From assembly GCA_017882375.1 (NCBI GenBank), contig JADGPP010000001.1:1-64000 (forward strand): a stretch of 64,000 bases of DNA, in the 5' to 3' direction. The DNA is from Solirubrobacteraceae bacterium (GTDB lineage Bacteria > Actinomycetota > Thermoleophilia > Solirubrobacterales > Solirubrobacteraceae). The notes beneath the pieces are model-generated. The model searched no databases. It was not told the origin of the DNA and saw only the letters and a list, made by a program, of their open reading frames with translations. Position numbers and translations under genes: made by a program. How positions within the stretch are numbered: position 1 is the first letter of the stretch; every line of letters starts with the position of its first letter. Of this stretch, positions 1 through 64,000 are shown piece by piece.

Positions 1-126
1 GAGCGAGCGGTAGCCCTCACCGATGATCGCTGAGTGGTGGGCGAATAGGTCCTTGGACTGGTCGTCGGGCGTGATGAACCCGAAGCCCTTGTCGTCGCTA
101 AACCACTTCACTGTACCTGTAGCCAT
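1..126 (-). CDS. Cold-shock protein (CspA family), 3' part cut off by window edge
   Basis: The first 42 codons of a cold-shock-domain protein read leftwards off the window. The visible N-terminus has the family signature: [18 protein letters not shown], followed by a TPDD segment and DLFAHHSAI, so both RNA-binding motifs RNP1 (KGFGFI) and RNP2 (DLFAHHS) are present. Family members are small (about 65-70 residues) single-stranded RNA/DNA-binding OB-fold proteins that act as RNA chaperones in the cytoplasm. The start is fixed by a strong Shine-Dalgarno sequence (GGAGG) about seven bases upstream at 132-138. The C-terminal third is missing only because the window ends. Family assignment is firm; the paralogue type cannot be told. 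Confidence 0.93.
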
Positions 127-291
127 TGTATTTCCTCCGTCGTTGAGAAGTGCTGCGAACGCGGAAATTGCTGAGCAAAGGCTACGAGCGCTGGCACTAC
201 GTTGTTGGGCAAAGCACCCAACTTGAGTCATCAACGGTAGCAGCAACGCCATAAGCGCTCGTCTGGCCGCGATGACAGAGCGTCGCGGGTT

Positions 292-314
292 GGAGGTCGC
301 GGCTCCACGTGAGG
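292..314 (+). repeat. Short island repeat, type GGAGGTCGCGGCTCCACGTG
   Basis: A roughly 23-bp sequence that recurs with small changes at 982-1004, 9496-9518 and 10766-10786, always in the same orientation and always beside a toxin-antitoxin gene or remnant. It resembles the T-arm part of the tRNA-Asp gene at 17.1 kb (shared GGTCGCGG core), but only weakly. The rest of 127-360 holds nothing I can recognise. Confidence 0.55.
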
Positions 315-360
315 AGGTCCCGCTCTTTCAAGCCTTTCAGATCGGGATCGGCGGCCAAGA

Positions 361-470
361 ATGGCAATCCGCAGATATCCGGTGTCTCTAACTTGGGATG
401 CGCCGACGGTGATCTCGTCGCCGGCACGTAGACCCGCAGCGTGCATCGCCTCCACTGGGGTAGCAGGGTG
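361..470 (-). pseudogene. Remnant of an AbrB/MazE-type antitoxin gene
   Basis: Read on the minus strand, this stretch encodes VEAMHAAGLRAGDEITV, nearly the same as the swapped-hairpin core VEAMRAAGLHAGDEITV of the intact AbrB-type antitoxin at 11219-11437. The N-terminal strand of the fold is missing: instead of the usual 'NQVTIP' lead-in the sequence upstream runs into a G-run at 480-488. After the core the frame continues into unrelated sequence. No partner toxin gene is left next to it. I read it as an inactive fragment of a second vapB-like gene; it is too short to fold as the usual AbrB dimer unit. Confidence 0.6.
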
Positions 471-491
471 CCCGCCACCCGGGGGGGGGCG

Positions 492-776
492 TCAGGACTC
501 GAGTTCGAGCTTCAGCTCACACATGTCCACGGAGGCGCGGGCGCCCGGGGTCTCGGAGGCGTCCATCGCGTTGAACGCTTGGGCGCCTGCGCTCATGTCA
601 TCAGCCGTTGCAAAGTGCTGGAGGACCACCGCTGTGCCCTGCGCCTCGTCGAACAGCATCGTCAAGCCTGTGGAGGGCACGCCAGGAGGTGTACCCTCGG
701 ACTCCTTTACGCGCGCCAGCAGCCCCTCCATCCGCTCGGCGCTCACATCGGTGAACCTCACGACACGCACATACAT
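492..776 (-). CDS. Small ABM-like (dimeric alpha-beta barrel) protein
   Basis: A 94-residue protein beginning MYVRVVRFTDVSAERM and continuing with an amphipathic helix, a 'TMLFDEAQGTAVVLQHFAT' strand pair and a final DMCELKLELE strand. This alternation is that of ferredoxin-like dimeric alpha-beta barrel proteins of the antibiotic-biosynthesis-monooxygenase superfamily, which range from heme or quinol monooxygenases to non-enzymatic members. No catalytic residue can be assigned. The ATG at 776 was chosen over one 13 codons upstream because AGGAGG lies seven bases before it (782-790). It stands alone between two decayed antitoxin/toxin fragments. Confidence 0.7.
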   Translation of the reverse strand: MYVRVVRFTDVSAERMEGLLARVKESEGTPPGVPSTGLTMLFDEAQGTAVVLQHFATADDMSAGAQAFNAMDASETPGARASVDMCELKLELES

Positions 777-882
777 GGAGAACCTCCTCGCGTTCGGTAG
801 GCAGCAAACATACACCGATGCAACGCGCAGCAGGGAAGAATCGTAGGCGTGGAGCGGCTGGCACCGGTGGTGCCTCTATGAG

Positions 883-975
883 GCCGTCGCCTGCCTCGAG
901 CGCGAGGACTACAGCACCATCGTCGACGTCGAGAGGCGCTACGCCGACCTGGGCCTTGGCCTTGCCGATTGCGCA
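883..975 (+). pseudogene. Internal fragment of a VapC (PIN-domain) toxin gene
   Basis: The frame encodes ACLEREDYSTIVDVERRYADLGLGLADCA, which matches residues of the intact VapC at 9066-9488 (CLEREDYNTIIDLDARYADLGLGLADCA) with only a few changes, and the DNA is similarly close. The fragment includes the third PIN acidic residue (Asp of LADCA) but lacks the N-terminal nuclease core and the C-terminal strand. It stops where a repeat (982-1042) begins, and that repeat resembles the sequence just downstream of the intact vapC. This suggests a duplicated vapC region that later lost both ends. The remaining DNA of 777-1181 shows no gene. Confidence 0.7.
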
Positions 976-981
976 CAGACC

Positions 982-1042
982 GGAGAGGTCGCGGCTCCAG
1001 GTGAACTCAAACGCTCGTTGAATACCCCATCGAGATCCGCGT
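982..1042 (+). repeat. Island repeat R1 (GGTCGCGG ... CCCCATCGAGATCCGCG)
   Basis: A composite of the 23-bp GGAGAGGTCGCGG type and the second recurrent block ACCCCATCGAGATCCGCG. The second block reappears at about 12321, 13171, 13961, 14366 and 15149, all as direct repeats. It lies exactly at the 3' breakpoint of the vapC fragment. Confidence 0.6.
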
Positions 1043-1181
1043 CCTTGAGGAAGAGAACGCTGGCACAAGCGACGGCTACGTCCGTCCGCCGCATCTCGCG
1101 GGTAACTACGGTAGCCCTGGCGGGTGTCGGCGCCGACAGATCTAGGAGATACCGGGCTCTCCGGTTCGATGACAGGACGTC

Positions 1182-3962
1182 ATGCGCCGATCACGCCGAC
1201 CCCCCCAACGCATTCAAGAGCGCGCGCGTCTGCCGCGGCGCTGGCCCATCCGGCAGCTGACGAGCGTGGCGGCGATCGCGGCGTTCGGCGTGCTCACGGT
1301 CATGCACGCCGGGAACGCGCCGGTGTGGACCGCGTTCGACGACATCGGGGAGGCGCTGGCGGCGAGCGTCGCGACCGTGGCTTGCGTGGCGCGGGCGAGA
1401 CGGGAGCGTCGCGCGCGCGATACGGCGACCGACGGGGGACGCGCGTGGATCCTGTGGTCGCTGCTCGCGGCCGGCGCCGGCGCGTGGGCGGTCGGCCAGG
1501 TCGGCTGGAGCGTGTACGAGGTCGGGCTCGGGTCGGCCCCGCCGGCGGTCTCGGCGCTGGACGTCGCCTTCCTCGCCTTCCCGATACTTGTGGTCGCAGG
1601 CCTGTTGACGATGGTGCAGACGCCGGCCGGGCGGTTGTCGCAGCTGCGCGGAGCGGCCGAGGGGCTGTTCATAGCCGCTGGCTTCTTGCTGCTCAGCTGG
1701 AGCCTGATCGTCGGCTCGGTGCTGGCGAAAACGGAGTCGTCGACGCTGCTCAAAGAGATGGTCAACCTGGCCTATCCCGCACTCGACGCCGTCGCGCTCG
1801 CCGCAATGCTATTCATCGCCCTGCGGCGCAAGGACGACCCGCCCCGCGGCCTCGGCCTGCTCGCCCTCGGCATCGCCTGCGTGGCGCTGTCGGACTCGTC
1901 CTTCTGGTACCTCAGCGCGGTCAACCCCAGCTTCCCGGGAGCCACGGCGCTCGACACGGGCTGGGTCGCGGGGTTCCTGCTGATCGCTCTGGCGGCGCTG
2001 TCCTCCGGCCGCAGGCGCGTTGGCCGGAGGCGGCTGTCGGATCGCAGGGCTCTGCTGATGGCGCCGGTGCTGCCCGCCGCCCTCGGGACGCTGGTGATGC
2101 TGGCCCGCTGGCTGAGCGGCGGCAGCCTCGGGTCCGAGGGAGCACTCCTGACGATCACAGCGGCGCTCGTGATCCTCGCGATCGTGCTGCAGACAGTCGT
2201 CACCTATGAGAACCATGCGCTCACAACCGATCTGGAGGGCCGGGTGCAGGAGCGCACAGCCGAGCTGCATGCGACCGAGCGCTACTACCGCGCGCTCGTG
2301 CAGCACGCCTCGGATGTGGTGATCGTGGTCGATCCCGATCTGGGGATCCGCTACGTCAGCGACTCGGTCCACGATGTCTTTGGCTATCGGCCCACTGGGC
2401 TTCAAGGACGCGATCTGAGCGCCTTCGGGCGGGTCGCCGCGGAGACGCTGGCCGAGGCGCTCAACATGGCGGTGCTCGCTCCCGGGCAGATCACGCGGGT
2501 CGAGTGGCTGCTGAACGACGCCGCCGGGCGCGCGCGCCACGCCGAGTCGACGGTCACCAACCTCCTCGCCGATCCTCATGTAGAAGCGTTCGTGCTGAAC
2601 ACGCGCGACGAGACCGACCGCATAGCGCTTCAGGATCAACTGCGCCACCAGGCGTTCCACGACCCGCTGACGGGCCTGTCAAACCGCGCTCTGCTCGGCG
2701 ACAGGGCCTCGCAGGCGTTCGCCCGCTCGCTGCGAACGGGAAACAGCGTCGCCGCCATCGTGATCGACCTCGACGCGTTCAAGCTGGTCAACGACAGCCT
2801 CGGCCACCAGGTGGGCGACGCGCTTCTGCGCGACGTCGCGCAGCGGCTGCAGTCCGTAGCGCGTCCGGAGGACACCGTGGCCCGTATCGGCGGGGATGAG
2901 TTCCTCGTGCTGGTCGACGCCGTCGGCTCCGACGAGGAGGCACTGACGCTAGCCGGGCGTTTTTACGATGCCCTGAGCTCCCATTTCGATCTGGATGAGA
3001 TCGAGCATCGCGTCACGACCAGCATCGGGGTGGCCGTCGGCTCGGCGTCGAAGACGAACTTCGAGCAGCTGTTGAGCGACGCCGACATGGCGATGTACTC
3101 GATCAAGGCCAGCGGCAAGGACGCCGTCCAGCTGTTCCAGCCGAGCATGCACAAGCAGGCCCGTGAGCGCTTCCGGCTGCAGGCCGATCTCGGCAAAGCG
3201 CTGGAACGCAACGAGTTCTGGCTGCTCTACCAGCCGGAGTTCGGCGTGACCGGGGAGCGGCTGGACGGATTTGAGGCGCTCATCCGTTGGAACCATCCCA
3301 TCCATGGCCTTGTGCGACCGGACCGGTTCATCCCACTCGCCGAGGAGAGCGGGATGATCGTGCCACTCGGCCGGTGGGTGCTCCTGGAGGCCCTGCGACA
3401 GGCCGTGACGTGGGAGCAGGTCGGTGCAGGAGCCGAGCCTTTGAGTATCTCGGTGAACATTTCCGCGGTGCAGCTCAACGCGCCTAGCCTGCTCGCCGAC
3501 GTTAAGCACGCGCTGGAGCAGTCGCAGATCCGCCCCGCGCGGGTCGTCCTCGAGATCACCGAGCAGTCGCTCGTCGAGGACTCCCATACCGTCATAGGCG
3601 TCCTGCATGCACTCAAGGAGCTCGGAGTGCGTCTCGCGATCGACGATTTCGGGACCGGCTATGCGTCCCTGTCCTATCTGCAGAGCATGCCGGTCGACAT
3701 CCTGAAGATCGACCGGACGTTTGTGAAGGCTAGCGACGACGGCGAGCACGGTCGCGAGCTTCTCGAAGCGATCGTCGGGATCGGCCGCAGCCTCTCGCTT
3801 CTCACGATCGCCGAGGGCGTCGAGGAGCCCGACCAACTGGCGACTGTGCGGGACATGGGCTGCGACCTTGCTCAGGGCTATCTGCTCGGCCGGCCGCTGC
3901 CGATCGAGGAGGCCCAGAGCCTGATCGCCGAGTACGCCACCGCCAGCGTTGTGAATCATTGA
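1182..3962 (+). CDS. Membrane-bound PAS-GGDEF-EAL cyclic-di-GMP protein
   Basis: A 926-residue protein with a multi-helix membrane sensor region (roughly residues 25-350), a coiled segment, one PAS domain (about 365-480), a GGDEF domain and an EAL domain. The diguanylate cyclase signature GGDEF is intact at 570-574 and is preceded by an RPED inhibitory I-site at the normal spacing. The phosphodiesterase domain has EAL at 698-700, a DDFGTGYASL loop near 821 and the later EGVE and QGYLLGRP motifs, so both activities look possible on sequence alone. Known bifunctional proteins usually have one dominant activity. The ATG at 1182 gives a basic cytoplasmic tail before the first membrane helix; a later start is possible. 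The gene is monocistronic, followed by island debris. Confidence 0.92.
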   Translation: MRRSRRPPQRIQERARLPRRWPIRQLTSVAAIAAFGVLTVMHAGNAPVWTAFDDIGEALAASVATVACVARARRERRARDTATDGGRAWILWSLLAAGAGAWAVGQVGWSVYEVGLGSAPPAVSALDVAFLAFPILVVAGLLTMVQTPAGRLSQLRGAAEGLFIAAGFLLLSWSLIVGSVLAKTESSTLLKEMVNLAYPALDAVALAAMLFIALRRKDDPPRGLGLLALGIACVALSDSSFWYLSAVNPSFPGATALDTGWVAGFLLIALAALSSGRRRVGRRRLSDRRALLMAPVLPAALGTLVMLARWLSGGSLGSEGALLTITAALVILAIVLQTVVTYENHALTTDLEGRVQERTAELHATERYYRALVQHASDVVIVVDPDLGIRYVSDSVHDVFGYRPTGLQGRDLSAFGRVAAETLAEALNMAVLAPGQITRVEWLLNDAAGRARHAESTVTNLLADPHVEAFVLNTRDETDRIALQDQLRHQAFHDPLTGLSNRALLGDRASQAFARSLRTGNSVAAIVIDLDAFKLVNDSLGHQVGDALLRDVAQRLQSVARPEDTVARIGGDEFLVLVDAVGSDEEALTLAGRFYDALSSHFDLDEIEHRVTTSIGVAVGSASKTNFEQLLSDADMAMYSIKASGKDAVQLFQPSMHKQARERFRLQADLGKALERNEFWLLYQPEFGVTGERLDGFEALIRWNHPIHGLVRPDRFIPLAEESGMIVPLGRWVLLEALRQAVTWEQVGAGAEPLSISVNISAVQLNAPSLLADVKHALEQSQIRPARVVLEITEQSLVEDSHTVIGVLHALKELGVRLAIDDFGTGYASLSYLQSMPVDILKIDRTFVKASDDGEHGRELLEAIVGIGRSLSLLTIAEGVEEPDQLATVRDMGCDLAQGYLLGRPLPIEEAQSLIAEYATASVVNH

Positions 3963-4075
3963 TGGCAGTGCATTGTGCGGCGAGGTTGTCGAGGATCTCG
4001 GGTAGCCCTTGACTAACGCGATGTCCGGCTCGAGGCTCCGAATGGGGTCGGGTCCGGACGTTGCACATCGTGAAA

Positions 4076-4112
4076 TCGAGATCCGTGTTGCATCACCTTG
4101 AGCCCGCGACCC
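4076..4112 (+). repeat. Island repeat R2 at the truncated end of the GNAT gene
   Basis: Contains ATCGAGATCCGTG followed by GAGCCCGCGACCCC, related to the ATCGAGATCCGCG and CCCGCGACCTCTG blocks found in R8 (14286-14389) and, for the latter, in the tRNA-Asp gene. It overlaps the abnormal C-terminus of the GNAT reading frame on the other strand. Confidence 0.5.
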
Positions 4113-4548
4113 CCGAATCGCCTGCGAACAATGCTCGTCCGATCCCGGTTCGCTGTCGAGCAGGATCCACGTACAAGCGGTGAATGTGGCCGACCCGTCG
4201 GGGGTCGTCATCATCGTCCTCGGTCGGCCCGTATTGGCAGAGGCCGGCGATGCGACCATCGCATCTCGCGGCCAGCACCCCACCGCCTAGCGCCCTTTGG
4301 CGGCGCACGACGTCAGCCCAGCCTCGCACCCGGTGGATGGCGAGCTGCTTGCAATACCACGCGTCCGGCACACGGCCTCGATAGGTCACCGCCCACGTCG
4401 CTACATGAAGGTCATGTAGACCCTCCCCGTCGGCTGGACGTGCCGCCACGATCTCCACGCAACGGAGCTTGCCAGGCCCGGCTCCGACGGTCGGCGCCCG
4501 AATCGCCCGTGAACTCCGGTCGCGATTGGCCCTGCGCATGTTCGACAC
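4093..4548 (-). pseudogene. GNAT N-acetyltransferase gene, 3' end lost
   Basis: The recognisable GNAT domain starts near 4458 (EIVAARPADGEGLHDLHVATW, probably from a GTG there) and runs to motif A, HIHRLYVDPARQRTGIGRAL, the acetyl-CoA pyrophosphate-binding loop. Ordinary family members continue for another 40 or so residues with the motif B strand and helix. Here the frame passes directly into repeat R2 and ends at 4093, so the last part of the fold is missing. A five-aspartate run (EDDDDDP) precedes motif A. It is most likely inactive. The flanking doc remnant on the same strand suggests a shared history of deletion. Confidence 0.75.
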
Positions 4549-4582
4549 CTCATCGAAATCAGGGCGAGCGGCTCACGACGCT

Positions 4583-4750
4583 CTATCTGATGCGTTGCGC
4601 CCGCGCGCGCACGAGCGCCGCGACCTGCTCTCGCGTGGCGCCAGCGCTGAAGCTGAGTATCCAATCTGCCAACTCGCGGTCCGATGCTTCGACACGCGAG
4701 CCGTTGATCTCGAGGAATAGCTCGCTCCCGCCGGGCCGGTCCTCGGCCAT
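4583..4750 (-). pseudogene. Doc toxin gene with an in-frame internal deletion
   Basis: This 55-codon frame joins the first residues of a Doc toxin (MAEDRPG) to its C-terminal helix region (NGSRVEASDRELADWILSF and ARAQRIR). Compared with the intact 137-residue Doc at 13202-13615 it lacks about 82 residues, including the whole Fic-type catalytic motif; both ends are otherwise clearly homologous. The frame is preserved, with an ATG and a TAG stop, three bases downstream of its antitoxin gene. It cannot be a working toxin. Whether the short product is made, and still binds the antitoxin, is open. Confidence 0.85.
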
Positions 4751-4753
4751 GCG

Positions 4754-5002
4754 CTACCCCTGAGAGGAGTCGGGGTCGTCGTCGGCGAGGATCTGGAGCG
4801 CCTCGCCGTGCTCGGCGACGACGCGCTCGCCTATCTCGTGAATGCGCTCGCGAACCTTCTCGGTGGACATGATCCGCAGCTCGCCACCCGGAAGCTCCTC
4901 GACCAGCACCGAGGTACCAGGGGCGTAGCCCTGCGCCTCAAACTCCCTAGGGATCGAGATTACGTTGCTGTTGCCGACTCGACGTACCTTAACGACCTTC
5001 AT
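4754..5002 (-). CDS. AbrB-like antitoxin, orphaned copy of the Doc partner
   Basis: An 82-residue protein starting MKVVKVRRVGNSNVISIP, the N-terminal swapped-hairpin DNA-binding fold of AbrB/MazE-type antitoxins, followed by an acidic helical tail (ERVVAEHGEALQILADDDPD) that would contact the toxin. It differs from the paralogue at 13619-13867 at only six positions by my count. Its partner doc has been gutted (4583-4750), so this is an orphan antitoxin that could still repress its own promoter and neutralise or cross-regulate the second Doc. The start at 5002 is set by alignment with the paralogue and by a -10 box six bases upstream; the longer upstream frame has no support. Confidence 0.87.
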   Translation of the reverse strand: MKVVKVRRVGNSNVISIPREFEAQGYAPGTSVLVEELPGGELRIMSTEKVRERIHEIGERVVAEHGEALQILADDDPDSSQG

Positions 5003-5008
5003 GAGTCC

Positions 5009-5036
5009 AGTATATACACGGATAGCCGATAGATGG
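5009..5036 (-). promoter_or_regulatory. Probable leaderless promoter/operator of the orphan antitoxin
   Basis: On the minus strand a TATACT -10 box lies six bases before the ATG, the spacing expected for a leaderless transcript. The core GTATATAC is self-complementary, as expected for an AbrB-dimer operator, and is preceded by GGCTATCCGT. The same arrangement occurs in front of the paralogue at 13868. No convincing -35 is visible here. Confidence 0.5.
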
Positions 5037-5116
5037 CCTTCTGGGTGACCGCTTGGCGGATCCACCCCGCTCACAGGATCTTCACGAGTCGCGGCTGAAT
5101 AGCAGACAATCCTACT

Positions 5117-5200
5117 TTGAGCGATCAAGCCGGCGACACGGACGATGGCGAGCCGGGCGAGCGCCCGGAGTACACCCCGGGCTACTACGGAGCCTTTCTC
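5117..5200 (+). pseudogene. Fragment of a glyoxalase/VOC-family gene
   Basis: The frame reads AGDTDDGEPGERPEYTPGYYGAF, which resembles the C-terminal strand region of small VOC (glyoxalase/bleomycin-resistance-like) proteins, where GYYGAF is followed by a 'LDPDGN' turn. Here the turn is replaced by AFGRPIAV and the upstream two-thirds of the gene are absent. No function is expected. The rest of 5037-5300 shows no gene. Confidence 0.4.
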
Positions 5201-5301
5201 GCCTTCGGCAGGCCAATCGCGGTCTCGTTCCAAGCCAGGACACGGCGTCATGAAACCAGTTGGTTAGAGCGGGAGATCACTGCGTGCCCCTCCGTCCGCG
5301 C

Positions 5302-5330
5302 TTGACAGCGCGGCTCTATCCACGTAGCGT
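5302..5330 (+). promoter_or_regulatory. Sigma70-type promoter of the catabolic operon
   Basis: TTGACA at 5302-5307 is separated by 17 bases from TAGCGT at 5325-5330, followed 17 bases later by the ATG of the citrate-synthase-like gene. A perfect -35 with optimal spacing is a reasonable promoter for the four-gene set 5348-8772. The 5' leader would be only about ten bases. Confidence 0.5.
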
Positions 5331-5347
5331 CGATCGACCAAAGTCAT

Positions 5348-6145
5348 ATGCAGATAGGCCCCCACGCGACCCCCCTGAGCCGTATCGCCCAGGCCCACCC
5401 GGACAGGGTCGAGGTGCGGGGACGCGACCTGTGCGGCGAGCTGATGGGCCGTCTCAGCTTCACCGAGTACTTCTACCTGCTGCTGACCGGACGCGAGCCG
5501 ACCACAGAGCAGCGTTACTTCCTCGATCTCCTGCTGGTCGCGATCGCCGAGCACGGCATGATGCCGACGAACGTCGCGGCGCGGATGACGCTCGCCGCCG
5601 ATCCCGGATCGCTTCAGGGTGCGGTTGCCGCTGGCATCCTCGGCTGCGGGCCGGTTCTCCTCGGGACCGCCGCCGAGTGCGCAAGCCTGCTCGATGACGC
5701 CGCGCAGCGGTCTTACAGGACCGGCGAAGCGCCTGCGTCGGTCGCGCTCGTGGTGGCCGAGGCAATCCATGCCTCGGGTGCCAAGCTCCCCGGGTTCGGT
5801 CATCCGGTGCACAAGCCGCTCGACCCGCGCGCAGAGCGGATTCTCGAACTCGCCGACGAACGTGGCGTGAGCGGGCGCCACATAGAGCTCGCCCGGTGTC
5901 TGCGCGAGGCTGTCGCCAAGGTCTGGGGAAAGCCCGTGACGATGAACGTGTCGATGCCGATCGCCGCGCTGCTGCTGGATCTCGGCTTCGCCTCGGCGAC
6001 TGTGAAGACGATCCCGATCCTCGCACGCACGGCCGGACTTCTAGCGCACCTCATCGAGGAGCAGCAGCAGCCGATCGGCTTCCTGATGGCGGCGCGCGCC
6101 GAGGAGGCGATTGATTATGAGCGCCCCGGAGAGCACGGCGCTTGA
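5348..6145 (+). CDS. Citrate-synthase superfamily protein (citryl-CoA lyase-like)
   Basis: A 265-residue protein of the size of citryl-CoA lyase rather than full citrate synthase. It has the family landmarks FTEYFYLLLTGREPT, SLQGAVAAGILGCG and GFGHPVHKPLDPRA, the last holding the active-site His of the citrate synthase fold. The expected catalytic Asp of the 'NVDG' motif is replaced: the sequence reads TMNVSMPIAALLLDLGF. Citryl-CoA lyases cleave citryl-CoA or related 3-hydroxyacyl-CoA esters to acetyl-CoA and a keto acid; the substrate here may differ. It is the first gene of an operon, ending in TGATG with the acyl-CoA ligase gene, which suggests that the ligase makes the CoA ester this enzyme cleaves. 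Confidence 0.75.
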   Translation: MQIGPHATPLSRIAQAHPDRVEVRGRDLCGELMGRLSFTEYFYLLLTGREPTTEQRYFLDLLLVAIAEHGMMPTNVAARMTLAADPGSLQGAVAAGILGCGPVLLGTAAECASLLDDAAQRSYRTGEAPASVALVVAEAIHASGAKLPGFGHPVHKPLDPRAERILELADERGVSGRHIELARCLREAVAKVWGKPVTMNVSMPIAALLLDLGFASATVKTIPILARTAGLLAHLIEEQQQPIGFLMAARAEEAIDYERPGEHGA

Positions 6146-7446
6146 TGGTTGCGTCCGACGTAGCAGAGCCTCCCTGGGAGGACCAGTTCGCGCTCGATGA
6201 CGCGAGCTACCGCGAGCAAGTCTCCTACGTTCTTCAGCGCTCGCCGTTCTACCGTCGCAAGCTCGCCGGGGCCGGGATAGAGTCGGCTGTCGATGCCGGG
6301 GGCCTGGAGCAGATCGCCCGCCTGCCGACGACCGACAAGCAGGAGCTCAAGGCCACAGCCACGCTCGAGAATCCGATCGGCGCGCATCTGTGCGCCTCTG
6401 ACTCGGAGATCGTCCGGATCTACTCGACCAGCGGCACGACCGGCACGCCCAGCTTCATCCCGCTGACCGCTTCCGATCTCGACAACTGGGTCACGGGTTC
6501 AGCGCGCAGCTACTCGGCCTCCGGCGTCGGTCGCGGTCAGCGACTGCTCTCGACCTACAACGCTGGGCCGTTCGTGGCCGGCGCGGCGCTTGCGGCATTC
6601 GACCGGATCGGCGTCTGCCACATCCCCGTTGGGACAGGCAACACCGACCGTGTGCTGCTGGCGATCGAGCGGCTCAGGCCCGAGGCCGTGGTGCTGACGC
6701 CGTCATACGCAGCGTACGTCATCGATGCCGCCGCGGAGGGTGGCGTCGACCTGGCCGGGTCCAGCGTAGAGCGCGTGCTGGTCGCCGGTGAGCCGGGCGG
6801 CGGCGAGCCGGCGTTCCGCTCGGCGCTCGAGCACGGGTGGGGAGCCAAGGTCACCGAGGCGATGGGCGTAGGCGACATCGGCCCGTCGCTGTTGGGGGAG
6901 TGCGAGGCGCAGGATGGGATGCACCTCTGCGCGCGCGGCTTCGTCCACGCCGAGTTGATCGAGCCCGACAGCGGCAAGGCAATCGCACTCAGCGAGGGAG
7001 CGGCCGGCGAGCTCGTCCTCACGCATCTACTCCATCGGGCCGCGCCGCTGTTGCGGTTCCGCACGCGGGATCACGTCCGGGTCCGGACTGGGCGATGCAC
7101 TTGCGGGAGGACCAGCCCGCGCATCCGCTGCATCGGTCGGACTGACGACATGCTGATAGTCCGCGGGATCAACATCTTTCCGTCGGCGGTGAGGGAGGTG
7201 GTCGCGAGCTTCCTCCCCAGCGTGAGCGGCTACATCCTCGTGCGGCCAGGGCAGCCGGGAGTGCGGCAGGATCCGCCGCTGCCAGTGACCGTGGAGCTCG
7301 CGCGCGGCGCAACGGCCTCGCCGACGCTCGCCCAGGCGATCGCCGAGCGCGTGCGCGCGGTGCTTGTCGTGCAGGCACGGGTGGACCTGGTGCCGTGGGG
7401 GAGCCTACAACGGAGCGAGTACAAGTCCAAGCTCATCGATCACTAG
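6145..7446 (+). CDS. Phenylacetate-CoA ligase family (PaaK-like) acyl-CoA ligase
   Basis: A 433-residue adenylate-forming enzyme of the PaaK subgroup, near the usual 430-440 residues. Visible motifs are the ATP-binding loop IYSTSGTTGTPSF, a middle motif EAMGVGDIGPSLLGEC, and RFRTRDHVRVRTGRCTCGRTSPR followed by GRTDDMLIVRGINIFPSAV at the hinge to the C-terminal domain. A cysteine-rich CTCG segment occurs in many PaaK relatives. The reaction would be acid + ATP + CoA to acyl-CoA + AMP + PPi, probably on an aromatic or other carboxylic acid. The ATG at 6145 shares one base with the upstream stop (TGATG), so translation is coupled; a TTG one codon earlier is also in frame. Confidence 0.85.
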   Translation: MVASDVAEPPWEDQFALDDASYREQVSYVLQRSPFYRRKLAGAGIESAVDAGGLEQIARLPTTDKQELKATATLENPIGAHLCASDSEIVRIYSTSGTTGTPSFIPLTASDLDNWVTGSARSYSASGVGRGQRLLSTYNAGPFVAGAALAAFDRIGVCHIPVGTGNTDRVLLAIERLRPEAVVLTPSYAAYVIDAAAEGGVDLAGSSVERVLVAGEPGGGEPAFRSALEHGWGAKVTEAMGVGDIGPSLLGECEAQDGMHLCARGFVHAELIEPDSGKAIALSEGAAGELVLTHLLHRAAPLLRFRTRDHVRVRTGRCTCGRTSPRIRCIGRTDDMLIVRGINIFPSAVREVVASFLPSVSGYILVRPGQPGVRQDPPLPVTVELARGATASPTLAQAIAERVRAVLVVQARVDLVPWGSLQRSEYKSKLIDH

Positions 7447-7461
7447 GGTGGAGGGGTGTCA

Positions 7462-8070
7462 ATGCGCAAGCTGCAGAGTCAGGGTGTTCACCACATCACG
7501 CTCGTCGCCGCCGACCGGCGGACGTCGATCGACTTCTGGGAGGGAGTGCTCGGGATGCCGTTCATCTTCGAACAGCCCAACCTCGACCGGCCAAGCGAGA
7601 ACCACCTCTACTTCGATCCGGGTGACGGGCGGCTGATCACGGTCTTCACCAACGAGGAGCGAGCACCGGATCCGGAGCGGGCCTCAACCGACCAGGGATG
7701 CGTGCACCACATGGCTTTCACACTGTCGCAGGCGACCTTCAACCAGGCGGTCGAGAGACTCGACGAGCGCGGGATCGACCACAGCGGCGTCAAGGACCGT
7801 GGCTTCATGGACTCGATCTACTTCAGCGACCCCCTGGGGCTGCTGATCGAGCTAGCGTCGTACAGGTTCGAGCCGCCGGCCGGCTTCACGCACGCCGACG
7901 TGCTGCTGGAGGCGCACAAGCTTCGCGTCGTGCGCGCGGACTATGCAATCGCCCAGATCCACCTCGCGGACGCGATCGAGCTCCTCACCGAGCGCTCGCG
8001 CGAGTCACTATCAGACGATCGGTCGCCGCGCGATCCGTATCGGCAATCCGACATCCCACAACACATCTAG
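7462..8070 (+). CDS. VOC-family ring-cleavage dioxygenase/glyoxalase-like protein
   Basis: A 202-residue vicinal-oxygen-chelate protein. The first beta-alpha-beta-beta-beta module begins GVHHITLVAADRRTSIDFW, and the second contains CVHHMAFTL and ends SDPLGLLIELASYRF. Conserved metal-ligand positions (His in VHH of each half, Glu in LIELAS) can be seen. Such proteins bind a divalent metal and act as extradiol dioxygenases, glyoxalases or hydrolases; the substrate cannot be told. GGAGGGG at 7449-7455 supports the ATG at 7462 over the GTG two codons upstream. It is the third gene of the catabolic operon, with a nine-base gap before the next. Confidence 0.82.
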   Translation: MRKLQSQGVHHITLVAADRRTSIDFWEGVLGMPFIFEQPNLDRPSENHLYFDPGDGRLITVFTNEERAPDPERASTDQGCVHHMAFTLSQATFNQAVERLDERGIDHSGVKDRGFMDSIYFSDPLGLLIELASYRFEPPAGFTHADVLLEAHKLRVVRADYAIAQIHLADAIELLTERSRESLSDDRSPRDPYRQSDIPQHI

Positions 8071-8079
8071 GAGCGCCAC

Positions 8080-8772
8080 ATGGCCGCGAACACGCTCAGC
8101 ATCCTGAAACCGAGTGTCAACAATCTGACCGTGCGTGTCTTCGTGCGGGCGGCCGGTCTTGACTTCGAGGAGGTCGATGTGTGGGGGAAGAAGGGCACCC
8201 CCGAGTTCCTGGCGAAGGATCCGGCCGACCTGACGCCGCTGCTCGAGGAGTCGGGCCTCCCGGACGGATCGCTGTGGGAGAGCTGCGCGATCATGCAGTA
8301 TCTCTGCAACAAGCACGGCCTCAGCCAGTTCTATCCAACCGAGCCGGGAGAGCGGGCGTTGGTGGACAGCGCCATGTTCTACCTGATCGGGACGTTGTAT
8401 CCGCTGGTGGCGCGCGCCACATATCCGATACTCGGGTTCCCTCAATACGCCGGCGAGGTTGGCCCCTCTGAGGCCGATGCCGAACTGAAAGCACGCGCGC
8501 AAAGTGACGCCGTGGCCGCGATCGCAGGGCCGCTTGACTCATACCGATCGTTCTTCCTCGAGGGGCGGCGATTCATCGGCGGGGATTCGCCGTCGATCGC
8601 CGACATCCGTCTGGTAGCGACGCTTGAGTTCCTCAATGCGATCGACTACGAGTTCCCGCCGTGGGCGACCGAGTACATGAGATCGGTCGAAAGCTCGCTC
8701 GGCGATGCCTACACGGAGCCGGCCGCCGACGTGCGGGACTTTCTCGCCTCGGTCAAGCCGTCGCACGCCTGA
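8080..8772 (+). CDS. Glutathione S-transferase family protein
   Basis: A 230-residue protein with an N-terminal thioredoxin-like domain and an all-helical C-terminal domain. The glutathione-site signature SLWESCAIMQYL (Glu-Ser contacting the gamma-glutamyl group) and the C-terminal N-capping motif PSIADIRL are clear. The usual proline-preceding loop reads ADLTPLLEE. Actinobacteria normally use mycothiol, so the thiol co-substrate is uncertain. Last in the operon, it may handle an electrophilic intermediate made by the VOC protein, or isomerise a ring-cleavage product as maleylpyruvate isomerases do; both roles are inferred from context. Confidence 0.85.
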   Translation: MAANTLSILKPSVNNLTVRVFVRAAGLDFEEVDVWGKKGTPEFLAKDPADLTPLLEESGLPDGSLWESCAIMQYLCNKHGLSQFYPTEPGERALVDSAMFYLIGTLYPLVARATYPILGFPQYAGEVGPSEADAELKARAQSDAVAAIAGPLDSYRSFFLEGRRFIGGDSPSIADIRLVATLEFLNAIDYEFPPWATEYMRSVESSLGDAYTEPAADVRDFLASVKPSHA

Positions 8773-8832
8773 TCATTGGGGTGTCTCCACTATGCCGGCG
8801 GTGCCCTACGTTCTGCCCTATACTTGCCCACA

Positions 8833-9069
8833 ATGCGCAAGACCAGCGTCTACCTAGATGATGAGCAGGCCGAGCGCCTTGCTCGCCTCGCGCGCCAAGA
8901 GGGCCGCTCACAGGCCGACATCCTGCGCGAGGCCGTCGCGACTTATGAGCCCCCGGCATCGCACGATCGCCACTTCGAGATCGCCGCCGGCTTCCCCCGA
9001 ACCGATGTTGATTCGCGCCCGATTTCGCAGATTCCTGACGAGGAGCTTCTAGCAGGCTTCGGCAGTTGA
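8833..9069 (+). CDS. Ribbon-helix-helix antitoxin (VapB-like)
   Basis: A 78-residue protein beginning MRKTSVYLDDEQAERLARLA, a beta strand plus helix typical of CopG/Arc-type ribbon-helix-helix DNA-binding antitoxins; GRSQADILREAV forms the second helix. The C-terminal part (SRPISQIPDEELLAGFGS) would wrap the toxin. It overlaps the downstream vapC by four bases (TTGA), the classic antitoxin-toxin arrangement. The dimer is expected to repress the operon and to neutralise the PIN toxin. Confidence 0.9.
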   Translation: MRKTSVYLDDEQAERLARLARQEGRSQADILREAVATYEPPASHDRHFEIAAGFPRTDVDSRPISQIPDEELLAGFGS

Positions 9070-9488
9070 CGCTGCTGATCGACGCCGCCCCGATCGTGGC
9101 GCTCGCCGACCCCGACGAGCCACATCGCGAGAGCATCCTCGCCACGCTTAGAGACGAGCCGGGCGACCTCGTCATGCCAGCCCCGACGACCGCCGAGGTC
9201 GACTACCTCCTTGGCCAGCGCTTCGGTCAGGCCGCTCGTCGCGCGTTGCTGAACGACCTTGCACGCGGCCGCTTCAAGATCGCTTGCCTCGAGCGCGAGG
9301 ACTACAACACGATCATCGACCTCGACGCGCGCTACGCCGACCTGGGCCTCGGCCTTGCCGATTGCGCACTCGTCGCGCTCGCCGAGCGCCACCGCACCAC
9401 ACGCATACTCAGCTTCGATGAGCGACACTTCCGCGCCGTCACGCCACTCGACGGTGAGGCGTTCACGATTCTGCCGGCTGACGGCTGA
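9066..9488 (+). CDS. VapC-type PIN-domain ribonuclease toxin
   Basis: A 140-residue PIN-domain protein. The four acidic residues expected in the Mg-dependent active site are present: Asp6 (LLIDAAPIV), Glu44 (TTAEVDYLL), Asp99 (GLADCALVA) and Asp118 (LSFDERHF). VapC toxins cleave tRNA or rRNA and stop translation when the antitoxin is degraded. The TTG start at 9066 overlaps the antitoxin stop; no other in-frame start keeps Asp6. A broken copy of the middle of this gene is found at 883-975. Confidence 0.92.
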   Translation: MTLLIDAAPIVALADPDEPHRESILATLRDEPGDLVMPAPTTAEVDYLLGQRFGQAARRALLNDLARGRFKIACLEREDYNTIIDLDARYADLGLGLADCALVALAERHRTTRILSFDERHFRAVTPLDGEAFTILPADG

Positions 9489-9565
9489 TTGGATAGGAGA
9501 TGTCGCGGTTCCACGTGGGGTTGTGGCCTGAGCTCGGTCGAGTAAGGCGCCGCTAGGATCCGCCG

Positions 9566-10192
9566 GTGCCTCCGGTCGAGATCGTGCCCGGCCTGCTTCG
9601 CTGGACCGCGCGGCATCCCGACTGGAATCCGCAGGCCTTGCCGGGCAGTACGGAGGACTGGGACGAGCACGTCGGCTCGGTGCTCTACGAGACGTCAGAC
9701 ACCGTCGTGCTCATCGATCCTTTGCTTCCATCCGAGGATCGGATGGGATTCCTGCACTGGCTCGACGAGCGGATCGGAGCTCGTCCGGTCAGTATTCTCA
9801 CGACGATCCGCTGGCACCGGCGCGACCGCGAGGAGCTCGCCGAGCGCTACAAGTCGAATACCTCACGGGCGTGGAACGCGGTTCCCCGCGGAGTAGAGCC
9901 GCAGCCGCTGCGAGGAGCGGGCGAGACGATGTTCTGGCTGCCGGCGGTCGCGGCACTCGTCCCGGGCGACCGGCTCATCGGCGCGCCGGACGGGCGCCTG
10001 CACGTGTGCCCGCAGAGCTGGCTGGACGGGGTGCACGTCAACCGCCCGGGGCTTGTCGAGCTGCTTCGCCCGCTTGTCGAGCTGCCGGTCGAGCGCGTTC
10101 TCGTTTCTCACGGTGAGCCGGTGTTGCATGATGGGCGCGCGGCGCTGGTGCGGGCGATCGCCGAGGCCAAAGCCGGCAAAGCATCGCCCTGA
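9566..10192 (+). CDS. MBL-fold protein with a degenerate metal site
   Basis: A 208-residue protein starting at GTG (MPPVEIVPGLLRWTARHPDW). Its pattern fits a metallo-beta-lactamase fold: VVLIDPLLP early, then a strand ILTTIRWHRRD where the catalytic THxHxDH motif should be, APDGRLHVCPQSWL, and VLVSHGEPVL near the end. Of the first motif only one His and the Asp remain in place; the other histidines are replaced by Ile/Arg-type residues. The protein may therefore bind metal poorly or not at all. It is monocistronic between TA loci. Superfamily level is as far as I would go. Confidence 0.6.
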   Translation: MPPVEIVPGLLRWTARHPDWNPQALPGSTEDWDEHVGSVLYETSDTVVLIDPLLPSEDRMGFLHWLDERIGARPVSILTTIRWHRRDREELAERYKSNTSRAWNAVPRGVEPQPLRGAGETMFWLPAVAALVPGDRLIGAPDGRLHVCPQSWLDGVHVNRPGLVELLRPLVELPVERVLVSHGEPVLHDGRAALVRAIAEAKAGKASP

Positions 10193-10249
10193 GGGCATCT
10201 CCAAGAGATGAGCCAGGCGATGGGCGTCGAGCGCATCACGAGACATGCC

Positions 10250-10558
10250 TCAGTCGAGATCAAACGCAGCTCGAATCGCCTCACCGAGCTGCGGCTCCTA
10301 ATCATCGAGCAGCACACCGATCTGATCTCGCAACGCCTCGGTTGGAATCGTGGTGATGTTGTCGCAGCTCACGACCGACGGTCTCGAGAGTCCGTTCGCC
10401 GCATCAACGTGCACCTAGGTGGAGAGTCCACGAATGGTGGTCGTGATCGGCGCGACTGTGACCGTCACCAGATGTGGGCGCACAAGCTCACGCGTGAGAA
10501 CCAGCACCGGCCGCGCCTTGTCAAGCTGCGCGACGTGGATTGGGCGCCGACGCGGTCT
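10250..10558 (-). pseudogene. MazF/PemK-type toxin gene with two in-frame amber stops
   Basis: On the minus strand one frame reads RPIHVAQLDKARPVLVLTRE, then VTVAPITTTIRGLST, a TAG, VDAANGLSRP, SVVSCDNITTIPTEALRDQI, LLDD, a second TAG, then EPQLGEAIRAAFDLD and TGA. This is the full length of a MazF-like endoribonuclease, with the usual 'DKARPVLVL', 'TIRGL' and 'CDNI.TI' landmarks. Each TAG replaces a residue that is often Glu or Gln, so single base changes (GAG or CAG to TAG) explain both. No start codon or antitoxin gene is convincing upstream. It is a recently disabled gene, since frame and motifs are otherwise intact. Confidence 0.82.
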
Positions 10559-10765
10559 CGCAAGTCGGATGTGGAGACGCTCGTCTGCCGGTCGTGATGG
10601 GCATGTGCTTGGTCGGTCATGAGCGGTCCGTTCCAGCGCGAGGCGCGCCGATCGGTGGCGAAGCATCGGGATGGTACTCCTGCCGAAATGGGCTCGACGG
10701 GTGGTCAATGCGTCTGGCTCGAGCGAAACCGCGGCGTCGCGGCGTCGCCACGAAGGTCGCGTGGT

Positions 10766-10840
10766 GGAGGTCGCGGATCCAAGCCAACATGGATCCGCGA
10801 GGGGTCGAGCCCAGAATTTGCACCGGGGATCGAGATCAGC
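10766..10840 (+). repeat. Island repeat R3
   Basis: Starts with GGAGGTCGCGGATCCA (first repeat type) and ends with GGGATCGAGATCAGC, related to the ATCGAGATCCGCG block. It abuts the 3' end of the vapC at 10854 on the other strand. A short inverted pair (GGATCC .. GGATCC) lies inside. The DNA between 10559 and 10765 has no recognisable gene. Confidence 0.45.
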
Positions 10841-10853
10841 AGGTGAGCACGGT

Positions 10854-11231
10854 CTAGCTCCGCGCGAGCCGCGAGAGGCGACGGTCGTAGCTCAATAGTC
10901 TCCCGCCGAGGTCTCGTGCAGTGGCGAGGACGATTGCGTCGGGAAGGCGCAGACGGTCGTGGCTCGCTCGAAGCTCGGCCGCCTGCTCGGCGATCCTGTC
11001 ATTGAGAGGCACGATCGAGATACCCATCGCGGTGATCGCTCGGCGCGCCTCGTCGAGGCGCCGCGCCCGAGCAAAGGCGACTAGCGTCTCGCTGTAAGCG
11101 CTCGCGGGAAGCAATAGCTGATGGCCTTCGCTGTCTGCAACTTCAACGTCGTCGACCGCCCGATTGTGATGACGGTCTGCGGTATCAAGCAGACCGATCA
11201 GCACGCTTGCGTCGAGGATCAGCGCTTCCAC
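10854..11231 (-). CDS. VapC-type PIN-domain ribonuclease toxin (second locus)
   Basis: A 125-residue PIN protein with Asp7 (LILDASVLIGLL), Glu48 (SAYSETLVAF), Asp98 (LPDAIVLATA) and Asp116 (LLSYDRRL) as the probable Mg-binding quartet. It is unrelated in detail to the VapC at 9066, so this is an independent module. The ATG overlaps the upstream AbrB-type antitoxin gene by 13 bases, which couples translation. Expected role: site-specific RNA cleavage held in check by the antitoxin. Confidence 0.92.
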   Translation of the reverse strand: MEALILDASVLIGLLDTADRHHNRAVDDVEVADSEGHQLLLPASAYSETLVAFARARRLDEARRAITAMGISIVPLNDRIAEQAAELRASHDRLRLPDAIVLATARDLGGRLLSYDRRLSRLARS

Positions 11232-11437
11232 TCGTCGCGCAGCCGCTCGAGTTCGCCATCTTTGTAGATGCCCGCCGCGATGCCCGCATGGCGCCGGACT
11301 CGCGAGCCTCTGGTGGCGATGACGATCTCGCCCTCGCCGGCGGGACGCACCGTGATCTCGTCCCCGGCGTGCAGTCCGGCAGCACGCATCGCCTCGACCG
11401 GGATCGTGACTTGATTCTTGGAGGAGACTCTCGGCAT
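11219..11437 (-). CDS. AbrB-type antitoxin of the VapC at 10854
   Basis: A 72-residue protein with the swapped-hairpin AbrB core: MPRVSSKNQVTIPVEAMRAA, then AGDEITV and a strand EIVIATRGS, followed by a helical tail ELERLRDEWKR for toxin binding. The remnant at 361-470 is a close relative. It lies upstream of and overlaps its toxin gene. The inverted repeat at 11440-11468 immediately before the ATG is the likely autoregulatory site. Confidence 0.88.
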   Translation of the reverse strand: MPRVSSKNQVTIPVEAMRAAGLHAGDEITVRPAGEGEIVIATRGSRVRRHAGIAAGIYKDGELERLRDEWKR

Positions 11438-11439
11438 GA

Positions 11440-11468
11440 CCTTTACTTTATCAGGTCTACAGTAAAGG
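11440..11468 (-). promoter_or_regulatory. Inverted-repeat operator before the AbrB/VapC locus
   Basis: CCTTTACT (11440-11447) and AGTAAAGG (11461-11468) form a perfect 8-bp inverted repeat with a 13-base spacer, ending two bases from the antitoxin start codon. The position covers the expected promoter and ribosome-binding zone, as for antitoxin-repressed operons. Confidence 0.65.
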
Positions 11469-11550
11469 GTCTAGCGAAACAGCCACGTCGTGCCCGTCAG
11501 TGTTTTCACTTGGCGCCCCCGAAACTGGGGGCAAAACGAGGCTAAAAGAG

Positions 11551-11580
11551 CGGGAGCGACGAGGGTCGAGGCCTCGTTCT
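11551..11580 (+). repeat. Island repeat R4, tRNA-Asp-like
   Basis: CGGGAGCGACGAGGGTCGAG matches the 3' end of the tRNA-Asp gene (17101-17120 on the plus strand reads CGGGAGCGACGGGACTCGAA) with few changes and the same orientation, then continues GCCTCGTTC as in R8 and R9. Just upstream a strong hairpin (GCCCCC, loop GAAACT, GGGGGC, about 11511-11532) is flanked by GTTTT and AAAAC. Confidence 0.55.
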
Positions 11581-11623
11581 TCGATAACGAGAAGCCGGTA
11601 CTGACAGCCTTGATCCGCCCGGC

Positions 11624-11887
11624 TTATCGGGGGTCGTGGCGATACGCGACTGAGCGATGTCGAATCGCCACGACGCAAACTGTTCTCTCGGCCTCGGCGA
11701 GCTGGTAGATGATGCGGTAAGTGCCGACGCGTAGCGAGCGCAGTCCCCTCAACCGCCCACGTAGCGCGTAGCCGGCCAGCGGATCGCGTTCGAGGAGCCC
11801 GAGCGCGTCCTGTATGGCATCGATGAGCGGCCGGTTGAACTCGAGTAGCTCACCTCGAGCGCGCCGCGCGACGACGACGCGTGCCAC
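11624..11887 (-). CDS. RelE/ParE-family toxin
   Basis: An 87-residue protein with the compact RelE/ParE pattern: an N-terminal strand VVVARRARGELLEF, a helix pair ending LLERDPLAGYALRG, then LRSLRVGTYRIIYQ and a final strand TVCVVAIRHRSVAY. The central Arg of 'LRVGTYRI' and the terminal basic residues fit ribosome-dependent mRNA interferases, although ParE-type gyrase poisons share this fold. It starts with GTG three bases after the Phd-type antitoxin gene, so the two form an operon. Confidence 0.87.
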   Translation of the reverse strand: MARVVVARRARGELLEFNRPLIDAIQDALGLLERDPLAGYALRGRLRGLRSLRVGTYRIIYQLAEAERTVCVVAIRHRSVAYRHDPR

Positions 11888-11890
11888 CGC

Positions 11891-12175
11891 TCAACGCGTC
11901 GAGCGGTGGGCATCGAGCTCGACGCGAAGATCCGCGAGCGTGACGACCTCCCCGCGCGAGAGCTCTGCAAGACCGGCTTCGATAGCCGCGAGTGTCTCAG
12001 AGTCGGACAGGATTTCCGCCGTCTCCTCAAGGGCGTCGTACTCGTCGATTGGAACGAGCGCAGCGGCCGGCTTTCCGTTGCGGGTCACCAGCACGTGATC
12101 GCGACGATCGGCGACATCGCTCAGCAGGGCGCTGAGATTGGTCCGGAACTCACGGACTGGCACCGTCTTCGCCAC
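11891..12175 (-). CDS. Phd/YefM-family antitoxin
   Basis: A 94-residue protein starting MAKTVPVREFRTNLSALLSD with HVLVTRNGKPAAALVPIDEY, the signature of Phd/YefM antitoxins: an N-terminal DNA-binding dimerisation domain and a disordered C-terminal half that wraps the toxin (here ELSRGEVVTLADLRVELDAH). It precedes the RelE/ParE gene by three bases and is expected to repress the operon together with the toxin. Confidence 0.9.
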   Translation of the reverse strand: MAKTVPVREFRTNLSALLSDVADRRDHVLVTRNGKPAAALVPIDEYDALEETAEILSDSETLAAIEAGLAELSRGEVVTLADLRVELDAHRSTR

Positions 12176-12183
12176 TTAGCAAA

Positions 12184-12201
12184 GTGTACCGCATTGTGTA
12201 C
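12184..12201 (-). promoter_or_regulatory. GTGTAC direct repeat before the Phd/RelE locus
   Basis: Two GTGTAC words spaced by a 12-bp period (12184-12189 and 12196-12201) lie nine bases upstream of the antitoxin ATG; on the minus strand they read GTACAC. Repeats of a short word at about one helical turn are usual for Phd-type operators, so autoregulation here is plausible. Confidence 0.4.
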
Positions 12202-12284
12202 GCAGTTTCCCAACGGCTGAGCGACCTACCAAGTGTCGGGGTCGCGGGTCCGACTGTTTCCGCCCAAATCGCCCGCCAATATGG

Positions 12285-12334
12285 TCGCGGTCTCTCCGGG
12301 AGTCAAACCCTCGTTTGGCACCCCATCGAGATTC
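12285..12334 (+). repeat. Island repeat R5
   Basis: GGTCGCGGTCTCTCCGGGAG followed by CCTCGTTTGGCACCCCATCG and AGATTCGCG. It is the clearest single copy of the block seen in R8 and R9, in the same orientation. It sits in the 219-base gap between the Phd gene and the PRC/HhH gene, which otherwise contains nothing recognisable. Confidence 0.6.
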
Positions 12335-12394
12335 GCGCCCAACAACAGTGATCCTCAGTTACCTTCGCGGGCCCGCCTGCCCCCTCATGTCGCT

Positions 12395-13081
12395 TCAGAT
12401 GGGCAGGAAGACCACATAGTCGCGTAGGCGCGCAACCTGGTTCCCTGGCAGGTCGAGCACAATGCCGAGATCGTCAAGGGATGCGAAGCCATCAATTTCT
12501 TCGCGCGTTTTGACGAGACGTCGAGCCAGGTCGGCGTCGAAGTTGGGAAGACAAGCAAGAACCTCGACCGGCGCGTGATTGATGTCGACGACGCCTCCGT
12601 CGAACGCTCCGGGCAGGTCCGGGCGGCCCACGCCAGCCTCAACGGCCAGCCGCGGATCCTCACGTGCCAGCGTGAGCGCCTTCTCGTGCTGTGCCAGACG
12701 GTCGCGCGCGGCGACAAGGCGTGCATCGTCGGAGTGGGTGAGATGTGCGAGGTGATCATGCAGCCAACGCATCACGTCCATCCAGAGCCGCTGGTCGGCT
12801 ACCACGTCGTACTTGATGCGCCGATTGGGCGCCGGAAGGGGCAGCTCAGAAGCGTGAGTTGATGGGATCGAAATGTCGACCCCGTGCTCATGGATCGACG
12901 TCACCAGTTCAGCCGCGAGGAATCGATCGCCGTGACCGGTTGCTAGCACCAAGCCGTCAAAGATGTCCTCGCCCGGATCGCAGAGCACCTCCTGGACCTT
13001 GCCGGCGACGCCGCCGTCTGAGCCGAAGACCGGCGTGTCCTTGGCGAGCAGCAGATAGGAGCTCGGCGGACCCTCGTCCAT
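12395..13081 (-). CDS. PRC-barrel and helix-hairpin-helix protein
   Basis: A 228-residue protein. The N-terminal 75 residues (YLLLAKDTPVFGSDGGVAGK, EVLCDPGEDIFDGLVLATG, LAAELVTSIHEHGVDISI) resemble a PRC-barrel/YlmC-type beta domain. A central alpha-helical part follows. The C-terminus (VVDINHAPVEVLACLPNFD, DLARRLVKTREEIDGFASLD) is a ComEA-like pair of helix-hairpin-helix motifs ending DYVVFLPI. HhH pairs bind DNA backbone without sequence preference. I cannot name a known family with both parts. The ATG at 13081 starts at the PRC-like domain; the frame extends 17 codons further upstream but into repeat R6. Confidence 0.6.
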   Translation of the reverse strand: MDEGPPSSYLLLAKDTPVFGSDGGVAGKVQEVLCDPGEDIFDGLVLATGHGDRFLAAELVTSIHEHGVDISIPSTHASELPLPAPNRRIKYDVVADQRLWMDVMRWLHDHLAHLTHSDDARLVAARDRLAQHEKALTLAREDPRLAVEAGVGRPDLPGAFDGGVVDINHAPVEVLACLPNFDADLARRLVKTREEIDGFASLDDLGIVLDLPGNQVARLRDYVVFLPI

Positions 13082-13126
13082 GCCGAGCCACCATAACGGC
13101 AACCGGAGCACAGAGACCCCAGAAAC

Positions 13127-13189
13127 AGACAATAGGTCGCGGTCCCTCGCGGAATGAGAGCCTTGTCGTAGACCCCATCGAGATCCGCG
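13127..13189 (+). repeat. Island repeat R6
   Basis: ACAATAGGTCGCGGTCCCTC then GACCCCATCGAGATCCGCG. The ACAATAGGTCGCGGTC start is shared exactly with R9 (15070 onward). It lies between the PRC/HhH gene start and the doc gene stop. Confidence 0.6.
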
Positions 13190-13201
13190 CTCACGACGCG
13201 G

Positions 13202-13615
13202 CTATTTGATGAGATGCGCCCGCGCGCGCACGAGATCCGCAACCTGCTTCGGCGTGGCCCCTGCGCTGAAGCTGAGTATCCAATCTGCCAGTTCGCGATC
13301 CGTCGCCTCGACACGCAAGCCGTTGACCTCAAGGAATGTCAGCATCGCAACGAGAGCCGTGCGCTTGTTGCCATCGATGAACTGCTGACCCTCTGCGATC
13401 GCGTGAGCAAGCGCAGCGGCCTGATGTGCAAGGTCGGCGTCCTCATAGTTAGCGTAGGCAGCGGGGCGCGCGAGCGCACTTTCGAGGCCACCGCGGTTCC
13501 GCAACTGATTCGCTGCCTGGGTCGAACTCGCGCCGATGATCAGTCCATGCAAGCTCAAGACATCCTCGAGCGAGAGGTAGACCGGTTCCGTATCGCCGGG
13601 CCGATCCTCGGCCAT
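13202..13615 (-). CDS. Doc (Fic-fold) toxin with Gln at the catalytic His position
   Basis: A 137-residue protein of the death-on-curing family: YLSLEDVLSLHGLIIG at the start, the helix LAHQAAALAHAIAEG, and the Fic-type motif QQFIDGNKRTALVAM. Doc proteins phosphorylate EF-Tu through the motif HxFx(D/N)xNK(R); here the leading His is Gln (QQF), while Phe, Asp, Gly, Asn, Lys and Arg are kept. The C-terminal half (VNGLRVEATDRELADWILSF) is shared with the deleted copy at 4583-4750. It follows its antitoxin gene by three bases. Either the toxin is inactive, or this subfamily works differently; the motif was read directly from the DNA. Confidence 0.85.
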   Translation of the reverse strand: MAEDRPGDTEPVYLSLEDVLSLHGLIIGASSTQAANQLRNRGGLESALARPAAYANYEDADLAHQAAALAHAIAEGQQFIDGNKRTALVAMLTFLEVNGLRVEATDRELADWILSFSAGATPKQVADLVRARAHLIK

Positions 13616-13618
13616 GCG

Positions 13619-13867
13619 TCAACCCTGAGAGGCGTCGGGGTCGTGATCGGCGAGGATCTGGAGTGCCTCACCGTGCTCGGCCACGACGCGCTCGCCTATC
13701 TCGCGGATGCGCTCGCTGACCTTCTCGGTGGAGATGATCCGCAACTCACCACCCGGAAGCTCCTCAACCAGCACCGAGGAGCCAGGGGCGTAACCCTGCG
13801 CCTCGAACTCCCTCGGGATCGAGATTACGTTGCTGTTGCCGACACGACGTACCTTGACGACCTTCAT
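13619..13867 (-). CDS. AbrB-like antitoxin of Doc
   Basis: An 82-residue AbrB/MazE-type protein (MKVVKVRRVGNSNVISIP) with an acidic C-terminal helix, six residues different from the copy at 4754-5002. Doc in phage P1 pairs with Phd; here the partner has an AbrB-type DNA-binding domain, a known swap among TA families. ATG at 13867 with a TATACT -10 box six bases upstream points to a leaderless transcript and tight autoregulation. Confidence 0.88.
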   Translation of the reverse strand: MKVVKVRRVGNSNVISIPREFEAQGYAPGSSVLVEELPGGELRIISTEKVSERIREIGERVVAEHGEALQILADHDPDASQG

Positions 13868-13873
13868 GAAGAC

Positions 13874-13905
13874 AGTATATACACGGATAGCCCAGGTACA
13901 CAACG
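13874..13905 (-). promoter_or_regulatory. Leaderless promoter/operator of the AbrB-Doc operon
   Basis: Minus strand: TTGTGT, 18 bases, TATACT, six bases, ATG. The -10 box overlaps the palindrome GTATATAC, a natural site for an AbrB dimer, and is preceded by GGCTATCCGT exactly as before the orphan antitoxin at 5009-5027. Confidence 0.55.
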
Positions 13906-13936
13906 CCCGGTCGCGCATTCAGCTGGCCTCGCGATG

Positions 13937-13980
13937 CTTCGGAACCGAGCCCTCGTCGCAGACCCATCGAGATTCGGACG
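13937..13980 (+). repeat. Island repeat R7
   Basis: A weakened copy of the common block: GCTTCGGAACCGAGCCCTCG followed by CAGACCCATCGAGATTCGGA, upstream of the AbrB-Doc operon. Confidence 0.45.
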
Positions 13981-14055
13981 CGCCGGCACACTCTGAGGTC
14001 CGTGCGCTTGACCGAAGGGCTAGCGAAAGCTGGCACATGGCGCCATCATTGAGGC

Positions 14056-14256
14056 GTGCCGAACCGCAAAGAACGGCTACAGGGACGACTTGGCGCCTTC
14101 ATACAGCAGTATGCGCGCCCAGCCCACCCGGGACAGGATCCCAACGATCGACGCTACGACCGCGAGATGGAGAGAAGGGTCAAACGAATGGACCCGGAAG
14201 AGCTCGACGCCCTAATGCACGGCGAAGAGCCCGACGGCGACCCGCAGCACCGCTGA
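14056..14256 (+). CDS. Small conserved protein, function unknown
   Basis: A 66-residue charged protein starting at GTG (MPNRKERLQGRLGAFIQQYA) with a DPNDRRYDREMERRVKRMDP segment and an acidic end ELDALMHGEEPDGD. I have seen similar short proteins in actinobacteria, with the same 'DPNDR.YDR' core and 'M.PEELD.L' tail, but know no function. It has no membrane helix or signal and is probably cytosolic and helical. It lies alone upstream of repeat R8. Confidence 0.6.
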   Translation: MPNRKERLQGRLGAFIQQYARPAHPGQDPNDRRYDREMERRVKRMDPEELDALMHGEEPDGDPQHR

Positions 14257-14285
14257 CATTCGCGGGGGGCGAGCGACCGCAGACA

Positions 14286-14389
14286 AAGGGTCGCGGGCTC
14301 TCTGGGGGTCGGGCCCGCGACCTCTGAAAAGCGGGAGCGACGGGGGTCGAGGCCTCGTTCGGCACCCCATCGAGATCAGGGGCGTTGGG
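14286..14389 (+). repeat. Island repeat R8 with two tRNA-Asp-derived 13-mers
   Basis: Contains CCCGCGACCTCTG (14314-14326) and CGGGAGCGACGGG (14332-14344). Both are exact 13-mers of the tRNA-Asp gene (17121-17133 and 17101-17113), in the same orientation but in swapped order, as expected if two partial tRNA-end copies lie in tandem. The second copy continues GGTCGAGGCCTCGTTCGGCA and CCCCATCGAGATC, the general island block. The region 14257-14415 has no gene. Confidence 0.7.
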
Positions 14390-14415
14390 CATTCCTTCAT
14401 CGACCGCTTCTGCGG

Positions 14416-14826
14416 TCAGCGACGCGATGAGGCTCGGGCGTCAGCGCTGCTGATCTGCCAGCGAACTCCTGGACCGAACTCGAGCACGACGCCAGCGGGA
14501 CTGATCAGTTCCCAATAGGGCGGATCGTCGTCAGCTTCGGCTGCAGCTGGCTTGATGTCGAGCACTGAGCCGTCCGAAAGCCTGCAGTGCAGCTCGCCAG
14601 ATTTCTCGTCGATCTCGGCGTCGTTGATCGAGCGCCCAACCAGCCGAGCCGGGTCAGACGGCGACCACTCTGCATCCTGAGTGGCCAGGCGCCACAGCTC
14701 TCCGTGTGCGTCCCGACCTTCAACGTGCAGTACATCCGGATAGGCCACACGCGCGTCGATGACTTCCCCGCGCAAGGAGCGCAGGACGGTCGTCGGTGAG
14801 GCATCTAGGGCTACGACGGTCGCCAT
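14416..14826 (-). CDS. Hypothetical protein with a DUF2442-like acidic strand pattern
   Basis: A 136-residue protein (MATVVALDASPTTVLRSLRG) with a long run of alternating strands (HVEGRDAHGELWRLATQDAE, SGELHCRLSDGSVLDIKP, GVVLEFGPGVRWQISSA). I do not recognise a named family with confidence. No signal peptide or membrane segment. The preceding gene overlaps it by 16 bases, so the two are co-expressed. An ATG four codons earlier (14838) is the alternative start; 14826 follows an AAGGAG. Confidence 0.55.
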   Translation of the reverse strand: MATVVALDASPTTVLRSLRGEVIDARVAYPDVLHVEGRDAHGELWRLATQDAEWSPSDPARLVGRSINDAEIDEKSGELHCRLSDGSVLDIKPAAAEADDDPPYWELISPAGVVLEFGPGVRWQISSADARASSRR

Positions 14827-15002
14827 GACTCCTTCCATTCTCGCAGCCAGGCCAGCAGTTCTCCATAGCTCATGTCCTCCCGCCCGCCGCCGGATTCCTT
14901 GTAGGCGTGTAGCGACTGACTCGCTTCATAGCGCTCATAGGCGGTCAGGCCCGCCTCCTTGCACGCCTGCCTGAATTGCTTGATGTCGCGCTTGCGGGTC
15001 AT
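14811..15002 (-). CDS. Small hypothetical protein, operon partner
   Basis: A 63-residue basic protein (MTRKRDIKQFRQACKEAGLT, AYERYEASQSLHAYKES, MSYGELLAWLREWKESW). It looks like a small helical domain with an aromatic C-terminus; I have seen similar short ORFs in island DNA of actinobacteria but no function is known. It precedes and overlaps the gene at 14416-14826, the size and order of an antitoxin-toxin pair, but neither protein resembles a known TA family. Confidence 0.5.
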   Translation of the reverse strand: MTRKRDIKQFRQACKEAGLTAYERYEASQSLHAYKESGGGREDMSYGELLAWLREWKESWRPS

Positions 15003-15065
15003 GGCCGGCGGCGAGCTTAGCTGTCGAAGCGGAGGCGATGGCCGGGGTCGCGCGCCAACTCGGCC

Positions 15066-15168
15066 TCAGACAATAGGTCGCGGTCTCTCTGGGGGTTGGG
15101 GCCTCGTTTGGCACCCCATCGCCTTCTGGGGGTCGAGCCCTCGTTTGGCACCCCATCGAGATCCGCAC
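15066..15168 (+). repeat. Island repeat R9, tandem double copy
   Basis: Two tandem units: TCTGGGGGTTGGGGCCTCGT TTGGCACCCCATCG and TCTGGGGGTCGAGCCCTCGT TTGGCACCCCATCG, the second followed by AGATCCGCAC. Preceded by ACAATAGGTCGCGGTCTC as in R6. The remaining part of 15003-15411 has no recognisable gene. Confidence 0.7.
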
Positions 15169-15358
15169 GAGAAGTGGACCCACAACGAACATCGCCGCTC
15201 GCTAAGGGACGCGACCTCCGCCGGGCCCCTTGATGGCTCCTTTTCACGCGAAAGCGATCACACGGGCGGGGCGTCGCGCTCCTGCTGGTCGTCCTATGCG
15301 AGCGTGAGCAAGGCCTTGCGCAGACGCTCGCTCGGCCAGCAAAGCACAAGCGCCGAAC

Positions 15359-15389
15359 GGTGGCCTTTTACCCGCAGGCACAGGCCACC
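15359..15389 (-). terminator. Possible terminator hairpin after the Gly-rich gene
   Basis: GGTGGCC and GGCCACC form a 7-bp stem with a 17-base loop 23 bases beyond the stop codon of the gene at 15412. There is no T-run, which is common in high-GC genomes, so this is only a candidate. Confidence 0.3.
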
Positions 15390-15411
15390 ATCCGGCCTGT
15401 CTAGTGGCAGC

Positions 15412-16776
15412 CTATTCGAAGCTGACCGCTGATCCGCTGAATGTGCCTGCCTTGACTGGTTTCGCGGCTTTTTTGCCTACTTTTTCGCCGCACGTCGCCC
15501 CACCCGTAAAGCTCTCCGTGGCCGTCCCCGAGAGCGTCAAGGGGGAATACGAGCCGGCCGTGACCGCGCCCGATAGCGCCACAGCAGGCGTTTCGGTCAG
15601 AAGCATCCCAAGCGTCCCCGTCGCTTTCGAGGGTTTCGCTTTCGGCGTCCATTTGTATGTCGCGGCCCCGGATGCAGGTTCGCCCGCCCCTTTCAGCACC
15701 GAGCAGGACACCGCAACGGCAGTTTTCAGCGTCGCGGTGTAGGCGACCGTCGTGAACGGGTCACCCGTGCAGCCCGACAGGGTGCCCTTGATCTTCACCG
15801 TCTGGACCGCAGGTGTGCTTGTGAGGCCCGGTGAGAGCTTGATCGTGCCGCTGTTGGTGGTGCATGTGGCCTTCGGGACCGTGTAGGTGATCAGCACCTC
15901 CTGCGGATCGGTCGTGTCGGCTGCGACGCTGGTGTTCGTGGCTCCGGGGGCGTAGTAGCTGGACCCGGCCCCGCCACCGCCACCGCCGTTGTTGCTGCCG
16001 CCGCCACCGCCTCCGCCCCAATAGCCCCCGCCACCGCCGCCACCACCAACGCAGTTGACTTCGGCGCCGCCGCCGAATCCATCGCCGCCGCGTCCTTCGC
16101 TGCCGTCGCCGCCGCGGCAGCGCGTGCCTTCTCCTACATAAGAGCCGCCTTTGCCGCCAGTGTTCTCTCGGCCACCGCCACCGCCGGTCGCCTGAAGAAA
16201 CAGGTCGCCAGGGTTCGTTCGGCAATCACCGATCAACCCCGTCGTCGCGTTGGTGCCCGCTTCGCCTTCCAGCGCATCGGCGCTTCCGCCGCTGCCGGCT
16301 TCTATGCATCCAGCCGGCGCGTACTGGTAGTTGCTACCACCTCCGCCACCGCCGCCAGCTACGACCAGCCGCGATTTGAGGTTGCTCCCTTCGGTGCGCA
16401 CGTCTGAGGCACCGCCCCCTTCGCCTCCGGCCGGGAGACACAGGTCGGCTGCTCCGCCCGCCCCGCCGCCACCGAAGTGGATGTAAAGCGGCTTCGCTTC
16501 GCTCACCGCGAGCGTCGCGGCGACCTTTGCGCCCGCGCCCCCGGGGTAGGTGTGGCCGCCAGCACACGTGTTACCCGGCGCGCCTTTACCGCCGATGGCA
16601 GCCACCGTGACCCGTGTCACGCCTACCGGCACCGCGAAGGACTGTTCAGAGCCGCCCGTGGCGAGGAACGTTTCCGTCTTGGTTTCCGCGAACGCGCTCA
16701 CGCTGGAGGCAAGCACCCCCACAGCCACCAGCACCAGCAGAGCACCCAACTGGACGAAACGACCGTGAAGCCGCAT
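15412..16776 (-). CDS. Secreted glycine-rich protein
   Basis: A 454-residue protein with a clear signal peptide (MRLHGRFVQLGALLVLVAVG, cleavage after VSAFA). Residues about 35-65 resemble a jelly-roll start (TFLATGGSEQSFAVPVGVTR), then about 230 residues very rich in Gly with many GGGGGG runs and scattered Cys. The last 130 residues (CTTNSGTIKLSPGLT ... GTFSGSAVSFE) match a secreted domain I know only from Thermoleophilia relatives. Likely a cell-surface or matrix protein; no catalytic motif. The ATG at 16776 has GGAGG-like sequence upstream and begins the signal peptide; the much longer upstream frame is not supported. It is next to the tRNA-Asp 3' end. Confidence 0.8.
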   Translation of the reverse strand: MRLHGRFVQLGALLVLVAVGVLASSVSAFAETKTETFLATGGSEQSFAVPVGVTRVTVAAIGGKGAPGNTCAGGHTYPGGAGAKVAATLAVSEAKPLYIHFGGGGAGGAADLCLPAGGEGGGASDVRTEGSNLKSRLVVAGGGGGGGSNYQYAPAGCIEAGSGGSADALEGEAGTNATTGLIGDCRTNPGDLFLQATGGGGGRENTGGKGGSYVGEGTRCRGGDGSEGRGGDGFGGGAEVNCVGGGGGGGGYWGGGGGGGSNNGGGGGGAGSSYYAPGATNTSVAADTTDPQEVLITYTVPKATCTTNSGTIKLSPGLTSTPAVQTVKIKGTLSGCTGDPFTTVAYTATLKTAVAVSCSVLKGAGEPASGAATYKWTPKAKPSKATGTLGMLLTETPAVALSGAVTAGSYSPLTLSGTATESFTGGATCGEKVGKKAAKPVKAGTFSGSAVSFE

Positions 16777-17100
16777 TAGGACTCCCTCCCCCTGTGGTAT
16801 GGCCTCGAGTCTCGCTCCGCGGCCCGTTAGCGCCGTAAAGCGCGCGGGGAGCGTATCACCGCCTCGTCGTTCGAGCGGGGCGTAGCGTCCGTGCGGGGTG
16901 ACCGATGCGGGCGAGAGTGCTCCTTTCCGCGCTAAGCGAGCGTCCGGGCCAACCGGCGCGAAGCTGTCGAGACGGACGAATAGCGAAAGTGCGCTGCTGA
17001 CGACTGGGACCGCCCGGACCGATGCACCCCATCTCGGCTTGCTGGATGGTGCCGAACGCGGGTGCAACCCCTTGGAAATCGCCATTTGCAGGCACTTCCA
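16777..17100. other. Gap without a gene at the island boundary
   Basis: About 320 bases between the Gly-rich gene and the tRNA-Asp 3' end. I see no gene, no integrase remnant and no clear repeat; it must contain the promoter of the Gly-rich gene. Confidence 0.5.
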
Positions 17101-17174
17101 CGGGAGCGACGGGACTCGAACCCGCGACCTCTGCCGTGACAGGGCAGCGCTCTAACCAACTGAGCTACGCCCCC
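17101..17174 (-). tRNA. tRNA-Asp (anticodon GTC)
   Basis: A 74-nt cloverleaf on the minus strand: acceptor GGGGGCG pairing with CGCTCCC (one G-U), D-arm GCTC..GAGC, anticodon loop CTGTCAC with anticodon GTC, T-arm GCGGG TTCGAGT CCCGT, discriminator G. CCA is not encoded. Its 3' end faces the accessory region and shares exact 13-mers with repeat R8, which makes it the likely former attachment site. Confidence 0.96.
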
Positions 17175-17328
17175 GCGATGACGCTGCAGGCAGGCGACAC
17201 CTGACGCGCCTGCTCAGTATGCCAAGGCTTGGCGCCGTTCGAGGAGCGGCCGCCGATCCGAGTCCCGTCGAGGGGCGCGCCGGCGCGAAAACTGGCCGTC
17301 TGGCCAGCCTTTCCTCTAGGCTTACGCC

Positions 17329-18783
17329 GTGGCTTTGGTGGGTCCGGCTCCGATGCTCGACAGCAACCCGTTCTCGGTGATGCTGCAGGACCTGCGCGAC
17401 GAGCGCTCGTCGGGGGTTGCGTTCCCGCCGGGCGAGACGCGCTTCTCGCTGTCGCGCACGCGGCGGTTCGCCGGCGAACCGCTGGAGATGCTGCTCGAGG
17501 CCTACGAGCGCTACGGCCCGGTGTTCACGCTGCGCCTGTTCCACAGCAACGTCGTGTTCATGCTCGGGCCGGAGGCCAACCACCACATGCTCGTCTCGCA
17601 CGCGTCGAACTTCCGCTGGCGCGAAGGCCACTTCCGCGACCTGATCGGGCTGATGGGCGACGGGCTGCTGACGATCGACGGCGACTTCCATCGCCGCTCG
17701 CGGATGATCATGCTGCCGGCGTTTCACCGCGAGAACATCGCCGCGTCCTACGACGTGATCGTGCAGGAGGCCACACACGCGCTCGACACGCTCGCGCCGG
17801 GCACGGAGTTCGACCTGTACGCGTGGACGCGCAAGCTGGCGATGCGCGTGGCGATGCGCGCGCTGTTCGGCCTGGACCCCGACGGCAGCCGCGCGCGGGC
17901 GATCGACGCGGCGGGCCTGTTCGAGGAGGCGCTGGCGTTCTACGCGTCGGACTACTTCCTGCGCGTGCTGCGCATGCGCGGCACGCCGTGGTGGCGCATG
18001 CAGCAGGCCGCGCGCGAGCTCGACGCGCTGATCTACTCGGAGATCGCCGAGCGCCGCGCCTCGGGCGAGCGCGGCCAGGACATCCTCAGCCTGCTGCTCG
18101 ATGCGCAGGACGAGGACGGCAACACGCTCAACGAGGTGCAGATCCGCGACGAGGTGATGACGCTGCTGTTCGCCGGCCACGACACGACCACGTCGACGGT
18201 GTCGTTCATGTTCTACGAGCTCGCGCGCAACCCGCACGTCGCCGAGCGGCTGATCGCCGAGCAGGACGCCATGCTCGCCGGCGCCGCGCCGACGGCCGCG
18301 CAGCTGAGCTCCGGTGAGCTGTCGGAGCTTGAGATGGTGCTCGACGAGACGCTGCGCAAGTACCCGCCCGCGTGGGTCGGCCCGCGGCGCGCGATCGAGT
18401 CGTTCGAGTTCGCCGGGCACACGATCCCGGCGCGCGCGTTCGTCAACTACTGTTCGTGGGCCAGCCACCACCTGCCCGACGTGTTCGATGACCCCGAGCA
18501 GTTCCGCCCCGAGCGCTTCACGCCCGAGGCCAAGGCCGCGATGCCCAAGGGCGCTTACGTCCCCTTCGGCGGCGGCTCGCGCACGTGCATCGGCATGCGC
18601 TTCGGCCAGCTGGAGGTGCGCACGATCGCCACGCTGATCCTCCAGCGCTTCACGCTGTCGCTGCCCGACGACTTCCAGCTGGCGATCCGCCAGATGCCGA
18701 CGATCAGCCCGAAGGACGGCCTGCCGATGCGCGTGCACGCGCGCGCCGGCGCCCGCGCCGCAAGCGTGCCCGCCGCGGCCTGA
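17329..18783 (+). CDS. Cytochrome P450
   Basis: A 484-residue P450 with all core motifs: the I-helix oxygen-activation motif AGHDTT (about 282-287), the K-helix ExxR as ETLR (340-343), and the heme loop FGGGSRTCIGMRFG with the thiolate ligand Cys420. The length and the lack of an N-terminal membrane anchor fit a soluble bacterial enzyme using separate redox partners; a ferredoxin-NADP reductase gene lies 1.6 kb downstream but is not in the same operon. Overall style (FAGHDTTTSTVSFMFYELA) resembles P450s acting on fatty acids, terpenes or sterols, but the substrate is unknown. Start is GTG at 17329. Confidence 0.94.
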   Translation: MALVGPAPMLDSNPFSVMLQDLRDERSSGVAFPPGETRFSLSRTRRFAGEPLEMLLEAYERYGPVFTLRLFHSNVVFMLGPEANHHMLVSHASNFRWREGHFRDLIGLMGDGLLTIDGDFHRRSRMIMLPAFHRENIAASYDVIVQEATHALDTLAPGTEFDLYAWTRKLAMRVAMRALFGLDPDGSRARAIDAAGLFEEALAFYASDYFLRVLRMRGTPWWRMQQAARELDALIYSEIAERRASGERGQDILSLLLDAQDEDGNTLNEVQIRDEVMTLLFAGHDTTTSTVSFMFYELARNPHVAERLIAEQDAMLAGAAPTAAQLSSGELSELEMVLDETLRKYPPAWVGPRRAIESFEFAGHTIPARAFVNYCSWASHHLPDVFDDPEQFRPERFTPEAKAAMPKGAYVPFGGGSRTCIGMRFGQLEVRTIATLILQRFTLSLPDDFQLAIRQMPTISPKDGLPMRVHARAGARAASVPAAA

Positions 18784-18785
18784 GC

Positions 18786-19481
18786 TCAGCGCAGGGTCGC
18801 GTCGATGCTGAGCAAGTAGCCGGCTTCGCCGCCGGCGTCGCCGGTCGCGCGCGCGCCGACCGCTCGCACGCGCACGTGCGGATCGGAGAACAGCGTCAGC
18901 TTGAGCGCTTGCACGAGGAACCCGCGCGGCTGCACGACGAGCTTTCCGTTGCTCGCCTGCGCGACGGCGTCGACGGCCGCGCCGACGCCGAACAGGCCAC
19001 CGCTGGCGCGCACTTGCACCTGCCCGTTGGCGCTGCCGAGCAGCTGCATGCCAAAGCCCGGCGGCAGCGCGGCTTTGGCGTCCGACTGGCTCAGCAGCGC
19101 GTGTGCCTGCAGCCGCTCACCGTGCTTGTGCAGTTTCACGGCGCTCAGCTGCAGCGGCCCCTCCTGGACGCTGGAGGCACTCACGTCGATGCGCCCCAGA
19201 CCGCGGCCTTCCCACAGCAGGTGGGCCGTCTGGGCGGGGCTCAGCCTGAGGTTGCTCGCGTGGACGGTCGCCGAGTCGGCGTGCCGCCACAGCAGCTCGA
19301 TCGCCGGCCAGGCCGTCACGTGCACGCTCTCCACCTTGCCGTAGCGGCCGATGCGCGAGGAGATCCTGCTGGCGGCGATGCGCGGCAGCAGGATCTGGCC
19401 GAGCACCAGCACGAGGAGCGCCAGAGCGGCGAGCCACTGCGCGACCCGGATCACCTGCCGCCACCGCCACCGCCACCACAT
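18786..19481 (-). CDS. LmeA/DUF2993-family phospholipid-binding protein
   Basis: A 231-residue protein with one N-terminal membrane helix after a basic, Trp-rich start (MWWRWRWRQVIRV, then AQWLAALALLVLVLGQILLP) and a beta-rich extracytoplasmic domain. ASRISSRIGRYGKVESVHVT and the repeated short strands fit the DUF2993/LmeA family, whose mycobacterial member binds phosphoinositides and is needed for mannan maturation in the periplasm. A role in cell-envelope lipid handling is inferred from family only. It converges with the P450 gene, the two stops being two bases apart. Confidence 0.75.
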   Translation of the reverse strand: MWWRWRWRQVIRVAQWLAALALLVLVLGQILLPRIAASRISSRIGRYGKVESVHVTAWPAIELLWRHADSATVHASNLRLSPAQTAHLLWEGRGLGRIDVSASSVQEGPLQLSAVKLHKHGERLQAHALLSQSDAKAALPPGFGMQLLGSANGQVQVRASGGLFGVGAAVDAVAQASNGKLVVQPRGFLVQALKLTLFSDPHVRVRAVGARATGDAGGEAGYLLSIDATLR

Positions 19482-19523
19482 CCCCCAAGCTTCGCAGGAG
19501 ACGCGGCGCGGGACGGCGCTCGA

Positions 19524-20086
19524 TCAGCCGAGGCCGTTCGCTTTGAGGAACTGCGCGGCGACGCTGCTCGCCGACTGCTTGTCGATGCTCACGGCCTTGT
19601 TCATCTGCTGGATCGCCGGGATCGTCAGCAGCGCGCTGACCTTGTTGAGCGTTTCGGCGAACGCCGGGCCCTCGGCGGCGAGCACGCTCTTCTTGACCAC
19701 CGGCGCCACGTTCTGGAAGCCGAACACGTGCTTGGGGTCGGCGAGCACCTTGAACTTGCCGCCGAGCAGCTGGCCGTCGGTGGAGAAGACCGACTGCACG
19801 TTGACCTGACCGCCTTCGATCGCCTTGTAGGAGAGTTCGATCGAGACGGGCACGAGCGTGGGGACCACGCCATATTCCTGCTTCAGCCCGATCAGGCCCT
19901 CGAAGCGCGTGGCGAATTCAGGCGCTCGACGATCGCCGGCTCGCGCTGTCCTGCGTAGCGCTTGCTCACGCCGCTCAGCTCCAGCTCGGCCGCCCTGAAC
20001 TGCCCCTGAGCCGCCCCGGACTCCCGCTCGCCTGCCTTCGCGAACGCTGATGACCCCTCGTTGTGGGCGGTGTCTGCGGTCTTCAA
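19524..20086 (-). pseudogene. Collapsed osmoprotectant ABC transporter (ATPase start joined to binding-protein end)
   Basis: The minus strand first encodes the beginning of an ABC ATPase (LELSGVSKRYAGQREPAIVE, 19925-19990), as found just before the Walker A motif of ProV/OpuCA proteins. The frame then breaks, and from about 19917 down a different frame encodes the C-terminal 130 residues of an OpuBC/ProX-type substrate-binding protein: FATRFEGLIGLKQEYGV, SYKAIEGGQVNVQSVFSTDG, LLGGKFKVLADPKHVFGFQN and a terminal helix to 19524. Walker motifs, the permease and the N-terminal binding lobe are missing. A single large deletion across an OpuC-like operon explains this; the product cannot transport. 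Confidence 0.8.
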
Positions 20087-20188
20087 GAACAGGTCTCGGG
20101 CCGGGGTGAGCCCATCCTAACCAACTCCCAGGCTCCGCTTAATCCAAGCTTGGGATGCGGCTCGCTAGCCTAGAGGCCCCAATGCATG

Positions 20189-20262
20189 GGGCGCGTAGCT
20201 CAGTTGGTCAGAGCACCTCGTTTACACCGAGGGGGTCGCCCGTTCGAGTCGGGCCGCGCCCA
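20189..20262 (+). tRNA. tRNA-Val (anticodon TAC)
   Basis: A 74-nt cloverleaf: acceptor GGGCGCG/CGCGCCC, D-arm GCTC..GAGC, anticodon stem CCTCG/CGAGG around loop TTTACAC (anticodon TAC), variable GGGTC, T-arm GCCCG TTCGAGT CGGGC, discriminator A. CCA is not encoded. Confidence 0.96.
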
Positions 20263-20369
20263 TCGCCGCCCCCTGCCGGCAACCCGCAAACCCCAAACCG
20301 CCCCGTCAAGAGCCCTGCCAAAAGCCCCGACGACCGAGCGCCCTCGACGACGCTGACCGACCGCCGCCC

Positions 20370-21812
20370 GTGACCGAGCAATCCCCCATCCGCATCGCCG
20401 TGATCGGCTCCGGGCCGGCTGGCTTCTACGCCGCCGGCCACCTGCTCAAGGACTCAGACGCCGGTTTCGAGGTCGACATGATCGAGCGCCTGCCGACGCC
20501 GTGGGGGCTCGTGCGCTCGGGCGTCGCGCCGGACCACCCGAAGATCAAGTCGGTCACGCGCGTGTATGAGAAGACCGCCGCGCACCCGCGCTTTCGCTAC
20601 TTCGGCAACGTCAACTTCGGCGAGCACGTCTCGCGCGATGACCTGCTTGAGCACTACCACGCGATCGTCTACGCGACCGGCTCGCCGATGGACCGCCCGC
20701 TGGGCATCCCCGGCGAAGACCTGCCCGGCTCGCACGCCGCGACCGAGTTCGTCGGCTGGTACAACGGCCACCCCGACCACACCAGCCTGGAGGTCGACCT
20801 GATGTCGGCCGAGCGCGCGGTCGTGATCGGCAACGGCAACGTCGCCGTCGACGTCGCACGCATGCTCGTGCTCAGCGCCGACGAGCTCGCGCCGACCGAC
20901 ACCGCCGACCACGCGCTGGAGGTGCTCGCGCGCAGCCGCGTGCAGGAGGTCGTCGTCGTCGGCCGCCGCGGCCCCGCGCAGGCCGCCTTCACCAACCCCG
21001 AGCTGCTCGAGCTCGGCGAGCTCACCGATGCCGACGTGATCGTCGACTCCGACGAGCTCAAGCGCGCGCTCGCCGTGCACGACGAGGCTGCCGAGCAGCA
21101 AGCGACGGCGCGGCGCAACGTGGAGATCCTGCGCGAGTACGCGCAGCGCACGCCGACGTCCGGGCGCAAGCGCGTCGTGCTGCGCTTCCTGCTCTCGCCA
21201 ACGCGGCTGATCGCCGGCGAAGACGGTGCGCTGGCCGACGTCGAGCTCGTGCGCAACGAGCTGGTGGCCAGCAACAGCGGCGCGCTGCGCGCACAGGCCA
21301 CAGACGAGTCGGAGACGATTCCCGCCGGTCTCGTATTCCGTGCGATCGGCTATCGCGGCATGCCGCTGCCCGGCGTCTCCTTCGACGAGGGCGCCGCCGT
21401 GATCCCCAACGAGGGCGGACGCGTGCTCGACCCCGCCAGCCGCGCGCCGCTGCCCGGCGAGTACGTCGTCGGCTGGATCAAGCGCGGGCCGTCCGGCGTG
21501 ATCGGCACGAACAAGAAGGACGCGCAGGAGACCGTCGACGCGATGCTCGCCGACCTCGTGCCGTCGGCTAACGGCGACGGGCCGAGCGCGCCATCTTCCG
21601 GCGGTGTCCCCGCACACTCGCCCAGTCACCCCGAGGCGGCGGCGATCGAGGCGCTGCTGCGCGAGCGCCAGCCGGCGCTCGTCACGTACTCCGGCTGGGA
21701 GGCGATCGACCGCCACGAGCGCGAGCTCGGCGAGCGAGCCGGACGCCCGCGCGTGAAGCTCACGGACATCGACGAGATGCTCCGCATAGCCGCCGCCGAA
21801 ACACCCAGCTGA
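20370..21812 (+). CDS. fprA: NADPH-ferredoxin reductase, FprA type
   Basis: A 480-residue flavoprotein of the adrenodoxin-reductase/FprA class. The FAD-binding motif IAVIGSGPAGFYAAGHLL (about 8-25), the WGLVRSGVAPDHPKIK stretch, the NADP-binding region VVIGNGNVAVDVARML and the C-terminal EYVVGWIKRGPSGVIGTNK are all typical. It moves electrons between NADPH and ferredoxins, which in actinobacteria feed cytochromes P450. The last 80 residues after MLADL form a Ser/Pro-rich linker and a helical tail (ALLRERQPALVTYSGWEAID) that I also know from mycobacterial relatives. Start GTG at 20370; monocistronic. Confidence 0.93.
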   Translation: MTEQSPIRIAVIGSGPAGFYAAGHLLKDSDAGFEVDMIERLPTPWGLVRSGVAPDHPKIKSVTRVYEKTAAHPRFRYFGNVNFGEHVSRDDLLEHYHAIVYATGSPMDRPLGIPGEDLPGSHAATEFVGWYNGHPDHTSLEVDLMSAERAVVIGNGNVAVDVARMLVLSADELAPTDTADHALEVLARSRVQEVVVVGRRGPAQAAFTNPELLELGELTDADVIVDSDELKRALAVHDEAAEQQATARRNVEILREYAQRTPTSGRKRVVLRFLLSPTRLIAGEDGALADVELVRNELVASNSGALRAQATDESETIPAGLVFRAIGYRGMPLPGVSFDEGAAVIPNEGGRVLDPASRAPLPGEYVVGWIKRGPSGVIGTNKKDAQETVDAMLADLVPSANGDGPSAPSSGGVPAHSPSHPEAAAIEALLRERQPALVTYSGWEAIDRHERELGERAGRPRVKLTDIDEMLRIAAAETPS

Positions 21813-21890
21813 GCGCAACCGCCTGCCGGCCGAAGAGCCTGACGGTCGGAGGGGCCTGGCGGTCGAAGGGGGAGATCGCTTACGAAGACT

Positions 21891-21933
21891 GCGATAGCCA
21901 TGGTATCTACGGCGTATATACGATGGCTATCGC
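21891..21933 (+). repeat. Intergenic dyad with two copies of the GTANATACSATSGCTATCGC element
   Basis: GCGATAGCCATGGTATCTAC (21891-21910) and GTATATACGATGGCTATCGC (21914-21933) are near-perfect inverted copies with a three-base spacer. Single or half copies occur at 32614, 34982, 35037, 61338 and 61360, and a related form before both AbrB antitoxin genes. The remaining sequence of 21813-22226 shows no gene. Confidence 0.7.
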
Positions 21934-22226
21934 TGAACGTAAAACGAGTGACGGACACCCCGGTCAAGCTCGGCGAAGCAGAGACCGATAGAGATTTGGT
22001 GAACCTGGCAGGGCGATGTTGTCATGCGCGTTCGCGGTGGGGACCCGCTGCGGCCGCTGGACGTGCTCGCCTCGTTTAGCCCAGCCAGTGACCAGCGCTT
22101 GTCGGCCACGGCAACCGTCAAGCTCGGCTAGCTCCATCGGCGCCGCCCAGACGGTGGCGAGCGTTCGCCCGGCGCGGGCGGACCGGTCAGGCGTTCGCTA
22201 GCGATATGGCAGACTGCCTGGCGCAG

Positions 22227-22298
22227 GCCCCGTTAGCTCATCTGGTAGAGCGCCGGACTTTTAATCCGGTGGGGCGGGTTCGAGTCCCGCACGGGGCA
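22227..22298 (+). tRNA. tRNA-Lys (anticodon TTT)
   Basis: A 72-nt cloverleaf: acceptor GCCCCGT/ACGGGGC, D-arm GCTC..GAGC, anticodon stem CCGGA/TCCGG around loop CTTTTAA (anticodon TTT), T-arm with GGTTCGAGTCC, discriminator A. CCA is not encoded. Confidence 0.96.
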
Positions 22299-22347
22299 TG
22301 GCGCGTGCAGCAGGGCGCTGCTGCTGGTCAGCAAGAAGGGCGCGCCC

Positions 22348-24567
22348 CTACGCGGTCGAGGCCGTGGCGGCGCAGACGACGCGTCGCTTGCCGCCGTGCT
22401 TGGCATCCATCAGCGCCGAGTCGGCCGCTTCGACGAGGCTGTCGAGGGTTCTGCCGTGGTAGGGAAACAACGCAAAGCCGACCGTTGCCGAAACTGCGCA
22501 GTCGGAGTAGCCGGCCTCTGCGACGGCGGTCTCGACGGCCGAGACGCAGCGGACGCTCAGGGTGCGGCTGACCGACGTGTCGACCCCGTGCGCGACCAGC
22601 GCGAACTCGTCGCCGCCGATCCGCGCGACGAAGTCACCCGGTCTGGTGACGTCCTCCAGTGCGCGTGCGATCGCCTGCAGAACCCTGTCGCCGGCCGCGT
22701 GGCCGAACATGTCGTTGACGCGCTTGAAGTTGTCGAGGTCGATCATCGCGATCGACACGGGAGAGCCGACCGGCCGGCTCTCGCGCTGAAGCGTCCGGCC
22801 GACGTTGTCCGTGAAGGCCCGGCGGTTGGGAAGACCGGTCAGCGCGTCGTGTGAGGCAAGCTCGCGCGCAACGTCTTCGGCCTGCGCCAGCTCGCGCTTG
22901 TTGTAGAGGATGATCCCGACGAGCACCACCGCGGTCGCGGAGAGAGCGACGAAGCGCAGGGTGAACAGGATCTGCGCGTCGGCGGTGGAGTAGAGGAAGG
23001 GACTCGCGCAGACCACGATCACGCCGATGAGGCGGACCATCGCCCCACGCGGGCTCCCGAAGTAGGCCGTCAGGGCGACGGCGAGGAACACCAGCGGCAG
23101 CAACGGGCTCGTCGTACCCCCCGTTAGGTACACGCCGAGGGCGATGCCCGGCACGGCGAGCGCGTTTGTCACGCGGTAGGCGATCTCATCGACGCGCGCC
23201 CCCCACGCGAGCACCAGCACGCCTGTTATCGCCGCCCACACGCTCAAGCCGACGGCGAGCAGCGTGTGCGATGTGTCGGCGCCCGGGAGGAGGATCACGA
23301 TCAGGGTCATCACCGACGAGCCCACCCACCCGGCCGTCGCGGCGATCGCTCGCGCGGGCCGCTGTCGCCAGCCGCGCGCAGACCGCTCCTCTGCACCGCG
23401 CGTGCCATGTCCCGTCGACCCGTCGTCCACGAGCCGCGGGCGCGGTCCAGCGACGGCTGGACCGGCTGGTGATCTGCCCCCGCTCGAGCCACTCGGGGCG
23501 ACCGCGGTCGCCGACGCCGTGCGGCGCTCGCCGGCGAGATCCCTGCTCGCCTTCGCCCGGAACATCGCCTCGTCTGCGCCCGCCAGCAGTGCGCTGAGCG
23601 TCCGTCCGTCCTCGGGCCAGGTCGCATACCCGACGCTTCCTGCGACGGCCGAGCCCTGCAGTCCGGCGCGTGTCGCAGCGTCGCCGACAGCCTGCGCGCA
23701 CCTGGCAGCGAGCGTCTCGACCTCGGTCCTCGTCTTGCCGCAGACGTGCAGCGCGAACTCGTCGCCGCCGATCCGCGCCACGCAGTCGCGATCACCGGTC
23801 AAGTCGGTGAGCTCAGCGCCGACGTGTCGCAGCAGCTCGTCGGCCCCGGTGTGCCCGTAGGCCGTGTTGACCTCCTTGAACTCGTCGATGTCGAGCACGA
23901 GCACGCCGGCGCCCTCCTCCGGCGGGCGAAGCGCAGCGCGGTCGCGCAGGGCACGCAGGTTGTACAGACCGGTCAGCGGATCGGACATCGCCTGCTGGCG
24001 CGACAGCTGCTCGGCCAGCAGCAGGCGACGCTTGCGATAGCCGACGGCCGCGGCCATCCCCCACAGCGCCGCGACAAGAACGGCCAGATGACCCGGGAAC
24101 TGCGCCTGCAGGGGTGCGCTGTCGTAGAACAGCGGCGAGGCCGCGAGCAGCGTGATCAGGACGAGCTGGCCGACCGCCTGCTTGACCCTGAAGAAGTACG
24201 CGACGTACAGCGCCGGAAAGAAGTACAGCTCGAGAAAGCCACTGCTCGCGCCGCCGGACCACAGACACGCCAACCACACGGTCAACGAACCCAGTGCCGT
24301 GAAGATGTTCGTCATCGCGTACAGCGCGCGATTTGACAGCGGCCGGAACACGACGAAGGTGAAAAGCACCGCGAGCAGGCCGAAGCCCACGAGGCCGCGC
24401 AGCTCGGCCACGTGCAGCTTGCCTGCGTCGGGAAGGACCGTCCCGATCCCGATCGTGCAGGCGCCGGCCAGCCACATCGCGATGGGCGTCCAGATCCGGA
24501 TGTCGTGCTCGTCGCGCGGCTCGATGCCAGACATGGCCAGCATCGCCCGATCGGAGGCTCGCTCCAT
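22348..24567 (-). CDS. Tandem membrane-GGDEF-membrane-GGDEF protein
   Basis: A 739-residue protein built from two consecutive units of a multi-helix membrane region plus a GGDEF domain. Unit 1: six or so helices (about 30-185), then ALTGLYNLRAL-like start and GGDEF at 267-271. Unit 2: helices (about 415-580), then DALTGLPNRRAF and GGDEF at 651-655. Both active-site motifs are intact (ARIGGDEFAL). The upstream inhibitory RxxD is present in the second domain (RPGD) and changed in the first (GDRD). Two catalytic domains in one chain could dimerise internally, since diguanylate cyclases need two GGDEF domains. A Ser/Pro/Arg-rich linker (355-410) separates the units. Start ATG at 24567; monocistronic. 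Confidence 0.9.
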   Translation of the reverse strand: MERASDRAMLAMSGIEPRDEHDIRIWTPIAMWLAGACTIGIGTVLPDAGKLHVAELRGLVGFGLLAVLFTFVVFRPLSNRALYAMTNIFTALGSLTVWLACLWSGGASSGFLELYFFPALYVAYFFRVKQAVGQLVLITLLAASPLFYDSAPLQAQFPGHLAVLVAALWGMAAAVGYRKRRLLLAEQLSRQQAMSDPLTGLYNLRALRDRAALRPPEEGAGVLVLDIDEFKEVNTAYGHTGADELLRHVGAELTDLTGDRDCVARIGGDEFALHVCGKTRTEVETLAARCAQAVGDAATRAGLQGSAVAGSVGYATWPEDGRTLSALLAGADEAMFRAKASRDLAGERRTASATAVAPSGSSGGRSPAGPAVAGPRPRLVDDGSTGHGTRGAEERSARGWRQRPARAIAATAGWVGSSVMTLIVILLPGADTSHTLLAVGLSVWAAITGVLVLAWGARVDEIAYRVTNALAVPGIALGVYLTGGTTSPLLPLVFLAVALTAYFGSPRGAMVRLIGVIVVCASPFLYSTADAQILFTLRFVALSATAVVLVGIILYNKRELAQAEDVARELASHDALTGLPNRRAFTDNVGRTLQRESRPVGSPVSIAMIDLDNFKRVNDMFGHAAGDRVLQAIARALEDVTRPGDFVARIGGDEFALVAHGVDTSVSRTLSVRCVSAVETAVAEAGYSDCAVSATVGFALFPYHGRTLDSLVEAADSALMDAKHGGKRRVVCAATASTA

Positions 24568-24648
24568 GAGAGAAATACTCGTCCGCGATCGGCCCGGACG
24601 TGACGCCCGAGACCGGGATTGGACGCATCGGCCAGCGGTGCGCCCGGC

Positions 24649-26130
24649 TCAGGTTGCGGTGTCCACCAGGTCGTCGTGATTGAGCTTGAAGAACGCCTCG
24701 ATGACCTGCGGATCGAACTGAGTGCCGCTGCATCGCTCGAGCTCGGCGAGGGCGTGGATGACCGAGGACGCCGCCTTGTACGGACGCGCGTGCGTCATCG
24801 CGTCGAACGCGTCGGCCACCGCCACGACGCGCCCGGCGAGGGGGATTTCCTGCGCCTTCAGGCCCATCGGATATCCGTTGCCATCCCAGCGCTCGTGATG
24901 TGAAAGCGCGATCTCCGTCGCCATCCGCAAGATCGGAGCGCGGCTCTGGCAGAGGATGCGGCCACCGATCACCGTGTGTGTCTTGATCACCTCGAACTGC
25001 TCCGACGAGAGCGCGGCGGGCTTCAGCAGGATCTCGTCGGGGATGCCGATCTTGCCGAGGTCGTGAAGCGGAGCGGCGCGGCGGATCGTCCACACGCGCT
25101 CGCTGTTCCAGCCGAGCTCTCTCGCGATGAGCTCGGAGGTGCGGCCAACCCGCTCGGTGTGCCTGTGGGTGTCGTCGTCGCGGTACTCGGCGACCAGCGC
25201 CAAGCGCTCGAGATCCTCGACGCGCTCGGCCTGCAGCTCGGCGAGCGTGGCACGCAGGTCGGTCTCGTCGCTGAACGAGGCCACCGCGGCGTACGGCTCG
25301 GTCTCGCTTGGCCGCACGAGCGGGTTGCTGTTGACCGAGATCCACCTGGTCGCGGGGGTGTCGCCCTTGATTCCCAGAATGACTCCCCGCTGGCGCTCGC
25401 CGGTGCGCATGCTGATCATCGTCGGATAGTCGTAGACGGGCAGCGGCGAGCCGTCCTCGCGCACGACCGACCAGTTCGGGCGGTCGGGAAAGCCGGCGGC
25501 GAGCTCGTCCGCGGAAAGGCCGAGCACTCGCTCGGCGCTCTTGTTGGAGGCGAGAGCGCGGCCGTCGAGACCCTGCATGACCACCCCCTCGTCGAGCGCT
25601 TCCACGACCGAGTGATAGCGGCGCTCGGTCTCATGCAGTTCCGCTTCGGCGCGGCGCTGTCCGGTTACGTCGCGGTAGACACCCACCGCCCCGAGGACCG
25701 CTCCACGTTCTCCGCGAATCGCGGCGAGGGAGAGCAGGACGTTCACGCTGCGCCCGTCCTTGCAGATCCGTTCGGTCTCCACGCGCTGCAGCCGCTGGCC
25801 TGAGAGCACGTGCTCGATGAACGTCGTCGGCTCGTCCGAACGATCCAACGGAGCAAGCATTGTGATCGGTCGTCCGACGGCCTCCTCTCGCGTGTAGCCG
25901 AACAGCAGCTCGGCGCTCTCCCCCCAGCTGGTGATCACGCCTTCCGGCGTCACGCCGATGACGGCGTCGGTGGCCGACTCGACGAGGCTCGCCAGCTCCA
26001 AGACGCGCTTGAACTCGTTCGAAGTCTCCAGCGGCACCCGCGCTGCGGGCATGCCTGCGACCGGTTTGCCGGTTCTGCGTGCTCGAGACCTATTCCGCCG
26101 CGCGGCAGCATTCGACATCAACGAACTCAT
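24649..26130 (-). CDS. PAS-PAS-HD-GYP phosphodiesterase
   Basis: A 493-residue cytosolic protein with two PAS domains (about 40-165 with FKRVLELASLVESATDAVIG, and 165-300) and a C-terminal HD-GYP domain. The HD motif is LHDLGKIGIPDEILLKP, and the GYP motif SHHERWDGNGYPMGLK is complete. HD-GYP enzymes hydrolyse cyclic-di-GMP, which would oppose the neighbouring GGDEF protein encoded 81 bases downstream on the same strand. An Arg-rich N-terminus (ARRNRSRARRTGK) precedes the first PAS. Start at ATG 26130; a second ATG five codons later is possible. Confidence 0.92.
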   Translation of the reverse strand: MSSLMSNAAARRNRSRARRTGKPVAGMPAARVPLETSNEFKRVLELASLVESATDAVIGVTPEGVITSWGESAELLFGYTREEAVGRPITMLAPLDRSDEPTTFIEHVLSGQRLQRVETERICKDGRSVNVLLSLAAIRGERGAVLGAVGVYRDVTGQRRAEAELHETERRYHSVVEALDEGVVMQGLDGRALASNKSAERVLGLSADELAAGFPDRPNWSVVREDGSPLPVYDYPTMISMRTGERQRGVILGIKGDTPATRWISVNSNPLVRPSETEPYAAVASFSDETDLRATLAELQAERVEDLERLALVAEYRDDDTHRHTERVGRTSELIARELGWNSERVWTIRRAAPLHDLGKIGIPDEILLKPAALSSEQFEVIKTHTVIGGRILCQSRAPILRMATEIALSHHERWDGNGYPMGLKAQEIPLAGRVVAVADAFDAMTHARPYKAASSVIHALAELERCSGTQFDPQVIEAFFKLNHDDLVDTAT

Positions 26131-26206
26131 CGACGAGATCTGCAGCGAGTTGAGCGGTCTTGCTGCAGTTGAGCGAAATGGCAGGCATCGTCCAGCGCCG
26201 CTCGCC

Positions 26207-26282
26207 CGAGCGTTTCCCGGAGCCGGGGGTCGCTAGGAGCTGTGCGAGCGCTTCCCGGAGCCGGGGGTCGCTAGGAGCTGTG
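26207..26282 (+). repeat. 38-bp tandem duplication at the end of the secreted-protein gene
   Basis: Two 38-bp units (26207-26244 and 26245-26282) differing at one base, each with TTCCCGGAGCCGGGGGTCGC and TAGGAGCTGTG. The right-hand unit contains the stop and last four codons of the minus-strand gene at 26271-26774; the other repeats this past the stop. A partial third start (CGAGC) follows at 26283. Confidence 0.85.
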
Positions 26283-26774
26283 CGAGCCTTTCGCTGCGAG
26301 CGTGAACGCGCCTGTCGCGAAGTCCTGATTGCAGATCATCGTGCGCTTGGTGTCGCGGCAGGAGAGGCTGCCCGGGAACACGATCTGCTGGTTGAGCGCA
26401 AGCGTCTTTCCCGGCCGTGCAAGCGTCAGCTTGATCGCTTTCGCCTTGCCCGAGGGGCGCAGGCGGTACGCGCGGCCGGTCGAGCGCAACACGCACGCGA
26501 CGTTGTTCGGCTTCGGCGTCCAGATGCAGCGGATGTTGCCGCTCGGCGTCGAGAAGCGGCAAGGGACCTTGGCGCTGCCCGGGGCGCTGCAGATGGCCCC
26601 CGCCCCGGCCGCCCGCGCCGAGGAGGGCCCGGGCGCTGCGAGAGACACCGAGGCGAGCGTCGCGACGACGGCGAGTGCTGCGCCCAGCCCACAGGGCGCT
26701 GCAGCGCGCCGGCTCGTATCTGCGCGGCCCCCGCGCTCCCGGCCTGAGTCAAAGCGTCCAGCACCTGTGCGCAT
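26271..26774 (-). CDS. Secreted DUF6636-like protein
   Basis: A 167-residue protein with an N-terminal Arg-rich segment and a hydrophobic stretch (LGAALAVVATLASVSLAAPG) that looks like a signal peptide. The mature part is CRFSTPSGNIRCIWT, CVLRSTGRAYRLRPSGKA, VFPGSLSCRDTKRTMICNQD. The 'F.TPSGNI.C' pattern with spaced Cys pairs occurs in small secreted actinobacterial proteins of unknown function. The stop codon lies inside a tandem duplication. An alternative first Met is not obvious; the start could be one of several upstream codons. Confidence 0.65.
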   Translation of the reverse strand: MRTGAGRFDSGRERGGRADTSRRAAAPCGLGAALAVVATLASVSLAAPGPSSARAAGAGAICSAPGSAKVPCRFSTPSGNIRCIWTPKPNNVACVLRSTGRAYRLRPSGKAKAIKLTLARPGKTLALNQQIVFPGSLSCRDTKRTMICNQDFATGAFTLAAKGSHSS

Positions 26775-26991
26775 GCGATCCTCCGATCACGAGCCCCGGC
26801 TTTGCCCGCCGACGACAGCGGCTGCTGCGAGCGTAGTCGCAGCCCGCCGTGCCTGTCAATCGGGCACTGAGCGCGAGCATCTGGCGCGGCGGCGGTTAGG
26901 TAGTGTGGCCACGTGAGTCGCTGCGCGATCGACGTGGCGATCGCCAACGCCGGCATCTCCTTCACCGGTGCGCTGGCGACGGGCTCGGGCC

Positions 26992-27720
26992 CTACTTGGC
27001 GTCGTCGCCCGTCGCCTGCGGCTCGCCGTCGGCGAGGATCCGGTAGAGGTCGCGCCGCGCCGCCGTGAGCACCTCGCGCGCCTTGCCCATCTGCTCGGTG
27101 CCGCCCGTGCGCATGACCTGCAGGAAGGCGAAGCCGACCTCGCGCATGAGCTTGCCCAGCTCGTGCGCCTCGTCTGAGACCTCGCCGCTCATCTGCTCCC
27201 ACGGCGCCGGCTTGTCCGCGCCGCGCTCCTGCACGTGCGCGCGCCCGTCGTCGGTCAGCGCGAACAGCTTGCGCCCGTCGACCTCGTCCGAGCGGGCCAG
27301 CCCCTCGTCCTCGAGCTGCTGCAGGGCCGGGTAGACCGACCCGGGGCTCGGGCGCCAGACGCCGTCGCTGCGCTGCTCGACCTCCTGCATGATCTGGTAG
27401 CCGTTGCGCGGCTCCTCGGCGAGCAGCAGCAGGGCCGCCGTGCGAATGTCGCCGCGGCGAGCCTTGCGCCCGCGTCCCCGTGGTCCGCCCCCGGGGCCGA
27501 AGCCGCCGAACCCGCCGAAGCCGCCGAAGCCGCCCTCGGCGCCGCCGCCGAAGCCGCGATGACGTTGGCGGCCGCGGCCACCGCCGGGACCTCCGTGTCG
27601 CCCGTGGCCGCCGGAGTGGTGGCTCATCGCCAGGCGCAGCACGCCGAGGTCGTGAGGATCGGTATCCGAGCGGCCGCCGCGTCCGCAGCGCCCCTCGCCG
27701 GTTGAATGAATCGCATGCAT
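26992..27720 (-). CDS. PadR-family transcriptional regulator with Gly-rich N-terminus
   Basis: A 242-residue protein. Residues about 95-165 form the PadR winged helix: RTAALLLLAEEPRNGYQIMQ, WRPSPGSVYPALQQLEDEGL, RKLFALTDDGR. The C-terminal helices (EAHELGKLMREVGFAFLQVM) form the dimer arm. The first 85 residues are a His/Gly/Arg-rich low-complexity tail (GGFGGFGGFGGFGPGGGPRG) seen in some actinobacterial PadR proteins. The ATG at 27720 has AGGAGA eight bases upstream. The perfect inverted repeat just upstream (27731-27761) is the probable autoregulatory operator. No transporter gene is adjacent. Confidence 0.9.
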   Translation of the reverse strand: MHAIHSTGEGRCGRGGRSDTDPHDLGVLRLAMSHHSGGHGRHGGPGGGRGRQRHRGFGGGAEGGFGGFGGFGGFGPGGGPRGRGRKARRGDIRTAALLLLAEEPRNGYQIMQEVEQRSDGVWRPSPGSVYPALQQLEDEGLARSDEVDGRKLFALTDDGRAHVQERGADKPAPWEQMSGEVSDEAHELGKLMREVGFAFLQVMRTGGTEQMGKAREVLTAARRDLYRILADGEPQATGDDAK

Positions 27721-27730
27721 CTTGTTCTCC

Positions 27731-27761
27731 TATCGTGAACTATCAAAGTACGCTCACGATA
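27731..27761 (-). promoter_or_regulatory. Inverted-repeat operator of the PadR gene
   Basis: TATCGTGA (27731-27738) and TCACGATA (27754-27761) form a perfect 8-bp inverted repeat with a 15-base spacer, starting ten bases before the padR start codon. It is AT-rich in a GC-rich genome and overlaps the expected promoter; an ATATATCG continuation may be the -10 region. Confidence 0.65.
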
Positions 27762-27871
27762 TATCGTTAGACACGAAACGTCAAGTCCCCCCTGCGCAGC
27801 AGGCGTCCTTCTCCCGGCAGGCCGCTTTCTCGCGCAGCACGCGATCGAACGCCGCGGCCGCTGCTCGGCGT

Positions 27872-29491
27872 TCAGTGGCGAAAGTGACGCACGCCGGTCG
27901 CGACCATCGCGATTGCGGCCTGCTGTGCTGCGGCGACGACGTCCTCGTCGCGCACCGATCCGCCGGGCTGCACGATTGCGGTGACGCCCGCGGCGATCGC
28001 CAGCTCGGGACCGTCGGCGAACGGGAAGAAGGCGTCGGAGGCGAGCGTCGAGCCGGCCAGCAGCTGCGGCTGAAAGGCCTGGGCCTTCTCGATCGCGATG
28101 CGCACGGCGTCGACCCTGCTCATCTGCCCGGCGCCGATGCCGATCGTCGCGCCGCCGGCGGCGATCACGATCGCGTTGGAGCGCACGTGCCGGCAGACCT
28201 TCCAGGCGAACAGCAGGTCATCCCACTCCTGCTCGCTTGGCGCACGCTCCGTCATCACGCTCATCTGCTCGCGTCGCTCGCCGACGACGTCGCGCGTCTG
28301 CACGAGCTGGCCGCCGATCACCGGCTTGGCTTCGACCTCGTGCGCCGGCTGTGGCCAGTGCGCGAGCTGCAGCAGACGCACGTTCTTCTTCTCGCCGAGC
28401 ACCTCCAGCGCATCGGCCTCGAAGCCCGGCGCGAGCAGCACCTCGATGAACTGCTTAGACAGCTCCTGCGCAAAGGCGCGATCGACGCGGCGGTTGACGG
28501 CGATCACGCCGCCGTAGGCGCTCTGCGGGTCGCACGCGAAGGCGCGTTCGTAGGCCGCTTGAGCCGTCTGCGCGATCGCCGCGCCGCAGGGGTTGTTGTG
28601 CTTGACGATCGCGCACGCCGGGCCGTCGAGGTCCTCGACCAGCTCGCGCGCCGAGCTGAGGTCGAGCAGGTTGTTGAACGACAGCTCCTTGCCGTGCAGC
28701 TGACGCACGCCGTCGAGCAGGTGCGTGGGCGAGCCCACGCGCGCGTAGAAGGCCGCCTGCTGGTGCGGGTTCTCGCCGTAGCGCAGGTCTGAGACCTTCT
28801 CGTAGGCGTCGTTCCACGTCGGCGGGAAGCCGTCGTAGGTGCGCCGCGAGAACCACGTGGCGATCGCCGCGTCATAGCGCGCCGTGCACGCGAACGCCTT
28901 CGTCGCCAGGCGCGTGCGCGTGTCCAGCGACAGTCGTCCCTCGGCCTCGCGCAGCTCCGCCAGCAGCCCCTCGTAGTCGCTCGGATCGACCACCACGGCC
29001 GCGAACGCGCTGTTCTTCGCCGCCGCACGGATCATCGTCGGCCCGCCGATGTCGATGTTCTCGACGATCTCCTGCTCATCGGCATCGCCGCGCGCGACGG
29101 TCTGCTCGAACGGATACAGGTTCACGCAGACCAGGTCGACCTGCTCGATCCGCTGCTGGGAGGCCGCGTCGAGGTGGTCGTCGTTGTCGCGCTTTGCCAG
29201 CAGGCCCGCGTACAGCCGCGAGTGAAGCGTCTTCACGCGCCCGTCCATCATCTCCGGGAAGCCCGTGAAGTCCTCGATGTCGCGCGATGCGATGCCCGCG
29301 CCGGCGAGCTCGCGCGCGGTGCCACCGGTCGAGACGATCTCCACGCCGAGCTCTTCCAAACCGCGCGCGAAGTCGACGATCCCCGCCTTCTCCGAGACAG
29401 ACAGCAGCGCCCTGCGCACGCGAACCTCGCCCGGCGCCGAGCGCTCGATTCCGGCGCCTGAAGGGGTCGATGTCTCGCGCTCGGAGAGCAT
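27872..29491 (-). CDS. purH: Bifunctional AICAR transformylase/IMP cyclohydrolase
   Basis: A 539-residue PurH, slightly longer than average. The N-terminal IMP cyclohydrolase domain starts VRRALLSVSEKAGIVDFARG and has the STGGTAREL and KTLHSRLYAGLLAKR stretches. The C-terminal AICAR transformylase domain has KHNNPCGAAIAQT and ends QPGGSVRDEDVVAAAQQ with the folate-site RHF...H-like end (GVRHFRH). It performs the last two steps to IMP. It follows purN by nine bases on the same strand, so the two are an operon. The first 25 residues are an unconserved extension; a later start is possible. Confidence 0.97.
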   Translation of the reverse strand: MLSERETSTPSGAGIERSAPGEVRVRRALLSVSEKAGIVDFARGLEELGVEIVSTGGTARELAGAGIASRDIEDFTGFPEMMDGRVKTLHSRLYAGLLAKRDNDDHLDAASQQRIEQVDLVCVNLYPFEQTVARGDADEQEIVENIDIGGPTMIRAAAKNSAFAAVVVDPSDYEGLLAELREAEGRLSLDTRTRLATKAFACTARYDAAIATWFSRRTYDGFPPTWNDAYEKVSDLRYGENPHQQAAFYARVGSPTHLLDGVRQLHGKELSFNNLLDLSSARELVEDLDGPACAIVKHNNPCGAAIAQTAQAAYERAFACDPQSAYGGVIAVNRRVDRAFAQELSKQFIEVLLAPGFEADALEVLGEKKNVRLLQLAHWPQPAHEVEAKPVIGGQLVQTRDVVGERREQMSVMTERAPSEQEWDDLLFAWKVCRHVRSNAIVIAAGGATIGIGAGQMSRVDAVRIAIEKAQAFQPQLLAGSTLASDAFFPFADGPELAIAAGVTAIVQPGGSVRDEDVVAAAQQAAIAMVATGVRHFRH

Positions 29492-29500
29492 GCTCAGAGC

Positions 29501-30217
29501 CTATCCCTCGCCCGGTTCGTTCGCCTGACGACCGGCACGCAGGCCCGCTGGCCAGTCGGCGTTCGCGTCCGCCGAGCGCGCGGCGAGCGGGTGGCGTGGG
29601 TCGTCGGGGTCGATCCTCAGCGCTCCGCGTGCGAACAGGCGCACGGCGTGTGCCAGCAGCGCATGCTCGAGCGGTCGCAGCGCGCTGCGCACCTCGCGCT
29701 CGTCGCGCGCGGCGGGCAGCTCGACGGCGCGCTGCAGGATCACCGGGCCGGTGTCCACGCCGTCGTCGACGAAGTGCACGGTCACGCCGAACACCTGCAC
29801 GCCGTAGGCGAGCGCCTGCCCGACAGCGTCGAGCCCGGGGAAGGCCGGCAGCAGCGACGGATGCACGTTGATCACCGCCGCGGGAAAGCGCGCCAGGAAG
29901 CCGGCGCCGAGCAGCTGCATGTAGCCGGCGAGCACGACCAGGCGCGCGCCGCGCTGTTCGAGCCAGCCGGCCAGCGCATCGTCACGCGCCGCGCGGTCGG
30001 CGTAGTCGCCGCGCGCGAACACCGCCGTCGGCACGTCGCGCTCGGCCGCCCGCGCCAGCGCCGGCGCCTCGGCGGAGCTGGAGGCAACGGCGACGATACG
30101 CGCCTCGACACCGTGCACGGTGTCGAGCAGCGCCTGCAGGTTCGTGCCGGCGCCAGACACGAGCACGGCGATCGGTAGCTGCTCGGCCACGCGGCGCACG
30201 ATAGCCGCCAGCCCCAC
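29501..30217 (-). CDS. purN: Phosphoribosylglycinamide formyltransferase 1
   Basis: A 238-residue PurN (GAR transformylase using formyl-THF, step 3 of purine synthesis). LPIAVLVSGAGTNLQALLD is the phosphate-binding start; LVVLAGYMQLLGAGFLARFP, INVHPSLLPAFPGLDAVGQA (catalytic Asn-His region) and VTVHFVDDGVDTGPVILQ are the expected landmarks. About 40 residues at the C-terminus are a low-complexity extension. First gene of the purN-purH pair; the purF-L-Q-S-C-B-E genes lie further upstream on the same strand. Confidence 0.96.
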   Translation of the reverse strand: MGLAAIVRRVAEQLPIAVLVSGAGTNLQALLDTVHGVEARIVAVASSSAEAPALARAAERDVPTAVFARGDYADRAARDDALAGWLEQRGARLVVLAGYMQLLGAGFLARFPAAVINVHPSLLPAFPGLDAVGQALAYGVQVFGVTVHFVDDGVDTGPVILQRAVELPAARDEREVRSALRPLEHALLAHAVRLFARGALRIDPDDPRHPLAARSADANADWPAGLRAGRQANEPGEG

Positions 30218-30343
30218 GGCCGTGCCCGGGGGCTCACCGGGGCGTGCAAGCGGCTGTGAGCAAGCTCACAGAGGGTGCTTGGCGCAGCGCCTTCAATTGG
30301 TGGCGAGGTCGGGGGCGGTGCAGTTGCTAGGAAAGGAATGCCA

Positions 30344-30493
30344 ATGCTCGCAGCCATCCTCATCACCCTGATCGTCGTCGCCGCGCTCGGCTACGCCCTG
30401 CGCGCCGGAGGCAGCCAGGAGACGATCCTCCGCCGCCCGTACAACAACCGCTACAACGATGCCGCCGGCGCGCGCGAGGATCACCTCGGCTAG
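30344..30493 (+). CDS. Small single-helix membrane protein
   Basis: A 49-residue protein: one membrane helix (MLAAILITLIVVAALGYAL) and a polar tail (RAGGSQETILRRPYNNRYND). AGGA lies six bases before this ATG; an ATG two codons earlier is also possible. Function unknown; it lies 62 bases upstream of the secreted-protein gene in the same direction and may be cotranscribed. Confidence 0.6.
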   Translation: MLAAILITLIVVAALGYALRAGGSQETILRRPYNNRYNDAAGAREDHLG

Positions 30494-30555
30494 ATTTCCG
30501 CTGATTGACAGGCTCCTCCCTCGCCGGAGGATCACTCGCAAAGGAGGCCTTCGAG

Positions 30556-31011
30556 ATGAGCAAGCAGCTTCGCCGGGTACTCAGCCTCGCCGCCGTGGTC
30601 GTCCTCCTCACAGCCGCCGTCGCGCTGGCCGCAGGCCCGAAGAAGGGAGCGACCTACACCGGCACGACCGTCCAGAACAAAGAGCCGATCACGCTCAAGG
30701 TCTCCGCAAACGGCAAGTCCGTGACCGTCGGCGTCCTCTCCGCCCCGCTCTATTGCGAAGGAGGCGGAGCCGCAGAGCGTCAGATCACCAAGCCGGCGCC
30801 GATCGCCAAAGACGGCAGCTTCAAGGGCACGATCACCTACGAATTCACGCCCACGCACCAGAAGACGACCAAGCTCTACGTCAGCGGCAAGTTCTCCGGC
30901 AAGACCGTCAAAGGCAGCGCGCGCTCGGAATTCGGGCTGGCCAGCGCCGGAGCCCGCAGCAAACTCAAGCAGTGCGACGGCAGCACGAGCTTCACCGCGA
31001 AGACCAAGTAG
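30556..31011 (+). CDS. Small secreted protein, function unknown
   Basis: A 151-residue protein with a signal peptide (MSKQLRRVLSLAAVVVLLTA, cleavage near ALAA) and a mature beta-rich part (GATYTGTTVQNKEPITLKVS, GSFKGTITYEFTP, LYVSGKFSGKTVKGSARSEF) with two Cys that could form a disulfide. It resembles small extracellular proteins common in Thermoleophilia; no catalytic residues. AGGAGG at 30542-30547, eight bases upstream, fixes the ATG at 30556. Confidence 0.72.
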   Translation: MSKQLRRVLSLAAVVVLLTAAVALAAGPKKGATYTGTTVQNKEPITLKVSANGKSVTVGVLSAPLYCEGGGAAERQITKPAPIAKDGSFKGTITYEFTPTHQKTTKLYVSGKFSGKTVKGSARSEFGLASAGARSKLKQCDGSTSFTAKTK

Positions 31012-31015
31012 CCAG

Positions 31016-31070
31016 GCGCCCGCGGGCGCGCGCAGGCGCCCGGTCGCTCGGGCGCTTGGGCGCTTGGGCG
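31016..31070. terminator. GC-rich hairpin zone between convergent genes
   Basis: Between the convergent secreted-protein gene and purF lies GCGCCCGCGGGCGC, a perfect 14-bp palindrome, followed by CAGGCGCCCGG and three tandem GGGCGCTT words. A bidirectional terminator without T-run is plausible. Confidence 0.4.
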
Positions 31071-31071
31071 C

Positions 31072-32541
31072 TCAGGCCTTGACGAGCGGGAGGATCTGGT
31101 CCTCCTCCAGCGAGTACTTGCCGGCGGCGTCGTCGCTGCCCGACAGCGGGTACTCGCCGCTGAAGCACGCGTCGCAGTGCGTGGCGCGCTCGCCGCGCAC
31201 CGCCTCGTAGACGCCCTCCAGCGACAGGTAGTGCAGCGAGTCGCAGCCGAGCTCGGCGGCGACCCCGGCGGCCGTTCGTCCGTGGGCGATCATCTCCTCG
31301 CGCGTGGACATGTCGATGCCGTAGTGGCACGGGTGCTTGATCGGCGGCGCGGAGATGCGCAGGTGCACCTCCGCCGCACCTGCATCCCTGAGCATCTGCA
31401 CGATCTGGCGCGTGGTGTTGCCGCGCACGATCGAGTCGTCGACGACCACCAGGCGCTTGCCTGCGATCACCTCCGGCAGCGGGTTGAACTTCAGCCGCAG
31501 GCCGTGCTTGCGCAGCTCCTGGCCGGGCTGGATGAACGTTCGCGCGACGTAGCGGTTCTTGACGAAGCCGTCGTCCTGGGGAAGCCCGGCGGCGCGCGCC
31601 AGCCCGCGCGCGGCCGGGTTGCCGGAGTCGGGCACGGCGATCACCAGGTCCGCCTCGACGGGCGCCTCCTTCCACAGGATCTCGCCCATGCGACCGCGCG
31701 CGACCTGCAGCACCTGGTCGTTCATGCGCGAGTCCGGGCGCGCGAAGTAGATGTACTCGAACACGCAGAACGCGCGCCTGCCTCCGGGCACGACCATGCG
31801 GCTGGACAGGCCGTCCTCGCCGAGCGTGACGAGCTCGCCCGGCTGCACGTCGCGCAGCAGCTTGGCGCCGATGATGTCAAAGGCGCACGACTCGCTGGCG
31901 ACGCAGTAGCGCGTCTCGCCGTCGGACTCGCCCGTCCCGTCATCGGCAAGCGCGCCGATCGACAGCGGGCGCAGCCCGTGCGGATCGCGGAAGGCGAGCA
32001 CGCGGTCCTTGGTCATGACGACCGTCGAGAAGGCGCCGCGCAGGCGAGGCATCACCTCGGCGATCGCGTCCTCGACGCGCTCGGCCGGGTGCGTGGCGAT
32101 CAGCGCGGCGATGATCTCGGAGTCGGAGGTGGAGCTGAACGTGACGCCCGCCTCGAGCATCTCGTTGTGCAGCTGCACGGCGTTGATCAGATTGCCGTTG
32201 TGCGCCAGCGCGACCTCGCGGCGCGATCCGTTGGTGCCCTCCGAGCGCTGCACCGGCTGGGAGTTCTCCCAGGCGTTGGAGCCCGTCGTGGAGTAGCGCA
32301 CGTGTCCGATCGCCAGCTCGCCGGCCAGCGTTCGCAGGTCGTTCTCGTTGAACACCTGGTTGACCAGCCCGAGCTCGCGGCGCGTGATGATGTGCCCGTT
32401 GCGATCCGCCGCCGCGATCCCCGCCGACTCCTGCCCGCGGTGCTGCAGCGCGTACAGGGCGAAGTACGACAGCCGCGACACCTCGTGACCGGGCGCATAC
32501 AGTCCGAAAACTCCGCACTCGTCGCGCGGTCCCTCACGCAT
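31072..32541 (-). CDS. purF: Amidophosphoribosyltransferase
   Basis: A 489-residue PurF, first committed step of purine synthesis (PRPP + Gln to phosphoribosylamine). After a short propeptide (MREGPRDE) the catalytic N-terminal Cys9 (CGVFGLYAPG) would be exposed. LQHRGQESAGIA, HVRYSTTGSN and the PRPP loop LVVVDDSIVRGNTTRQIV are intact. Iron-sulfur-type cysteines are seen in CDACFSGEYP and CHYGIDM, as in the B. subtilis-type enzyme. It is separated from purL by 102 bases containing a copy of the intergenic element, so it may have its own promoter. Confidence 0.97.
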   Translation of the reverse strand: MREGPRDECGVFGLYAPGHEVSRLSYFALYALQHRGQESAGIAAADRNGHIITRRELGLVNQVFNENDLRTLAGELAIGHVRYSTTGSNAWENSQPVQRSEGTNGSRREVALAHNGNLINAVQLHNEMLEAGVTFSSTSDSEIIAALIATHPAERVEDAIAEVMPRLRGAFSTVVMTKDRVLAFRDPHGLRPLSIGALADDGTGESDGETRYCVASESCAFDIIGAKLLRDVQPGELVTLGEDGLSSRMVVPGGRRAFCVFEYIYFARPDSRMNDQVLQVARGRMGEILWKEAPVEADLVIAVPDSGNPAARGLARAAGLPQDDGFVKNRYVARTFIQPGQELRKHGLRLKFNPLPEVIAGKRLVVVDDSIVRGNTTRQIVQMLRDAGAAEVHLRISAPPIKHPCHYGIDMSTREEMIAHGRTAAGVAAELGCDSLHYLSLEGVYEAVRGERATHCDACFSGEYPLSGSDDAAGKYSLEEDQILPLVKA

Positions 32542-32613
32542 TACGAGACCACGCTAGCAGGGGCCGCGATGCGGGCTCCGGCGGGCCCGTTTGGCGTGAG
32601 ATCGCTCGTACTT

Positions 32614-32633
32614 GTGAATACCATCGCTATCGC
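32614..32633 (+). repeat. Copy of the intergenic element between purL and purF
   Basis: GTGAATACCATCGCTATCGC differs from the consensus GTANATACSATSGCTATCGC at one position. It lies 73 bases upstream of purF and 11 bases past the purL stop. Confidence 0.65.
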
Positions 32634-32643
32634 GGTCTCCGTT

Positions 32644-34935
32644 TCAAGAGAACAACTCCTCGAGGCTCGCGTGCGCCAGCGCCAGCTCCTGCAGCGAGAT
32701 CGCCAGCGACAGCTGGTCGTCGCCACCAATCGTCAGCGCGTCGCCGCCGACGCGGCCGAGGCGGCGCACGGTCGCGCGCTCGCCCAGCTCGCCCAGCGCG
32801 GCGCTCGGTCCGCTCACCACGAAGCCGCCGGGACCCTCGCCGAACAAAGCGGCGGTCACGCGCTCGCCGGCCGGGGAGAGCGCGCGCAGGCGCGGCGCGG
32901 CGCGGGCCGTGGCCTGCCAGAACTCCTCGCCGAGCGCCACCCGCGCGCCGATGCCGCCCGCCAGGCAGCACTCGGCCAGCGCGATCGCCAAGCCACCCTC
33001 GGCGATGTCGTGCGCGCTGGAGATCGCTCCCGCGCGCACCGCCTCGAGGATCGCCACGTGGGCGCCGCGCACCGCCGCGACGTCGACCTCGGCCAAGCCG
33101 TCCGGCAGCTGCTCGCCGCGCAGCTTCGCCAGCTCGCTCGCGTCGGCTGACGGGTCAAACGGCCCGACCAGCGCGATCTCCTCGCCCTCGCGCGCAAAGC
33201 CCAGGTTCCCGGCCGCGTGGGCGTCGGGCAGCCGGCCGACCATGCCGATCACCGGCGTCGGGTAGATCGGGCCGGTCGCTCCCTCGTTGTACAGCGACAC
33301 GTTGCCGCCGACGATCGGTGCCGCAAGCGCCCGGCAGGCGTCGCCGAGGCCGCGCACCGCTTCTGCGAGCTGCCAGGCGATGTGCGGCTTCTCCGGGTTG
33401 CCGAAGTTCAGGTTGTTCGTCGTCCCCAGCGGCTCGGCGCCGACGCACGCGAGGTTCGCCGCGCACTCCAGCACCGTCTCCACCGTGCCGCGATAGGGAT
33501 CCGCCGCCACGCGGCGTCCGTTGCAGTCGATGCTCACCGCAAGCGCGCTGCCGTCGGCCAGCGCGAGCACCGCCGCGTCGGCCTGCTCGGGACGGCGCAC
33601 CGTGCGCGACTGCACGATCGCGTCGTACTGCTCGAACAGCGGCCTGCGCGAGGCGATGTTCGGACAGCCGAGCAGGGCGAGCAGCGTCTGCTCGATCGTC
33701 GCCTGCGCAGCGAGCGTCGCCGCCGGTGCCGGGTACACCGGCTGTGCGGGCTTCTGCGGGCTCAGGTCATACAGCGGGCAGTCGTCGACCAGCGCGCGCA
33801 CCGGCATGTCGCCGACCTGCACGCCGCCGGCCACCACGCGCACGCGCCCGCTGTCGGTGACCGAGCCGATCGCCGCCCCGCCGACCTCCCACTTCTCACA
33901 CAGCGCCAGCACCGCATCGACGTTCCCCGGCTCCACCACGCACAGCATCCGCTCCTGGGACTCTGAGACCATCACCTCGAACGGCTCCATGTCGGCCTCG
34001 CGCAGCGGAACGCGCTCGACGTCGATCTCGATCCCGACCTCGCCCTTGGAGGCCATCTCCGCCGCCGACGACGTCAGGCCCGCCGCGCCGAGGTCCTGCA
34101 GCGAGACGAGCAGGTCGCGCTGCAACAGCTCCAGCGAGCACTCCAACAGCTTCTTCTCCTCGAACGGATCGCCGACCTGCACGGTCGGGCGCTTGTCCGA
34201 GTCGCTGCCCGCGCTCGTGTCGCCGACCGCCAGCTCGGCCGAGGCGAGCACCGACGCCCCGCCGATCCCGTCGCGTCCGGTCGATGCCCCGAACAGCACC
34301 AGCACGTTGCCCTCGCCGGCCGCCGCGCTGCGCACCAGGCGCGCGCGCTCGGCCAGCCCGAGGGCCATCGCGTTGACCAGGCAGTTGTGCTCGTAGGGAC
34401 CCTCGAAGTACACCTCGCCGCCGACCGTCGGCACGCCGATCGAGTTGCCGTAGTGCCCGATCCCCGACACCGCGCCGTCGAGCAGGTAGCGCGTGCGCGT
34501 GCCCGACTCGCCGGCCGGCTCGCCGAAACGCAGCGAGTCGAGCACGGCGATCGGCCGCGCGCCGATCGCGAAGATGTCGCGCAGGATGCCCCCGACCCCC
34601 GTCGCCGCGCCCTGGAACGGCTCGACCGCGCTCGGATGGTTGTGCGACTCGACCTTGAACGCGCACGCCAGCCCGCCCCCCACGTCGACCGCCCCGGCGT
34701 TCTCGCCCGGCCCCAACACCACGTAGCGGCCCTCCGTCGGCAGCGTGCGCAAGAGCTTCTTGGAGTGCTTGTAGGCGCAGTGCTCGCTCCACAGCAGCGA
34801 GTACATCGCCAGCTCGAGCACGTTCGGCGGCCCGTCCTGCTTCTCACACACCAGCTCGTACTCGTCAGCCGTCAGTCCGAGCGCGAGTGCGTCCTGCAGC
34901 GTCGGCAACGTCGAGGCGGCGGCGGCGGCGGACAT
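32644..34935 (-). CDS. purL: Phosphoribosylformylglycinamidine synthase subunit PurL (small type)
   Basis: A 763-residue small PurL, the synthetase subunit that works with PurQ (glutaminase) and PurS, both encoded just upstream. The N-terminal part carries SLLWSEHCAYKHSKKLLR and FKVESHNHPSAVEPFQGAAT (ATP/substrate site), the middle has QDLGAAGLTSSAAEMASKG and the second half NNLNFGNPEKPHIAWQ. It converts FGAR to FGAM using ammonia delivered from PurQ. The ATG at 34935 is preceded by an in-frame GTG; no good Shine-Dalgarno is visible. 170 bases with palindromes separate it from purQ. Confidence 0.96.
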   Translation of the reverse strand: MSAAAAASTLPTLQDALALGLTADEYELVCEKQDGPPNVLELAMYSLLWSEHCAYKHSKKLLRTLPTEGRYVVLGPGENAGAVDVGGGLACAFKVESHNHPSAVEPFQGAATGVGGILRDIFAIGARPIAVLDSLRFGEPAGESGTRTRYLLDGAVSGIGHYGNSIGVPTVGGEVYFEGPYEHNCLVNAMALGLAERARLVRSAAAGEGNVLVLFGASTGRDGIGGASVLASAELAVGDTSAGSDSDKRPTVQVGDPFEEKKLLECSLELLQRDLLVSLQDLGAAGLTSSAAEMASKGEVGIEIDVERVPLREADMEPFEVMVSESQERMLCVVEPGNVDAVLALCEKWEVGGAAIGSVTDSGRVRVVAGGVQVGDMPVRALVDDCPLYDLSPQKPAQPVYPAPAATLAAQATIEQTLLALLGCPNIASRRPLFEQYDAIVQSRTVRRPEQADAAVLALADGSALAVSIDCNGRRVAADPYRGTVETVLECAANLACVGAEPLGTTNNLNFGNPEKPHIAWQLAEAVRGLGDACRALAAPIVGGNVSLYNEGATGPIYPTPVIGMVGRLPDAHAAGNLGFAREGEEIALVGPFDPSADASELAKLRGEQLPDGLAEVDVAAVRGAHVAILEAVRAGAISSAHDIAEGGLAIALAECCLAGGIGARVALGEEFWQATARAAPRLRALSPAGERVTAALFGEGPGGFVVSGPSAALGELGERATVRRLGRVGGDALTIGGDDQLSLAISLQELALAHASLEELFS

Positions 34936-34981
34936 CACGCCGAGGCCGAGGGGAGGAGGTGTGTGTGTCCGATTACAGAGT

Positions 34982-35056
34982 GCGTATAACCATGGCTATA
35001 CGCAGTGCGCGAAAGCAACACCACAGCGTGCCTGCGGTAAATACGATCGCTACCAA
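34982..35056 (+). repeat. Two copies of the intergenic element and an AT-rich tract between purQ and purL
   Basis: GCGTATAACCATGGCTATACGC (34982-35003) is a near-perfect palindrome and GTAAATACGATCGCTACC (35037-35054) a second, single copy. They are followed by an exceptionally AT-rich stretch (ATTAATCATAAATATTAAT, 35060-35078) for this genome. The tract probably contains the purL promoter. Confidence 0.6.
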
Positions 35057-35105
35057 AACTATTAATCATAAATATTAATTCCGTACGGATGCAAAGCTAC
35101 GATCG

Positions 35106-35783
35106 TCATACGGCGGCCCCGTCGACGGCAAGGCGCATCGACTGAAAGATCTTCAGCCCGTCGGCCGAGCCGCCCGTCAGCTGGTCGACGGCGTGCTCGG
35201 GATGCGGCATCAGGCCGAACACGTTGCCCGCCTCGTTGCACACGCCGGCGATGTCGGCCAGCGAGCCGTTGAAGTTCTGCCCGGCGGCGTAGCGCAGCAC
35301 GACCTGGCCGCGCTCGTGCATCATCTGCAGCGACTGCTCGTCGGCGTAGTAGCGACCCCACGCATGCTTGGCGGGGATGCTCAGGCGCTCGCCCTCGACG
35401 CACGCGCGGGTGAACGATGTGCTCGCGTTGACCACCTCTAGCTCCAGCTGGCGGAAGGTGAAGCGGCGGTTGGCGTTGACCAGCAGCGCCCCCGGCAGCA
35501 GTCGCGCCTCGCAGAGCACCTGAAAGCCGTTGCAGATGCCCAGCACCGGCCCGCCTTCGCGCGCGAACTCGATCACCGACTCCATCGCCGGCGCGAAGCG
35601 CGCGATCGCCCCCGCACGCAGGTAGTCGCCGTAGGAGAAGCCGCCCGGGACGACGATCGCGTCGGCACCGCGCAGGTCGCGGTCGCCGTGCCAGATCAGC
35701 TCGGCCTCGCCGACACGCTCGGCGGCCCTCAGCGCGTCGACCTCGTCGCACGAGCCGGGGAACTGAAGTACGCCGAACCTCAC
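35106..35783 (-). CDS. purQ: FGAM synthase glutaminase subunit PurQ
   Basis: A 225-residue class I glutamine amidotransferase. VLQFPGSCDEVDALRA, VVPGGFSYGDYLRAGAIARF and the nucleophile elbow GICNGFQVL (Cys) are present; the His/Glu of the triad are in LMPHPEHAVD. It supplies ammonia to PurL. It starts six bases after purS, so purC-purS-purQ form a tight operon. Start ATG at 35783. Confidence 0.97.
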   Translation of the reverse strand: MRFGVLQFPGSCDEVDALRAAERVGEAELIWHGDRDLRGADAIVVPGGFSYGDYLRAGAIARFAPAMESVIEFAREGGPVLGICNGFQVLCEARLLPGALLVNANRRFTFRQLELEVVNASTSFTRACVEGERLSIPAKHAWGRYYADEQSLQMMHERGQVVLRYAAGQNFNGSLADIAGVCNEAGNVFGLMPHPEHAVDQLTGGSADGLKIFQSMRLAVDGAAV

Positions 35784-35789
35784 CGCGCG

Positions 35790-36023
35790 TCAGCCGCTGC
35801 CGTCGAGCAGCTGCACCTCGTAGTCCTCGACGAGCGGGTTGGCGAGCAGCTTGTCGCACATCGGCGCCAGCTGCTCGGCCTCCTCGATGTCCAGCTCGAC
35901 GAGGCGCCCGACGCGCACGTTGGCCACGCCGCTGAAGCCGAGCGCCGGGAGCGCGCGCTGCACGGCCTCGCCCTGCGGGTCGAGGATGCCCTGCTTGGGA
36001 CGGATCAGCACGCGCGCCCTCAT
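35790..36023 (-). CDS. purS: FGAM synthase subunit PurS
   Basis: A 77-residue PurS: MRARVLIRPKQGILDPQGEA, VRVGRLVELDIEEAEQLAPM and LLANPLVEDYEVQLL. PurS bridges PurQ and PurL. The ATG at 36023 overlaps the purC stop (ATGA); an in-frame upstream Met exists but would enlarge the overlap. Confidence 0.95.
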   Translation of the reverse strand: MRARVLIRPKQGILDPQGEAVQRALPALGFSGVANVRVGRLVELDIEEAEQLAPMCDKLLANPLVEDYEVQLLDGSG

Positions 36024-36940
36024 GCCGAGCCCGTCCGTGCCAGCCACGCGTCAAACGGCTCGCCGGCGATCAGCTCGTAGGCCTCGACGTAGCGCGCGCG
36101 GGTGCCGGCGACGACGTCCTCGGGGATCGCCGGCGCGGGCGGCTTCTTGTCCCAGCCGCTCGACGCCGCCCAGTCGCGCACGAACTGCTTGTCGAAGCTC
36201 GGCTGTCCGCGGCCCACCTCGAAGCCGTCCGCCGGCCAGTAGCGCGAGGAGTCGGGCGTGAGCACCTCATCCCCGAGCACCAGCTCGCCGTGATCGTCCA
36301 GGCCGAACTCGAACTTCGTGTCGGCGAGAATCACGCCGCGCTCGCGCGCGTGCTCGGCCGCGAAGGAGTACAGCTCGAGCGAGACGTCGCGCACGCGCTC
36401 CATCAGCGCACGCTCCCCGACGAGCTCGGCCGCTCGGTCGAAGTCGATCGCCTCGTCGTGCCCGACGTCGGCCTTCGTGCTGGGCGTGAAGATCGGCTCG
36501 GGCAGCTGCTCGGACTCGCGCAGCCCGGCCGGCAATGGGATGCGGGAGACCGACCCGCTGGCCTGGTAGTCCTTCCAGCCTGAGCCCGTGATGTATCCGC
36601 GCACGACGCACTCGACGGGCAGCATCCGCAGGCGGCGGACGACGAGCGCCCGCCCGAGAGCCTCCTCCGGCACGCCGTCGGTCGCCGAGATCATGTGGTT
36701 GGCGACGATCTGCGCGGTCTTTGCGAACCAGAACACCGACAGCCCGGTGAGCACCTTGCCCTTGTCGGGGATCGGCGTCGGATGGACCGCGTCGTAGGTC
36801 GAGATGCGATCGCTGGCGACCATCAGCAGCGGCGGCGATTCGGCGACGTCGAGGTCCGCCAGGTCGTACATCTCGCGCACCTTCCCGCTGGCGATTAGGG
36901 GCAGGTCGGCGAGCGTCGTCACTTGCTTCGATGCTACCAA
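36020..36940 (-). CDS. purC: SAICAR synthase
   Basis: A 306-residue PurC converting CAIR and aspartate to SAICAR. ASGKVREMYDLADLDV is the ATP-loop start, SDRISTYDAVHPTPIPDKGK the central site, VECVVRGYITGSGWKDYQ and DTKFEFGLDDHGELVLGDEV the later motifs. The length is that of the eukaryote/actinobacterial type. The frame begins with a TTG; a GTG six codons later (36922) is an equally plausible start. Coupled to purS by ATGA. Confidence 0.96.
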   Translation of the reverse strand: MVASKQVTTLADLPLIASGKVREMYDLADLDVAESPPLLMVASDRISTYDAVHPTPIPDKGKVLTGLSVFWFAKTAQIVANHMISATDGVPEEALGRALVVRRLRMLPVECVVRGYITGSGWKDYQASGSVSRIPLPAGLRESEQLPEPIFTPSTKADVGHDEAIDFDRAAELVGERALMERVRDVSLELYSFAAEHARERGVILADTKFEFGLDDHGELVLGDEVLTPDSSRYWPADGFEVGRGQPSFDKQFVRDWAASSGWDKKPPAPAIPEDVVAGTRARYVEAYELIAGEPFDAWLARTGSA

Positions 36941-36965
36941 CGGCAGCGGGGACCGGACAACCGGC

Positions 36966-38288
36966 TTAGTCGATCTCGTCGATCCGCGCGAGCACGCTGT
37001 TCAGGCGCCCGACGATCTCGTGCGAGTAGCGCACGTAGTGGTCGTAGGCGAAGATCTCGTCGAGGTCGAGCGCCAGCGGACGCACGCGCTCGTCGCCGGC
37101 GAGCAGGTCGCGCAGCGGGGTGCCCTCGTCCCACGCCTCTTGCGCCAGCTCCTGCACGACGCGGTAGGCGTCGTCACGGGCCATGCCGCCCCCCACGAGC
37201 GCGAGCAGCACGCGCTGGGAGAACAGCGCGCCGTGCGTCAGCTCGAGGTTCTCGCGCATGCGCTGCGCATCGACGGTCATCCCTTCGACGAGCGCCGTCG
37301 CGCGATGCTGCAGGTAGTCGAGCAGGATCGTCGAGTCGGGCAGGATCACGCGCTCGACGGAGGAGTGGCTGATGTCTCGCTCGTGCCACAGCGCGACGTT
37401 CTCCAGCCCCGCCTGCGCGTTGGCGCGCAGCACGCGCGCCAGCCCCGAGATCTGCTCGGCCTTGATCGGGTTTCGCTTGTGCGGCATCGCCGACGATCCC
37501 TTCTGGCCTGCGCGAAACGGCTCCTGCACCTCGCGCACCTCCGTGCGCTGCAGGTGCCTGACCTCCGTCGCCAGGCGCTCCAGACCGGCACCGGCGAGCG
37601 CGATCGCCGACAGCAGCTCGGCGTGGCGGTCGCGCGCGACGACCTGCGTGGAGACGTCCTCGCGCGCAAGGCCCAGCCGCGCGAGCACGCGCATCTCGAA
37701 ATCCGGGCTGGTCGCCGCGTACGTGCCGACGGCGCCGGAGATCGCGCCGACGGCCACCTGCTCGAACGCACGCTGCAGCCGCTGCGCGTTGCGATGCGCC
37801 TCGAATGCGAAGCCGGCGAGCTTGACGCCGAACGTCGTCGGCTCGGCGTGCACGCCATGCGTCCTGCCGACCGACAGCGTGTCGACGTGCTCGCGCGCGC
37901 GTGCGTGGAGCGTTGCGACGAGCCCGTAGGAGCCGGGAAGGATCACGTCGCCGACCGCGCGCAGCTGCAGCGCGAGCGCCGTGTCGAGGACGTCGGAGGA
38001 GGTCAGGCCGAAGTGAATCCAGCGCCCGGCGTGACCGGCCGACGCGCCGAGCACGTCGACGAACGCCGCGACGTCGTGGTCGGTCACGCGCTCGCGCTCG
38101 CTGACCGCCGCCACGCTGAACGTCGACCCGCGGATCGCCTCCAGCTCGCTGCTCGTCGGGCCCTCCCCGGCGCCGAGCAGCTCGGGCATCTCCTCGCACG
38201 CCGCCACCTCGACGCGGCGCCAGCTCTCCATGCGCGCCTCATCGGTCCACAACCGCCCGAGCTCGTCGCGCGTGTAGCGGGCGATCAT
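36966..38288 (-). CDS. purB: Adenylosuccinate lyase
   Basis: A 440-residue PurB of the fumarase/aspartase superfamily, acting on SAICAR and adenylosuccinate. The signature SSAMPHKRNPIKAEQISGLA is complete, HFGLTSSDVLDTALALQL and VGRTHGVHAEPTTFG are the other two conserved regions. Its ATG overlaps the stop of a 21-codon ORF that links it to purE. Confidence 0.97.
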   Translation of the reverse strand: MIARYTRDELGRLWTDEARMESWRRVEVAACEEMPELLGAGEGPTSSELEAIRGSTFSVAAVSERERVTDHDVAAFVDVLGASAGHAGRWIHFGLTSSDVLDTALALQLRAVGDVILPGSYGLVATLHARAREHVDTLSVGRTHGVHAEPTTFGVKLAGFAFEAHRNAQRLQRAFEQVAVGAISGAVGTYAATSPDFEMRVLARLGLAREDVSTQVVARDRHAELLSAIALAGAGLERLATEVRHLQRTEVREVQEPFRAGQKGSSAMPHKRNPIKAEQISGLARVLRANAQAGLENVALWHERDISHSSVERVILPDSTILLDYLQHRATALVEGMTVDAQRMRENLELTHGALFSQRVLLALVGGGMARDDAYRVVQELAQEAWDEGTPLRDLLAGDERVRPLALDLDEIFAYDHYVRYSHEIVGRLNSVLARIDEID

Positions 38289-38350
38289 CGGCCGCGCGCC
38301 TGGCCCCTGCGGTGGGAGTCACCGTCGCCGACCACGATCTTGCGCGTCAC
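38285..38350 (-). CDS. 21-codon ORF coupling purE to purB (possible)
   Basis: A GTG overlapping the purE stop (GTGA) opens a 21-codon frame, VTRKIVVGDGDSHRRGQARG plus one Arg, whose TGA overlaps the purB start (ATGA). Both overlaps are the four-base type used elsewhere in this window. The peptide is very basic and has no homology I know. It may simply carry ribosomes across the gap, or be chance in a 58-base spacer. Confidence 0.3.
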   Translation of the reverse strand: MTRKIVVGDGDSHRRGQARGR

Positions 38351-38880
38351 GCTCCGAGAATCTGCGCAGCGAGGATCGCCGCGTTGCGCGCGTTGTCCAG
38401 GCCGACGCACGCGACGGGCACACCCGGCGGCATCTGCACGATCGAGAGGATCGCGTCGAGGCCGCCCGCTGCGGTCAGCCGCCCCGACAGCGGCACGCCG
38501 ATCACTGGCAGGTCGGTGTGTGCGGCGATCGCGCCCGGCAGCGCCGCGGAGATCCCCGCGCCGGCGATGATCACGCGCAGGCCGCGCATGTGCGCGTTCT
38601 TGGCGTACTCGGCGACGGCGTCCGCTTCGCGATGCGCGGACATCACGCGGATCTCGTGCAGGATCCCGCGCTCTTCCAGCTCGTGCGCGGCCTTCTCCAT
38701 CGCCTCCATATCGCTCTTTGAGCCCATCACGATGCCCACACGCGGGGCGTCGACGTCGATATCGTCGAGCTGCGCCTGGACTTCCGCCTCCTCCATCGGC
38801 TCGGGCACCAGGGAGATGCCCGGACCGGCTTCGGGCTGTCCCTCTCGAGCCGCTGGGCCCTGCTGCTCGTGCTCGCTCAT
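38347..38880 (-). CDS. purE: 5-(carboxyamino)imidazole ribonucleotide mutase
   Basis: A 177-residue PurE. The catalytic core begins VGIVMGSKSDMEAMEKAA and includes VMSAHREADAVAEYA, VIIAGAGISAALPGAIAAHT and PVIGVPLSGRLTAAGGLDAI. It converts N5-CAIR to CAIR (class I), which requires PurK; purK is not in the window. The 47 residues before the core (Gln/Glu/Pro-rich) are an unusual extension, so a start at the inner Met (EPMEEAEVQ) is possible. It is the most upstream gene of the purE-B-C-S-Q run. Confidence 0.93.
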   Translation of the reverse strand: MSEHEQQGPAAREGQPEAGPGISLVPEPMEEAEVQAQLDDIDVDAPRVGIVMGSKSDMEAMEKAAHELEERGILHEIRVMSAHREADAVAEYAKNAHMRGLRVIIAGAGISAALPGAIAAHTDLPVIGVPLSGRLTAAGGLDAILSIVQMPPGVPVACVGLDNARNAAILAAQILGA

Positions 38881-38932
38881 GCGCCCGCAGCATAACGCCG
38901 AGCCACGGGCGGAGCGAGTCGCGGGTGCCGCG

Positions 38933-39214
38933 TCAGAGCGCGGCGATGAACTCCTCGATGCCGATCGCCGCCAGCGTCTCGTAGCGTCCGGTGCCGCGCG
39001 AGCCGAGCTCGAGCGAGACGCGCGCCATCGTCGTCTCGTCGGGCGCCTCGACGACAGAGATGAAGTCGACGTGCCCGAGCGTCGCCCACTGGGCCTTGAC
39101 GCTCGCGCCGAGCTGCTCGACCTCCTTGTTGACCTCGCGAATCCGCTCGGGGTTGTTCTTGACCGTCTGCACGCCCTCGGGGGTGAGGGTCGAGAGCATG
39201 ATGTAGGTGGGCAT
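38933..39214 (-). CDS. GYD-domain protein
   Basis: A 93-residue protein: MPTYIMLSTLTPEGVQTVKN, VKAQWATLGHVDFISVVEAP, DETTMARVSLELGSRG. This is the GYD family (named for a motif; here with GHVDF), a dimeric alpha-beta-barrel-like fold widespread in actinobacteria and proteobacteria, of unknown function. A 58-bp piece of this gene is duplicated at 40074-40131. It ends 53 bases before purE on the same strand but is probably independent. Confidence 0.85.
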   Translation of the reverse strand: MPTYIMLSTLTPEGVQTVKNNPERIREVNKEVEQLGASVKAQWATLGHVDFISVVEAPDETTMARVSLELGSRGTGRYETLAAIGIEEFIAAL

Positions 39215-39341
39215 GTGGCTCCTCCGTCTGTAGGCTGGTGCGCGCGCGTGCGCCGTGGCCTTGGTTCTACCCGATTGGATAGGGCTCCGTGCTGGGGTGC
39301 TCCATCTAGACGCAATTCGGATCGAGCCTGAGGAGGCAATA

Positions 39342-39986
39342 ATGAAACGGATACGGGCACATTTGACCTACGCCAACGCGACTGCGACGTTGGCGCTGCT
39401 GTTTGCATTGAGCGGCGGTGCGATCGCTGCGACGGGAGGCTTTTCCAGCGGCGGCAAACTACAGGCGTGCGTGAACGAAGAAGGTGGCCTTAAGCTGCTG
39501 AAGGCGGGAAAGCATTGCAAAAGAGGTCAGAAAACCGTTGCGTGGAACGTGACCGGTCCAGCCGGCGTGACCGGTCCAGCCGGCGCGAAAGGCGCACAGG
39601 GTGCTGCTGGCGCTGCCGGGGCGCAGGGCAAAGAAGGGGCGAAAGGGCCAGATGGAACGGCCGTCGCGTTCGCTCACATCACTCCTATCAGCGAACCAAA
39701 AGCGATACTCGACTCGGCAAACTCCAAGAACATCTTGGCGGCGAGCGAAGCGACGACGACCCCCGGCCTGTACTGCATCACCACCGCGGTGCCGATCAGG
39801 AATGCGACGGGAATGGTCGACTTCGGAAACGAGACGAAAGGTCCACAATCCGTGCAGGCCAACTTCACCCTGTTGCCGCTTGCGATCGGTCTGAAAATCT
39901 GTCCGGCCAGCACGAACGTCCTCGTGGCGACGCCCAACAGTGCGGGCGCGGACGAAAAGGCCGACTTCTGGGTCAGCTTCAACTAG
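39342..39986 (+). CDS. Secreted collagen-like protein 1
   Basis: A 214-residue protein starting MKRIRAHLTYANATATLALL, a signal or membrane segment typical of Thermoleophilia surface proteins (ending SGGAIA). A Cys-pair region (ACVNEEGGLKLLKAGKHCKR) leads into about twelve Gly-X-Y triplets (GPAGVTGPAGAKGAQGAAGA and on to GPDGT), then a globular C-terminal head of about 110 residues with two more Cys. Probably a cell-surface or extracellular trimer. AGGAGG five bases before the ATG fixes the start. Same length and plan as the gene at 40252. Confidence 0.85.
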   Translation: MKRIRAHLTYANATATLALLFALSGGAIAATGGFSSGGKLQACVNEEGGLKLLKAGKHCKRGQKTVAWNVTGPAGVTGPAGAKGAQGAAGAAGAQGKEGAKGPDGTAVAFAHITPISEPKAILDSANSKNILAASEATTTPGLYCITTAVPIRNATGMVDFGNETKGPQSVQANFTLLPLAIGLKICPASTNVLVATPNSAGADEKADFWVSFN

Positions 39987-40073
39987 AGAGCCCGGGACGG
40001 CAGGGCTTGCATGGCCCTGTCGTCCCATGCTCTCGCCAGAGCGCCGCGTTGCGGCCTGACCGTCGGTGAGCGT

Positions 40074-40131
40074 CGCCATCGTCGTCTCGTCGGGCGCCTC
40101 GATGACAGAGATGAAGTCGACGTGCCCGAGC
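40074..40131 (-). repeat. Duplicated 58-bp fragment of the GYD gene
   Basis: This stretch equals 39023-39080 except for one base by my reading and encodes GHVDFISVIEAPDETTMA in the minus frame. It has neither start nor stop of its own and lies between the two collagen-like genes, about 1.05 kb from the source and in the same orientation. Confidence 0.85.
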
Positions 40132-40251
40132 TGCGGGCCGCGGCGAGACGGCCGTGGGCGAATCGCGCCCCCGCGAAGGCGCGCCTTTACGCGCAGCGAA
40201 CGCTGGTTTAGTGTCCGCCGACCAAGCAGGCCCATCTACCGGGGGTACACG

Positions 40252-40896
40252 ATGCGCAGACATCTGAACTACGCGAATGTGGTGGCGACGCTCGCCCTCG
40301 TGTTCGCGATGAGCGGCGGAGCTCTCGCCGCCAAGCACTACCTGATCAACTCGACGAAGCAGCTCAGCCCGAAGGTGCTCAAGCAGCTCAGAGGCGCGAG
40401 CGGCACCGCCGGCGGCAAGGGAGCGCCCGGCCTCGCCGGCACGACGGGAGTTTCGGGCGCGGCGGGCAAGGAAGGGCCACAGGGCAAAGAAGGGCCGCAA
40501 GGGCTGAGCAGTGGATTCCAGGCGTTCAACGACTTTCCCGGCCTGATCGGCACGACCGAAAGGACGATCGGGACGCTGGCGGTCCCGGCCGGGAGCTATC
40601 TGGCGAGCGCCAAGGTGCGGGTGGAAAACACCAGCGCCGAACGCGTGGAAACGGAATGCAAGCTCACCAACGACGAGACCGCCGATCTCGACAAATCGAT
40701 CGTCACGTCTGAACCGCTGGACACCGGTCCGACTCACTTCGCCGGGGACGCGGCGATCTCGCTTGAAGCGTCGGCGAAAATGACTGCGCCGGGCCATTGG
40801 CTTGTCAAATGCGTCGACGACAAAGAAGTGCTGAACAGCGCAGACCTGAAGATCCACGCGGTGTCGGTCGGGAGCCTGTCGAACACGCACGCCTGA
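40252..40896 (+). CDS. Secreted collagen-like protein 2
   Basis: A 214-residue protein starting MRRHLNYANVVATLALVFAM, then SGGALAAKHYLINSTKQLSP, a short Gly-X-Y region (GTAGGKGAPGLAGTTGVSGA, GKEGPQGKEGPQGL) and a globular C-terminal domain (about 125 residues) with Cys pairs (ETECKLTNDE, WLVKCVDDKE). The N-terminal plan is shared with the protein at 39342, but the C-terminal heads differ. Surface-exposed or secreted; binding role unknown. GGGGGT precedes the ATG. Confidence 0.85.
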   Translation: MRRHLNYANVVATLALVFAMSGGALAAKHYLINSTKQLSPKVLKQLRGASGTAGGKGAPGLAGTTGVSGAAGKEGPQGKEGPQGLSSGFQAFNDFPGLIGTTERTIGTLAVPAGSYLASAKVRVENTSAERVETECKLTNDETADLDKSIVTSEPLDTGPTHFAGDAAISLEASAKMTAPGHWLVKCVDDKEVLNSADLKIHAVSVGSLSNTHA

Positions 40897-40910
40897 GCGC
40901 AGCGCGAGCA

Positions 40911-40941
40911 GCCCGTGGCGGTCGGCTCAGCCGCCACGGGC
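40911..40941. terminator. Bidirectional terminator between collagen-like gene 2 and clpB
   Basis: GCCCGTGGCGG (40911-40921) and CCGCCACGGGC (40931-40941) form a perfect 11-bp stem with a nine-base loop, immediately after the clpB stop and 15 bases after the convergent gene. No T-run. Confidence 0.65.
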
Positions 40942-43141
<2,200 letters not shown>

Positions 43142-43152
<11 letters not shown>

Positions 43153-43616
43153 CGGGTCTCCTGTTAGCCGGGCGGATGGTCGGGCGCGCAAACGGCGAGC
43201 GCGCGTCTGCGGCGCGCACGATCTCGCCGCTGCGATAGGGCACGAGCTCGGCGCGGAAGGAGCGGCGCACCTGCTCGAGCTCTTCGGCTAGCTGCACCTG
43301 GGCGTGCAGCGCCTTGACCTCGAGGTCCTCGATTCGCGCGTGCATCTCGTCGACCTGTGCCTCCAGCGCGAGCACGCGCTCGACGCCGGCGAGGTTGAGG
43401 CCGAGGTCGGTGGTCATCTCCTGGATGCGGCGCAGCCGGTCGACATCCTCCTGGGAGTACAGGCGCGTGCCCTTGGGCGAGCGCTTGGGCTCGATCAGGC
43501 CGCGCGCCTCGTACATGCGCAGCGTCTGCGGATGCATCTGCGCGAGCTCGGCGGCGACGGAGATCATGAACACGCCGCGGCCGCTCTCGACGGACACACG
43601 TGTGATGCGGGTGACG

Positions 43617-43630
<14 letters not shown>
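43142..43630 (-). CDS. hspR: HspR, MerR-family heat-shock repressor
   Basis: A 162-residue MerR-type regulator: [60 protein letters not shown], then a coiled coil ([20 protein letters not shown]). In actinobacteria HspR, with DnaK as co-repressor, represses the dnaK operon. The C-terminal tail is longer and more basic than in Streptomyces. It overlaps dnaJ by 14 bases and clpB by 11. I did not find a canonical HAIR site upstream of dnaK. Confidence 0.94.
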
Positions 43631-44804
<1,174 letters not shown>

Positions 44805-44819
44805 GTGTGCTCCTCCGGC

Positions 44820-45461
44820 CTAGGCGGCGACGACCACGCGCGCTGGGCGGATGACGCTCTCGCCGAGCCGGTAGCCGGGCTGATAGACCTCGACGACGAG
44901 CCCGCTCGCGGCACCGGCCTCGGCGGGCTGGGGGACTGTCGCCATCGCCTCGTGCACGGCCGGGTCGAACGTCTCGCCGAGCGGCGAGAAGGACTCGACG
45001 CTCAGACGCGCCAGTGCGGCGCTGAGTTCCGAGCGCACGAGACGCACGCCGTCGAGCAGCGGATCGTCGGTGGCGGCGGCGTCGAGCGCGCGGTCGAGGT
45101 TGTCGATCGCCGGCAACAGCTCCTTGGCGAGCTTGGCCACGCCGCGCTCCTGCGCGAGCGCCGACTCGCGCGCCACGCGCTTGCGATAGTTCTCGAAGTC
45201 GGCCTGCGTGCGCTGCGCGAGCGCGAGGTAGTCGTCGCGCTGCTGGGCTACGGCGACGAGCTCGTCGAGGTCGCCCTCGACCTCGGTGGCGTCGTCGCCG
45301 TCGGCCGCACCCGCGGCGCCCACCGCGCGATCGCCATCGAGCGCGCTCGCCGCCTCGCCCGAGCGCTCGGGCTCAGCCCCCGGCGCGGATGCGCCGGGGG
45401 ACTGCGCCTGCTGCTCGTCGTCGAGCTGTGAGCGGTCGACCGTCTGCTTGGAGTCAGACAT
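44820..45461 (-). CDS. grpE: GrpE nucleotide-exchange factor
   Basis: A 213-residue GrpE: long acidic N-terminus, coiled coil, then YLALAQRTQADFENYRKRVA, LAKELLPAIDNLDRALDA, and the beta domain SFSPLGETFDPAVHEAMATV, VYQPGYRLGESVIRPARVVV. It releases ADP from DnaK. Six bases separate it from dnaK; clearly the same transcript. Confidence 0.97.
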   Translation of the reverse strand: MSDSKQTVDRSQLDDEQQAQSPGASAPGAEPERSGEAASALDGDRAVGAAGAADGDDATEVEGDLDELVAVAQQRDDYLALAQRTQADFENYRKRVARESALAQERGVAKLAKELLPAIDNLDRALDAAATDDPLLDGVRLVRSELSAALARLSVESFSPLGETFDPAVHEAMATVPQPAEAGAASGLVVEVYQPGYRLGESVIRPARVVVAA

Positions 45462-45467
45462 CGCGCG

Positions 45468-47378
<1,911 letters not shown>

Positions 47379-47406
47379 GTGGGACTGCTCCTTACATACG
47401 CGGTAT

Positions 47407-47433
47407 AAATCTGAGTCACAGTGTGACAGATTT
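47407..47433 (-). promoter_or_regulatory. Palindrome upstream of dnaK
   Basis: AAATCTGAGTCACA and TGTGACAGATTT are inverted copies apart from a two-base insertion, with the perfect core GTCACAGTGTGAC. It starts 29 bases before the dnaK ATG, inside the promoter zone. It is not the standard HAIR site of HspR (CTTGAGT-N7-ACTCAAG); either this genome uses a diverged site or another regulator binds here. Confidence 0.55.
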
Positions 47434-47566
47434 TCTATAGGCTTTCAAGCGCCTCGGGCGTTGCCAAAGCGGCATCACACGGGCGGCGAACGGCGCGCAG
47501 CACCGTGGCCACGTGATTGTCGACCTATTTATGAACAACAGGGGGTTCACGCGATACCTTGTTGCA

Positions 47567-48238
47567 ATGGCCACGATAGCGACGACGGTCAGCGAGGCTG
47601 TGGAGGTCAAGCCGCGCCTGCGCGGGGTCTCCCACCAGTACGCGTTCTTCGTCTCGATCGGCTGCGGAGTGGGCCTAATTCTCGCCGCCTCCGAAGGCCG
47701 CGCGCGCCTCGCCGCGAGCATCTACGCGGTCGCCGTGTCGGCGCTGCTGGGAACGAGCGCGCTGTACCACCGCGTGACGTGGCGCCCGAGCGCGCGGCGC
47801 TGGATGCGCCGGCTGGACCATTCGATGATCTTCGTGCTGATCGCCGGCACGTACACGCCGGTGGCGCTACTGGCGCTGAAGGGGACGCTGGCGAGCACGA
47901 TCCTGATCGTGCTGTGGGCGGGCGCGCTCGGCGGCGTGATCTTCAAGCTGGCGTGGATCGACGCGCCGAAGTGGCTGCTCGCGATGGTGTACGTCGCGAT
48001 GGGGCTGGTTACGGCGGCGGTGTTCGGCGAGCTCCCCGCGGCGATCGGCTGGCTCGGCGCGATCGGCATCGCGCTCGGCGGCGTGCTTTACCTGTTCGGC
48101 GCGGTGATCTACGCGAGCGGCAAGCCGAACCCGTGGCCGAAGGTGTTCGGCTACCACGAGGTCTTCCACGCGCTCGTGCTCACGGCGGCAGGGCTGCACT
48201 ACGCGGTGATCGCCTTCGCCGTCCTGCCGCACGGCTGA
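47567..48238 (+). CDS. Hemolysin III family (PAQR-like) membrane protein
   Basis: A 223-residue protein with seven predicted membrane helices. The family residues are present: GTSALYHRVTWRPSARRW (Ser and first His), RRLDHSMIFVLIAGTYTPVA (Asp, His) and the last-helix motif YHEVFHALVLTAAGLHY (two His). In PAQR/HlyIII proteins these His and Asp hold a zinc ion; a hydrolase (ceramidase-like) activity is proposed for the superfamily. The ATG at 47567 was chosen as the start of the conserved part; an upstream GTG would add 18 residues. Confidence 0.85.
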   Translation: MATIATTVSEAVEVKPRLRGVSHQYAFFVSIGCGVGLILAASEGRARLAASIYAVAVSALLGTSALYHRVTWRPSARRWMRRLDHSMIFVLIAGTYTPVALLALKGTLASTILIVLWAGALGGVIFKLAWIDAPKWLLAMVYVAMGLVTAAVFGELPAAIGWLGAIGIALGGVLYLFGAVIYASGKPNPWPKVFGYHEVFHALVLTAAGLHYAVIAFAVLPHG

Positions 48239-48242
48239 GCGC

Positions 48243-48989
48243 CTAGCGAAACAGCGCGCGGCTGGGGCACATGCGGGCGAGCGCGCAGCGCGAGCATGCG
48301 GGCGAGCGCGCGTGGCAGGTGCGCCGGCCGTGGCGCAGCAGGTTGACGTGCAGCTCGAGCTCCTGCCCGGGCGGGGTGAGCGCGAGCATCTGGTCGTGCA
48401 GGCGCTGCAACGGCGCGCCGCCCTGCAGCAGGTGCAGGCGCGCGCCGACGCGCGAGACGTGCGTGTCGACCGGCACGTCGCGCAAGCCGTAGGCGAACAG
48501 CAACACGCAGGCGGCAGTCTTGCGCCCGACGCCGGGCAGCGCGACGAGGTAGTCGCGCGCCTGCAGCAGCGGCGCGCGCGGCAGCCAGTCGAGCGACAGC
48601 CCGTGCGGGGACCGATCGGAGATCGGCCGTCGGGGATCGTCTGAGATCGCGCGCAGGATCGCCTGGATGCGCACGGACTTGACCTTGGAGATGCCGCCCG
48701 GGCGGATCGCCTCCTCGATCTCGGCGACGGGCGCGTCGCGCACCGCCTCCCACGACGGGAAGCGCGTGCGCAGGCGCAGGAAGGCGACGTCGCGGTTGCG
48801 GTCGTTGGTCGACTGCGACAGCACGGTGAGCACGAGCTCGGCGATCGGATGGCCGTGGGGGCGCATCAACGGGATGCCGTAGACGTCGCGCAGGCGGTCG
48901 CGAACGCGCAGGACGCGGGCGCGAGACGGCGGCTTCCAGGGGGCGGCGGGCGGCTTGGAGCGGGCGCGCTTGGGGTCGCTGGGAGGCAC
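48243..48989 (-). CDS. Endonuclease III-like HhH-GPD DNA glycosylase
   Basis: A 248-residue protein with LVLTVLSQSTNDRNRDVAFL, the helix-hairpin-helix LVALPGVGRKTAACVLLFAY containing the catalytic Lys, and the Asp of DVPVDTHVSRVGARLHL. The C-terminal iron-sulfur loop is Cys-x6-Cys-x2-Cys-x5-Cys (CHARSPACSRC, then CPSRALF). It should remove oxidised pyrimidines as bifunctional glycosylase/AP lyase. It is more divergent than a typical Nth and may be the second, 'Nth-like' type seen in many actinobacteria. GTG start at 48989; an Arg-Lys-Pro-rich tail comes first. Confidence 0.88.
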   Translation of the reverse strand: MPPSDPKRARSKPPAAPWKPPSRARVLRVRDRLRDVYGIPLMRPHGHPIAELVLTVLSQSTNDRNRDVAFLRLRTRFPSWEAVRDAPVAEIEEAIRPGGISKVKSVRIQAILRAISDDPRRPISDRSPHGLSLDWLPRAPLLQARDYLVALPGVGRKTAACVLLFAYGLRDVPVDTHVSRVGARLHLLQGGAPLQRLHDQMLALTPPGQELELHVNLLRHGRRTCHARSPACSRCALARMCPSRALFR

Positions 48990-49088
48990 CGCATCACGGT
49001 ATCCGCCACGCCGCGCCGGTAGTGCCTCGCGCGAGCCGCGGGGCCGGCAGCGTGACCCGAGCAGGCGCGGCCCAGATATCCTCGCGCG

Positions 49089-49955
49089 GTGCCTGAGGCG
49101 ACCGACCACGACGGCGAGATCGACGGGCGGCCGATCTTCTGGCGCAGCGCCTCGCTCGCCGGGGGCGCAAACGGAGCCTCCGCGGCGCCAGCGGGGACGG
49201 GGGCGCGCGACGGTGCGGTGCCGCTGTACCTGCACGGAGTTCCGGACAACTCGGACCTGTGGCTGGCGTTCCTCGCGCGCAGCGGCGGTTTGGCGCCGGA
49301 CCTGCCGGGCTTCGGGCGCTCGGGCAAGCCGGGCTCGCTGCGCTTCACGATCGAGGAGTACGCGGACTTCCTCGAGGCATTCCTGGAGCTGGTCGGCGTC
49401 GAGCGCGTGAGCATGGTCGTGCACGACTGGGGCGCGGTCGGGCTCGCGTTCGCGCAGCGCCACCCCCAGCGCATCGAGCGCCTGGTGGTGATCAACGCGG
49501 TGCCTTTTCTGCCCGGCTACCGCTGGCATCGCACGGCGCGGATCTGGCGCACGCCGGTGCTCGGCGAGCTGGCGATGGGCACGATCAACGAGCGCACGCT
49601 GCGCTTCCTGTCAAAGGAGTCCAACGCAACTGCGGGGCCGATGCCGCAGGCCTGGCGCGAGAGCGTGCTCGACCACTTCGATCAGGGCACCCAGCGGGCG
49701 ATCCTGCGCCTCTATCGCAGCTCTCCGCCGGACGTCTTGGAGGCGGCCGGCGAGCAGCTGGGCGAGCTGGACGTTCCGGCGCTCGTCGTGTGGGGTCAGC
49801 GCGACCCGTACATCCCCGCTCGCTTTGGCAAGGCGTACGCCGACGTGCTCGGCGCCGAGCTGCTGGAGCTACCCGACGCGGGTCATTGGCCGTGGCTGGA
49901 CCGCCCGGACACGATCGATCGCGTGGTGGGGTTCGTCGGCGCCGCGTCGGGGTGA
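49089..49955 (+). CDS. Alpha/beta hydrolase of the haloalkane dehalogenase/epoxide hydrolase type
   Basis: A 288-residue hydrolase. The nucleophile elbow is VVHDWGAVGLAFA, with Asp as nucleophile as in epoxide hydrolases and haloalkane dehalogenases rather than Ser esterases. The oxyanion region is YLHGVPDNSDLW, the acid is in VVWGQRDPYIPA and the His in LPDAGHWPWLDRP. The substrate is unknown. GTG start at 49089; the stop overlaps the next gene by four bases (GTGA), so both are cotranslated. Confidence 0.85.
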   Translation: MPEATDHDGEIDGRPIFWRSASLAGGANGASAAPAGTGARDGAVPLYLHGVPDNSDLWLAFLARSGGLAPDLPGFGRSGKPGSLRFTIEEYADFLEAFLELVGVERVSMVVHDWGAVGLAFAQRHPQRIERLVVINAVPFLPGYRWHRTARIWRTPVLGELAMGTINERTLRFLSKESNATAGPMPQAWRESVLDHFDQGTQRAILRLYRSSPPDVLEAAGEQLGELDVPALVVWGQRDPYIPARFGKAYADVLGAELLELPDAGHWPWLDRPDTIDRVVGFVGAASG

Positions 49956-51649
49956 GCGTGCTCGGGCGCACGTTGCGCCGAGCGTTCCCGGCGTGGGCGA
50001 TCACGGCGGCGTTCGGTCTGCTGTATGTGATCGTCGCGCCACCGAGCGCCGATCTGGCGGCGGCGGGCTATCGCAGTGAACTGCTGAAGCGCGCAGGGTT
50101 CACGCTGTGGGACAACGGCTGGTATGGCGGTCACCATCTGCCCGCCTACTCGTTGCTGGCGCCGGCACTCGGCGCGCTGATCGGGGTGCAGCTGCTGGCC
50201 GCCCTCTCGATGACGCTGGCCGCGGCTCTGTTCACGCGATTGCTGGACGGCGCCTTTGCGGCGCGCGCGACGCGCGTCGCCTCGCTGTGGTTCGCGTTCG
50301 GCGCGGCGATCGGCCTGCTCGCCAACCGGGTTCCGTTCGATCTCGGCCTGGCGATCGGCATCGGCGCCCTGGTGGCGGCGCGGTCGTCGACGCACTGCTC
50401 GGGAACGCCCTGCGTCCGCCGGCGAGGATTCGCGGCCGTGCTGGCCGTCGTGTGCACGCTGGCCAGTCCGATCGCCGGGGCGTTCCTGGCGCTCGCTGCG
50501 ATCGCCTGGGCGCTGGCCGGGCGATCATCGACGGGGCCGTCGACGGAGCGCTCGTTCGCCCTCGCGCTGGCGGCCGCGGCGCTCGTGCCGATCGCGCTGC
50601 TCGTGCTCGCGTTTCCGGAAGGGGGCCCACAGCCGTTTGCCGCGTCGGCGTTCTACCCGACGCTGGCGGGCATGTTGCTGATCGTCGCTCTGATGCCGGG
50701 CGAGCAGCGCCTGCTGCGCACCGGGGCTGTGCTCTACACAGCGGCCTTGATCGGCGCCTTCCTGATCCCTACGGCGATCGGCGGCAACGTCGATCGCCTC
50801 GGCGCGCTGATGGCCGGGCCGCTGGCCGCCGCCTGCGCCCTCGCCGGTCGCTCGCGCGCGGACTCCGAGCAGCGCACGGATGCTGACGCCGGCCGGCGCG
50901 ACGCGAGCGCAAGGTGGCGCGTGCGGGCACTGATCGCGTTTGCGCCGCTGCTCGTCTACTGGCAGTGCAACGCGCCGATCGGCAACTACGCCTCGGCGGC
51001 GGACGACCGGGCGGCCAATGCCTCCTTCTACACCCCGCTGCTGCACGAGCTGCGCTCGCTGGGCGTCGGCTACGGCCCGCGGCCGGTGCGCATCGAGGTC
51101 GTCCCGACGCGCGACCACGCCGAGGCGCGCTGGGTCGCGCCACACGTGATGATCGCTCGCGGGTGGGAGCGCCAGCTCGACGTCGATCGCAACGGGCTGT
51201 TCTACAGGACGCCTTTGCGCGAGGACGAGTATGAGGACTGGCTGTCCTTTGCGGCGGTCGCCTACATCGCACTCCCCGACGCGCCGCTGGACTACTCCGG
51301 GCGCGCGGAGGCGCGCGTGGTGGGAGGGGCTCCGTCCTATCTGCGCGAAGTCTGGCGATCGCGCCACTGGCGGCTGTTCGAAGTGCTCAGAGCCACTCCG
51401 CTCTCGCCGCTTGCGAGCGCTGTTACGCAACTCGACAGCGATTCCTTCACGCTGCGGACTCCGGGCGCCGGGACCTACGACGTTCGCGTGCGCTTTACGC
51501 CCTACTGGGCGCTCGCCGGCGGACACGGGTGCGTGCGTCGTGCCCCCGGAGGCTGGACGGACGTGCAGACGCGCAGCGGCGGCGACGTGCAGGTCGTGAT
51601 CGACTTCTCGCTCTCGCGCGTGTTCGATCACGGCCCGCGCTGTCGCTGA
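49952..51649 (+). CDS. Large membrane protein of unknown function
   Basis: A 565-residue protein with about ten hydrophobic helices in the first 340 residues (from FPAWAITAAFGLLYVIVAPP on) and a soluble C-terminal part of about 220 residues (PIGNYASAADDRAANASFYT, RIEVVPTRDHAEARWVAPHV, then a beta-rich end). The plan is like membrane glycosyltransferase-type proteins of actinobacteria, but I see no catalytic motif. It overlaps the upstream alpha/beta hydrolase gene by four bases. Confidence 0.65.
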   Translation: MSVLGRTLRRAFPAWAITAAFGLLYVIVAPPSADLAAAGYRSELLKRAGFTLWDNGWYGGHHLPAYSLLAPALGALIGVQLLAALSMTLAAALFTRLLDGAFAARATRVASLWFAFGAAIGLLANRVPFDLGLAIGIGALVAARSSTHCSGTPCVRRRGFAAVLAVVCTLASPIAGAFLALAAIAWALAGRSSTGPSTERSFALALAAAALVPIALLVLAFPEGGPQPFAASAFYPTLAGMLLIVALMPGEQRLLRTGAVLYTAALIGAFLIPTAIGGNVDRLGALMAGPLAAACALAGRSRADSEQRTDADAGRRDASARWRVRALIAFAPLLVYWQCNAPIGNYASAADDRAANASFYTPLLHELRSLGVGYGPRPVRIEVVPTRDHAEARWVAPHVMIARGWERQLDVDRNGLFYRTPLREDEYEDWLSFAAVAYIALPDAPLDYSGRAEARVVGGAPSYLREVWRSRHWRLFEVLRATPLSPLASAVTQLDSDSFTLRTPGAGTYDVRVRFTPYWALAGGHGCVRRAPGGWTDVQTRSGGDVQVVIDFSLSRVFDHGPRCR

Positions 51650-51683
51650 CCCCATCGCCTCGTGTCGACTAGGCTTCTCAGTG

Positions 51684-52475
51684 ATGCTCGCCCGCGCTCG
51701 TCTCCTGCAGGCGCGCGTCCTGCCGCACGGCTGGCTTGACGCGCTGCGGCAGGTCTCGCTCTTCGCCGCCGCGTATGTCGCCTACCGGCTCGTGCGCGGA
51801 CTGGTCGAGGGCGACGCCAACGCGGCGTTCGCTCACGCCCGCGATGTGATCTCGATCGAGAGCAAGCTGCACCTGTTCATCGAGCCGAGCGTGCAGGCAT
51901 GGGCATCGAGTAGCCACCTGGTGATGGTGAGCGCGAGTTGGCTGTACGTCAACGCGCAGACGTCGATCACGCTGAGCGCGCTGCTGTATCTGTATCTGCG
52001 CCACAACCGCTCGTTCTACTTCGTGCGCAACATGTTCATGATCGCGATGGCGATCGCGCTGATCGCCTACATCGTGTTCCCGACGGCGCCGCCGCGCTTC
52101 ATGCCCGAGTGGGGCTTCATCGACAGCGTGTCGGACTTCACGGGCGTGCGCGTGTCGCATGCGAGCGGCTCGATGACAGCGCTGTTCAACCCGTACGCGG
52201 CGGTCCCGTCGATGCACGTGGCGTTCGCGCTGATGATCGGCTGGCCGCTGGCGCGCCTGGCCCGGCACCGAGCCGTGCGCGTGCTGTGGCTGGTGTACCC
52301 GTTCCTGATGACGTTCGTGATCGTCGTCACGGCCAACCACTTCATCGTCGACGCGCTGCTCGGAGCGCTGACCGCCGGCGCGTCGGCATACGGCGCACGC
52401 TGGCTGGCGCGCGCCCGGCCGAGCGTGTGGCGCTTCTCGACCGTCCCGTCCGCGCACGTACGGGCGAGCGGGTAG
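51684..52475 (+). CDS. PAP2-superfamily membrane phosphatase/transferase (Aur1/IPCS-like)
   Basis: A 263-residue protein with six membrane helices. The PAP2-type catalytic motifs are NPYAAVPSMHVAFALMIG (Ser-x-His, second motif) and VTANHFIVDALLGALTAG (His and Asp, third motif); the first Lys/Arg motif is replaced by FPTAPPRFMPE, as in Aur1/inositol-phosphorylceramide-synthase-like members. Such proteins remove phosphate from, or transfer head groups between, lipid phosphates. Directly followed by a CDP-alcohol phosphotransferase and inositol-phosphate synthase, it could dephosphorylate or use a phosphatidylinositol-phosphate; this is inference. GTG one codon upstream of the ATG is an alternative start. 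Confidence 0.82.
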   Translation: MLARARLLQARVLPHGWLDALRQVSLFAAAYVAYRLVRGLVEGDANAAFAHARDVISIESKLHLFIEPSVQAWASSSHLVMVSASWLYVNAQTSITLSALLYLYLRHNRSFYFVRNMFMIAMAIALIAYIVFPTAPPRFMPEWGFIDSVSDFTGVRVSHASGSMTALFNPYAAVPSMHVAFALMIGWPLARLARHRAVRVLWLVYPFLMTFVIVVTANHFIVDALLGALTAGASAYGARWLARARPSVWRFSTVPSAHVRASG

Positions 52476-52492
52476 GCGCGACGGCGCCAAGC

Positions 52493-53176
52493 ATGGCTCC
52501 CAGACAGCACGCCTCGCCCAGGCGCTCGCGTCGCGGCGGCTACCGCTCGGGCCGCAAGTCCGGCCAGCGCCGCGCGCGCGCGGCGATCGGCTCGGGCGAA
52601 CGCCGCAAGCTGGTGCGCAACCGCTTGATCGAGTCGCGCCTGACGCCAAACGCGATCTCGCTGACGGGCCTGGTGCTGAACATCGTCGCGGCGGTGCTCG
52701 TGTGGGAAAGGCTGTTCTTCCTCGGCGGGATCGCCTTCGTGGTCGGCTCGGTGATGGATACGCTCGACGGCCGCTACTCGCGCATGTCGGGCAAGGGCAC
52801 TCCGTTCGGCGCGTTCTTGGACTCGACGCTGGACCGCGTCGAGGAGGGGATCGTGCTGACGGCGGTCGCCGGCTACTTCGCGCTGAACGGAAACCGCGCG
52901 GCGGCGGCTGCGGTGGTCGTCGCGGTGCTCGCGTCGCTGATGGTCAGCTACACGCGCGCTCGCGCGGAGGCGCTGGGCGTGGAGTGCAAGGTCGGAATCG
53001 CCACGCGCCCGGTGCGCGTTGTGATCCTGGCGATCGGCCTGATCTTCGCGCGCGGCGCCTCGCTCGGCGACTTCGAGCTGCTGCAGCCGGCCGTGTACGT
53101 GCTCGCGGCGCTCAGCCTGGTGACGGTCGGCCAGCGCATCTGGCACGTGCGGCGCGAACTCGTCGGTGTGACCTAG
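52493..53176 (+). CDS. CDP-alcohol phosphatidyltransferase, perhaps PI-phosphate synthase
   Basis: A 227-residue membrane enzyme. The complete CDP-alcohol motif D-x2-D-G-x2-A-R-x8-G-x3-D-x3-D is at residues 89-114 (DTLDGRYSRMSGKG then GAFLDSTLD; Ser replaces the Ala). A basic N-terminal tail (APRQHASPRRSRRGGYRSGR) precedes the helices. The family joins CDP-diacylglycerol to an alcohol; with an inositol-1-phosphate synthase gene next, the actinobacterial reaction giving phosphatidylinositol-phosphate is the most likely. ATG at 52493, 17 bases after the PAP2 gene. Confidence 0.88.
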   Translation: MAPRQHASPRRSRRGGYRSGRKSGQRRARAAIGSGERRKLVRNRLIESRLTPNAISLTGLVLNIVAAVLVWERLFFLGGIAFVVGSVMDTLDGRYSRMSGKGTPFGAFLDSTLDRVEEGIVLTAVAGYFALNGNRAAAAAVVVAVLASLMVSYTRARAEALGVECKVGIATRPVRVVILAIGLIFARGASLGDFELLQPAVYVLAALSLVTVGQRIWHVRRELVGVT

Positions 53177-53270
53177 CGCGGGCGGCGGAGTAGTCTCCGC
53201 TAAGCCAACAAACCTTCCTTGACCGCGCCTCGGCCCCAGCGCCGAGCCCTCACAAAAGGATATTTCTCTC

Positions 53271-54506
53271 GTGATCAAGCAGCATTCAAGCGGCGACGCC
53301 TCAACAGACGGCGCGGCCTCCAAGAACGGCTCCGCGCGCTACCAGTCCGACAAGGTCCGCGTCGCGATCGTCGGCGTCGGCAACTGCGCCTCGGCGTTCG
53401 TGCAGGGCGTCAACTACTACCGCGACGCCGACCCCAACGAGCGCGTCCCCGGCCTGATGCACGTCGACCTCGGCGGCTACCACGTGCGCGACATCGAGTT
53501 CACGGCCGCCTTCGACATCGACGCCACGAAGGTCGGCAAGGACCTCGGCGAAGCGATCTGGGCGGGACAGAACAACACGATGAAGTTCGCCAAGGTCCCG
53601 AAGAAGCTCGGTGTGCCCGTCTACCGCGGGATGACGCACGACGGCCTGGGCAAGTACCTCAAGGAGAAGATCGTCAAGGCCCCCGGCGAGACCGCCGACA
53701 TCGTGAAGATCCTCAAGGACACGCACACCGATGTGGTGGTCTCCTACCTGCCGGTCGGCTCCGAGCAGGCGACGAAGTGGTACGTCGAGCAGGTGCTCGA
53801 GGCCGGCTGCGGCTTCGTCAACTGCATCCCGGTGTTCATCGCGCGCGAGAACTACTGGGACAACCGCTTCAAGGCGGCGCGCCTGCCGATCGTCGGCGAC
53901 GACATCAAGTCGCAGGTCGGCGCGACGATCGTGCATCGCACGCTCGCCCGCCTGTTCGCCGACCGCGGCGTGGAGATCGAGCGCACCTCGCAGCTGAACG
54001 TCGGCGGCAACATGGACTTCTACAACATGCTCGAGCGCGAGCGCCTGGAGTCCAAGAAAATCTCCAAGACAAACGCCGTCACCTCGATCATGGACCACGA
54101 GCTGGCACCCGGCGACATCCACGTCGGCCCGTCGGACTACGTGCCGTGGCTGACCGACCGCAAGTGGGCGCACATCCGGATCGAGGGCCAGGCCTTCGGC
54201 GACGTGCCGCTGAACCTCGAGCTGAAGCTCGAGGTGTGGGACTCGCCGAACTCGGCGGGGATCGTGATCGACGCCGTGCGCTGCTGCAAGCTGGCGCTCA
54301 ACCACGGCCTCGGCGGCCAGCTCGACGGACCGTCCTCCTACCTGATGAAGTCGCCGCACAACCAGCGCCCGGATGACCAGGCGCGCACGGACACGGAGAA
54401 GTTCATCGCCAAGTACGGGCGGCCCGGAGCGTCGGGCAAACGCGTAGCGGCCAAGACGCCGGCACGCGCCAAAGCGAAAGCCGTCAAGGCGTCCGCCGCC
54501 AAGTAA
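53271..54506 (+). CDS. ino1: myo-inositol-1-phosphate synthase
   Basis: A 411-residue NAD-dependent isomerase making L-myo-inositol-1-phosphate from glucose-6-phosphate. [20 protein letters not shown] is the NAD-binding loop; [52 protein letters not shown] and [20 protein letters not shown] are typical of the short prokaryotic (actinobacterial) type. A Lys/Ala-rich C-terminal tail ([19 protein letters not shown]) and a 25-residue polar N-terminus are extra. It supplies the head group for the CDP-alcohol phosphotransferase. GTG start at 53271. Confidence 0.95.
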
Positions 54507-54549
54507 TCCCCCGCCGCGGGCGCGGGCAGCGGGCATAATCGTGGAGCCG

Positions 54550-55977
54550 ATGGCCCCGTCGTTCTCGATCGCCCACGTCAGCCCGTACCCGTGGGAGGCG
54601 CAGGACAACGAGGTCAACGCGCACGTGCTGCGCGTGTGCACGGAGCTTTCGCGACGCGGGCACCGCGTGCTGGTGCTCGCGCCATCGCACTCGCAGGAGC
54701 GCGTTCGCGAGTCGCGCAAGGCGCTGCGCGCTGCGCGCGGCAGGCCGCAGGACCTGCTCGAGGGCACCGACGGCGGGACGCCGCGCGTGATCGCCGTCGG
54801 CGAGGTGCTCGACGTCCCGTCGAGCGCTCGACGGCGCGCGCCGTCGCTGTCGATCGATGTCGCGCGCACGATCGAGGAACTGCTGAGCACGGTCGAGCTG
54901 GACTTCGTGCACGTGCACGAGCCGTTTGCGCCGAGCACGTCCAACGCCGCGCTGCGTCACTCGCGGGCGCTGAACGTCGGCTCGTTTCACTCCTCCAGCG
55001 AACGGCTGCTGTCGACGCTCGTGGCGCGGCGCTTCGTGGAGAGCTTCTTCGGGCGCCTGGACGCACGCACCGCGAGCCTGCCGGCGACGGCGGAGCTGAT
55101 GGATCGCCACTTCCCGGGCGACTACCGGGCGATCGCCGACGACGACGGCGCGGCGGCGCGCTTCGAGCAGGTCTACGGCGAGCTCGCCGCCCGGCGTCAC
55201 GCGCGTGCGGGCGACGCGGAGCTGGCGCGCGAGCTGTCGCAGCGGCCGCTGATCGACGTCGACCTGCACATGCACACCGATCACTCGCACGACTGCGCGA
55301 CGCCGGTGGAGGTGCTGCTGGCGACCGCGCGCGCGCAGGGCCTGGGCGCGATCGCGGTGACCGACCACAACGAGATCTCGGGCGCGCTGGAGGCACGAGC
55401 CCAGGCCGAGGCGGCCGGCGTGAAGGTGATCGTCGGCGAGGAGGTCAAGACGGCCGGGCAGGGCGAGGTGATTGGGCTGTTCATCGAGGAGAAGATCCCG
55501 CGCGGACTGTCGCTGGCGGAGACGGTCGCCGAGATCAAGCGCCAGGGCGGCCTGGTGTACGTGCCGCACCCGTTCGATCGCATGCACTCGGTGCCCGACT
55601 ACGAGCACCTGCTGACGATTCTCGACGACGTGGACGCGATCGAGGTGTTCAACCCGCGCGTGGCGATCGGCGCATTCAACGACGAGGCCGAGCGCTTTGC
55701 CGCGAAGTACCGCATCGTGGCCGGCGCGGGCTCGGACTCGCACGTGGCCCAGGGGCTGGGCTCGGCGCGCATTCGCATGCACGATTTCGACGGTCCGCGC
55801 GAGTTCCTGCAGTCGCTGCGCGACGCCGAGATCGTCAGCGGGCGCTCGTCGCTGCTGTACGTGCAGGCGCTGAAGTTCCTGCAGACGCGGGCCACGCCCG
55901 CCTCGGCGCAGCGCGCCAGCCGCGCGCGTCGCGTCAAGCGCGTACGCCGCTCGGCGGGAGGCCGCGGCCGCGGCTGA
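54550..55977 (+). CDS. Fusion of a GT4 glycosyltransferase N-domain and a PHP phosphoesterase
   Basis: A 475-residue protein. Residues 1-225 resemble the acceptor-binding half of GT-B family 4 glycosyltransferases (IAHVSPYPWEAQDNEVNAHV, LSRRGHRVLVLAP, DFVHVHEPFAPSTSNAALRH, NVGSFHSSSERLL), but the donor-binding half is missing. From 235 a PHP metal-dependent domain follows: DVDLHMHTDHSHDCATPVEV (His240, His242), ITVTDHNEISG-like AVTDHNEISGAL, GEEVKTAGQGEVIGLF, VYVPHPFDR and GAGSDSH. All the usual metal-ligand positions are present. The protein could dephosphorylate a sugar or inositol compound bound by the first half. Its place after ino1 supports an inositol-lipid context. A GTG three codons upstream is another start. 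Confidence 0.8.
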   Translation: MAPSFSIAHVSPYPWEAQDNEVNAHVLRVCTELSRRGHRVLVLAPSHSQERVRESRKALRAARGRPQDLLEGTDGGTPRVIAVGEVLDVPSSARRRAPSLSIDVARTIEELLSTVELDFVHVHEPFAPSTSNAALRHSRALNVGSFHSSSERLLSTLVARRFVESFFGRLDARTASLPATAELMDRHFPGDYRAIADDDGAAARFEQVYGELAARRHARAGDAELARELSQRPLIDVDLHMHTDHSHDCATPVEVLLATARAQGLGAIAVTDHNEISGALEARAQAEAAGVKVIVGEEVKTAGQGEVIGLFIEEKIPRGLSLAETVAEIKRQGGLVYVPHPFDRMHSVPDYEHLLTILDDVDAIEVFNPRVAIGAFNDEAERFAAKYRIVAGAGSDSHVAQGLGSARIRMHDFDGPREFLQSLRDAEIVSGRSSLLYVQALKFLQTRATPASAQRASRARRVKRVRRSAGGRGRG

Positions 55978-56013
55978 CGGGCAACTCGCACGCGTTTGCT
56001 CGCGCAAGGACTG

Positions 56014-56667
56014 ATGCACAGCCAAGGACAACCATCGGCGTCGTCAAATCCCTCGGGGTCGATGCCCGTGACCGATGACGAGATCCGCGAGAAGTACCTG
56101 GAGCGCGCAATCCGCGAGCTGAACACGCTCACGCGCGAGCTGCAGTCCTGCCCACACTGCCCGCGCGGCAACCTGATGCCGGTGCTCGGCTCCGGGCACC
56201 CGCAGGCCGACATCATGCTGCTGAAGCACGCGCCGCTGCCGTCGGAGATCGAGGAGGGCGTCGCCTTCTACGGCCGCGCCGGCGGGGCATTGATGAAGTC
56301 GCTCAAGCGCCTGCAGATCGATCCGCTGGCGGTGTACGGGACGCTGTGCGTGAAGTGCCCGCTCAGCGACGCCTCGCTGGCCGATCCGGCGTGCATCTCG
56401 CGCGTCGTCGCCGAGCTGGCGATCGTGCAGCCGAAGATCATCGTCGTGATGGGCCCGGATGCGCTGACCGCCCTGAACGATATGGAGATCCCGCTCGCGC
56501 ACGCCGTCGAGCCGCGCCTCGGCGAGATCCAGCAGATGACGCCGACCATCGACGCGCTGTACGTGCCGAACATCGACGAGTCACTGGACGAGCAGGACGC
56601 CAAGCGCGCGTTCTGGGCTGCGTTTCGCACGCTGGGCGACTGGTACGCCTCGCAGCCGCCGTATTAG
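56014..56667 (+). CDS. Uracil-DNA glycosylase superfamily protein, divergent active site
   Basis: A 217-residue protein of the family 4/5-like UDG fold. Cysteines for an iron-sulfur cluster are placed as in family 4: QSCPHCPRG (C-x2-C), LCVKCPL and ADPACISR. The first catalytic motif, normally GEAPG with following acidic residue, reads LLKHAPLPSEIEEGVAFYGR, and the last 'HPS' motif is replaced by VPNIDESLDEQD. So cluster and fold seem kept while base excision may be lost or altered. AAGGA before the ATG at 56014; an inner Met at 56062 begins the conserved part. Confidence 0.65.
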   Translation: MHSQGQPSASSNPSGSMPVTDDEIREKYLERAIRELNTLTRELQSCPHCPRGNLMPVLGSGHPQADIMLLKHAPLPSEIEEGVAFYGRAGGALMKSLKRLQIDPLAVYGTLCVKCPLSDASLADPACISRVVAELAIVQPKIIVVMGPDALTALNDMEIPLAHAVEPRLGEIQQMTPTIDALYVPNIDESLDEQDAKRAFWAAFRTLGDWYASQPPY

Positions 56668-56743
56668 CGGGCCAGGCCGGCTGGACGACGGGGCGTTTGC
56701 GTTGCGCCCCTATGCGGGCTGTAACCGTGCCCAGCAGCCGCCC

Positions 56744-56787
56744 CTGTACCGCTATGAAGTCCAAACTTGTACCGAGAGGTCGGTACA
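56744..56787 (+). repeat. Left inverted repeat of the ATPase unit
   Basis: CTGTACCGC, AGTCCA and TGTACCG-agaggt-CGGTACA; the last is itself a perfect 7-bp dyad. It ends two bases from the stop codon of the ATPase gene. Confidence 0.75.
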
Positions 56788-56789
56788 GG

Positions 56790-57989
56790 TCAATCGAGAG
56801 ACGCCTCAGGAGCCGACCGATCCGCGAGCGGGGATGCCCGTCGCAGCCACTCGCTGAAGAGCGGATCGACGACGTACCAGGTCCCGTCTCGGTGATCGAC
56901 GAGCCCGCGTCCTTGCAACCGCTCAAGCGCGGGTCGCACGCGGGAGTGGCTGGAAAATCCGTAGCGAGTCGCGACCGGTCGGCTGGTGACGTTTTCTCCG
57001 CCGCGATCGGCGAGCAGCTGTAGTGCGCGAACCTCATTCACCTCGCCCTCGTCTCCGCTCATCAGAACGTTGAGCACCGATGCGAACTCGGAACGCTCAA
57101 TCGTCTGCACAAGCCGATCGTGCGCCTCAATCACGGTGTCGAGCGTGACCGGCTTTCGCGCCGGAGTGCCCGACCAACACTCCCAGGCCAGTTGCTGGGT
57201 ACTGCGCGGGTGCGCGCGGGTCGCGTTGAGCAAGTGGTTGAGCGCGTCTTCGTCGGCTGGCTTGCCCGTCTGCTCAAACTGGAAGTCGAGATACTCGAGA
57301 AAGTCGATCCGGCTGATCGCCGGCAATTGCATCTGCGCCGCCTCGCCGAAGATCGGCTGCTCGGAGTTCTCGAGCATCATCTTGAGCGCGTTGCGGATGG
57401 AACCTGTGAAGACCAGCGAAACGTGATTAGCGCCCGAGCTCATGAGGGCCGAGCGGATGATCGCCAGCGGGTCGCCGGGGCAGTGCCTGAGCCGCTGAAA
57501 CTCGTCGAACACTACGACGAGATGCTCCGACAAAGAGCGCACCGCGAGGAGCTGTGCGTGCAGCGTCTCCGCATCCTGCGCGGGGCTGACCAGGGCGCTC
57601 TTCACGGAGCCCTTGATCACCTTGATGTCGAACCCGATTTCCTTCTCCAATACGCCGATCTGACGCTGGGCGGCCCGCCGGACGCTCTTCACCGGGTGGC
57701 TGGTCATCGCGTCGTGTACGCAGCCGATGAACCCGGGGATACTCACGACCCGCTGCAGGTTCACCTTGACGGCATCGAACGGCGGTGCGTCGGTTCCCTG
57801 CTTCTTCGCGAGCTCGAGCGCGAGTTGGTTGGTGAACGTGGTCTTGCCCGTGTCGCGTGGCCCGAACAGAGCCACGTTGGTCTGGCCCTTCAGTGTCAGC
57901 GCGACCTCGTTGGCGAACGCCTCCATCCCAACGATCTTCGACGGGTCGTCGAGCGGGCGGTCCCAGATAAACGGATTGAGTGCCGACAT
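56790..57989 (-). CDS. P-loop ATPase with C-terminal winged helix, orphan
   Basis: A 399-residue protein. Walker A is VALFGPRDTGKTTFTNQLAL (about residues 40-60), Walker B VVVFDEFQRL near 170, and a sensor region LVFTGSIRNAL follows, the pattern of STAND/archaeal-type AAA+ ATPases (as in Orc1/MNS-like 'archaeal ATPase' families). The C-terminal 110 residues (VLNVLMSGDEGEVNEVRALQ, SSHSRVRPALERLQGRGLVD, GTWYVVDPLFSEWLRRA) look like a winged helix. Such proteins are often found alone in mobile or accessory DNA with unknown role. Start ATG at 57989, eleven bases from the right repeat. Confidence 0.75.
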   Translation of the reverse strand: MSALNPFIWDRPLDDPSKIVGMEAFANEVALTLKGQTNVALFGPRDTGKTTFTNQLALELAKKQGTDAPPFDAVKVNLQRVVSIPGFIGCVHDAMTSHPVKSVRRAAQRQIGVLEKEIGFDIKVIKGSVKSALVSPAQDAETLHAQLLAVRSLSEHLVVVFDEFQRLRHCPGDPLAIIRSALMSSGANHVSLVFTGSIRNALKMMLENSEQPIFGEAAQMQLPAISRIDFLEYLDFQFEQTGKPADEDALNHLLNATRAHPRSTQQLAWECWSGTPARKPVTLDTVIEAHDRLVQTIERSEFASVLNVLMSGDEGEVNEVRALQLLADRGGENVTSRPVATRYGFSSHSRVRPALERLQGRGLVDHRDGTWYVVDPLFSEWLRRASPLADRSAPEASLD

Positions 57990-58000
57990 CGAGACTAGAT

Positions 58001-58044
58001 TGTACCACCTAGGCGGTACCGAACTGGACTGCTTGGCGGTACAG
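58001..58044 (-). repeat. Right inverted repeat of the ATPase unit
   Basis: Read from outside inwards: CTGTACCGC, AGTCCA, GGTACCG, GGTGGTACA. Lies in the promoter zone of the ATPase gene, so protein binding here could also regulate it. Confidence 0.75.
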
Positions 58045-58090
58045 CATCGCGGACCTTACGCGGCGCAGGCCACGCGCTGTCAGGAGCCGA

Positions 58091-58813
58091 TCAGACGATC
58101 TTGACGATGCCGCTGGCGATCTCGTAGACCGCCGCGACGACGCGCAGCTGACCGGCGGCGATCGCGGCGAGGATGATCGGCCCGCTGCCCGCCAGCAGAG
58201 CGGCCTGGCGGCGGGCGTTGGCGACGATCGAGTGCTCGAGCGTGCGTGCGGGTGGCGCCAGGCCTTCGATCGCCGGGACGACGGCCGCTACGACCTCGCC
58301 GATCGAGCCGTATTTGGAGGCCGGATAGGTCTTCCGCCCTTCGGCCACCTCGATCGCCGACTTCACCGCGCCGCAGTCGCTGTGGCCGAGGACGACGATC
58401 GCGTGCACGCCGAGCACGGCGATGCTGTACTCGAGGCTCCCGAGCGTGCCGGTGTCGATGCTGTTGCCGGCGACGTGCGCGGCGAACAGGTTGCCGCGTT
58501 CGACGTCGAAGACGAGCGGCGGCGAAACGCGCGAGTCCGCGCAGGCGAGGATCGCGGCGAACGGCTTCTGCGCGACGGCTCGGCGTTCGCCGACGGGCGA
58601 GTAGTCGCGCCGCTCCCAGCGCCCGCGGCGATAGCGCCTATTGCCCTCGACCAGGGCCCGCAGGGCGGCATCGGGCGTGGAGGGCCTGGCGTAGGCGGCG
58701 CGTGCGTCGACTGCGCCGAGCAGCTCGCCGCCGAGCAATGCGCCGCCGGTCGCGGCGCCGGCCCTGCCCAGGAACGCGCGCCGCGAGATCGGTGGCCGGC
58801 GGTCGCTGGACAC
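58091..58813 (-). CDS. Exported beta-carbonic anhydrase (Tat substrate)
   Basis: A 240-residue beta-class carbonic anhydrase. Zn ligands and active-site residues are in LACADSRVSPPLVFD (Cys91, Asp93, Arg95) and VVLGHSDCGAVKSAI (His144, Cys147). The N-terminus has a twin-arginine signal, ISRRAFLGRAGAATGGALLG, so the enzyme is probably folded in the cytoplasm and exported. It interconverts CO2 and bicarbonate outside the membrane. GTG start at 58813 directly follows the stop of the upstream quinone oxidoreductase gene, suggesting an operon. Confidence 0.92.
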   Translation of the reverse strand: MSSDRRPPISRRAFLGRAGAATGGALLGGELLGAVDARAAYARPSTPDAALRALVEGNRRYRRGRWERRDYSPVGERRAVAQKPFAAILACADSRVSPPLVFDVERGNLFAAHVAGNSIDTGTLGSLEYSIAVLGVHAIVVLGHSDCGAVKSAIEVAEGRKTYPASKYGSIGEVVAAVVPAIEGLAPPARTLEHSIVANARRQAALLAGSGPIILAAIAAGQLRVVAAVYEIASGIVKIV

Positions 58814-59758
58814 TCAGCCGCCGATCATCAGGACGATCTTGCCGAGCTTGCCGCCGGCGGCGAAGCGGTCGTAGGCCGCTGCGGCGTCGTCGAGCGCGAA
58901 CGTCTCGGCGACGGGGACGCTGAGCACGCCGGCGTCGAACAGCGGCAGCACCTCGTGCTCGACCAGCCGCGCGACGAGCGCTTTCTCCTCCAGCGGGCGG
59001 GCGCGCAGCGTCGAGCCGTGGATGCGCGCGCGCTTGCCCATCAGCGCGAGCAGGTTGAGCTCCGCCTTGGCGCCGGCCGATACGCCGATCACGGCGATGC
59101 GCCCGCCGGTGGCGAGCGCCTGCAGGTTCTCAGACATGTTCGGAGCGCCGACGAGCTCGAGGATCACGTCGAACGGTCCGTGCTCGGCAAAGCCCTCGGG
59201 CGCGATCACGGTCGCGCCGAGCTCGCCCACCTGACCGCGCAGCTGCTCGTTGCGCACGGTCGCCGTCACGCGCGCGCCGGCCGCATGCGCGAGCTGGATC
59301 GCCGCGGTGCCCACCCCCCCGGCGCCGCCGTGCACGAGCAGCTGCTCGCCCGGCCGCAGCTCCCCCTGCGTGAACAGCGCGTCGTGCGCGGTGGCGTAGA
59401 CCTCCGGCAGCCCGCCGGCCGCCGGCCAATCGAGTCGCTCGGGGACGGGCATCAGCTGGCGCTCGTGCACGAGGCACAGCTCGGCCTGCGCGCCGCCGCC
59501 GACGATCGCCATCACGCGCTCGCCGAGCGCGAAGCGTTCGGCGCCGGGTCCGAGCGCCGCGACCTCGCCGGCGAGCTCCATGCCGGGAATGTCCTGCGGC
59601 GAGCCCGGCGGCGCCGGATACAGCCCGCGCCGCTGCATCATGTCCGCGCCGTTGAGCCCGGCGGCGTGCACGCGCACGAGCACCTCGCCGACCCCGGCCT
59701 GCGGATCGGGATGCTGCTCGATCAAGATCTCCTTGTCGCGGATCGTCGCGGCGCGCAT
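58814..59758 (-). CDS. Zinc-independent quinone oxidoreductase (MDR family)
   Basis: A 314-residue medium-chain reductase: EVLVRVHAAGLNGADMMQRR, DIPGMELAGEVAALGPGAER, and the NADPH-binding fold LLVHGGAGGVGTAAIQLAHA. No structural zinc loop is present, so it belongs to the QOR/PIG3 group that reduces quinones or enoyl compounds. ATG at 59758; it starts 11 bases after the RNA methyltransferase gene ends and abuts the carbonic anhydrase gene. Confidence 0.9.
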   Translation of the reverse strand: MRAATIRDKEILIEQHPDPQAGVGEVLVRVHAAGLNGADMMQRRGLYPAPPGSPQDIPGMELAGEVAALGPGAERFALGERVMAIVGGGAQAELCLVHERQLMPVPERLDWPAAGGLPEVYATAHDALFTQGELRPGEQLLVHGGAGGVGTAAIQLAHAAGARVTATVRNEQLRGQVGELGATVIAPEGFAEHGPFDVILELVGAPNMSENLQALATGGRIAVIGVSAGAKAELNLLALMGKRARIHGSTLRARPLEEKALVARLVEHEVLPLFDAGVLSVPVAETFALDDAAAAYDRFAAGGKLGKIVLMIGG

Positions 59759-59769
59759 CGAGCGCGAGC

Positions 59770-61320
59770 CTAGCTGCGTTCGAGGACGGCTACGGCCTCG
59801 ATGTGGTGAGTCTGCGGGAACATGTCGACGGGACGCACCTTGCGCAGGACCCAGCCGGCGTCGACGAGTTCGGCGGCGTTGGGCGCGAGCGTGGTGGGGT
59901 TGCAGGAGACGTACACGATGCGCTTGGGGGCGCAGTCGATGATCCGGTGCACGACCTTCTTCGACAGGCCGGCGCGCGGAGGGTCGACGACGAGCACGTC
60001 CGGGCGCCCGGCGCGCGTGAGCAGCTCGGGGAGCGCCAGGCGGGCGTCGCCGGCGAAGAATTTGGCCTTGGTGATGCCGTTGGCGCGCGCGCCGTCGATC
60101 GCGTCGGCGACGGCCGCCTCGATCAGCTCGATGCCCCACAGCTCGCCGGCGCGCGGAGCGAGCGTGAGCGCGATCGTGCCGATCCCGCTGTACAGGTCGT
60201 ACACGCGCTCCCAGCCCTCCAGCGCGGCGTACTCGGCGACGATCTCATACAGGCGCTCGGCCATCTCGGTGTTGGTCTGAAAGAACGCCTCGGCGGAGAT
60301 CTGCAGGTCGAGCTCGCCGAGTCGCTCGGGCAGCTTGGCCTCGCCCCACACGAGCTCGGTCTCGCCGCCGCCGGTCGTCTCGGCGAGGCTCGACGAACGC
60401 GTCCACAGCACGCCGGAGAGGCTCTTGCCGAGCCGCTCGCTGAGCATGGCCGCCAGCGAGCCCGCCTCCAGCTCGCCGTCGGTGGTCACGATGCGGACTT
60501 GAAGCTGGCCGCTGCGGCGTCCTTCGCGCACGACGAGGTTGCGCAGGCGCGCGCGTCCATCGGGCGCCGGGCCGATGCGCTCCTCGCGCCGGTGATCGCG
60601 CCGGCCGCGCCGCTCGCGTCCGCCGCGCTGGCCGCCCTCGCGAGGCCTGACGGGCTCGACGGCCGGCGGACGGCCGCGATCCCAAGCCGTGAGGCCCTCG
60701 GCGCGACACCAGCGCAGGGCGACCTCGCGGGCGAGGTTGCCGCGCTCGGAGGCGAGCAGGCAGTCGTCCATCGGCGTCACGCGATTGCCGCCGGCGGGTG
60801 CGTGAAAGCCGCACAGCAGCTCGCCGGGCGCGCCATCGCCGTCGCCGACGGCCTCGCCGAAGGAGTACTCGAGCTTGTTGCGGTAGCGCCACGGCTGCAC
60901 GGCGGGAACGATCTCCTGCAGCTCGTAGCCGTCGAGGTGGCCGATGCGCTTGAGCGCCTCGTCGACCTGCTCGCGCTTGATCTGCAGCTGGCGCTCGTAC
61001 GGCAGCACCTGCCACGGCACGCCGGGGTGGTGGGCGACGGGAGCGATGCGCTCGGCGCTCGGCTCGAGCACCTCCAGCGTGCGAGCGTGCGCGTAGCTTC
61101 GCTTGCGCTTGTGCACTACGGCGCGCACGAGGTCGCCGGGGATCGCGCCGGCGACGAACACCACATAGCCACCGTCGCCGAGACGCGCGACGCCCTCGCC
61201 GCCGAAGGCGAGCGACTCGATGCGCAGCTCCAGCTCGTCGCCACGCTGTGGGCGCGGCGATGGCGGCGTCGTCGTCGTCGCGTCGGGAGGGTCGGGGACG
61301 TGGGTGGGGGTCGTGTTCAT
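59770..61320 (-). CDS. TrmA/RumA-type RNA m5U methyltransferase
   Basis: A 516-residue SAM-dependent RNA uracil-C5 methyltransferase. A TRAM domain (GDELELRIESLAFGGEGVAR) is followed by the insertion and the Rossmann domain: AFFQTNTEMAERLY, YDLYSGIGTIALTLAP, LVVDPPRAGLSKK, and the nucleophile IVYVSCNPTTLA. It resembles RlmD/RumA (23S rRNA) more than TrmA. An Arg-rich insertion at about 225-260 (REGGQRGGRERRGRRDHRRE) is unusual and may bind RNA. ATG at 61320 is the second candidate; the upstream frame runs through a promoter-like region. Confidence 0.9.
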   Translation of the reverse strand: MNTTPTHVPDPPDATTTTPPSPRPQRGDELELRIESLAFGGEGVARLGDGGYVVFVAGAIPGDLVRAVVHKRKRSYAHARTLEVLEPSAERIAPVAHHPGVPWQVLPYERQLQIKREQVDEALKRIGHLDGYELQEIVPAVQPWRYRNKLEYSFGEAVGDGDGAPGELLCGFHAPAGGNRVTPMDDCLLASERGNLAREVALRWCRAEGLTAWDRGRPPAVEPVRPREGGQRGGRERRGRRDHRREERIGPAPDGRARLRNLVVREGRRSGQLQVRIVTTDGELEAGSLAAMLSERLGKSLSGVLWTRSSSLAETTGGGETELVWGEAKLPERLGELDLQISAEAFFQTNTEMAERLYEIVAEYAALEGWERVYDLYSGIGTIALTLAPRAGELWGIELIEAAVADAIDGARANGITKAKFFAGDARLALPELLTRAGRPDVLVVDPPRAGLSKKVVHRIIDCAPKRIVYVSCNPTTLAPNAAELVDAGWVLRKVRPVDMFPQTHHIEAVAVLERS

Positions 61321-61337
61321 GGAGTTGGTGCGCGAAC

Positions 61338-61374
61338 GTATATACACAGACGTCCGACCGTAAATACCATCGCG
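61338..61374 (+). repeat. Two partial copies of the intergenic element before the RNA methyltransferase gene
   Basis: GTATATACAC (61338-61347) matches the core seen before the AbrB antitoxin genes, and GTAAATACCATCGCG (61360-61374) the 5' three-quarters of the consensus. Both lie in the 97-base gap between argF and the methyltransferase gene. Confidence 0.55.
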
Positions 61375-61417
61375 CACGTTGGGTGCGAAACGAACAACGG
61401 CACGCGCGCCTTGACCT

Positions 61418-62320
61418 TCATGCGCCCTCGACGAGCAGCTCGAGCAGAGCCTTCTGTGCGTGGCGGCGGTTCTCGGCCTGGTCCCAGATGCGCTGGCGGT
61501 CGCCGTAGAGGACCTCGGCGGTGATCTCCTCGCCGGGGTGCGCGGGCAGGTCGTGCATGGCGAAGGCGCCGGGCGCGGCAGCGTCGAGCAGCGCGTCGTC
61601 GACGCGGTAGTCGGCGAGCGCGGCGCGGCGCGCGTCGGCGGTGTGCTCGTCGCCCATGCTCACCCAGACGTCGGTGTAGACGGCGCAGGCCCCGTCGACG
61701 GCCTGGCGCGGATCGGCGTACAGCGTGAGCGACCCGCGGGCGTCGGCGGGCAGCGCGAGATCGTCCTCGAGCGCGTAGCCGGCGGGCGAGGCGACGGCGA
61801 CGTCGAGCCCGGCGAGCGAGCCGAGGATGGCGAGCGAGCGAGCGACGTTGTTGCCGTCGCCGACGTAGGCCACGCGCAGGCCGGCGAGCGAGTCGTGGGC
61901 CTCGCGCAGGGTGAGCAGGTCGGCGAGCGCCTGGCAGGGGTGGTGCAGGTTGGTGAGCATGTTGATGACGGGGATCGCGCTGTGCTTGGCGAGCTGCTCG
62001 AGCATCTCGTGCTGCCCGGTGCGCACGCCGACGGCGGCGACGTGGCGCGAGAGCACGAGCATGGTGTCGCGCAGCGCCTCGCCGCGCGCGAGCTGCAGCT
62101 CGTCGGAGCGCAGCACGACGGCATGGCCGCCGAGCTCGTCGATGCCGACCTCGAAGGAGATTCGCGTGCGGGTGGAGGGCTTCTGGAAGATCAGCGCGAC
62201 GCTGCGTCGGTCGAGCGCGCGCGAGGACAGCGGCGCCGCCTTGAGCTGCAGGGCGCGGTCGAGCAGCGCCGCGAGCTCGCTCGCGGACAGCTCGGCTCCG
62301 GTCAGAAATTGCCGTGGCAT
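61418..62320 (-). CDS. argF: Ornithine carbamoyltransferase, catalytic Cys replaced by Asp
   Basis: A 300-residue transcarbamoylase. The carbamoyl-phosphate motif STRTR is at 49-53, HHPCQALADLLT is intact, and TDVWVSMGDE marks ornithine (not aspartate) specificity. The ornithine-loop motif, normally HCLP with Cys in the active site, reads MHDLPAHPGEEITAEVLYGD here: Asp257 stands in the Cys position. The reaction would be ornithine + carbamoyl-phosphate to citrulline. Cys replacement lowers but does not always abolish activity in E. coli mutants. Other arg genes are not in the window. ATG at 62320. Confidence 0.9.
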   Translation of the reverse strand: MPRQFLTGAELSASELAALLDRALQLKAAPLSSRALDRRSVALIFQKPSTRTRISFEVGIDELGGHAVVLRSDELQLARGEALRDTMLVLSRHVAAVGVRTGQHEMLEQLAKHSAIPVINMLTNLHHPCQALADLLTLREAHDSLAGLRVAYVGDGNNVARSLAILGSLAGLDVAVASPAGYALEDDLALPADARGSLTLYADPRQAVDGACAVYTDVWVSMGDEHTADARRAALADYRVDDALLDAAAPGAFAMHDLPAHPGEEITAEVLYGDRQRIWDQAENRRHAQKALLELLVEGA

Positions 62321-62354
62321 GGACGAGCCAGTCTAGGCTAGGGTTGCTCCACCG

Positions 62355-62804
62355 ATGGGCCGCCGCCTCGCCACGCTAGCTGTGTGCACCGCGCTGGCGG
62401 CTGTGGCCGGATGCGGATCGTCGAGCAGCTCGTCGTCGTCGAGCTCGGGTGCCGCGAGCACGAAGCCCGCGACGACGGCGACCGGCGGCCTGAAAGTGAC
62501 GACGACGCCGAAGTTCGCGCCGGCGAGCGGTCCGGTGAAGAGCGGCACGGTGCAGATCGCCTACCGCAACATCGCGATCGCCCCGGACGCGCTCAGGGTG
62601 AAGGTCGGCAGCACGATCAAGTGGACGAACTTCGACACTGTCGCGCACAACGTGACCAGCGAGGGCGGGCCGCAGAAGTTCGCCTCCAAGGGCTTCGGCG
62701 AAGGCGGCACGTTCGAGATCAAGGCGCTGAAGCCCGGCGTGATCCACTACGAGTGCACGTTCCATCCGGCATCGATGAACGGGACGATCGAAGTCGTCAG
62801 CTGA
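62355..62804 (+). CDS. Cupredoxin-domain lipoprotein
   Basis: A 149-residue protein with a lipoprotein signal (MGRRLATLAVCTALAAVAGC, lipobox AVAGC) and a Ser-run linker. The mature domain is plastocyanin-like: VKVGSTIKWTNFDTVAHNVT and IHYECTFHPASMNGTIEVV contain the copper ligands His, Cys, His and Met. It is a membrane-anchored electron carrier; the redox partner is unknown. ATG 34 bases after the divergent argF start. Confidence 0.88.
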   Translation: MGRRLATLAVCTALAAVAGCGSSSSSSSSSSGAASTKPATTATGGLKVTTTPKFAPASGPVKSGTVQIAYRNIAIAPDALRVKVGSTIKWTNFDTVAHNVTSEGGPQKFASKGFGEGGTFEIKALKPGVIHYECTFHPASMNGTIEVVS

Positions 62805-62860
62805 TTCTCTGATCGGATCGCGGAGCGCTCGCGACGGTCGCAGGTAGGCAGGCCAGGCGC

Positions 62861-64000
<1,140 letters not shown>

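What the first reader, a model, noticed from the sequence alone, without database searches (positions are those of the whole stretch)
1..17174. Eroded tRNA-Asp island packed with toxin-antitoxin genes and tRNA-derived repeats
Four complete TA pairs, four TA remnants, truncated GNAT and VOC genes and a cluster of small orphan genes lie in one 17-kb block that ends at the 3' side of tRNA-Asp. At least eight direct-repeat segments punctuate it. R8 holds two exact 13-mers of the tRNA 3' half (CGGGAGCGACGGG and CCCGCGACCTCTG) in swapped order. The breakpoints of vapC (975) and GNAT (about 4110), and possibly the extended PRC/HhH frame (13130), fall in or beside repeats. This pattern suggests repeated insertion at tRNA-Asp with later recombination between the scar repeats; TA genes may be the survivors because loss is selected against.
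Basis: partly seen in the sequence, partly recalled or inferred. Interest (0 to 1): 0.75.

Follow-up and report, generated by a model that had tools for sequence, protein, structure and literature searches.

The report
Toxin-antitoxin cassette array at tRNA-Asp
Next to a tRNA-Asp gene in an actinobacterium, a row of small one-gene or toxin-antitoxin units is separated by what look like footprints of a DNA-inserting enzyme (a serine integrase) that targets this tRNA, an arrangement that resembles an integron but with a different kind of enzyme.

Summary
The repeats are real: all strong copies lie on one strand within 1-17.2 kb, plus one on another contig. They are best read as attachment-site scars of a large serine integrase family that targets tRNA-Asp in Solirubrobacterales. 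Of eight such integrases found by protein search, six lie on loci with tRNA-Asp and four overlap it. Far ends of their elements join a tRNA 3' piece (B half) to the motif that forms the right half of the window repeats (P'). The 'swapped 13-mers' at R8 read as a P2.B' junction followed by a B.P' junction. Most window copies, however, have a non-tRNA left half (P2), otherwise seen in only one related species. In the right part of the block, units between scars are 0.3-0.8 kb and hold one gene or one TA pair. Some units recur elsewhere with scars: mazEF has scars on both sides in one relative and on one side on another contig here; an HTH/Gp49-like pair follows P' in two species; Doc/AbrB occurs twice here. 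TA-type units beside scars occur in three genera of two families. Closest precedent: Dehalococcoides ssrA islands.

The parts
17100..17175 (-). tRNA-Asp (GTC), proposed target site: B.B'
   Evidence: integrase genes of relatives run up to or into this gene
981..1046 (+). att-like scar P2.P'
   Evidence: E 2.4e-13 in the genome
12272..12345 (+). att-like scar P2.P'
   Evidence: E 1.0e-18
13126..13193 (+). att-like scar P2.P' (exact P2 19-mer)
14277..14325 (+). att-like scar P2.B' (right half is the exact tRNA 13-mer CCCGCGACCTCTG)
14327..14388 (+). att-like scar B.P' (exact tRNA 13-mer CGGGAGCGACGGG, then P')
15067..15121 (+). att-like scar P2.P' (P' cut short, exact P2 19-mer)
15123..15170 (+). 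core.P' directly behind the previous scar
13941..13981 (+). decayed scar, core.P'
   Evidence: E 0.0015
11547..11580 (+). decayed scar, B half with one mismatch
   Evidence: E 0.035
10768..10850 (+). weak scar candidate, P2-like.P'-like
   Evidence: (E 0.18), weak
4028..4090 (+). weak scar candidate, P'-like
   Evidence: (E 0.32), weak; the GNAT fragment ends beside it
4516..4570 (+). decayed P' beside the second Doc/AbrB copy
   Evidence: E 0.0008; E 0.06
9490..9535 (+). weak P2-like half behind the PIN gene
   Evidence: (E 1), weak
285..345 (+). weak P2-like half
   Evidence: (E 0.9), weak
8833..9488 (+). RHH antitoxin + PIN toxin
10253..10546 (-). mazF pseudogene (two in-frame stops, no antitoxin); DNA 97% to contig C111, 84% to G002
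10854..11437 (-). VapBC-type pair (PIN; MazE/AbrB-like antitoxin)
11624..12175 (-). ParE toxin + Phd/YefM antitoxin unit
12395..13132 (-). PRC-barrel/HhH protein unit
13202..13918 (-). Fic/Doc toxin + AbrB-like antitoxin unit; homology with the second copy starts within a few bases of the end of P'
4571..5027 (-). second, truncated Doc/AbrB copy (85-91%)
14416..15002 (-). DUF6188-like protein + 63-aa ORF unit
   Evidence: DUF6188 below cut-off; the 63-aa ORF has no family

Best explanation
The block is an array of DNA units delimited by attachment-site scars of a large serine integrase family that recognises the 3' end of tRNA-Asp in Solirubrobacterales. An incoming circle carries an attP made of a left arm (in integrase-bearing elements the end of the integrase gene plus a copy of the tRNA 3' end) and a right arm P' (core GGGGTCGAACCC, then about GTTTGGCACC..ATCGAGATCCG). 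Recombination with the tRNA restores the tRNA and leaves a B.P' scar at the far end. Further insertions and deletions stack units and leave hybrid junctions (P.P', B.P', P.B') in one orientation on the 3' side of the tRNA. Units can be as small as one gene or one TA pair next to P'. In the window no integrase of the family is left. Shown by comparison: the scars, their halves, their orientation, integrases beside them in relatives, and units shared between contexts. Inferred: the recombination reaction, its crossover point, and that an integrase acting in trans or in older elements placed the integrase-less units.
For: Scars: nine hits at E < 0.01 in the genome, eight of them here. Integrase: P0001 has Resolvase, Recombinase and Zn_ribbon_recom domains and matches solved serine recombinases such as A118 and TP901-1 integrases. 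Nine relatives found by protein: one distant (26%) was set aside; of the eight at 65% or more, tRNA-Asp was detected on 6 of 8 loci, the integrase match overlaps it in 4, one ends in a partial tRNA 3' copy, one runs straight into core+P'; 5 of 8 loci also carry a scar, one of them weak (E 0.0076). Elements with scar, integrase and tRNA-Asp in order: L036, L154 and, with the weak scar, L163. Junction: L036 13383-14347 and L075 10696-11660 are 90% alike over 968 bp starting at GGGGTC of the core, with unrelated left halves. Orientation and side 16 of 16. Genomes with this integrase or a fragment at 50% identity or more (9 of 232; matches at E <= 1e-20 only) have scars at E <= 0.001 in 7 of 9, others in 18 of 223, Fisher p = 2.3e-6. 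Shared units: mazEF in L075, L079 and L150 and as a mazF pseudogene in the window; Doc/AbrB twice in the window. Small TA units beside scars: G117, Phd and ParE plus a 76-aa ORF in 0.96 kb between scar and tRNA-Asp; G079, a ParE-type toxin frame and a 75-aa ORF without family in 0.65 kb between scar and a tRNA 3' copy.
Against: No match of 50% identity to this integrase in the own genome, which is a 96% complete draft (best 29%), and no remnant in the window island by tblastn. Some scars lie far from any tRNA-Asp: in the one-contig genome G117 two of four have none on the 19-kb stretch around them, and the fetched stretches of G000:C111, G002:C30, G007:C259, G019:C207 and G023:C137 show none. 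Five of the six window scars at E <= 0.001 lack the tRNA-like left half. The DNA directly left of the window tRNA-Asp (CATTTGCAGGCACTTCC) is not the integrase-type arm of relatives; similar flanks occur in G014 and G019. A dyad between left and right half is significant in 2 of 9 type-2 sites only. Selection bias: the loci outside the window were mostly found with a model that contains both halves, so the 31 of 41 with a tRNA-like half is not an unbiased rate. A P'-only pattern was not diagnostic.
Confidence: 0.8

Rival explanations
1. Eroded tandem islands: ordinary integrase-bearing elements of several to tens of kb accreted at tRNA-Asp, then deletions (partly between scar repeats) removed integrases and cargo; TA pairs remain because their loss is harmful or simply because they sat next to P'. 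No special cassettes exist. (This shares the integrase and scars with the best explanation and concerns the origin of the small units.)
For: Integrase 3' remnants at or beside scars or the tRNA in L036, L139, L143, L146, L147 and L075; elements of about 20 and 87 kb in G077; PIN, GNAT and mazF remnants in the window, the first two ending beside sites.
Against: Units of 0.65-0.96 kb with hardly more than a TA pair between scar and tRNA or tRNA copy in two families; several right ends of window units share a specific P2 half (exact or one mismatch in two species) rather than diverse integrase ends.
Confidence: 0.5
2. Integrase-less gene cassettes: each unit is a non-autonomous circle with its own attP (P2.P' or mimic.P'), integrated in trans by the serine integrase, so that the array works like an integron.
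For: One gene or TA pair per unit with scars on both sides (window 11.5-15.1 kb; L075 8984-9756); same units in different contexts; P2 half shared by two species.
Against: No excised form seen; no integrase of the family found in the own genome; exact or near-exact P2 in two species only; erosion explains most of the data.
Confidence: 0.3
3. The repeats are intergenic regulatory or structural elements (terminators, REP-like) unrelated to integration.
For: Most lie between genes (12 of 14).
Against: One orientation, tRNA halves, integrase ends fused to them, 16 of 16 on the 3' side of tRNA-Asp.
Confidence: 0.03
4. A chromosomal integron with attC sites.
For: One-gene units, TA-rich, same orientation.
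Against: 0 of 47 sites have the RYYYAAC...GTTRRRY arrangement, 3 of 47 have a GTTRRRY at all (box consensus recalled); 0 of 24 genus genomes have an integron integrase over the cut-off, though all 24 and all 14 controls ring below it.
Confidence: 0.01

Closest known systems
Dehalococcoides ssrA-specific genomic islands (DsiB serine recombinase), PMC3146451
   Same: Serine recombinase; tandem islands downstream of a tRNA-like gene with 20-bp repeats of its 3' end; 15 islands without an integration module (passages read).
   Different: Target there is tmRNA and the enzyme is CcrB-like; islands carry dehalogenases; here the target is tRNA-Asp and units are as small as one TA pair. How the two enzymes are related was not tested.
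SCC elements of staphylococci (Ccr serine recombinases)
   Same: Tandem elements at one gene end by serine recombinases, including elements without their own recombinase (recalled; the DsiB-CcrB relation was read).
   Different: Different target gene, enzymes and scale (recalled).
Tandem tRNA-gene islands with tyrosine integrases (Islander, PMC4383910)
   Same: tRNA gene plus displaced 3' fragment with the island between.
   Different: [quoted passage not shown] here the integrase is a serine recombinase.
Chromosomal integron
   Same: Array of one-gene, TA-rich units bounded by sites of one orientation.
   Different: No attC boxes, no integron integrase over the cut-off.

Membership tests
Tandem array of site-specific islands at a tRNA gene | Scars on the 3' side of the tRNA in its orientation, with pieces of its 3' end | tested here: met
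   16 of 16 sites for side and orientation; in the window 14327, 11547 and, with B', 14277 carry tRNA pieces, most others do not
Tandem array of site-specific islands at a tRNA gene | Variable 3' flank, conserved opposite flank in relatives | tested here: met
Tandem array of site-specific islands at a tRNA gene | Each island has its own integrase (Islander's criterion for tandems) | tested here: not met
   No integrase remnant of this family in the window island; an integrase is present in L036, L154, L163
Large serine integrase | Resolvase, Recombinase and zinc-ribbon domains | tested here: met
   P0001 of L036; no such gene in the window island
Large serine integrase | attP x attB recombination, directionality | not testable with these tools
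   needs an assay
Integron | attC sites with R'' and R' boxes | tested here: not met
   0 of 47
Integron | IntI integrase | tested here: not met
   0 of 24 genomes over cut-off
Dehalococcoides-type ssrA island | Target is ssrA, DsiB/CcrB-like integrase | tested here: not met
   Target is tRNA-Asp; relation of the enzymes not tested

The most novel reading that the evidence does not exclude
A serine-integrase counterpart of the integron: single genes and TA pairs carried as integrase-less circles with their own attP, captured in trans into an ordered array anchored at tRNA-Asp, with the tRNA serving as the common entry site across Solirubrobacterales.
Probability: 0.3. Interest if true: 0.85.

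Novelty: new variant of a known kind. Interest (0 to 1): 0.6.

Why it matters
The Islander paper of 2014 lists no serine integrase that uses a tRNA gene (passages), although a tmRNA case had been described in 2011. Here half-sites (B, B', P, P') can be read from genomes, so enzyme and sites can be tested together and may become an integration tool for actinobacteria. The arrays also offer a test of why TA pairs collect in islands: survival during erosion, or transport as cargo.

Tried and rejected
Dyad symmetry between the two halves (hoped for as an attP hallmark): 2 of 9 type-2 sites at p < 0.05 and 0 of 9 tRNA-type sites, so dropped. A P'-only pattern over 232 genomes hit 69 genomes against one hit of the reversed control; the motif also fits coding sequence, and I did not examine the hits one by one, so it was not used. 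The P2 pattern: apart from two exact and one 3-mismatch hit in this block and one 1-mismatch hit in G002:C30, all hits have 2-3 mismatches and are about as frequent as the reversed control. Integron reading tested and rejected. Carriers of the integrase: one distant relative (27%) in IMG/VR by a search that finds close relatives only, two in PLSDB (32-34%), 62 in INPHARED, all under 60% identity, ten of them listed at 31-33%; no phage or plasmid carrier was identified. TA enrichment beside P': PIN 3, PemK/MazF 2, Phd 1, RES 1, HEPN 1, NTP_transf_2 1 among 128 ORFs, against RES 1 and DUF433 1 (sometimes an antitoxin, recalled) among 136 control ORFs. Only the first 25 of 37 and of 40 families are listed; only the three longest ORFs per 1.2-kb stretch were taken; 4 repeated references of 132 and 3 repeated or nested ones of 139 were left out; the near set includes window ORFs. 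Suggestive only. Three of 50 profile hits were tRNA genes themselves and were removed before counts.

Literature: six searches were answered. In their listings I saw no report of such an array in Solirubrobacterales or of a tRNA-Asp serine integrase; the listings show only the top of up to 3,386 papers. I read passages of PMC4383910, PMC3146451, PMC12884075 and PMC4701971 and no paper in full.
Full report
Setting. The window is the start of contig 1 (99,267 bases) of a 3.57-Mb draft genome in 172 contigs. tRNA-Asp lies at 17100-17175 on the minus strand.

The repeats. A profile made from five copies finds nine at E < 0.01 in the window, all on + and all left of the tRNA, and none below E = 1 to the right of 17.2 kb. 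A sequence-only model from eight copies (six of the window, one each of L036 and L041) finds nine at E < 0.01 in the whole genome, eight here and one on contig C111. They sit between genes and cut the stretch 10.85-15.07 kb into units of 0.3-0.8 kb with one gene or one TA pair each; the last unit before the tRNA is 1.9 kb. The left part is looser: the sites at 285, 4028, 9490 and 10768 are weak, and 4516 is decayed.

What they are. In G016 (L036) a large serine integrase runs on + and its frame ends inside tRNA-Asp. A second, 94% identical copy of its 3' end lies 4.8 kb away and is followed by the tRNA 3' 13-mer and then by the right half of the window repeat. The same order, far scar, element, integrase, tRNA-Asp, appears in L154 and, with a weak scar (E 0.0076), in L163 (Patulibacter). 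In L165 integrase, tRNA-like core and P' are contiguous, as expected for attP or a tandem junction. So the repeats read as composites of half-sites: B and B' from the tRNA, P' shared by nearly all, and a left half that is either a tRNA mimic or a different sequence, P2. In the window 14327 reads B.P', 14277 reads P2.B', and 981, 12272, 13126 and 15067 read P2.P'. This accounts for the two exact 13-mers in swapped order at R8. Names of half-sites are mine; the assignment is by sequence, not by experiment.

How widespread. At E <= 0.001 the model hits 25 of 232 genomes of the order, in 9 of 54 genera, and 9 of 24 in the genus (strict filters, so weak sites are lost). In a set of 55 loci 50 profile hits at E <= 0.001 include three tRNA genes; 47 sites remain. 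Of these, 32 hold the tRNA 13-mer with at most one mismatch against 0.055 expected from shuffles: 31 of 41 outside the window and 1 of 6 in it. As the model contains the tRNA-like half and the loci were chosen with it, this rate is biased. Evidence less exposed to that bias is orientation and side (16 of 16 sites on loci with tRNA-Asp, 10 of them outside the window) and the integrase loci found by protein: of nine one is a distant relative of 26% that I set aside; of the other eight, tRNA-Asp was detected on 6, overlaps the integrase match in 4, lies about 0.1 kb off across a run of N in one (L164) and 1.8 kb off in one (L166); L161 ends in a partial tRNA copy and L165 in core+P'.

Integrase and scars go together: of 232 genomes 9 carry the integrase or a fragment at 50% identity or more, 7 of these have scars, against 18 of 223 others (Fisher p = 2.3e-6). 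The integrase count is a lower bound, since matches weaker than 1e-20 were not listed; fragments of 46-56% at L139, L143 and L147 are not in it.

Units as units. L036 13383-14347 and L075 10696-11660 share 968 bp at 90%, starting at GGGGTC of the core, with unrelated left halves; the unit encodes an HTH protein and a weakly Gp49-like protein (E 0.0052, below cut-off), a plausible TA pair. mazEF occurs in L075 between two scars, on C111 behind one scar, in L150 without an adjacent scar, and in the window as a mazF pseudogene with two stops. Doc/AbrB occurs twice in the window, with homology starting within a few bases of the end of P'. G117 (one contig) has next to tRNA-Asp a 0.96-kb unit with Phd, ParE and a 76-aa ORF without family between scar and tRNA, preceded by a 1.7-kb unit that ends in an integrase remnant at a scar. 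G079 has, between a scar and a 47-nt tRNA-Asp 3' copy (length counted by eye), a 0.65-kb unit with a ParE-type toxin frame, for which I found no start codon, and a 75-aa ORF without family. Cargo is not only TA: GST (L075), glyoxalase (L147), AAA ATPase (L078, L154), potassium transporter (L146) and a polyketide-cyclase-like gene (L076) also lie beside P'.

P2. The exact 19-mer CAGACAATAGGTCGCGGTC occurs twice in the window, once more with 3 mismatches, and with 1 mismatch in G002:C30; all other hits in 232 genomes have 2-3 mismatches and are about as frequent as the reversed-pattern control. Shared right ends of units are what integrase-less cassettes would show, but two species are few.

Against. 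No integrase of this family was found in the own genome (best 29%). Scars away from tRNA-Asp exist (G117, two of four; stretches of G000:C111, G002:C30, G007:C259, G019:C207, G023:C137). The flank of the window tRNA is not integrase-like. The dyad test failed.

Known context. [quoted passage not shown] PMC3146451 (passages) describes tandem ssrA islands of Dehalococcoides with a serine recombinase and 15 islands without integration modules. The present array is thus a new variant of a known kind. The integron-like reading is kept as the novel case at 0.3.

Noticed in passing
window 17048-17071 (-): A 24-nt stretch about 30 bp from the tRNA 3' end resembles the core plus the start of P' in the opposite orientation (E 0.53 in the genome; E 0.9). 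Unexplained.
   Followed up: no
L038 559-608 and 17416-17465: In G014 a 50-bp, 94% copy of the tRNA-Asp 3' end lies 16.8 kb from the gene and lacks the P' motif by eye: another integrase may use the same tRNA. Two scars of the present family lie about 20 kb from the same tRNA (L081).
   Followed up: partly
L154 315-4081: Between scar and integrase lie an AAA ATPase (PF00004, 2e-29) and a subtilase (PF00082, 1.4e-22), which looks like a defence-type pair (function not tested).
   Followed up: partly
G077:C82 163-271 kb: Two integrases of the family in tandem, the first followed by a partial tRNA-Asp 3' copy, imply elements of about 20 and 87 kb.
   Followed up: partly
window 1182-3962 and 5348-8772: A PAS-GGDEF-EAL gene and a run of citrate-synthase C-terminal, AMP-binding, glyoxalase and GST genes sit inside the block; they look like larger cargo.
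   Followed up: partly
window 15412-17085 (-): A glycine-rich protein without Pfam match fills the last unit before the tRNA; its frame is open almost to the tRNA.
   Followed up: partly
G003:C85, G007:C75, G008:C244, G015:C92: Contigs of four relatives end within 0.6 kb of the tRNA-Asp 3' side, perhaps because assembly fails at this hotspot.
   Followed up: partly

What the first reader, a model, noticed from the sequence alone, without database searches (positions are those of the whole stretch)
56744..58044. Single-gene unit: P-loop ATPase between 44-bp inverted repeats
The ends match at about 30 of 44 positions, and each carries internal TGTACCG/CGGTACA dyads, so several identical half-sites lie at both gene borders. 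Either it is a mobile unit mobilised in trans (only an AAA+ protein, no transposase), or the ATPase/winged-helix protein binds these sites on both sides of its own gene and holds it in a loop. Neither arrangement is one I recognise from known element classes.
Basis: partly seen in the sequence, partly recalled or inferred. Interest (0 to 1): 0.65.

Follow-up and report, generated by a model that had tools for sequence, protein, structure and literature searches.

The report
Mobile one-gene ATPase unit
A 1.3-kb piece of DNA holding one ATP-using, DNA-binding protein gene turns up at unrelated places in about a dozen related soil bacteria, bordered by the same paired sites on both sides; the protein probably reads these sites itself, but the enzyme that cuts and moves the DNA is not in the unit and is unknown.

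Summary
The unit (56745-58043) is bounded by imperfect inverted repeats (30/44 positions). Alone they barely beat chance, but they recur on both sides of the gene in seven elements from Solirubrobacterales-type genomes, and degraded in three more. Each end is two 20-bp dyads TGTACC-N8-GGTACA with a 24-bp period. Units are 1287-1308 bp. DNA similarity stops at the ends and flanks are unrelated. Distribution is patchy (12/146 family genomes, one of them only a 48% homologue; one copy in another family). One congener carries two copies, fragments and stand-alone ends. Mobility is well supported.

The protein is a COG1672-like AAA+ ATPase with a winged helix and no recognisable nuclease. Half of the distant homologues tested carry similar, gene-specific dyad arrays, only upstream. 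The recognition helix is invariant in TGTACC members and changed where half-sites changed. Best reading: the ATPase binds its own sites, represses its promoter, and doubled operators serve as element ends.

Not shown: an empty site, a target duplication, the recombinase, or binding itself. No partner element with these ends was found in 146 family genomes, so 'mobilised in trans by a look-alike element' lacks positive support.

The parts
56790..57989 (-). Gene of the 399-aa AAA+ ATPase with C-terminal winged helix (Walker A GPRDTGKT, Walker B VVVFDEFQ, helix GFSSHSRV); stop codon at 56790-56792
   Evidence: ORF; Pfam AAA_14/AAA_22 and weak HTH matches; family alignment; Ka/Ks 0.09-0.34 among intact homologues
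58001..58043 (-). 5' end of the unit (gene-start side): outer degenerate dyad 58025-58043, inner dyad 58001-58020
   Evidence: Ends alignment and profile
56745..56787 (+). 3' end of the unit (gene-stop side), read inward: outer degenerate dyad 56745-56763, inner dyad 56768-56787; 2 bp from the stop codon
   Evidence: Ends alignment and profile
57999..58004 (-). TACAAT, likely -10 box overlapping the innermost half-site of the 5' end (inferred)
   Evidence: Read directly; TACAAT at the same place in G006, G023, G047, G330 copies

Best explanation
A minimal single-gene mobile unit whose two ends are doubled copies of the encoded ATPase's own DNA-binding sites. Shown: the boundaries and their conservation, occurrence at unrelated sites, multiple copies and stand-alone ends in one congener, no recognisable nuclease domain, no DDE transposase among the neighbouring genes scanned, and no partner element with the same ends in 146 family genomes. 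Inferred: dimers of the ATPase bind the dyads through the winged helix, which represses the promoter inside the 5' end and brings the two ends together in an ATP-dependent complex. A DNA-cutting or recombining enzyme not encoded in the unit then moves it.
For: Ends conserved with the gene in seven elements. Similarity stops at the ends, flanking genes differ everywhere. Unit 1287-1308 bp; stop codon 1-5 bp from the 3' end. Patchy distribution, one carrier in another family. G006: two copies 94% identical, decayed pieces, stand-alone 44-bp ends. Half-sites identical but 5 spacer changes between the 5' ends of the two G006 copies. Nine of 18 distant homologues have tandem dyads upstream only, with lineage-specific sequence, above all 43 control ORFs. 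Recognition helix GFSSHSRV invariant in (T)GTACC members, changed in G047, G111, G014 whose half-sites differ. In the window the neighbours on either side of the region are directly adjacent in 17 congeners.
Against: No clean empty site; a carbonic anhydrase gene also lies in the window insertion. No target duplication above chance. Low copy number in most genomes. No binding data. In G014 TGTACC arrays occur without this ATPase, one of them 180 bp upstream of a different, DUF234-type ATPase, which weakens the claim that only this protein reads the site. Part of the helix/half-site agreement could be shared descent, since the three exceptions are also the more divergent proteins.
Confidence: 0.5

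Rival explanations
1. Non-autonomous cassette of the mobile insertion cassette (MIC) kind: the ATPase is a passenger and a transposase from a full element with the same ends moves it in trans.
For: Inverted-repeat ends and no transposase inside; mobility; solo ends in G006.
Against: No element with the same ends and a transposase in 146 family genomes; no target duplication; the ATPase gene is the constant part of every complete unit, whereas a passenger should vary; dyads in front of distant, apparently non-mobile homologues tie the sites to the ATPase itself.
Confidence: 0.15
2. Not a mobile element: an autoregulated accessory gene spread by ordinary horizontal transfer within islands; the second operator behind the gene serves repression by DNA looping, and similarity ends at the dyads only because they are the last constrained bases.
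For: Upstream-only operators in distant homologues; single copy in most genomes; no target duplication; some copies in island-like or tRNA-bounded settings; neutral flanks would not be recognisable at this divergence.
Against: Neighbouring genes differ in every carrier, the unit has constant size, the G006 copies 94% identical do not share their flanks beyond the ends (except a short match and repeat R), and stand-alone ends exist.
Confidence: 0.25
3. A mobile replication-initiation unit: an Orc1/Cdc6-like initiator with its binding sites on both sides of its gene.
For: AAA+ plus winged-helix arrangement; weak similarity to the orc1/cdc6 model TIGR02928 (E 0.09); the archaeal AAA+ ATPase SSO1545 is described as a structural relative of Cdc6/Orc1 (PMC4599002). 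That SSO1545 belongs to the COG1672-type family is my own recollection.
Against: The model match is far below its cut-off. No close relative on plasmid or phage records. No AT-rich unwinding stretch in the few bases between dyads and codons.
Confidence: 0.04
4. IS200/IS605-like or REP-like element whose hairpin ends are processed as single strands in trans.
For: Dyad ends, no target duplication, no transposase inside.
Against: The spacers inside the dyads do not covary as a hairpin stem would, except at the central pair of the outer dyad; two dyads per end at fixed 24-bp period fit double-strand binding better.
Confidence: 0.04

Closest known systems
Mobile insertion cassettes (MIC231, mic-qnrD)
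   Same: Single-gene cassette between inverted repeats, no transposase gene (definition in PMC3913671)
   Different: No partner insertion sequence with the same ends found, no target duplication, the gene is always the same and probably reads the ends itself
One-gene insertion sequences with the promoter inside the terminal repeat (general knowledge)
   Same: Compact 1.3-kb unit, one gene, promoter and binding sites in the end next to the gene start
   Different: The protein is an AAA+ ATPase, not a transposase; no catalytic nuclease recognised; no target duplication
COG1672 / PF01637-type AAA+ ATPases with winged helix
   Same: Domain order, Walker motifs and winged helix; widespread 'ATP-binding protein' family
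   Different: Distant relatives tested have dyads only upstream of the gene; here they flank both sides and the unit is at unrelated sites
ATPase helpers of transposition (IstB, TnsC, MuB, TniB; general knowledge)
   Same: AAA+ ATPase linked to DNA ends that contain several sites each
   Different: Those act with a DDE transposase in the same element, and there the transposase reads the ends; none is present here
Autoregulated toxin-antitoxin modules
   Same: Tandem inverted repeats over the promoter for autoregulation, patchy distribution, decay
   Different: Single gene, no toxin partner, dyads also behind the gene

Membership tests
Mobile element in general | Discrete conserved boundaries with unrelated flanks in different genomes | tested here: met
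Mobile element in general | More than one copy or remnants at different places in one genome | tested here: met
   G006: two copies, decayed pieces and solo ends; other carriers have one
Mobile element in general | Empty site in a close relative | tested here: inconclusive
   17 congeners lack the unit at the window locus but also a carbonic anhydrase gene; two other loci gave no usable empty site
Mobile insertion cassette (MIC) | Inverted-repeat ends and no transposase gene inside | tested here: met
Mobile insertion cassette (MIC) | A full insertion sequence with the same ends that acts in trans | tested here: not met
   Ends profile over 146 family genomes finds no such element
Mobile insertion cassette (MIC) | Target site duplication (usual) | tested here: not met
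   None above chance in seven elements
Insertion sequence (DDE type) | Transposase gene | tested here: not met
   Only AAA+ and HTH matches
COG1672/PF01637-type AAA+ ATPase family | Walker A, Walker B and C-terminal winged helix in one about 400-aa chain | tested here: met
   PF01637 itself matches only weakly (E 0.018), AAA_14 at its cut-off; predicted structure confident only for the C-terminal part
IS200/IS605 | End hairpins kept by base-pair covariation | tested here: not met
Orc1/Cdc6 initiator with origin boxes | Autonomous replication from the sites | not testable with these tools
   needs an experiment
Autoregulated gene | The protein binds its own promoter dyads | not testable with these tools
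   Only indirect support

The most novel reading that the evidence does not exclude
The AAA+ winged-helix protein is itself the mobility protein of a new class of one-gene elements: it reads both ends, pairs them with ATP, and recruits a host nuclease, replication or repair enzyme instead of encoding a transposase. The class would have arisen by copying an ATPase gene's promoter operator to the other side of the gene.
Probability: 0.2. Interest if true: 0.85.

Novelty: new variant of a known kind. Interest (0 to 1): 0.58.

Why it matters
If confirmed, this would be a mobile unit without its own DNA-cutting enzyme whose ends are the operators of its only gene. It would suggest one way an ordinary autoregulated gene becomes mobile: duplicate the operator to the far side. 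It also hints at a role for a common uncharacterised AAA+ family, whose members here often carry private tandem dyads in front of their genes, which makes DNA recognition by these proteins directly testable.

Tried and rejected
Cruciform or single-strand hairpin ends: spacer covariation absent except at the central pair of the outer dyad. Target duplication: none above chance. Partner element with the same ends: none in 146 genomes. Viral or plasmid origin: no relatives in the viral contigs; only 21-25% identical proteins in 4 plasmid records and 1 phage-labelled record. Defence system: PADLOC matches weak and partial. Clean empty site: sought at the window locus, at the S30A1 tRNA-Val locus and at the G330 locus; none clean. 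Structure-based search: the model was too poor over the ATPase part (mean pLDDT 55), so no fold search was run; PDB sequence search gave only P-loop and HTH noise. Concerted evolution of the two ends of one element: slight excess, about 2% by permutation over all positions and not significant for spacers, so not used as an argument. Literature: no description of such an element, or of autoregulation in this ATPase family, found in the open library; that library lacks most subscription papers.

Full report
What is there. The window carries one gene (56790-57989, minus strand, 399 aa) bounded by two 43-bp ends at 58001-58043 and 56745-56787. Taken alone this is hardly above shuffled sequence (32 against at most 30), so the real test was conservation.

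Conservation. A search of 100 related genomes found close homologues. Six further elements have both ends in full: G006, G023, G030, G026, G156 and G330. All ends align to one 44-column consensus, two dyads TGTACC-N8-GGTACA with a 4-bp linker, so the half-sites repeat with a 24-bp period. G330, from another family of the class, has the most regular ends. The second half-site counted from outside is the weakest at both ends. G159 has a rearranged 3' end, G047 degenerate ends, and G111 (64% identical) a TGTAGC dyad.

The unit. In the seven full elements the length is 1287-1308 bp. The first in-frame start lies 4-10 bp inside the 5' end in six of them; in G330 the first in-frame start codon falls inside the end itself and the homologous start lies about 20 bp inside. 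The stop lies 1-5 bp inside the 3' end, except in G026, whose gene is frameshifted. DNA similarity between carriers ends at the dyads, and neighbouring genes differ in every genome. In several copies the 3' dyads face convergent genes or a tRNA gene, so there they are not promoters of the next gene.

Mobility. Carriers are scattered: 12 of 146 family genomes match at E 1e-30, one of them only by the 48% homologue without 3' dyads, and 11 of 399 in a class sample. A phylum sample gave only genomes of the same family. G006 holds two copies 94% identical on one contig (L061). A second contig (L114) has decayed gene pieces, one 3' end with about 50 bp of gene left, and two stand-alone ends. Several copies are broken (G026, G007, G157, G006 copy 2), while intact ones are under purifying selection, Ka/Ks 0.09-0.34, with synonymous sites near saturation in many pairs. 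In the window, the uracil-DNA glycosylase gene and the quinone oxidoreductase gene on either side of the region are direct neighbours in 17 congeners; here the unit and a carbonic anhydrase gene lie between them. That is an insertion locus but not a clean empty site. No target duplication exceeds chance.

Who reads the ends. Among 18 distant homologues (about 21-48% identical) nine have tandem dyads with a 22-23 bp period just upstream of the gene, with sequence that differs between lineages; 43 control ORFs never score as high, and the downstream sides that could be measured show nothing. The natural reading is a private operator for each ATPase. Within the mobile clade the recognition helix GFSSHSRV is invariant in the seven aligned members with (T)GTACC sites and altered in G047, G111 and G014, whose half-sites differ; these three are also the more divergent or degenerate copies, so this is support, not proof. 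The 5' ends of the two G006 copies differ at five positions, all in spacers. The inner half-site runs into TACAAT, a likely -10 box, in several copies. So the 5' end looks like promoter plus operator, and the 3' end like a second copy of the operator. Binding itself was not tested.

Who moves it. The protein has AAA+ and winged-helix signatures only, though the predicted structure was poor over the ATPase part. A profile of the ends, run over 146 family genomes, finds them only at this ATPase, at G006 remnants, and as two arrays in G014, besides three marginal partial hits; 136 genomes have none. The neighbouring genes scanned around seven elements contain no DDE transposase; one copy has a tyrosine integrase 1.2 kb away. 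Trans mobilisation by a look-alike element is therefore unsupported, and the cutting enzyme is unknown.

Verdict. A mobile single-gene unit whose ends are most likely the ATPase's own doubled operators; confidence 0.5 for the whole statement, higher for boundaries and mobility, lower for the mechanism. It resembles mobile insertion cassettes but fails two of their features as tested here (partner insertion sequence, target duplication), and it resembles one-gene insertion sequences but lacks a transposase, so it is filed under neither.

Noticed in passing
L115 6725-6790 (G014:C40, inside nadE): Two and a half 24-bp repeats GGTACC-N8-GGTACA-N4 lie in frame in a length-variable loop of the NAD synthetase gene; congeners lack them. 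Solo end or unrelated tandem repeat.
   Followed up: partly
L116 6419-6486 and gene 6669-8084 (G014:C50): A three-dyad TGTACC array with 24-bp period lies 180 bp upstream of a different, DUF234-type ATPase in a genome without the TGTACC unit.
   Followed up: partly
L114 about 140, 1604, 2308, 3837, 5998, 7817 and L061 912-1010, 4101-4169 (G006): A 100-200 bp dispersed repeat alternates with small toxin-antitoxin-like genes, integron-array-like, and adjoins three of the unit's 3' ends. Nature unknown.
   Followed up: partly
L066 7593-14662 (G014:C50): The 48% homologue with GCTAGC dyads upstream sits just before what looks like a Cas4-Cas1 fusion gene and a long array of about 72-bp repeats, apparently a CRISPR locus.
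   Followed up: no
L063 8180-8223 and 9858-9930 (Conexibacter sp. S30A1): The degenerate copy lies between a 44-bp duplicate of the tRNA-Val 3' part and the tRNA-Val gene, like an island bounded by attachment sites; similar tRNA-Val fragments are common in that genus.
   Followed up: partly
L062 1568-3609 (G023:C58): Two other AAA+ ATPase genes in tandem end 59 bp before the unit.
   Followed up: no
window 58091-58813: A carbonic anhydrase gene lies with the unit between genes that are adjacent in congeners; its own origin is unexplained.
   Followed up: no
CAJCHW010000095.1 (L068 = G006:C95): The public record is titled 'Chlamydiae bacterium' but the genome tool places the same assembly in the window's genus; probably mislabelled.
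   Followed up: no
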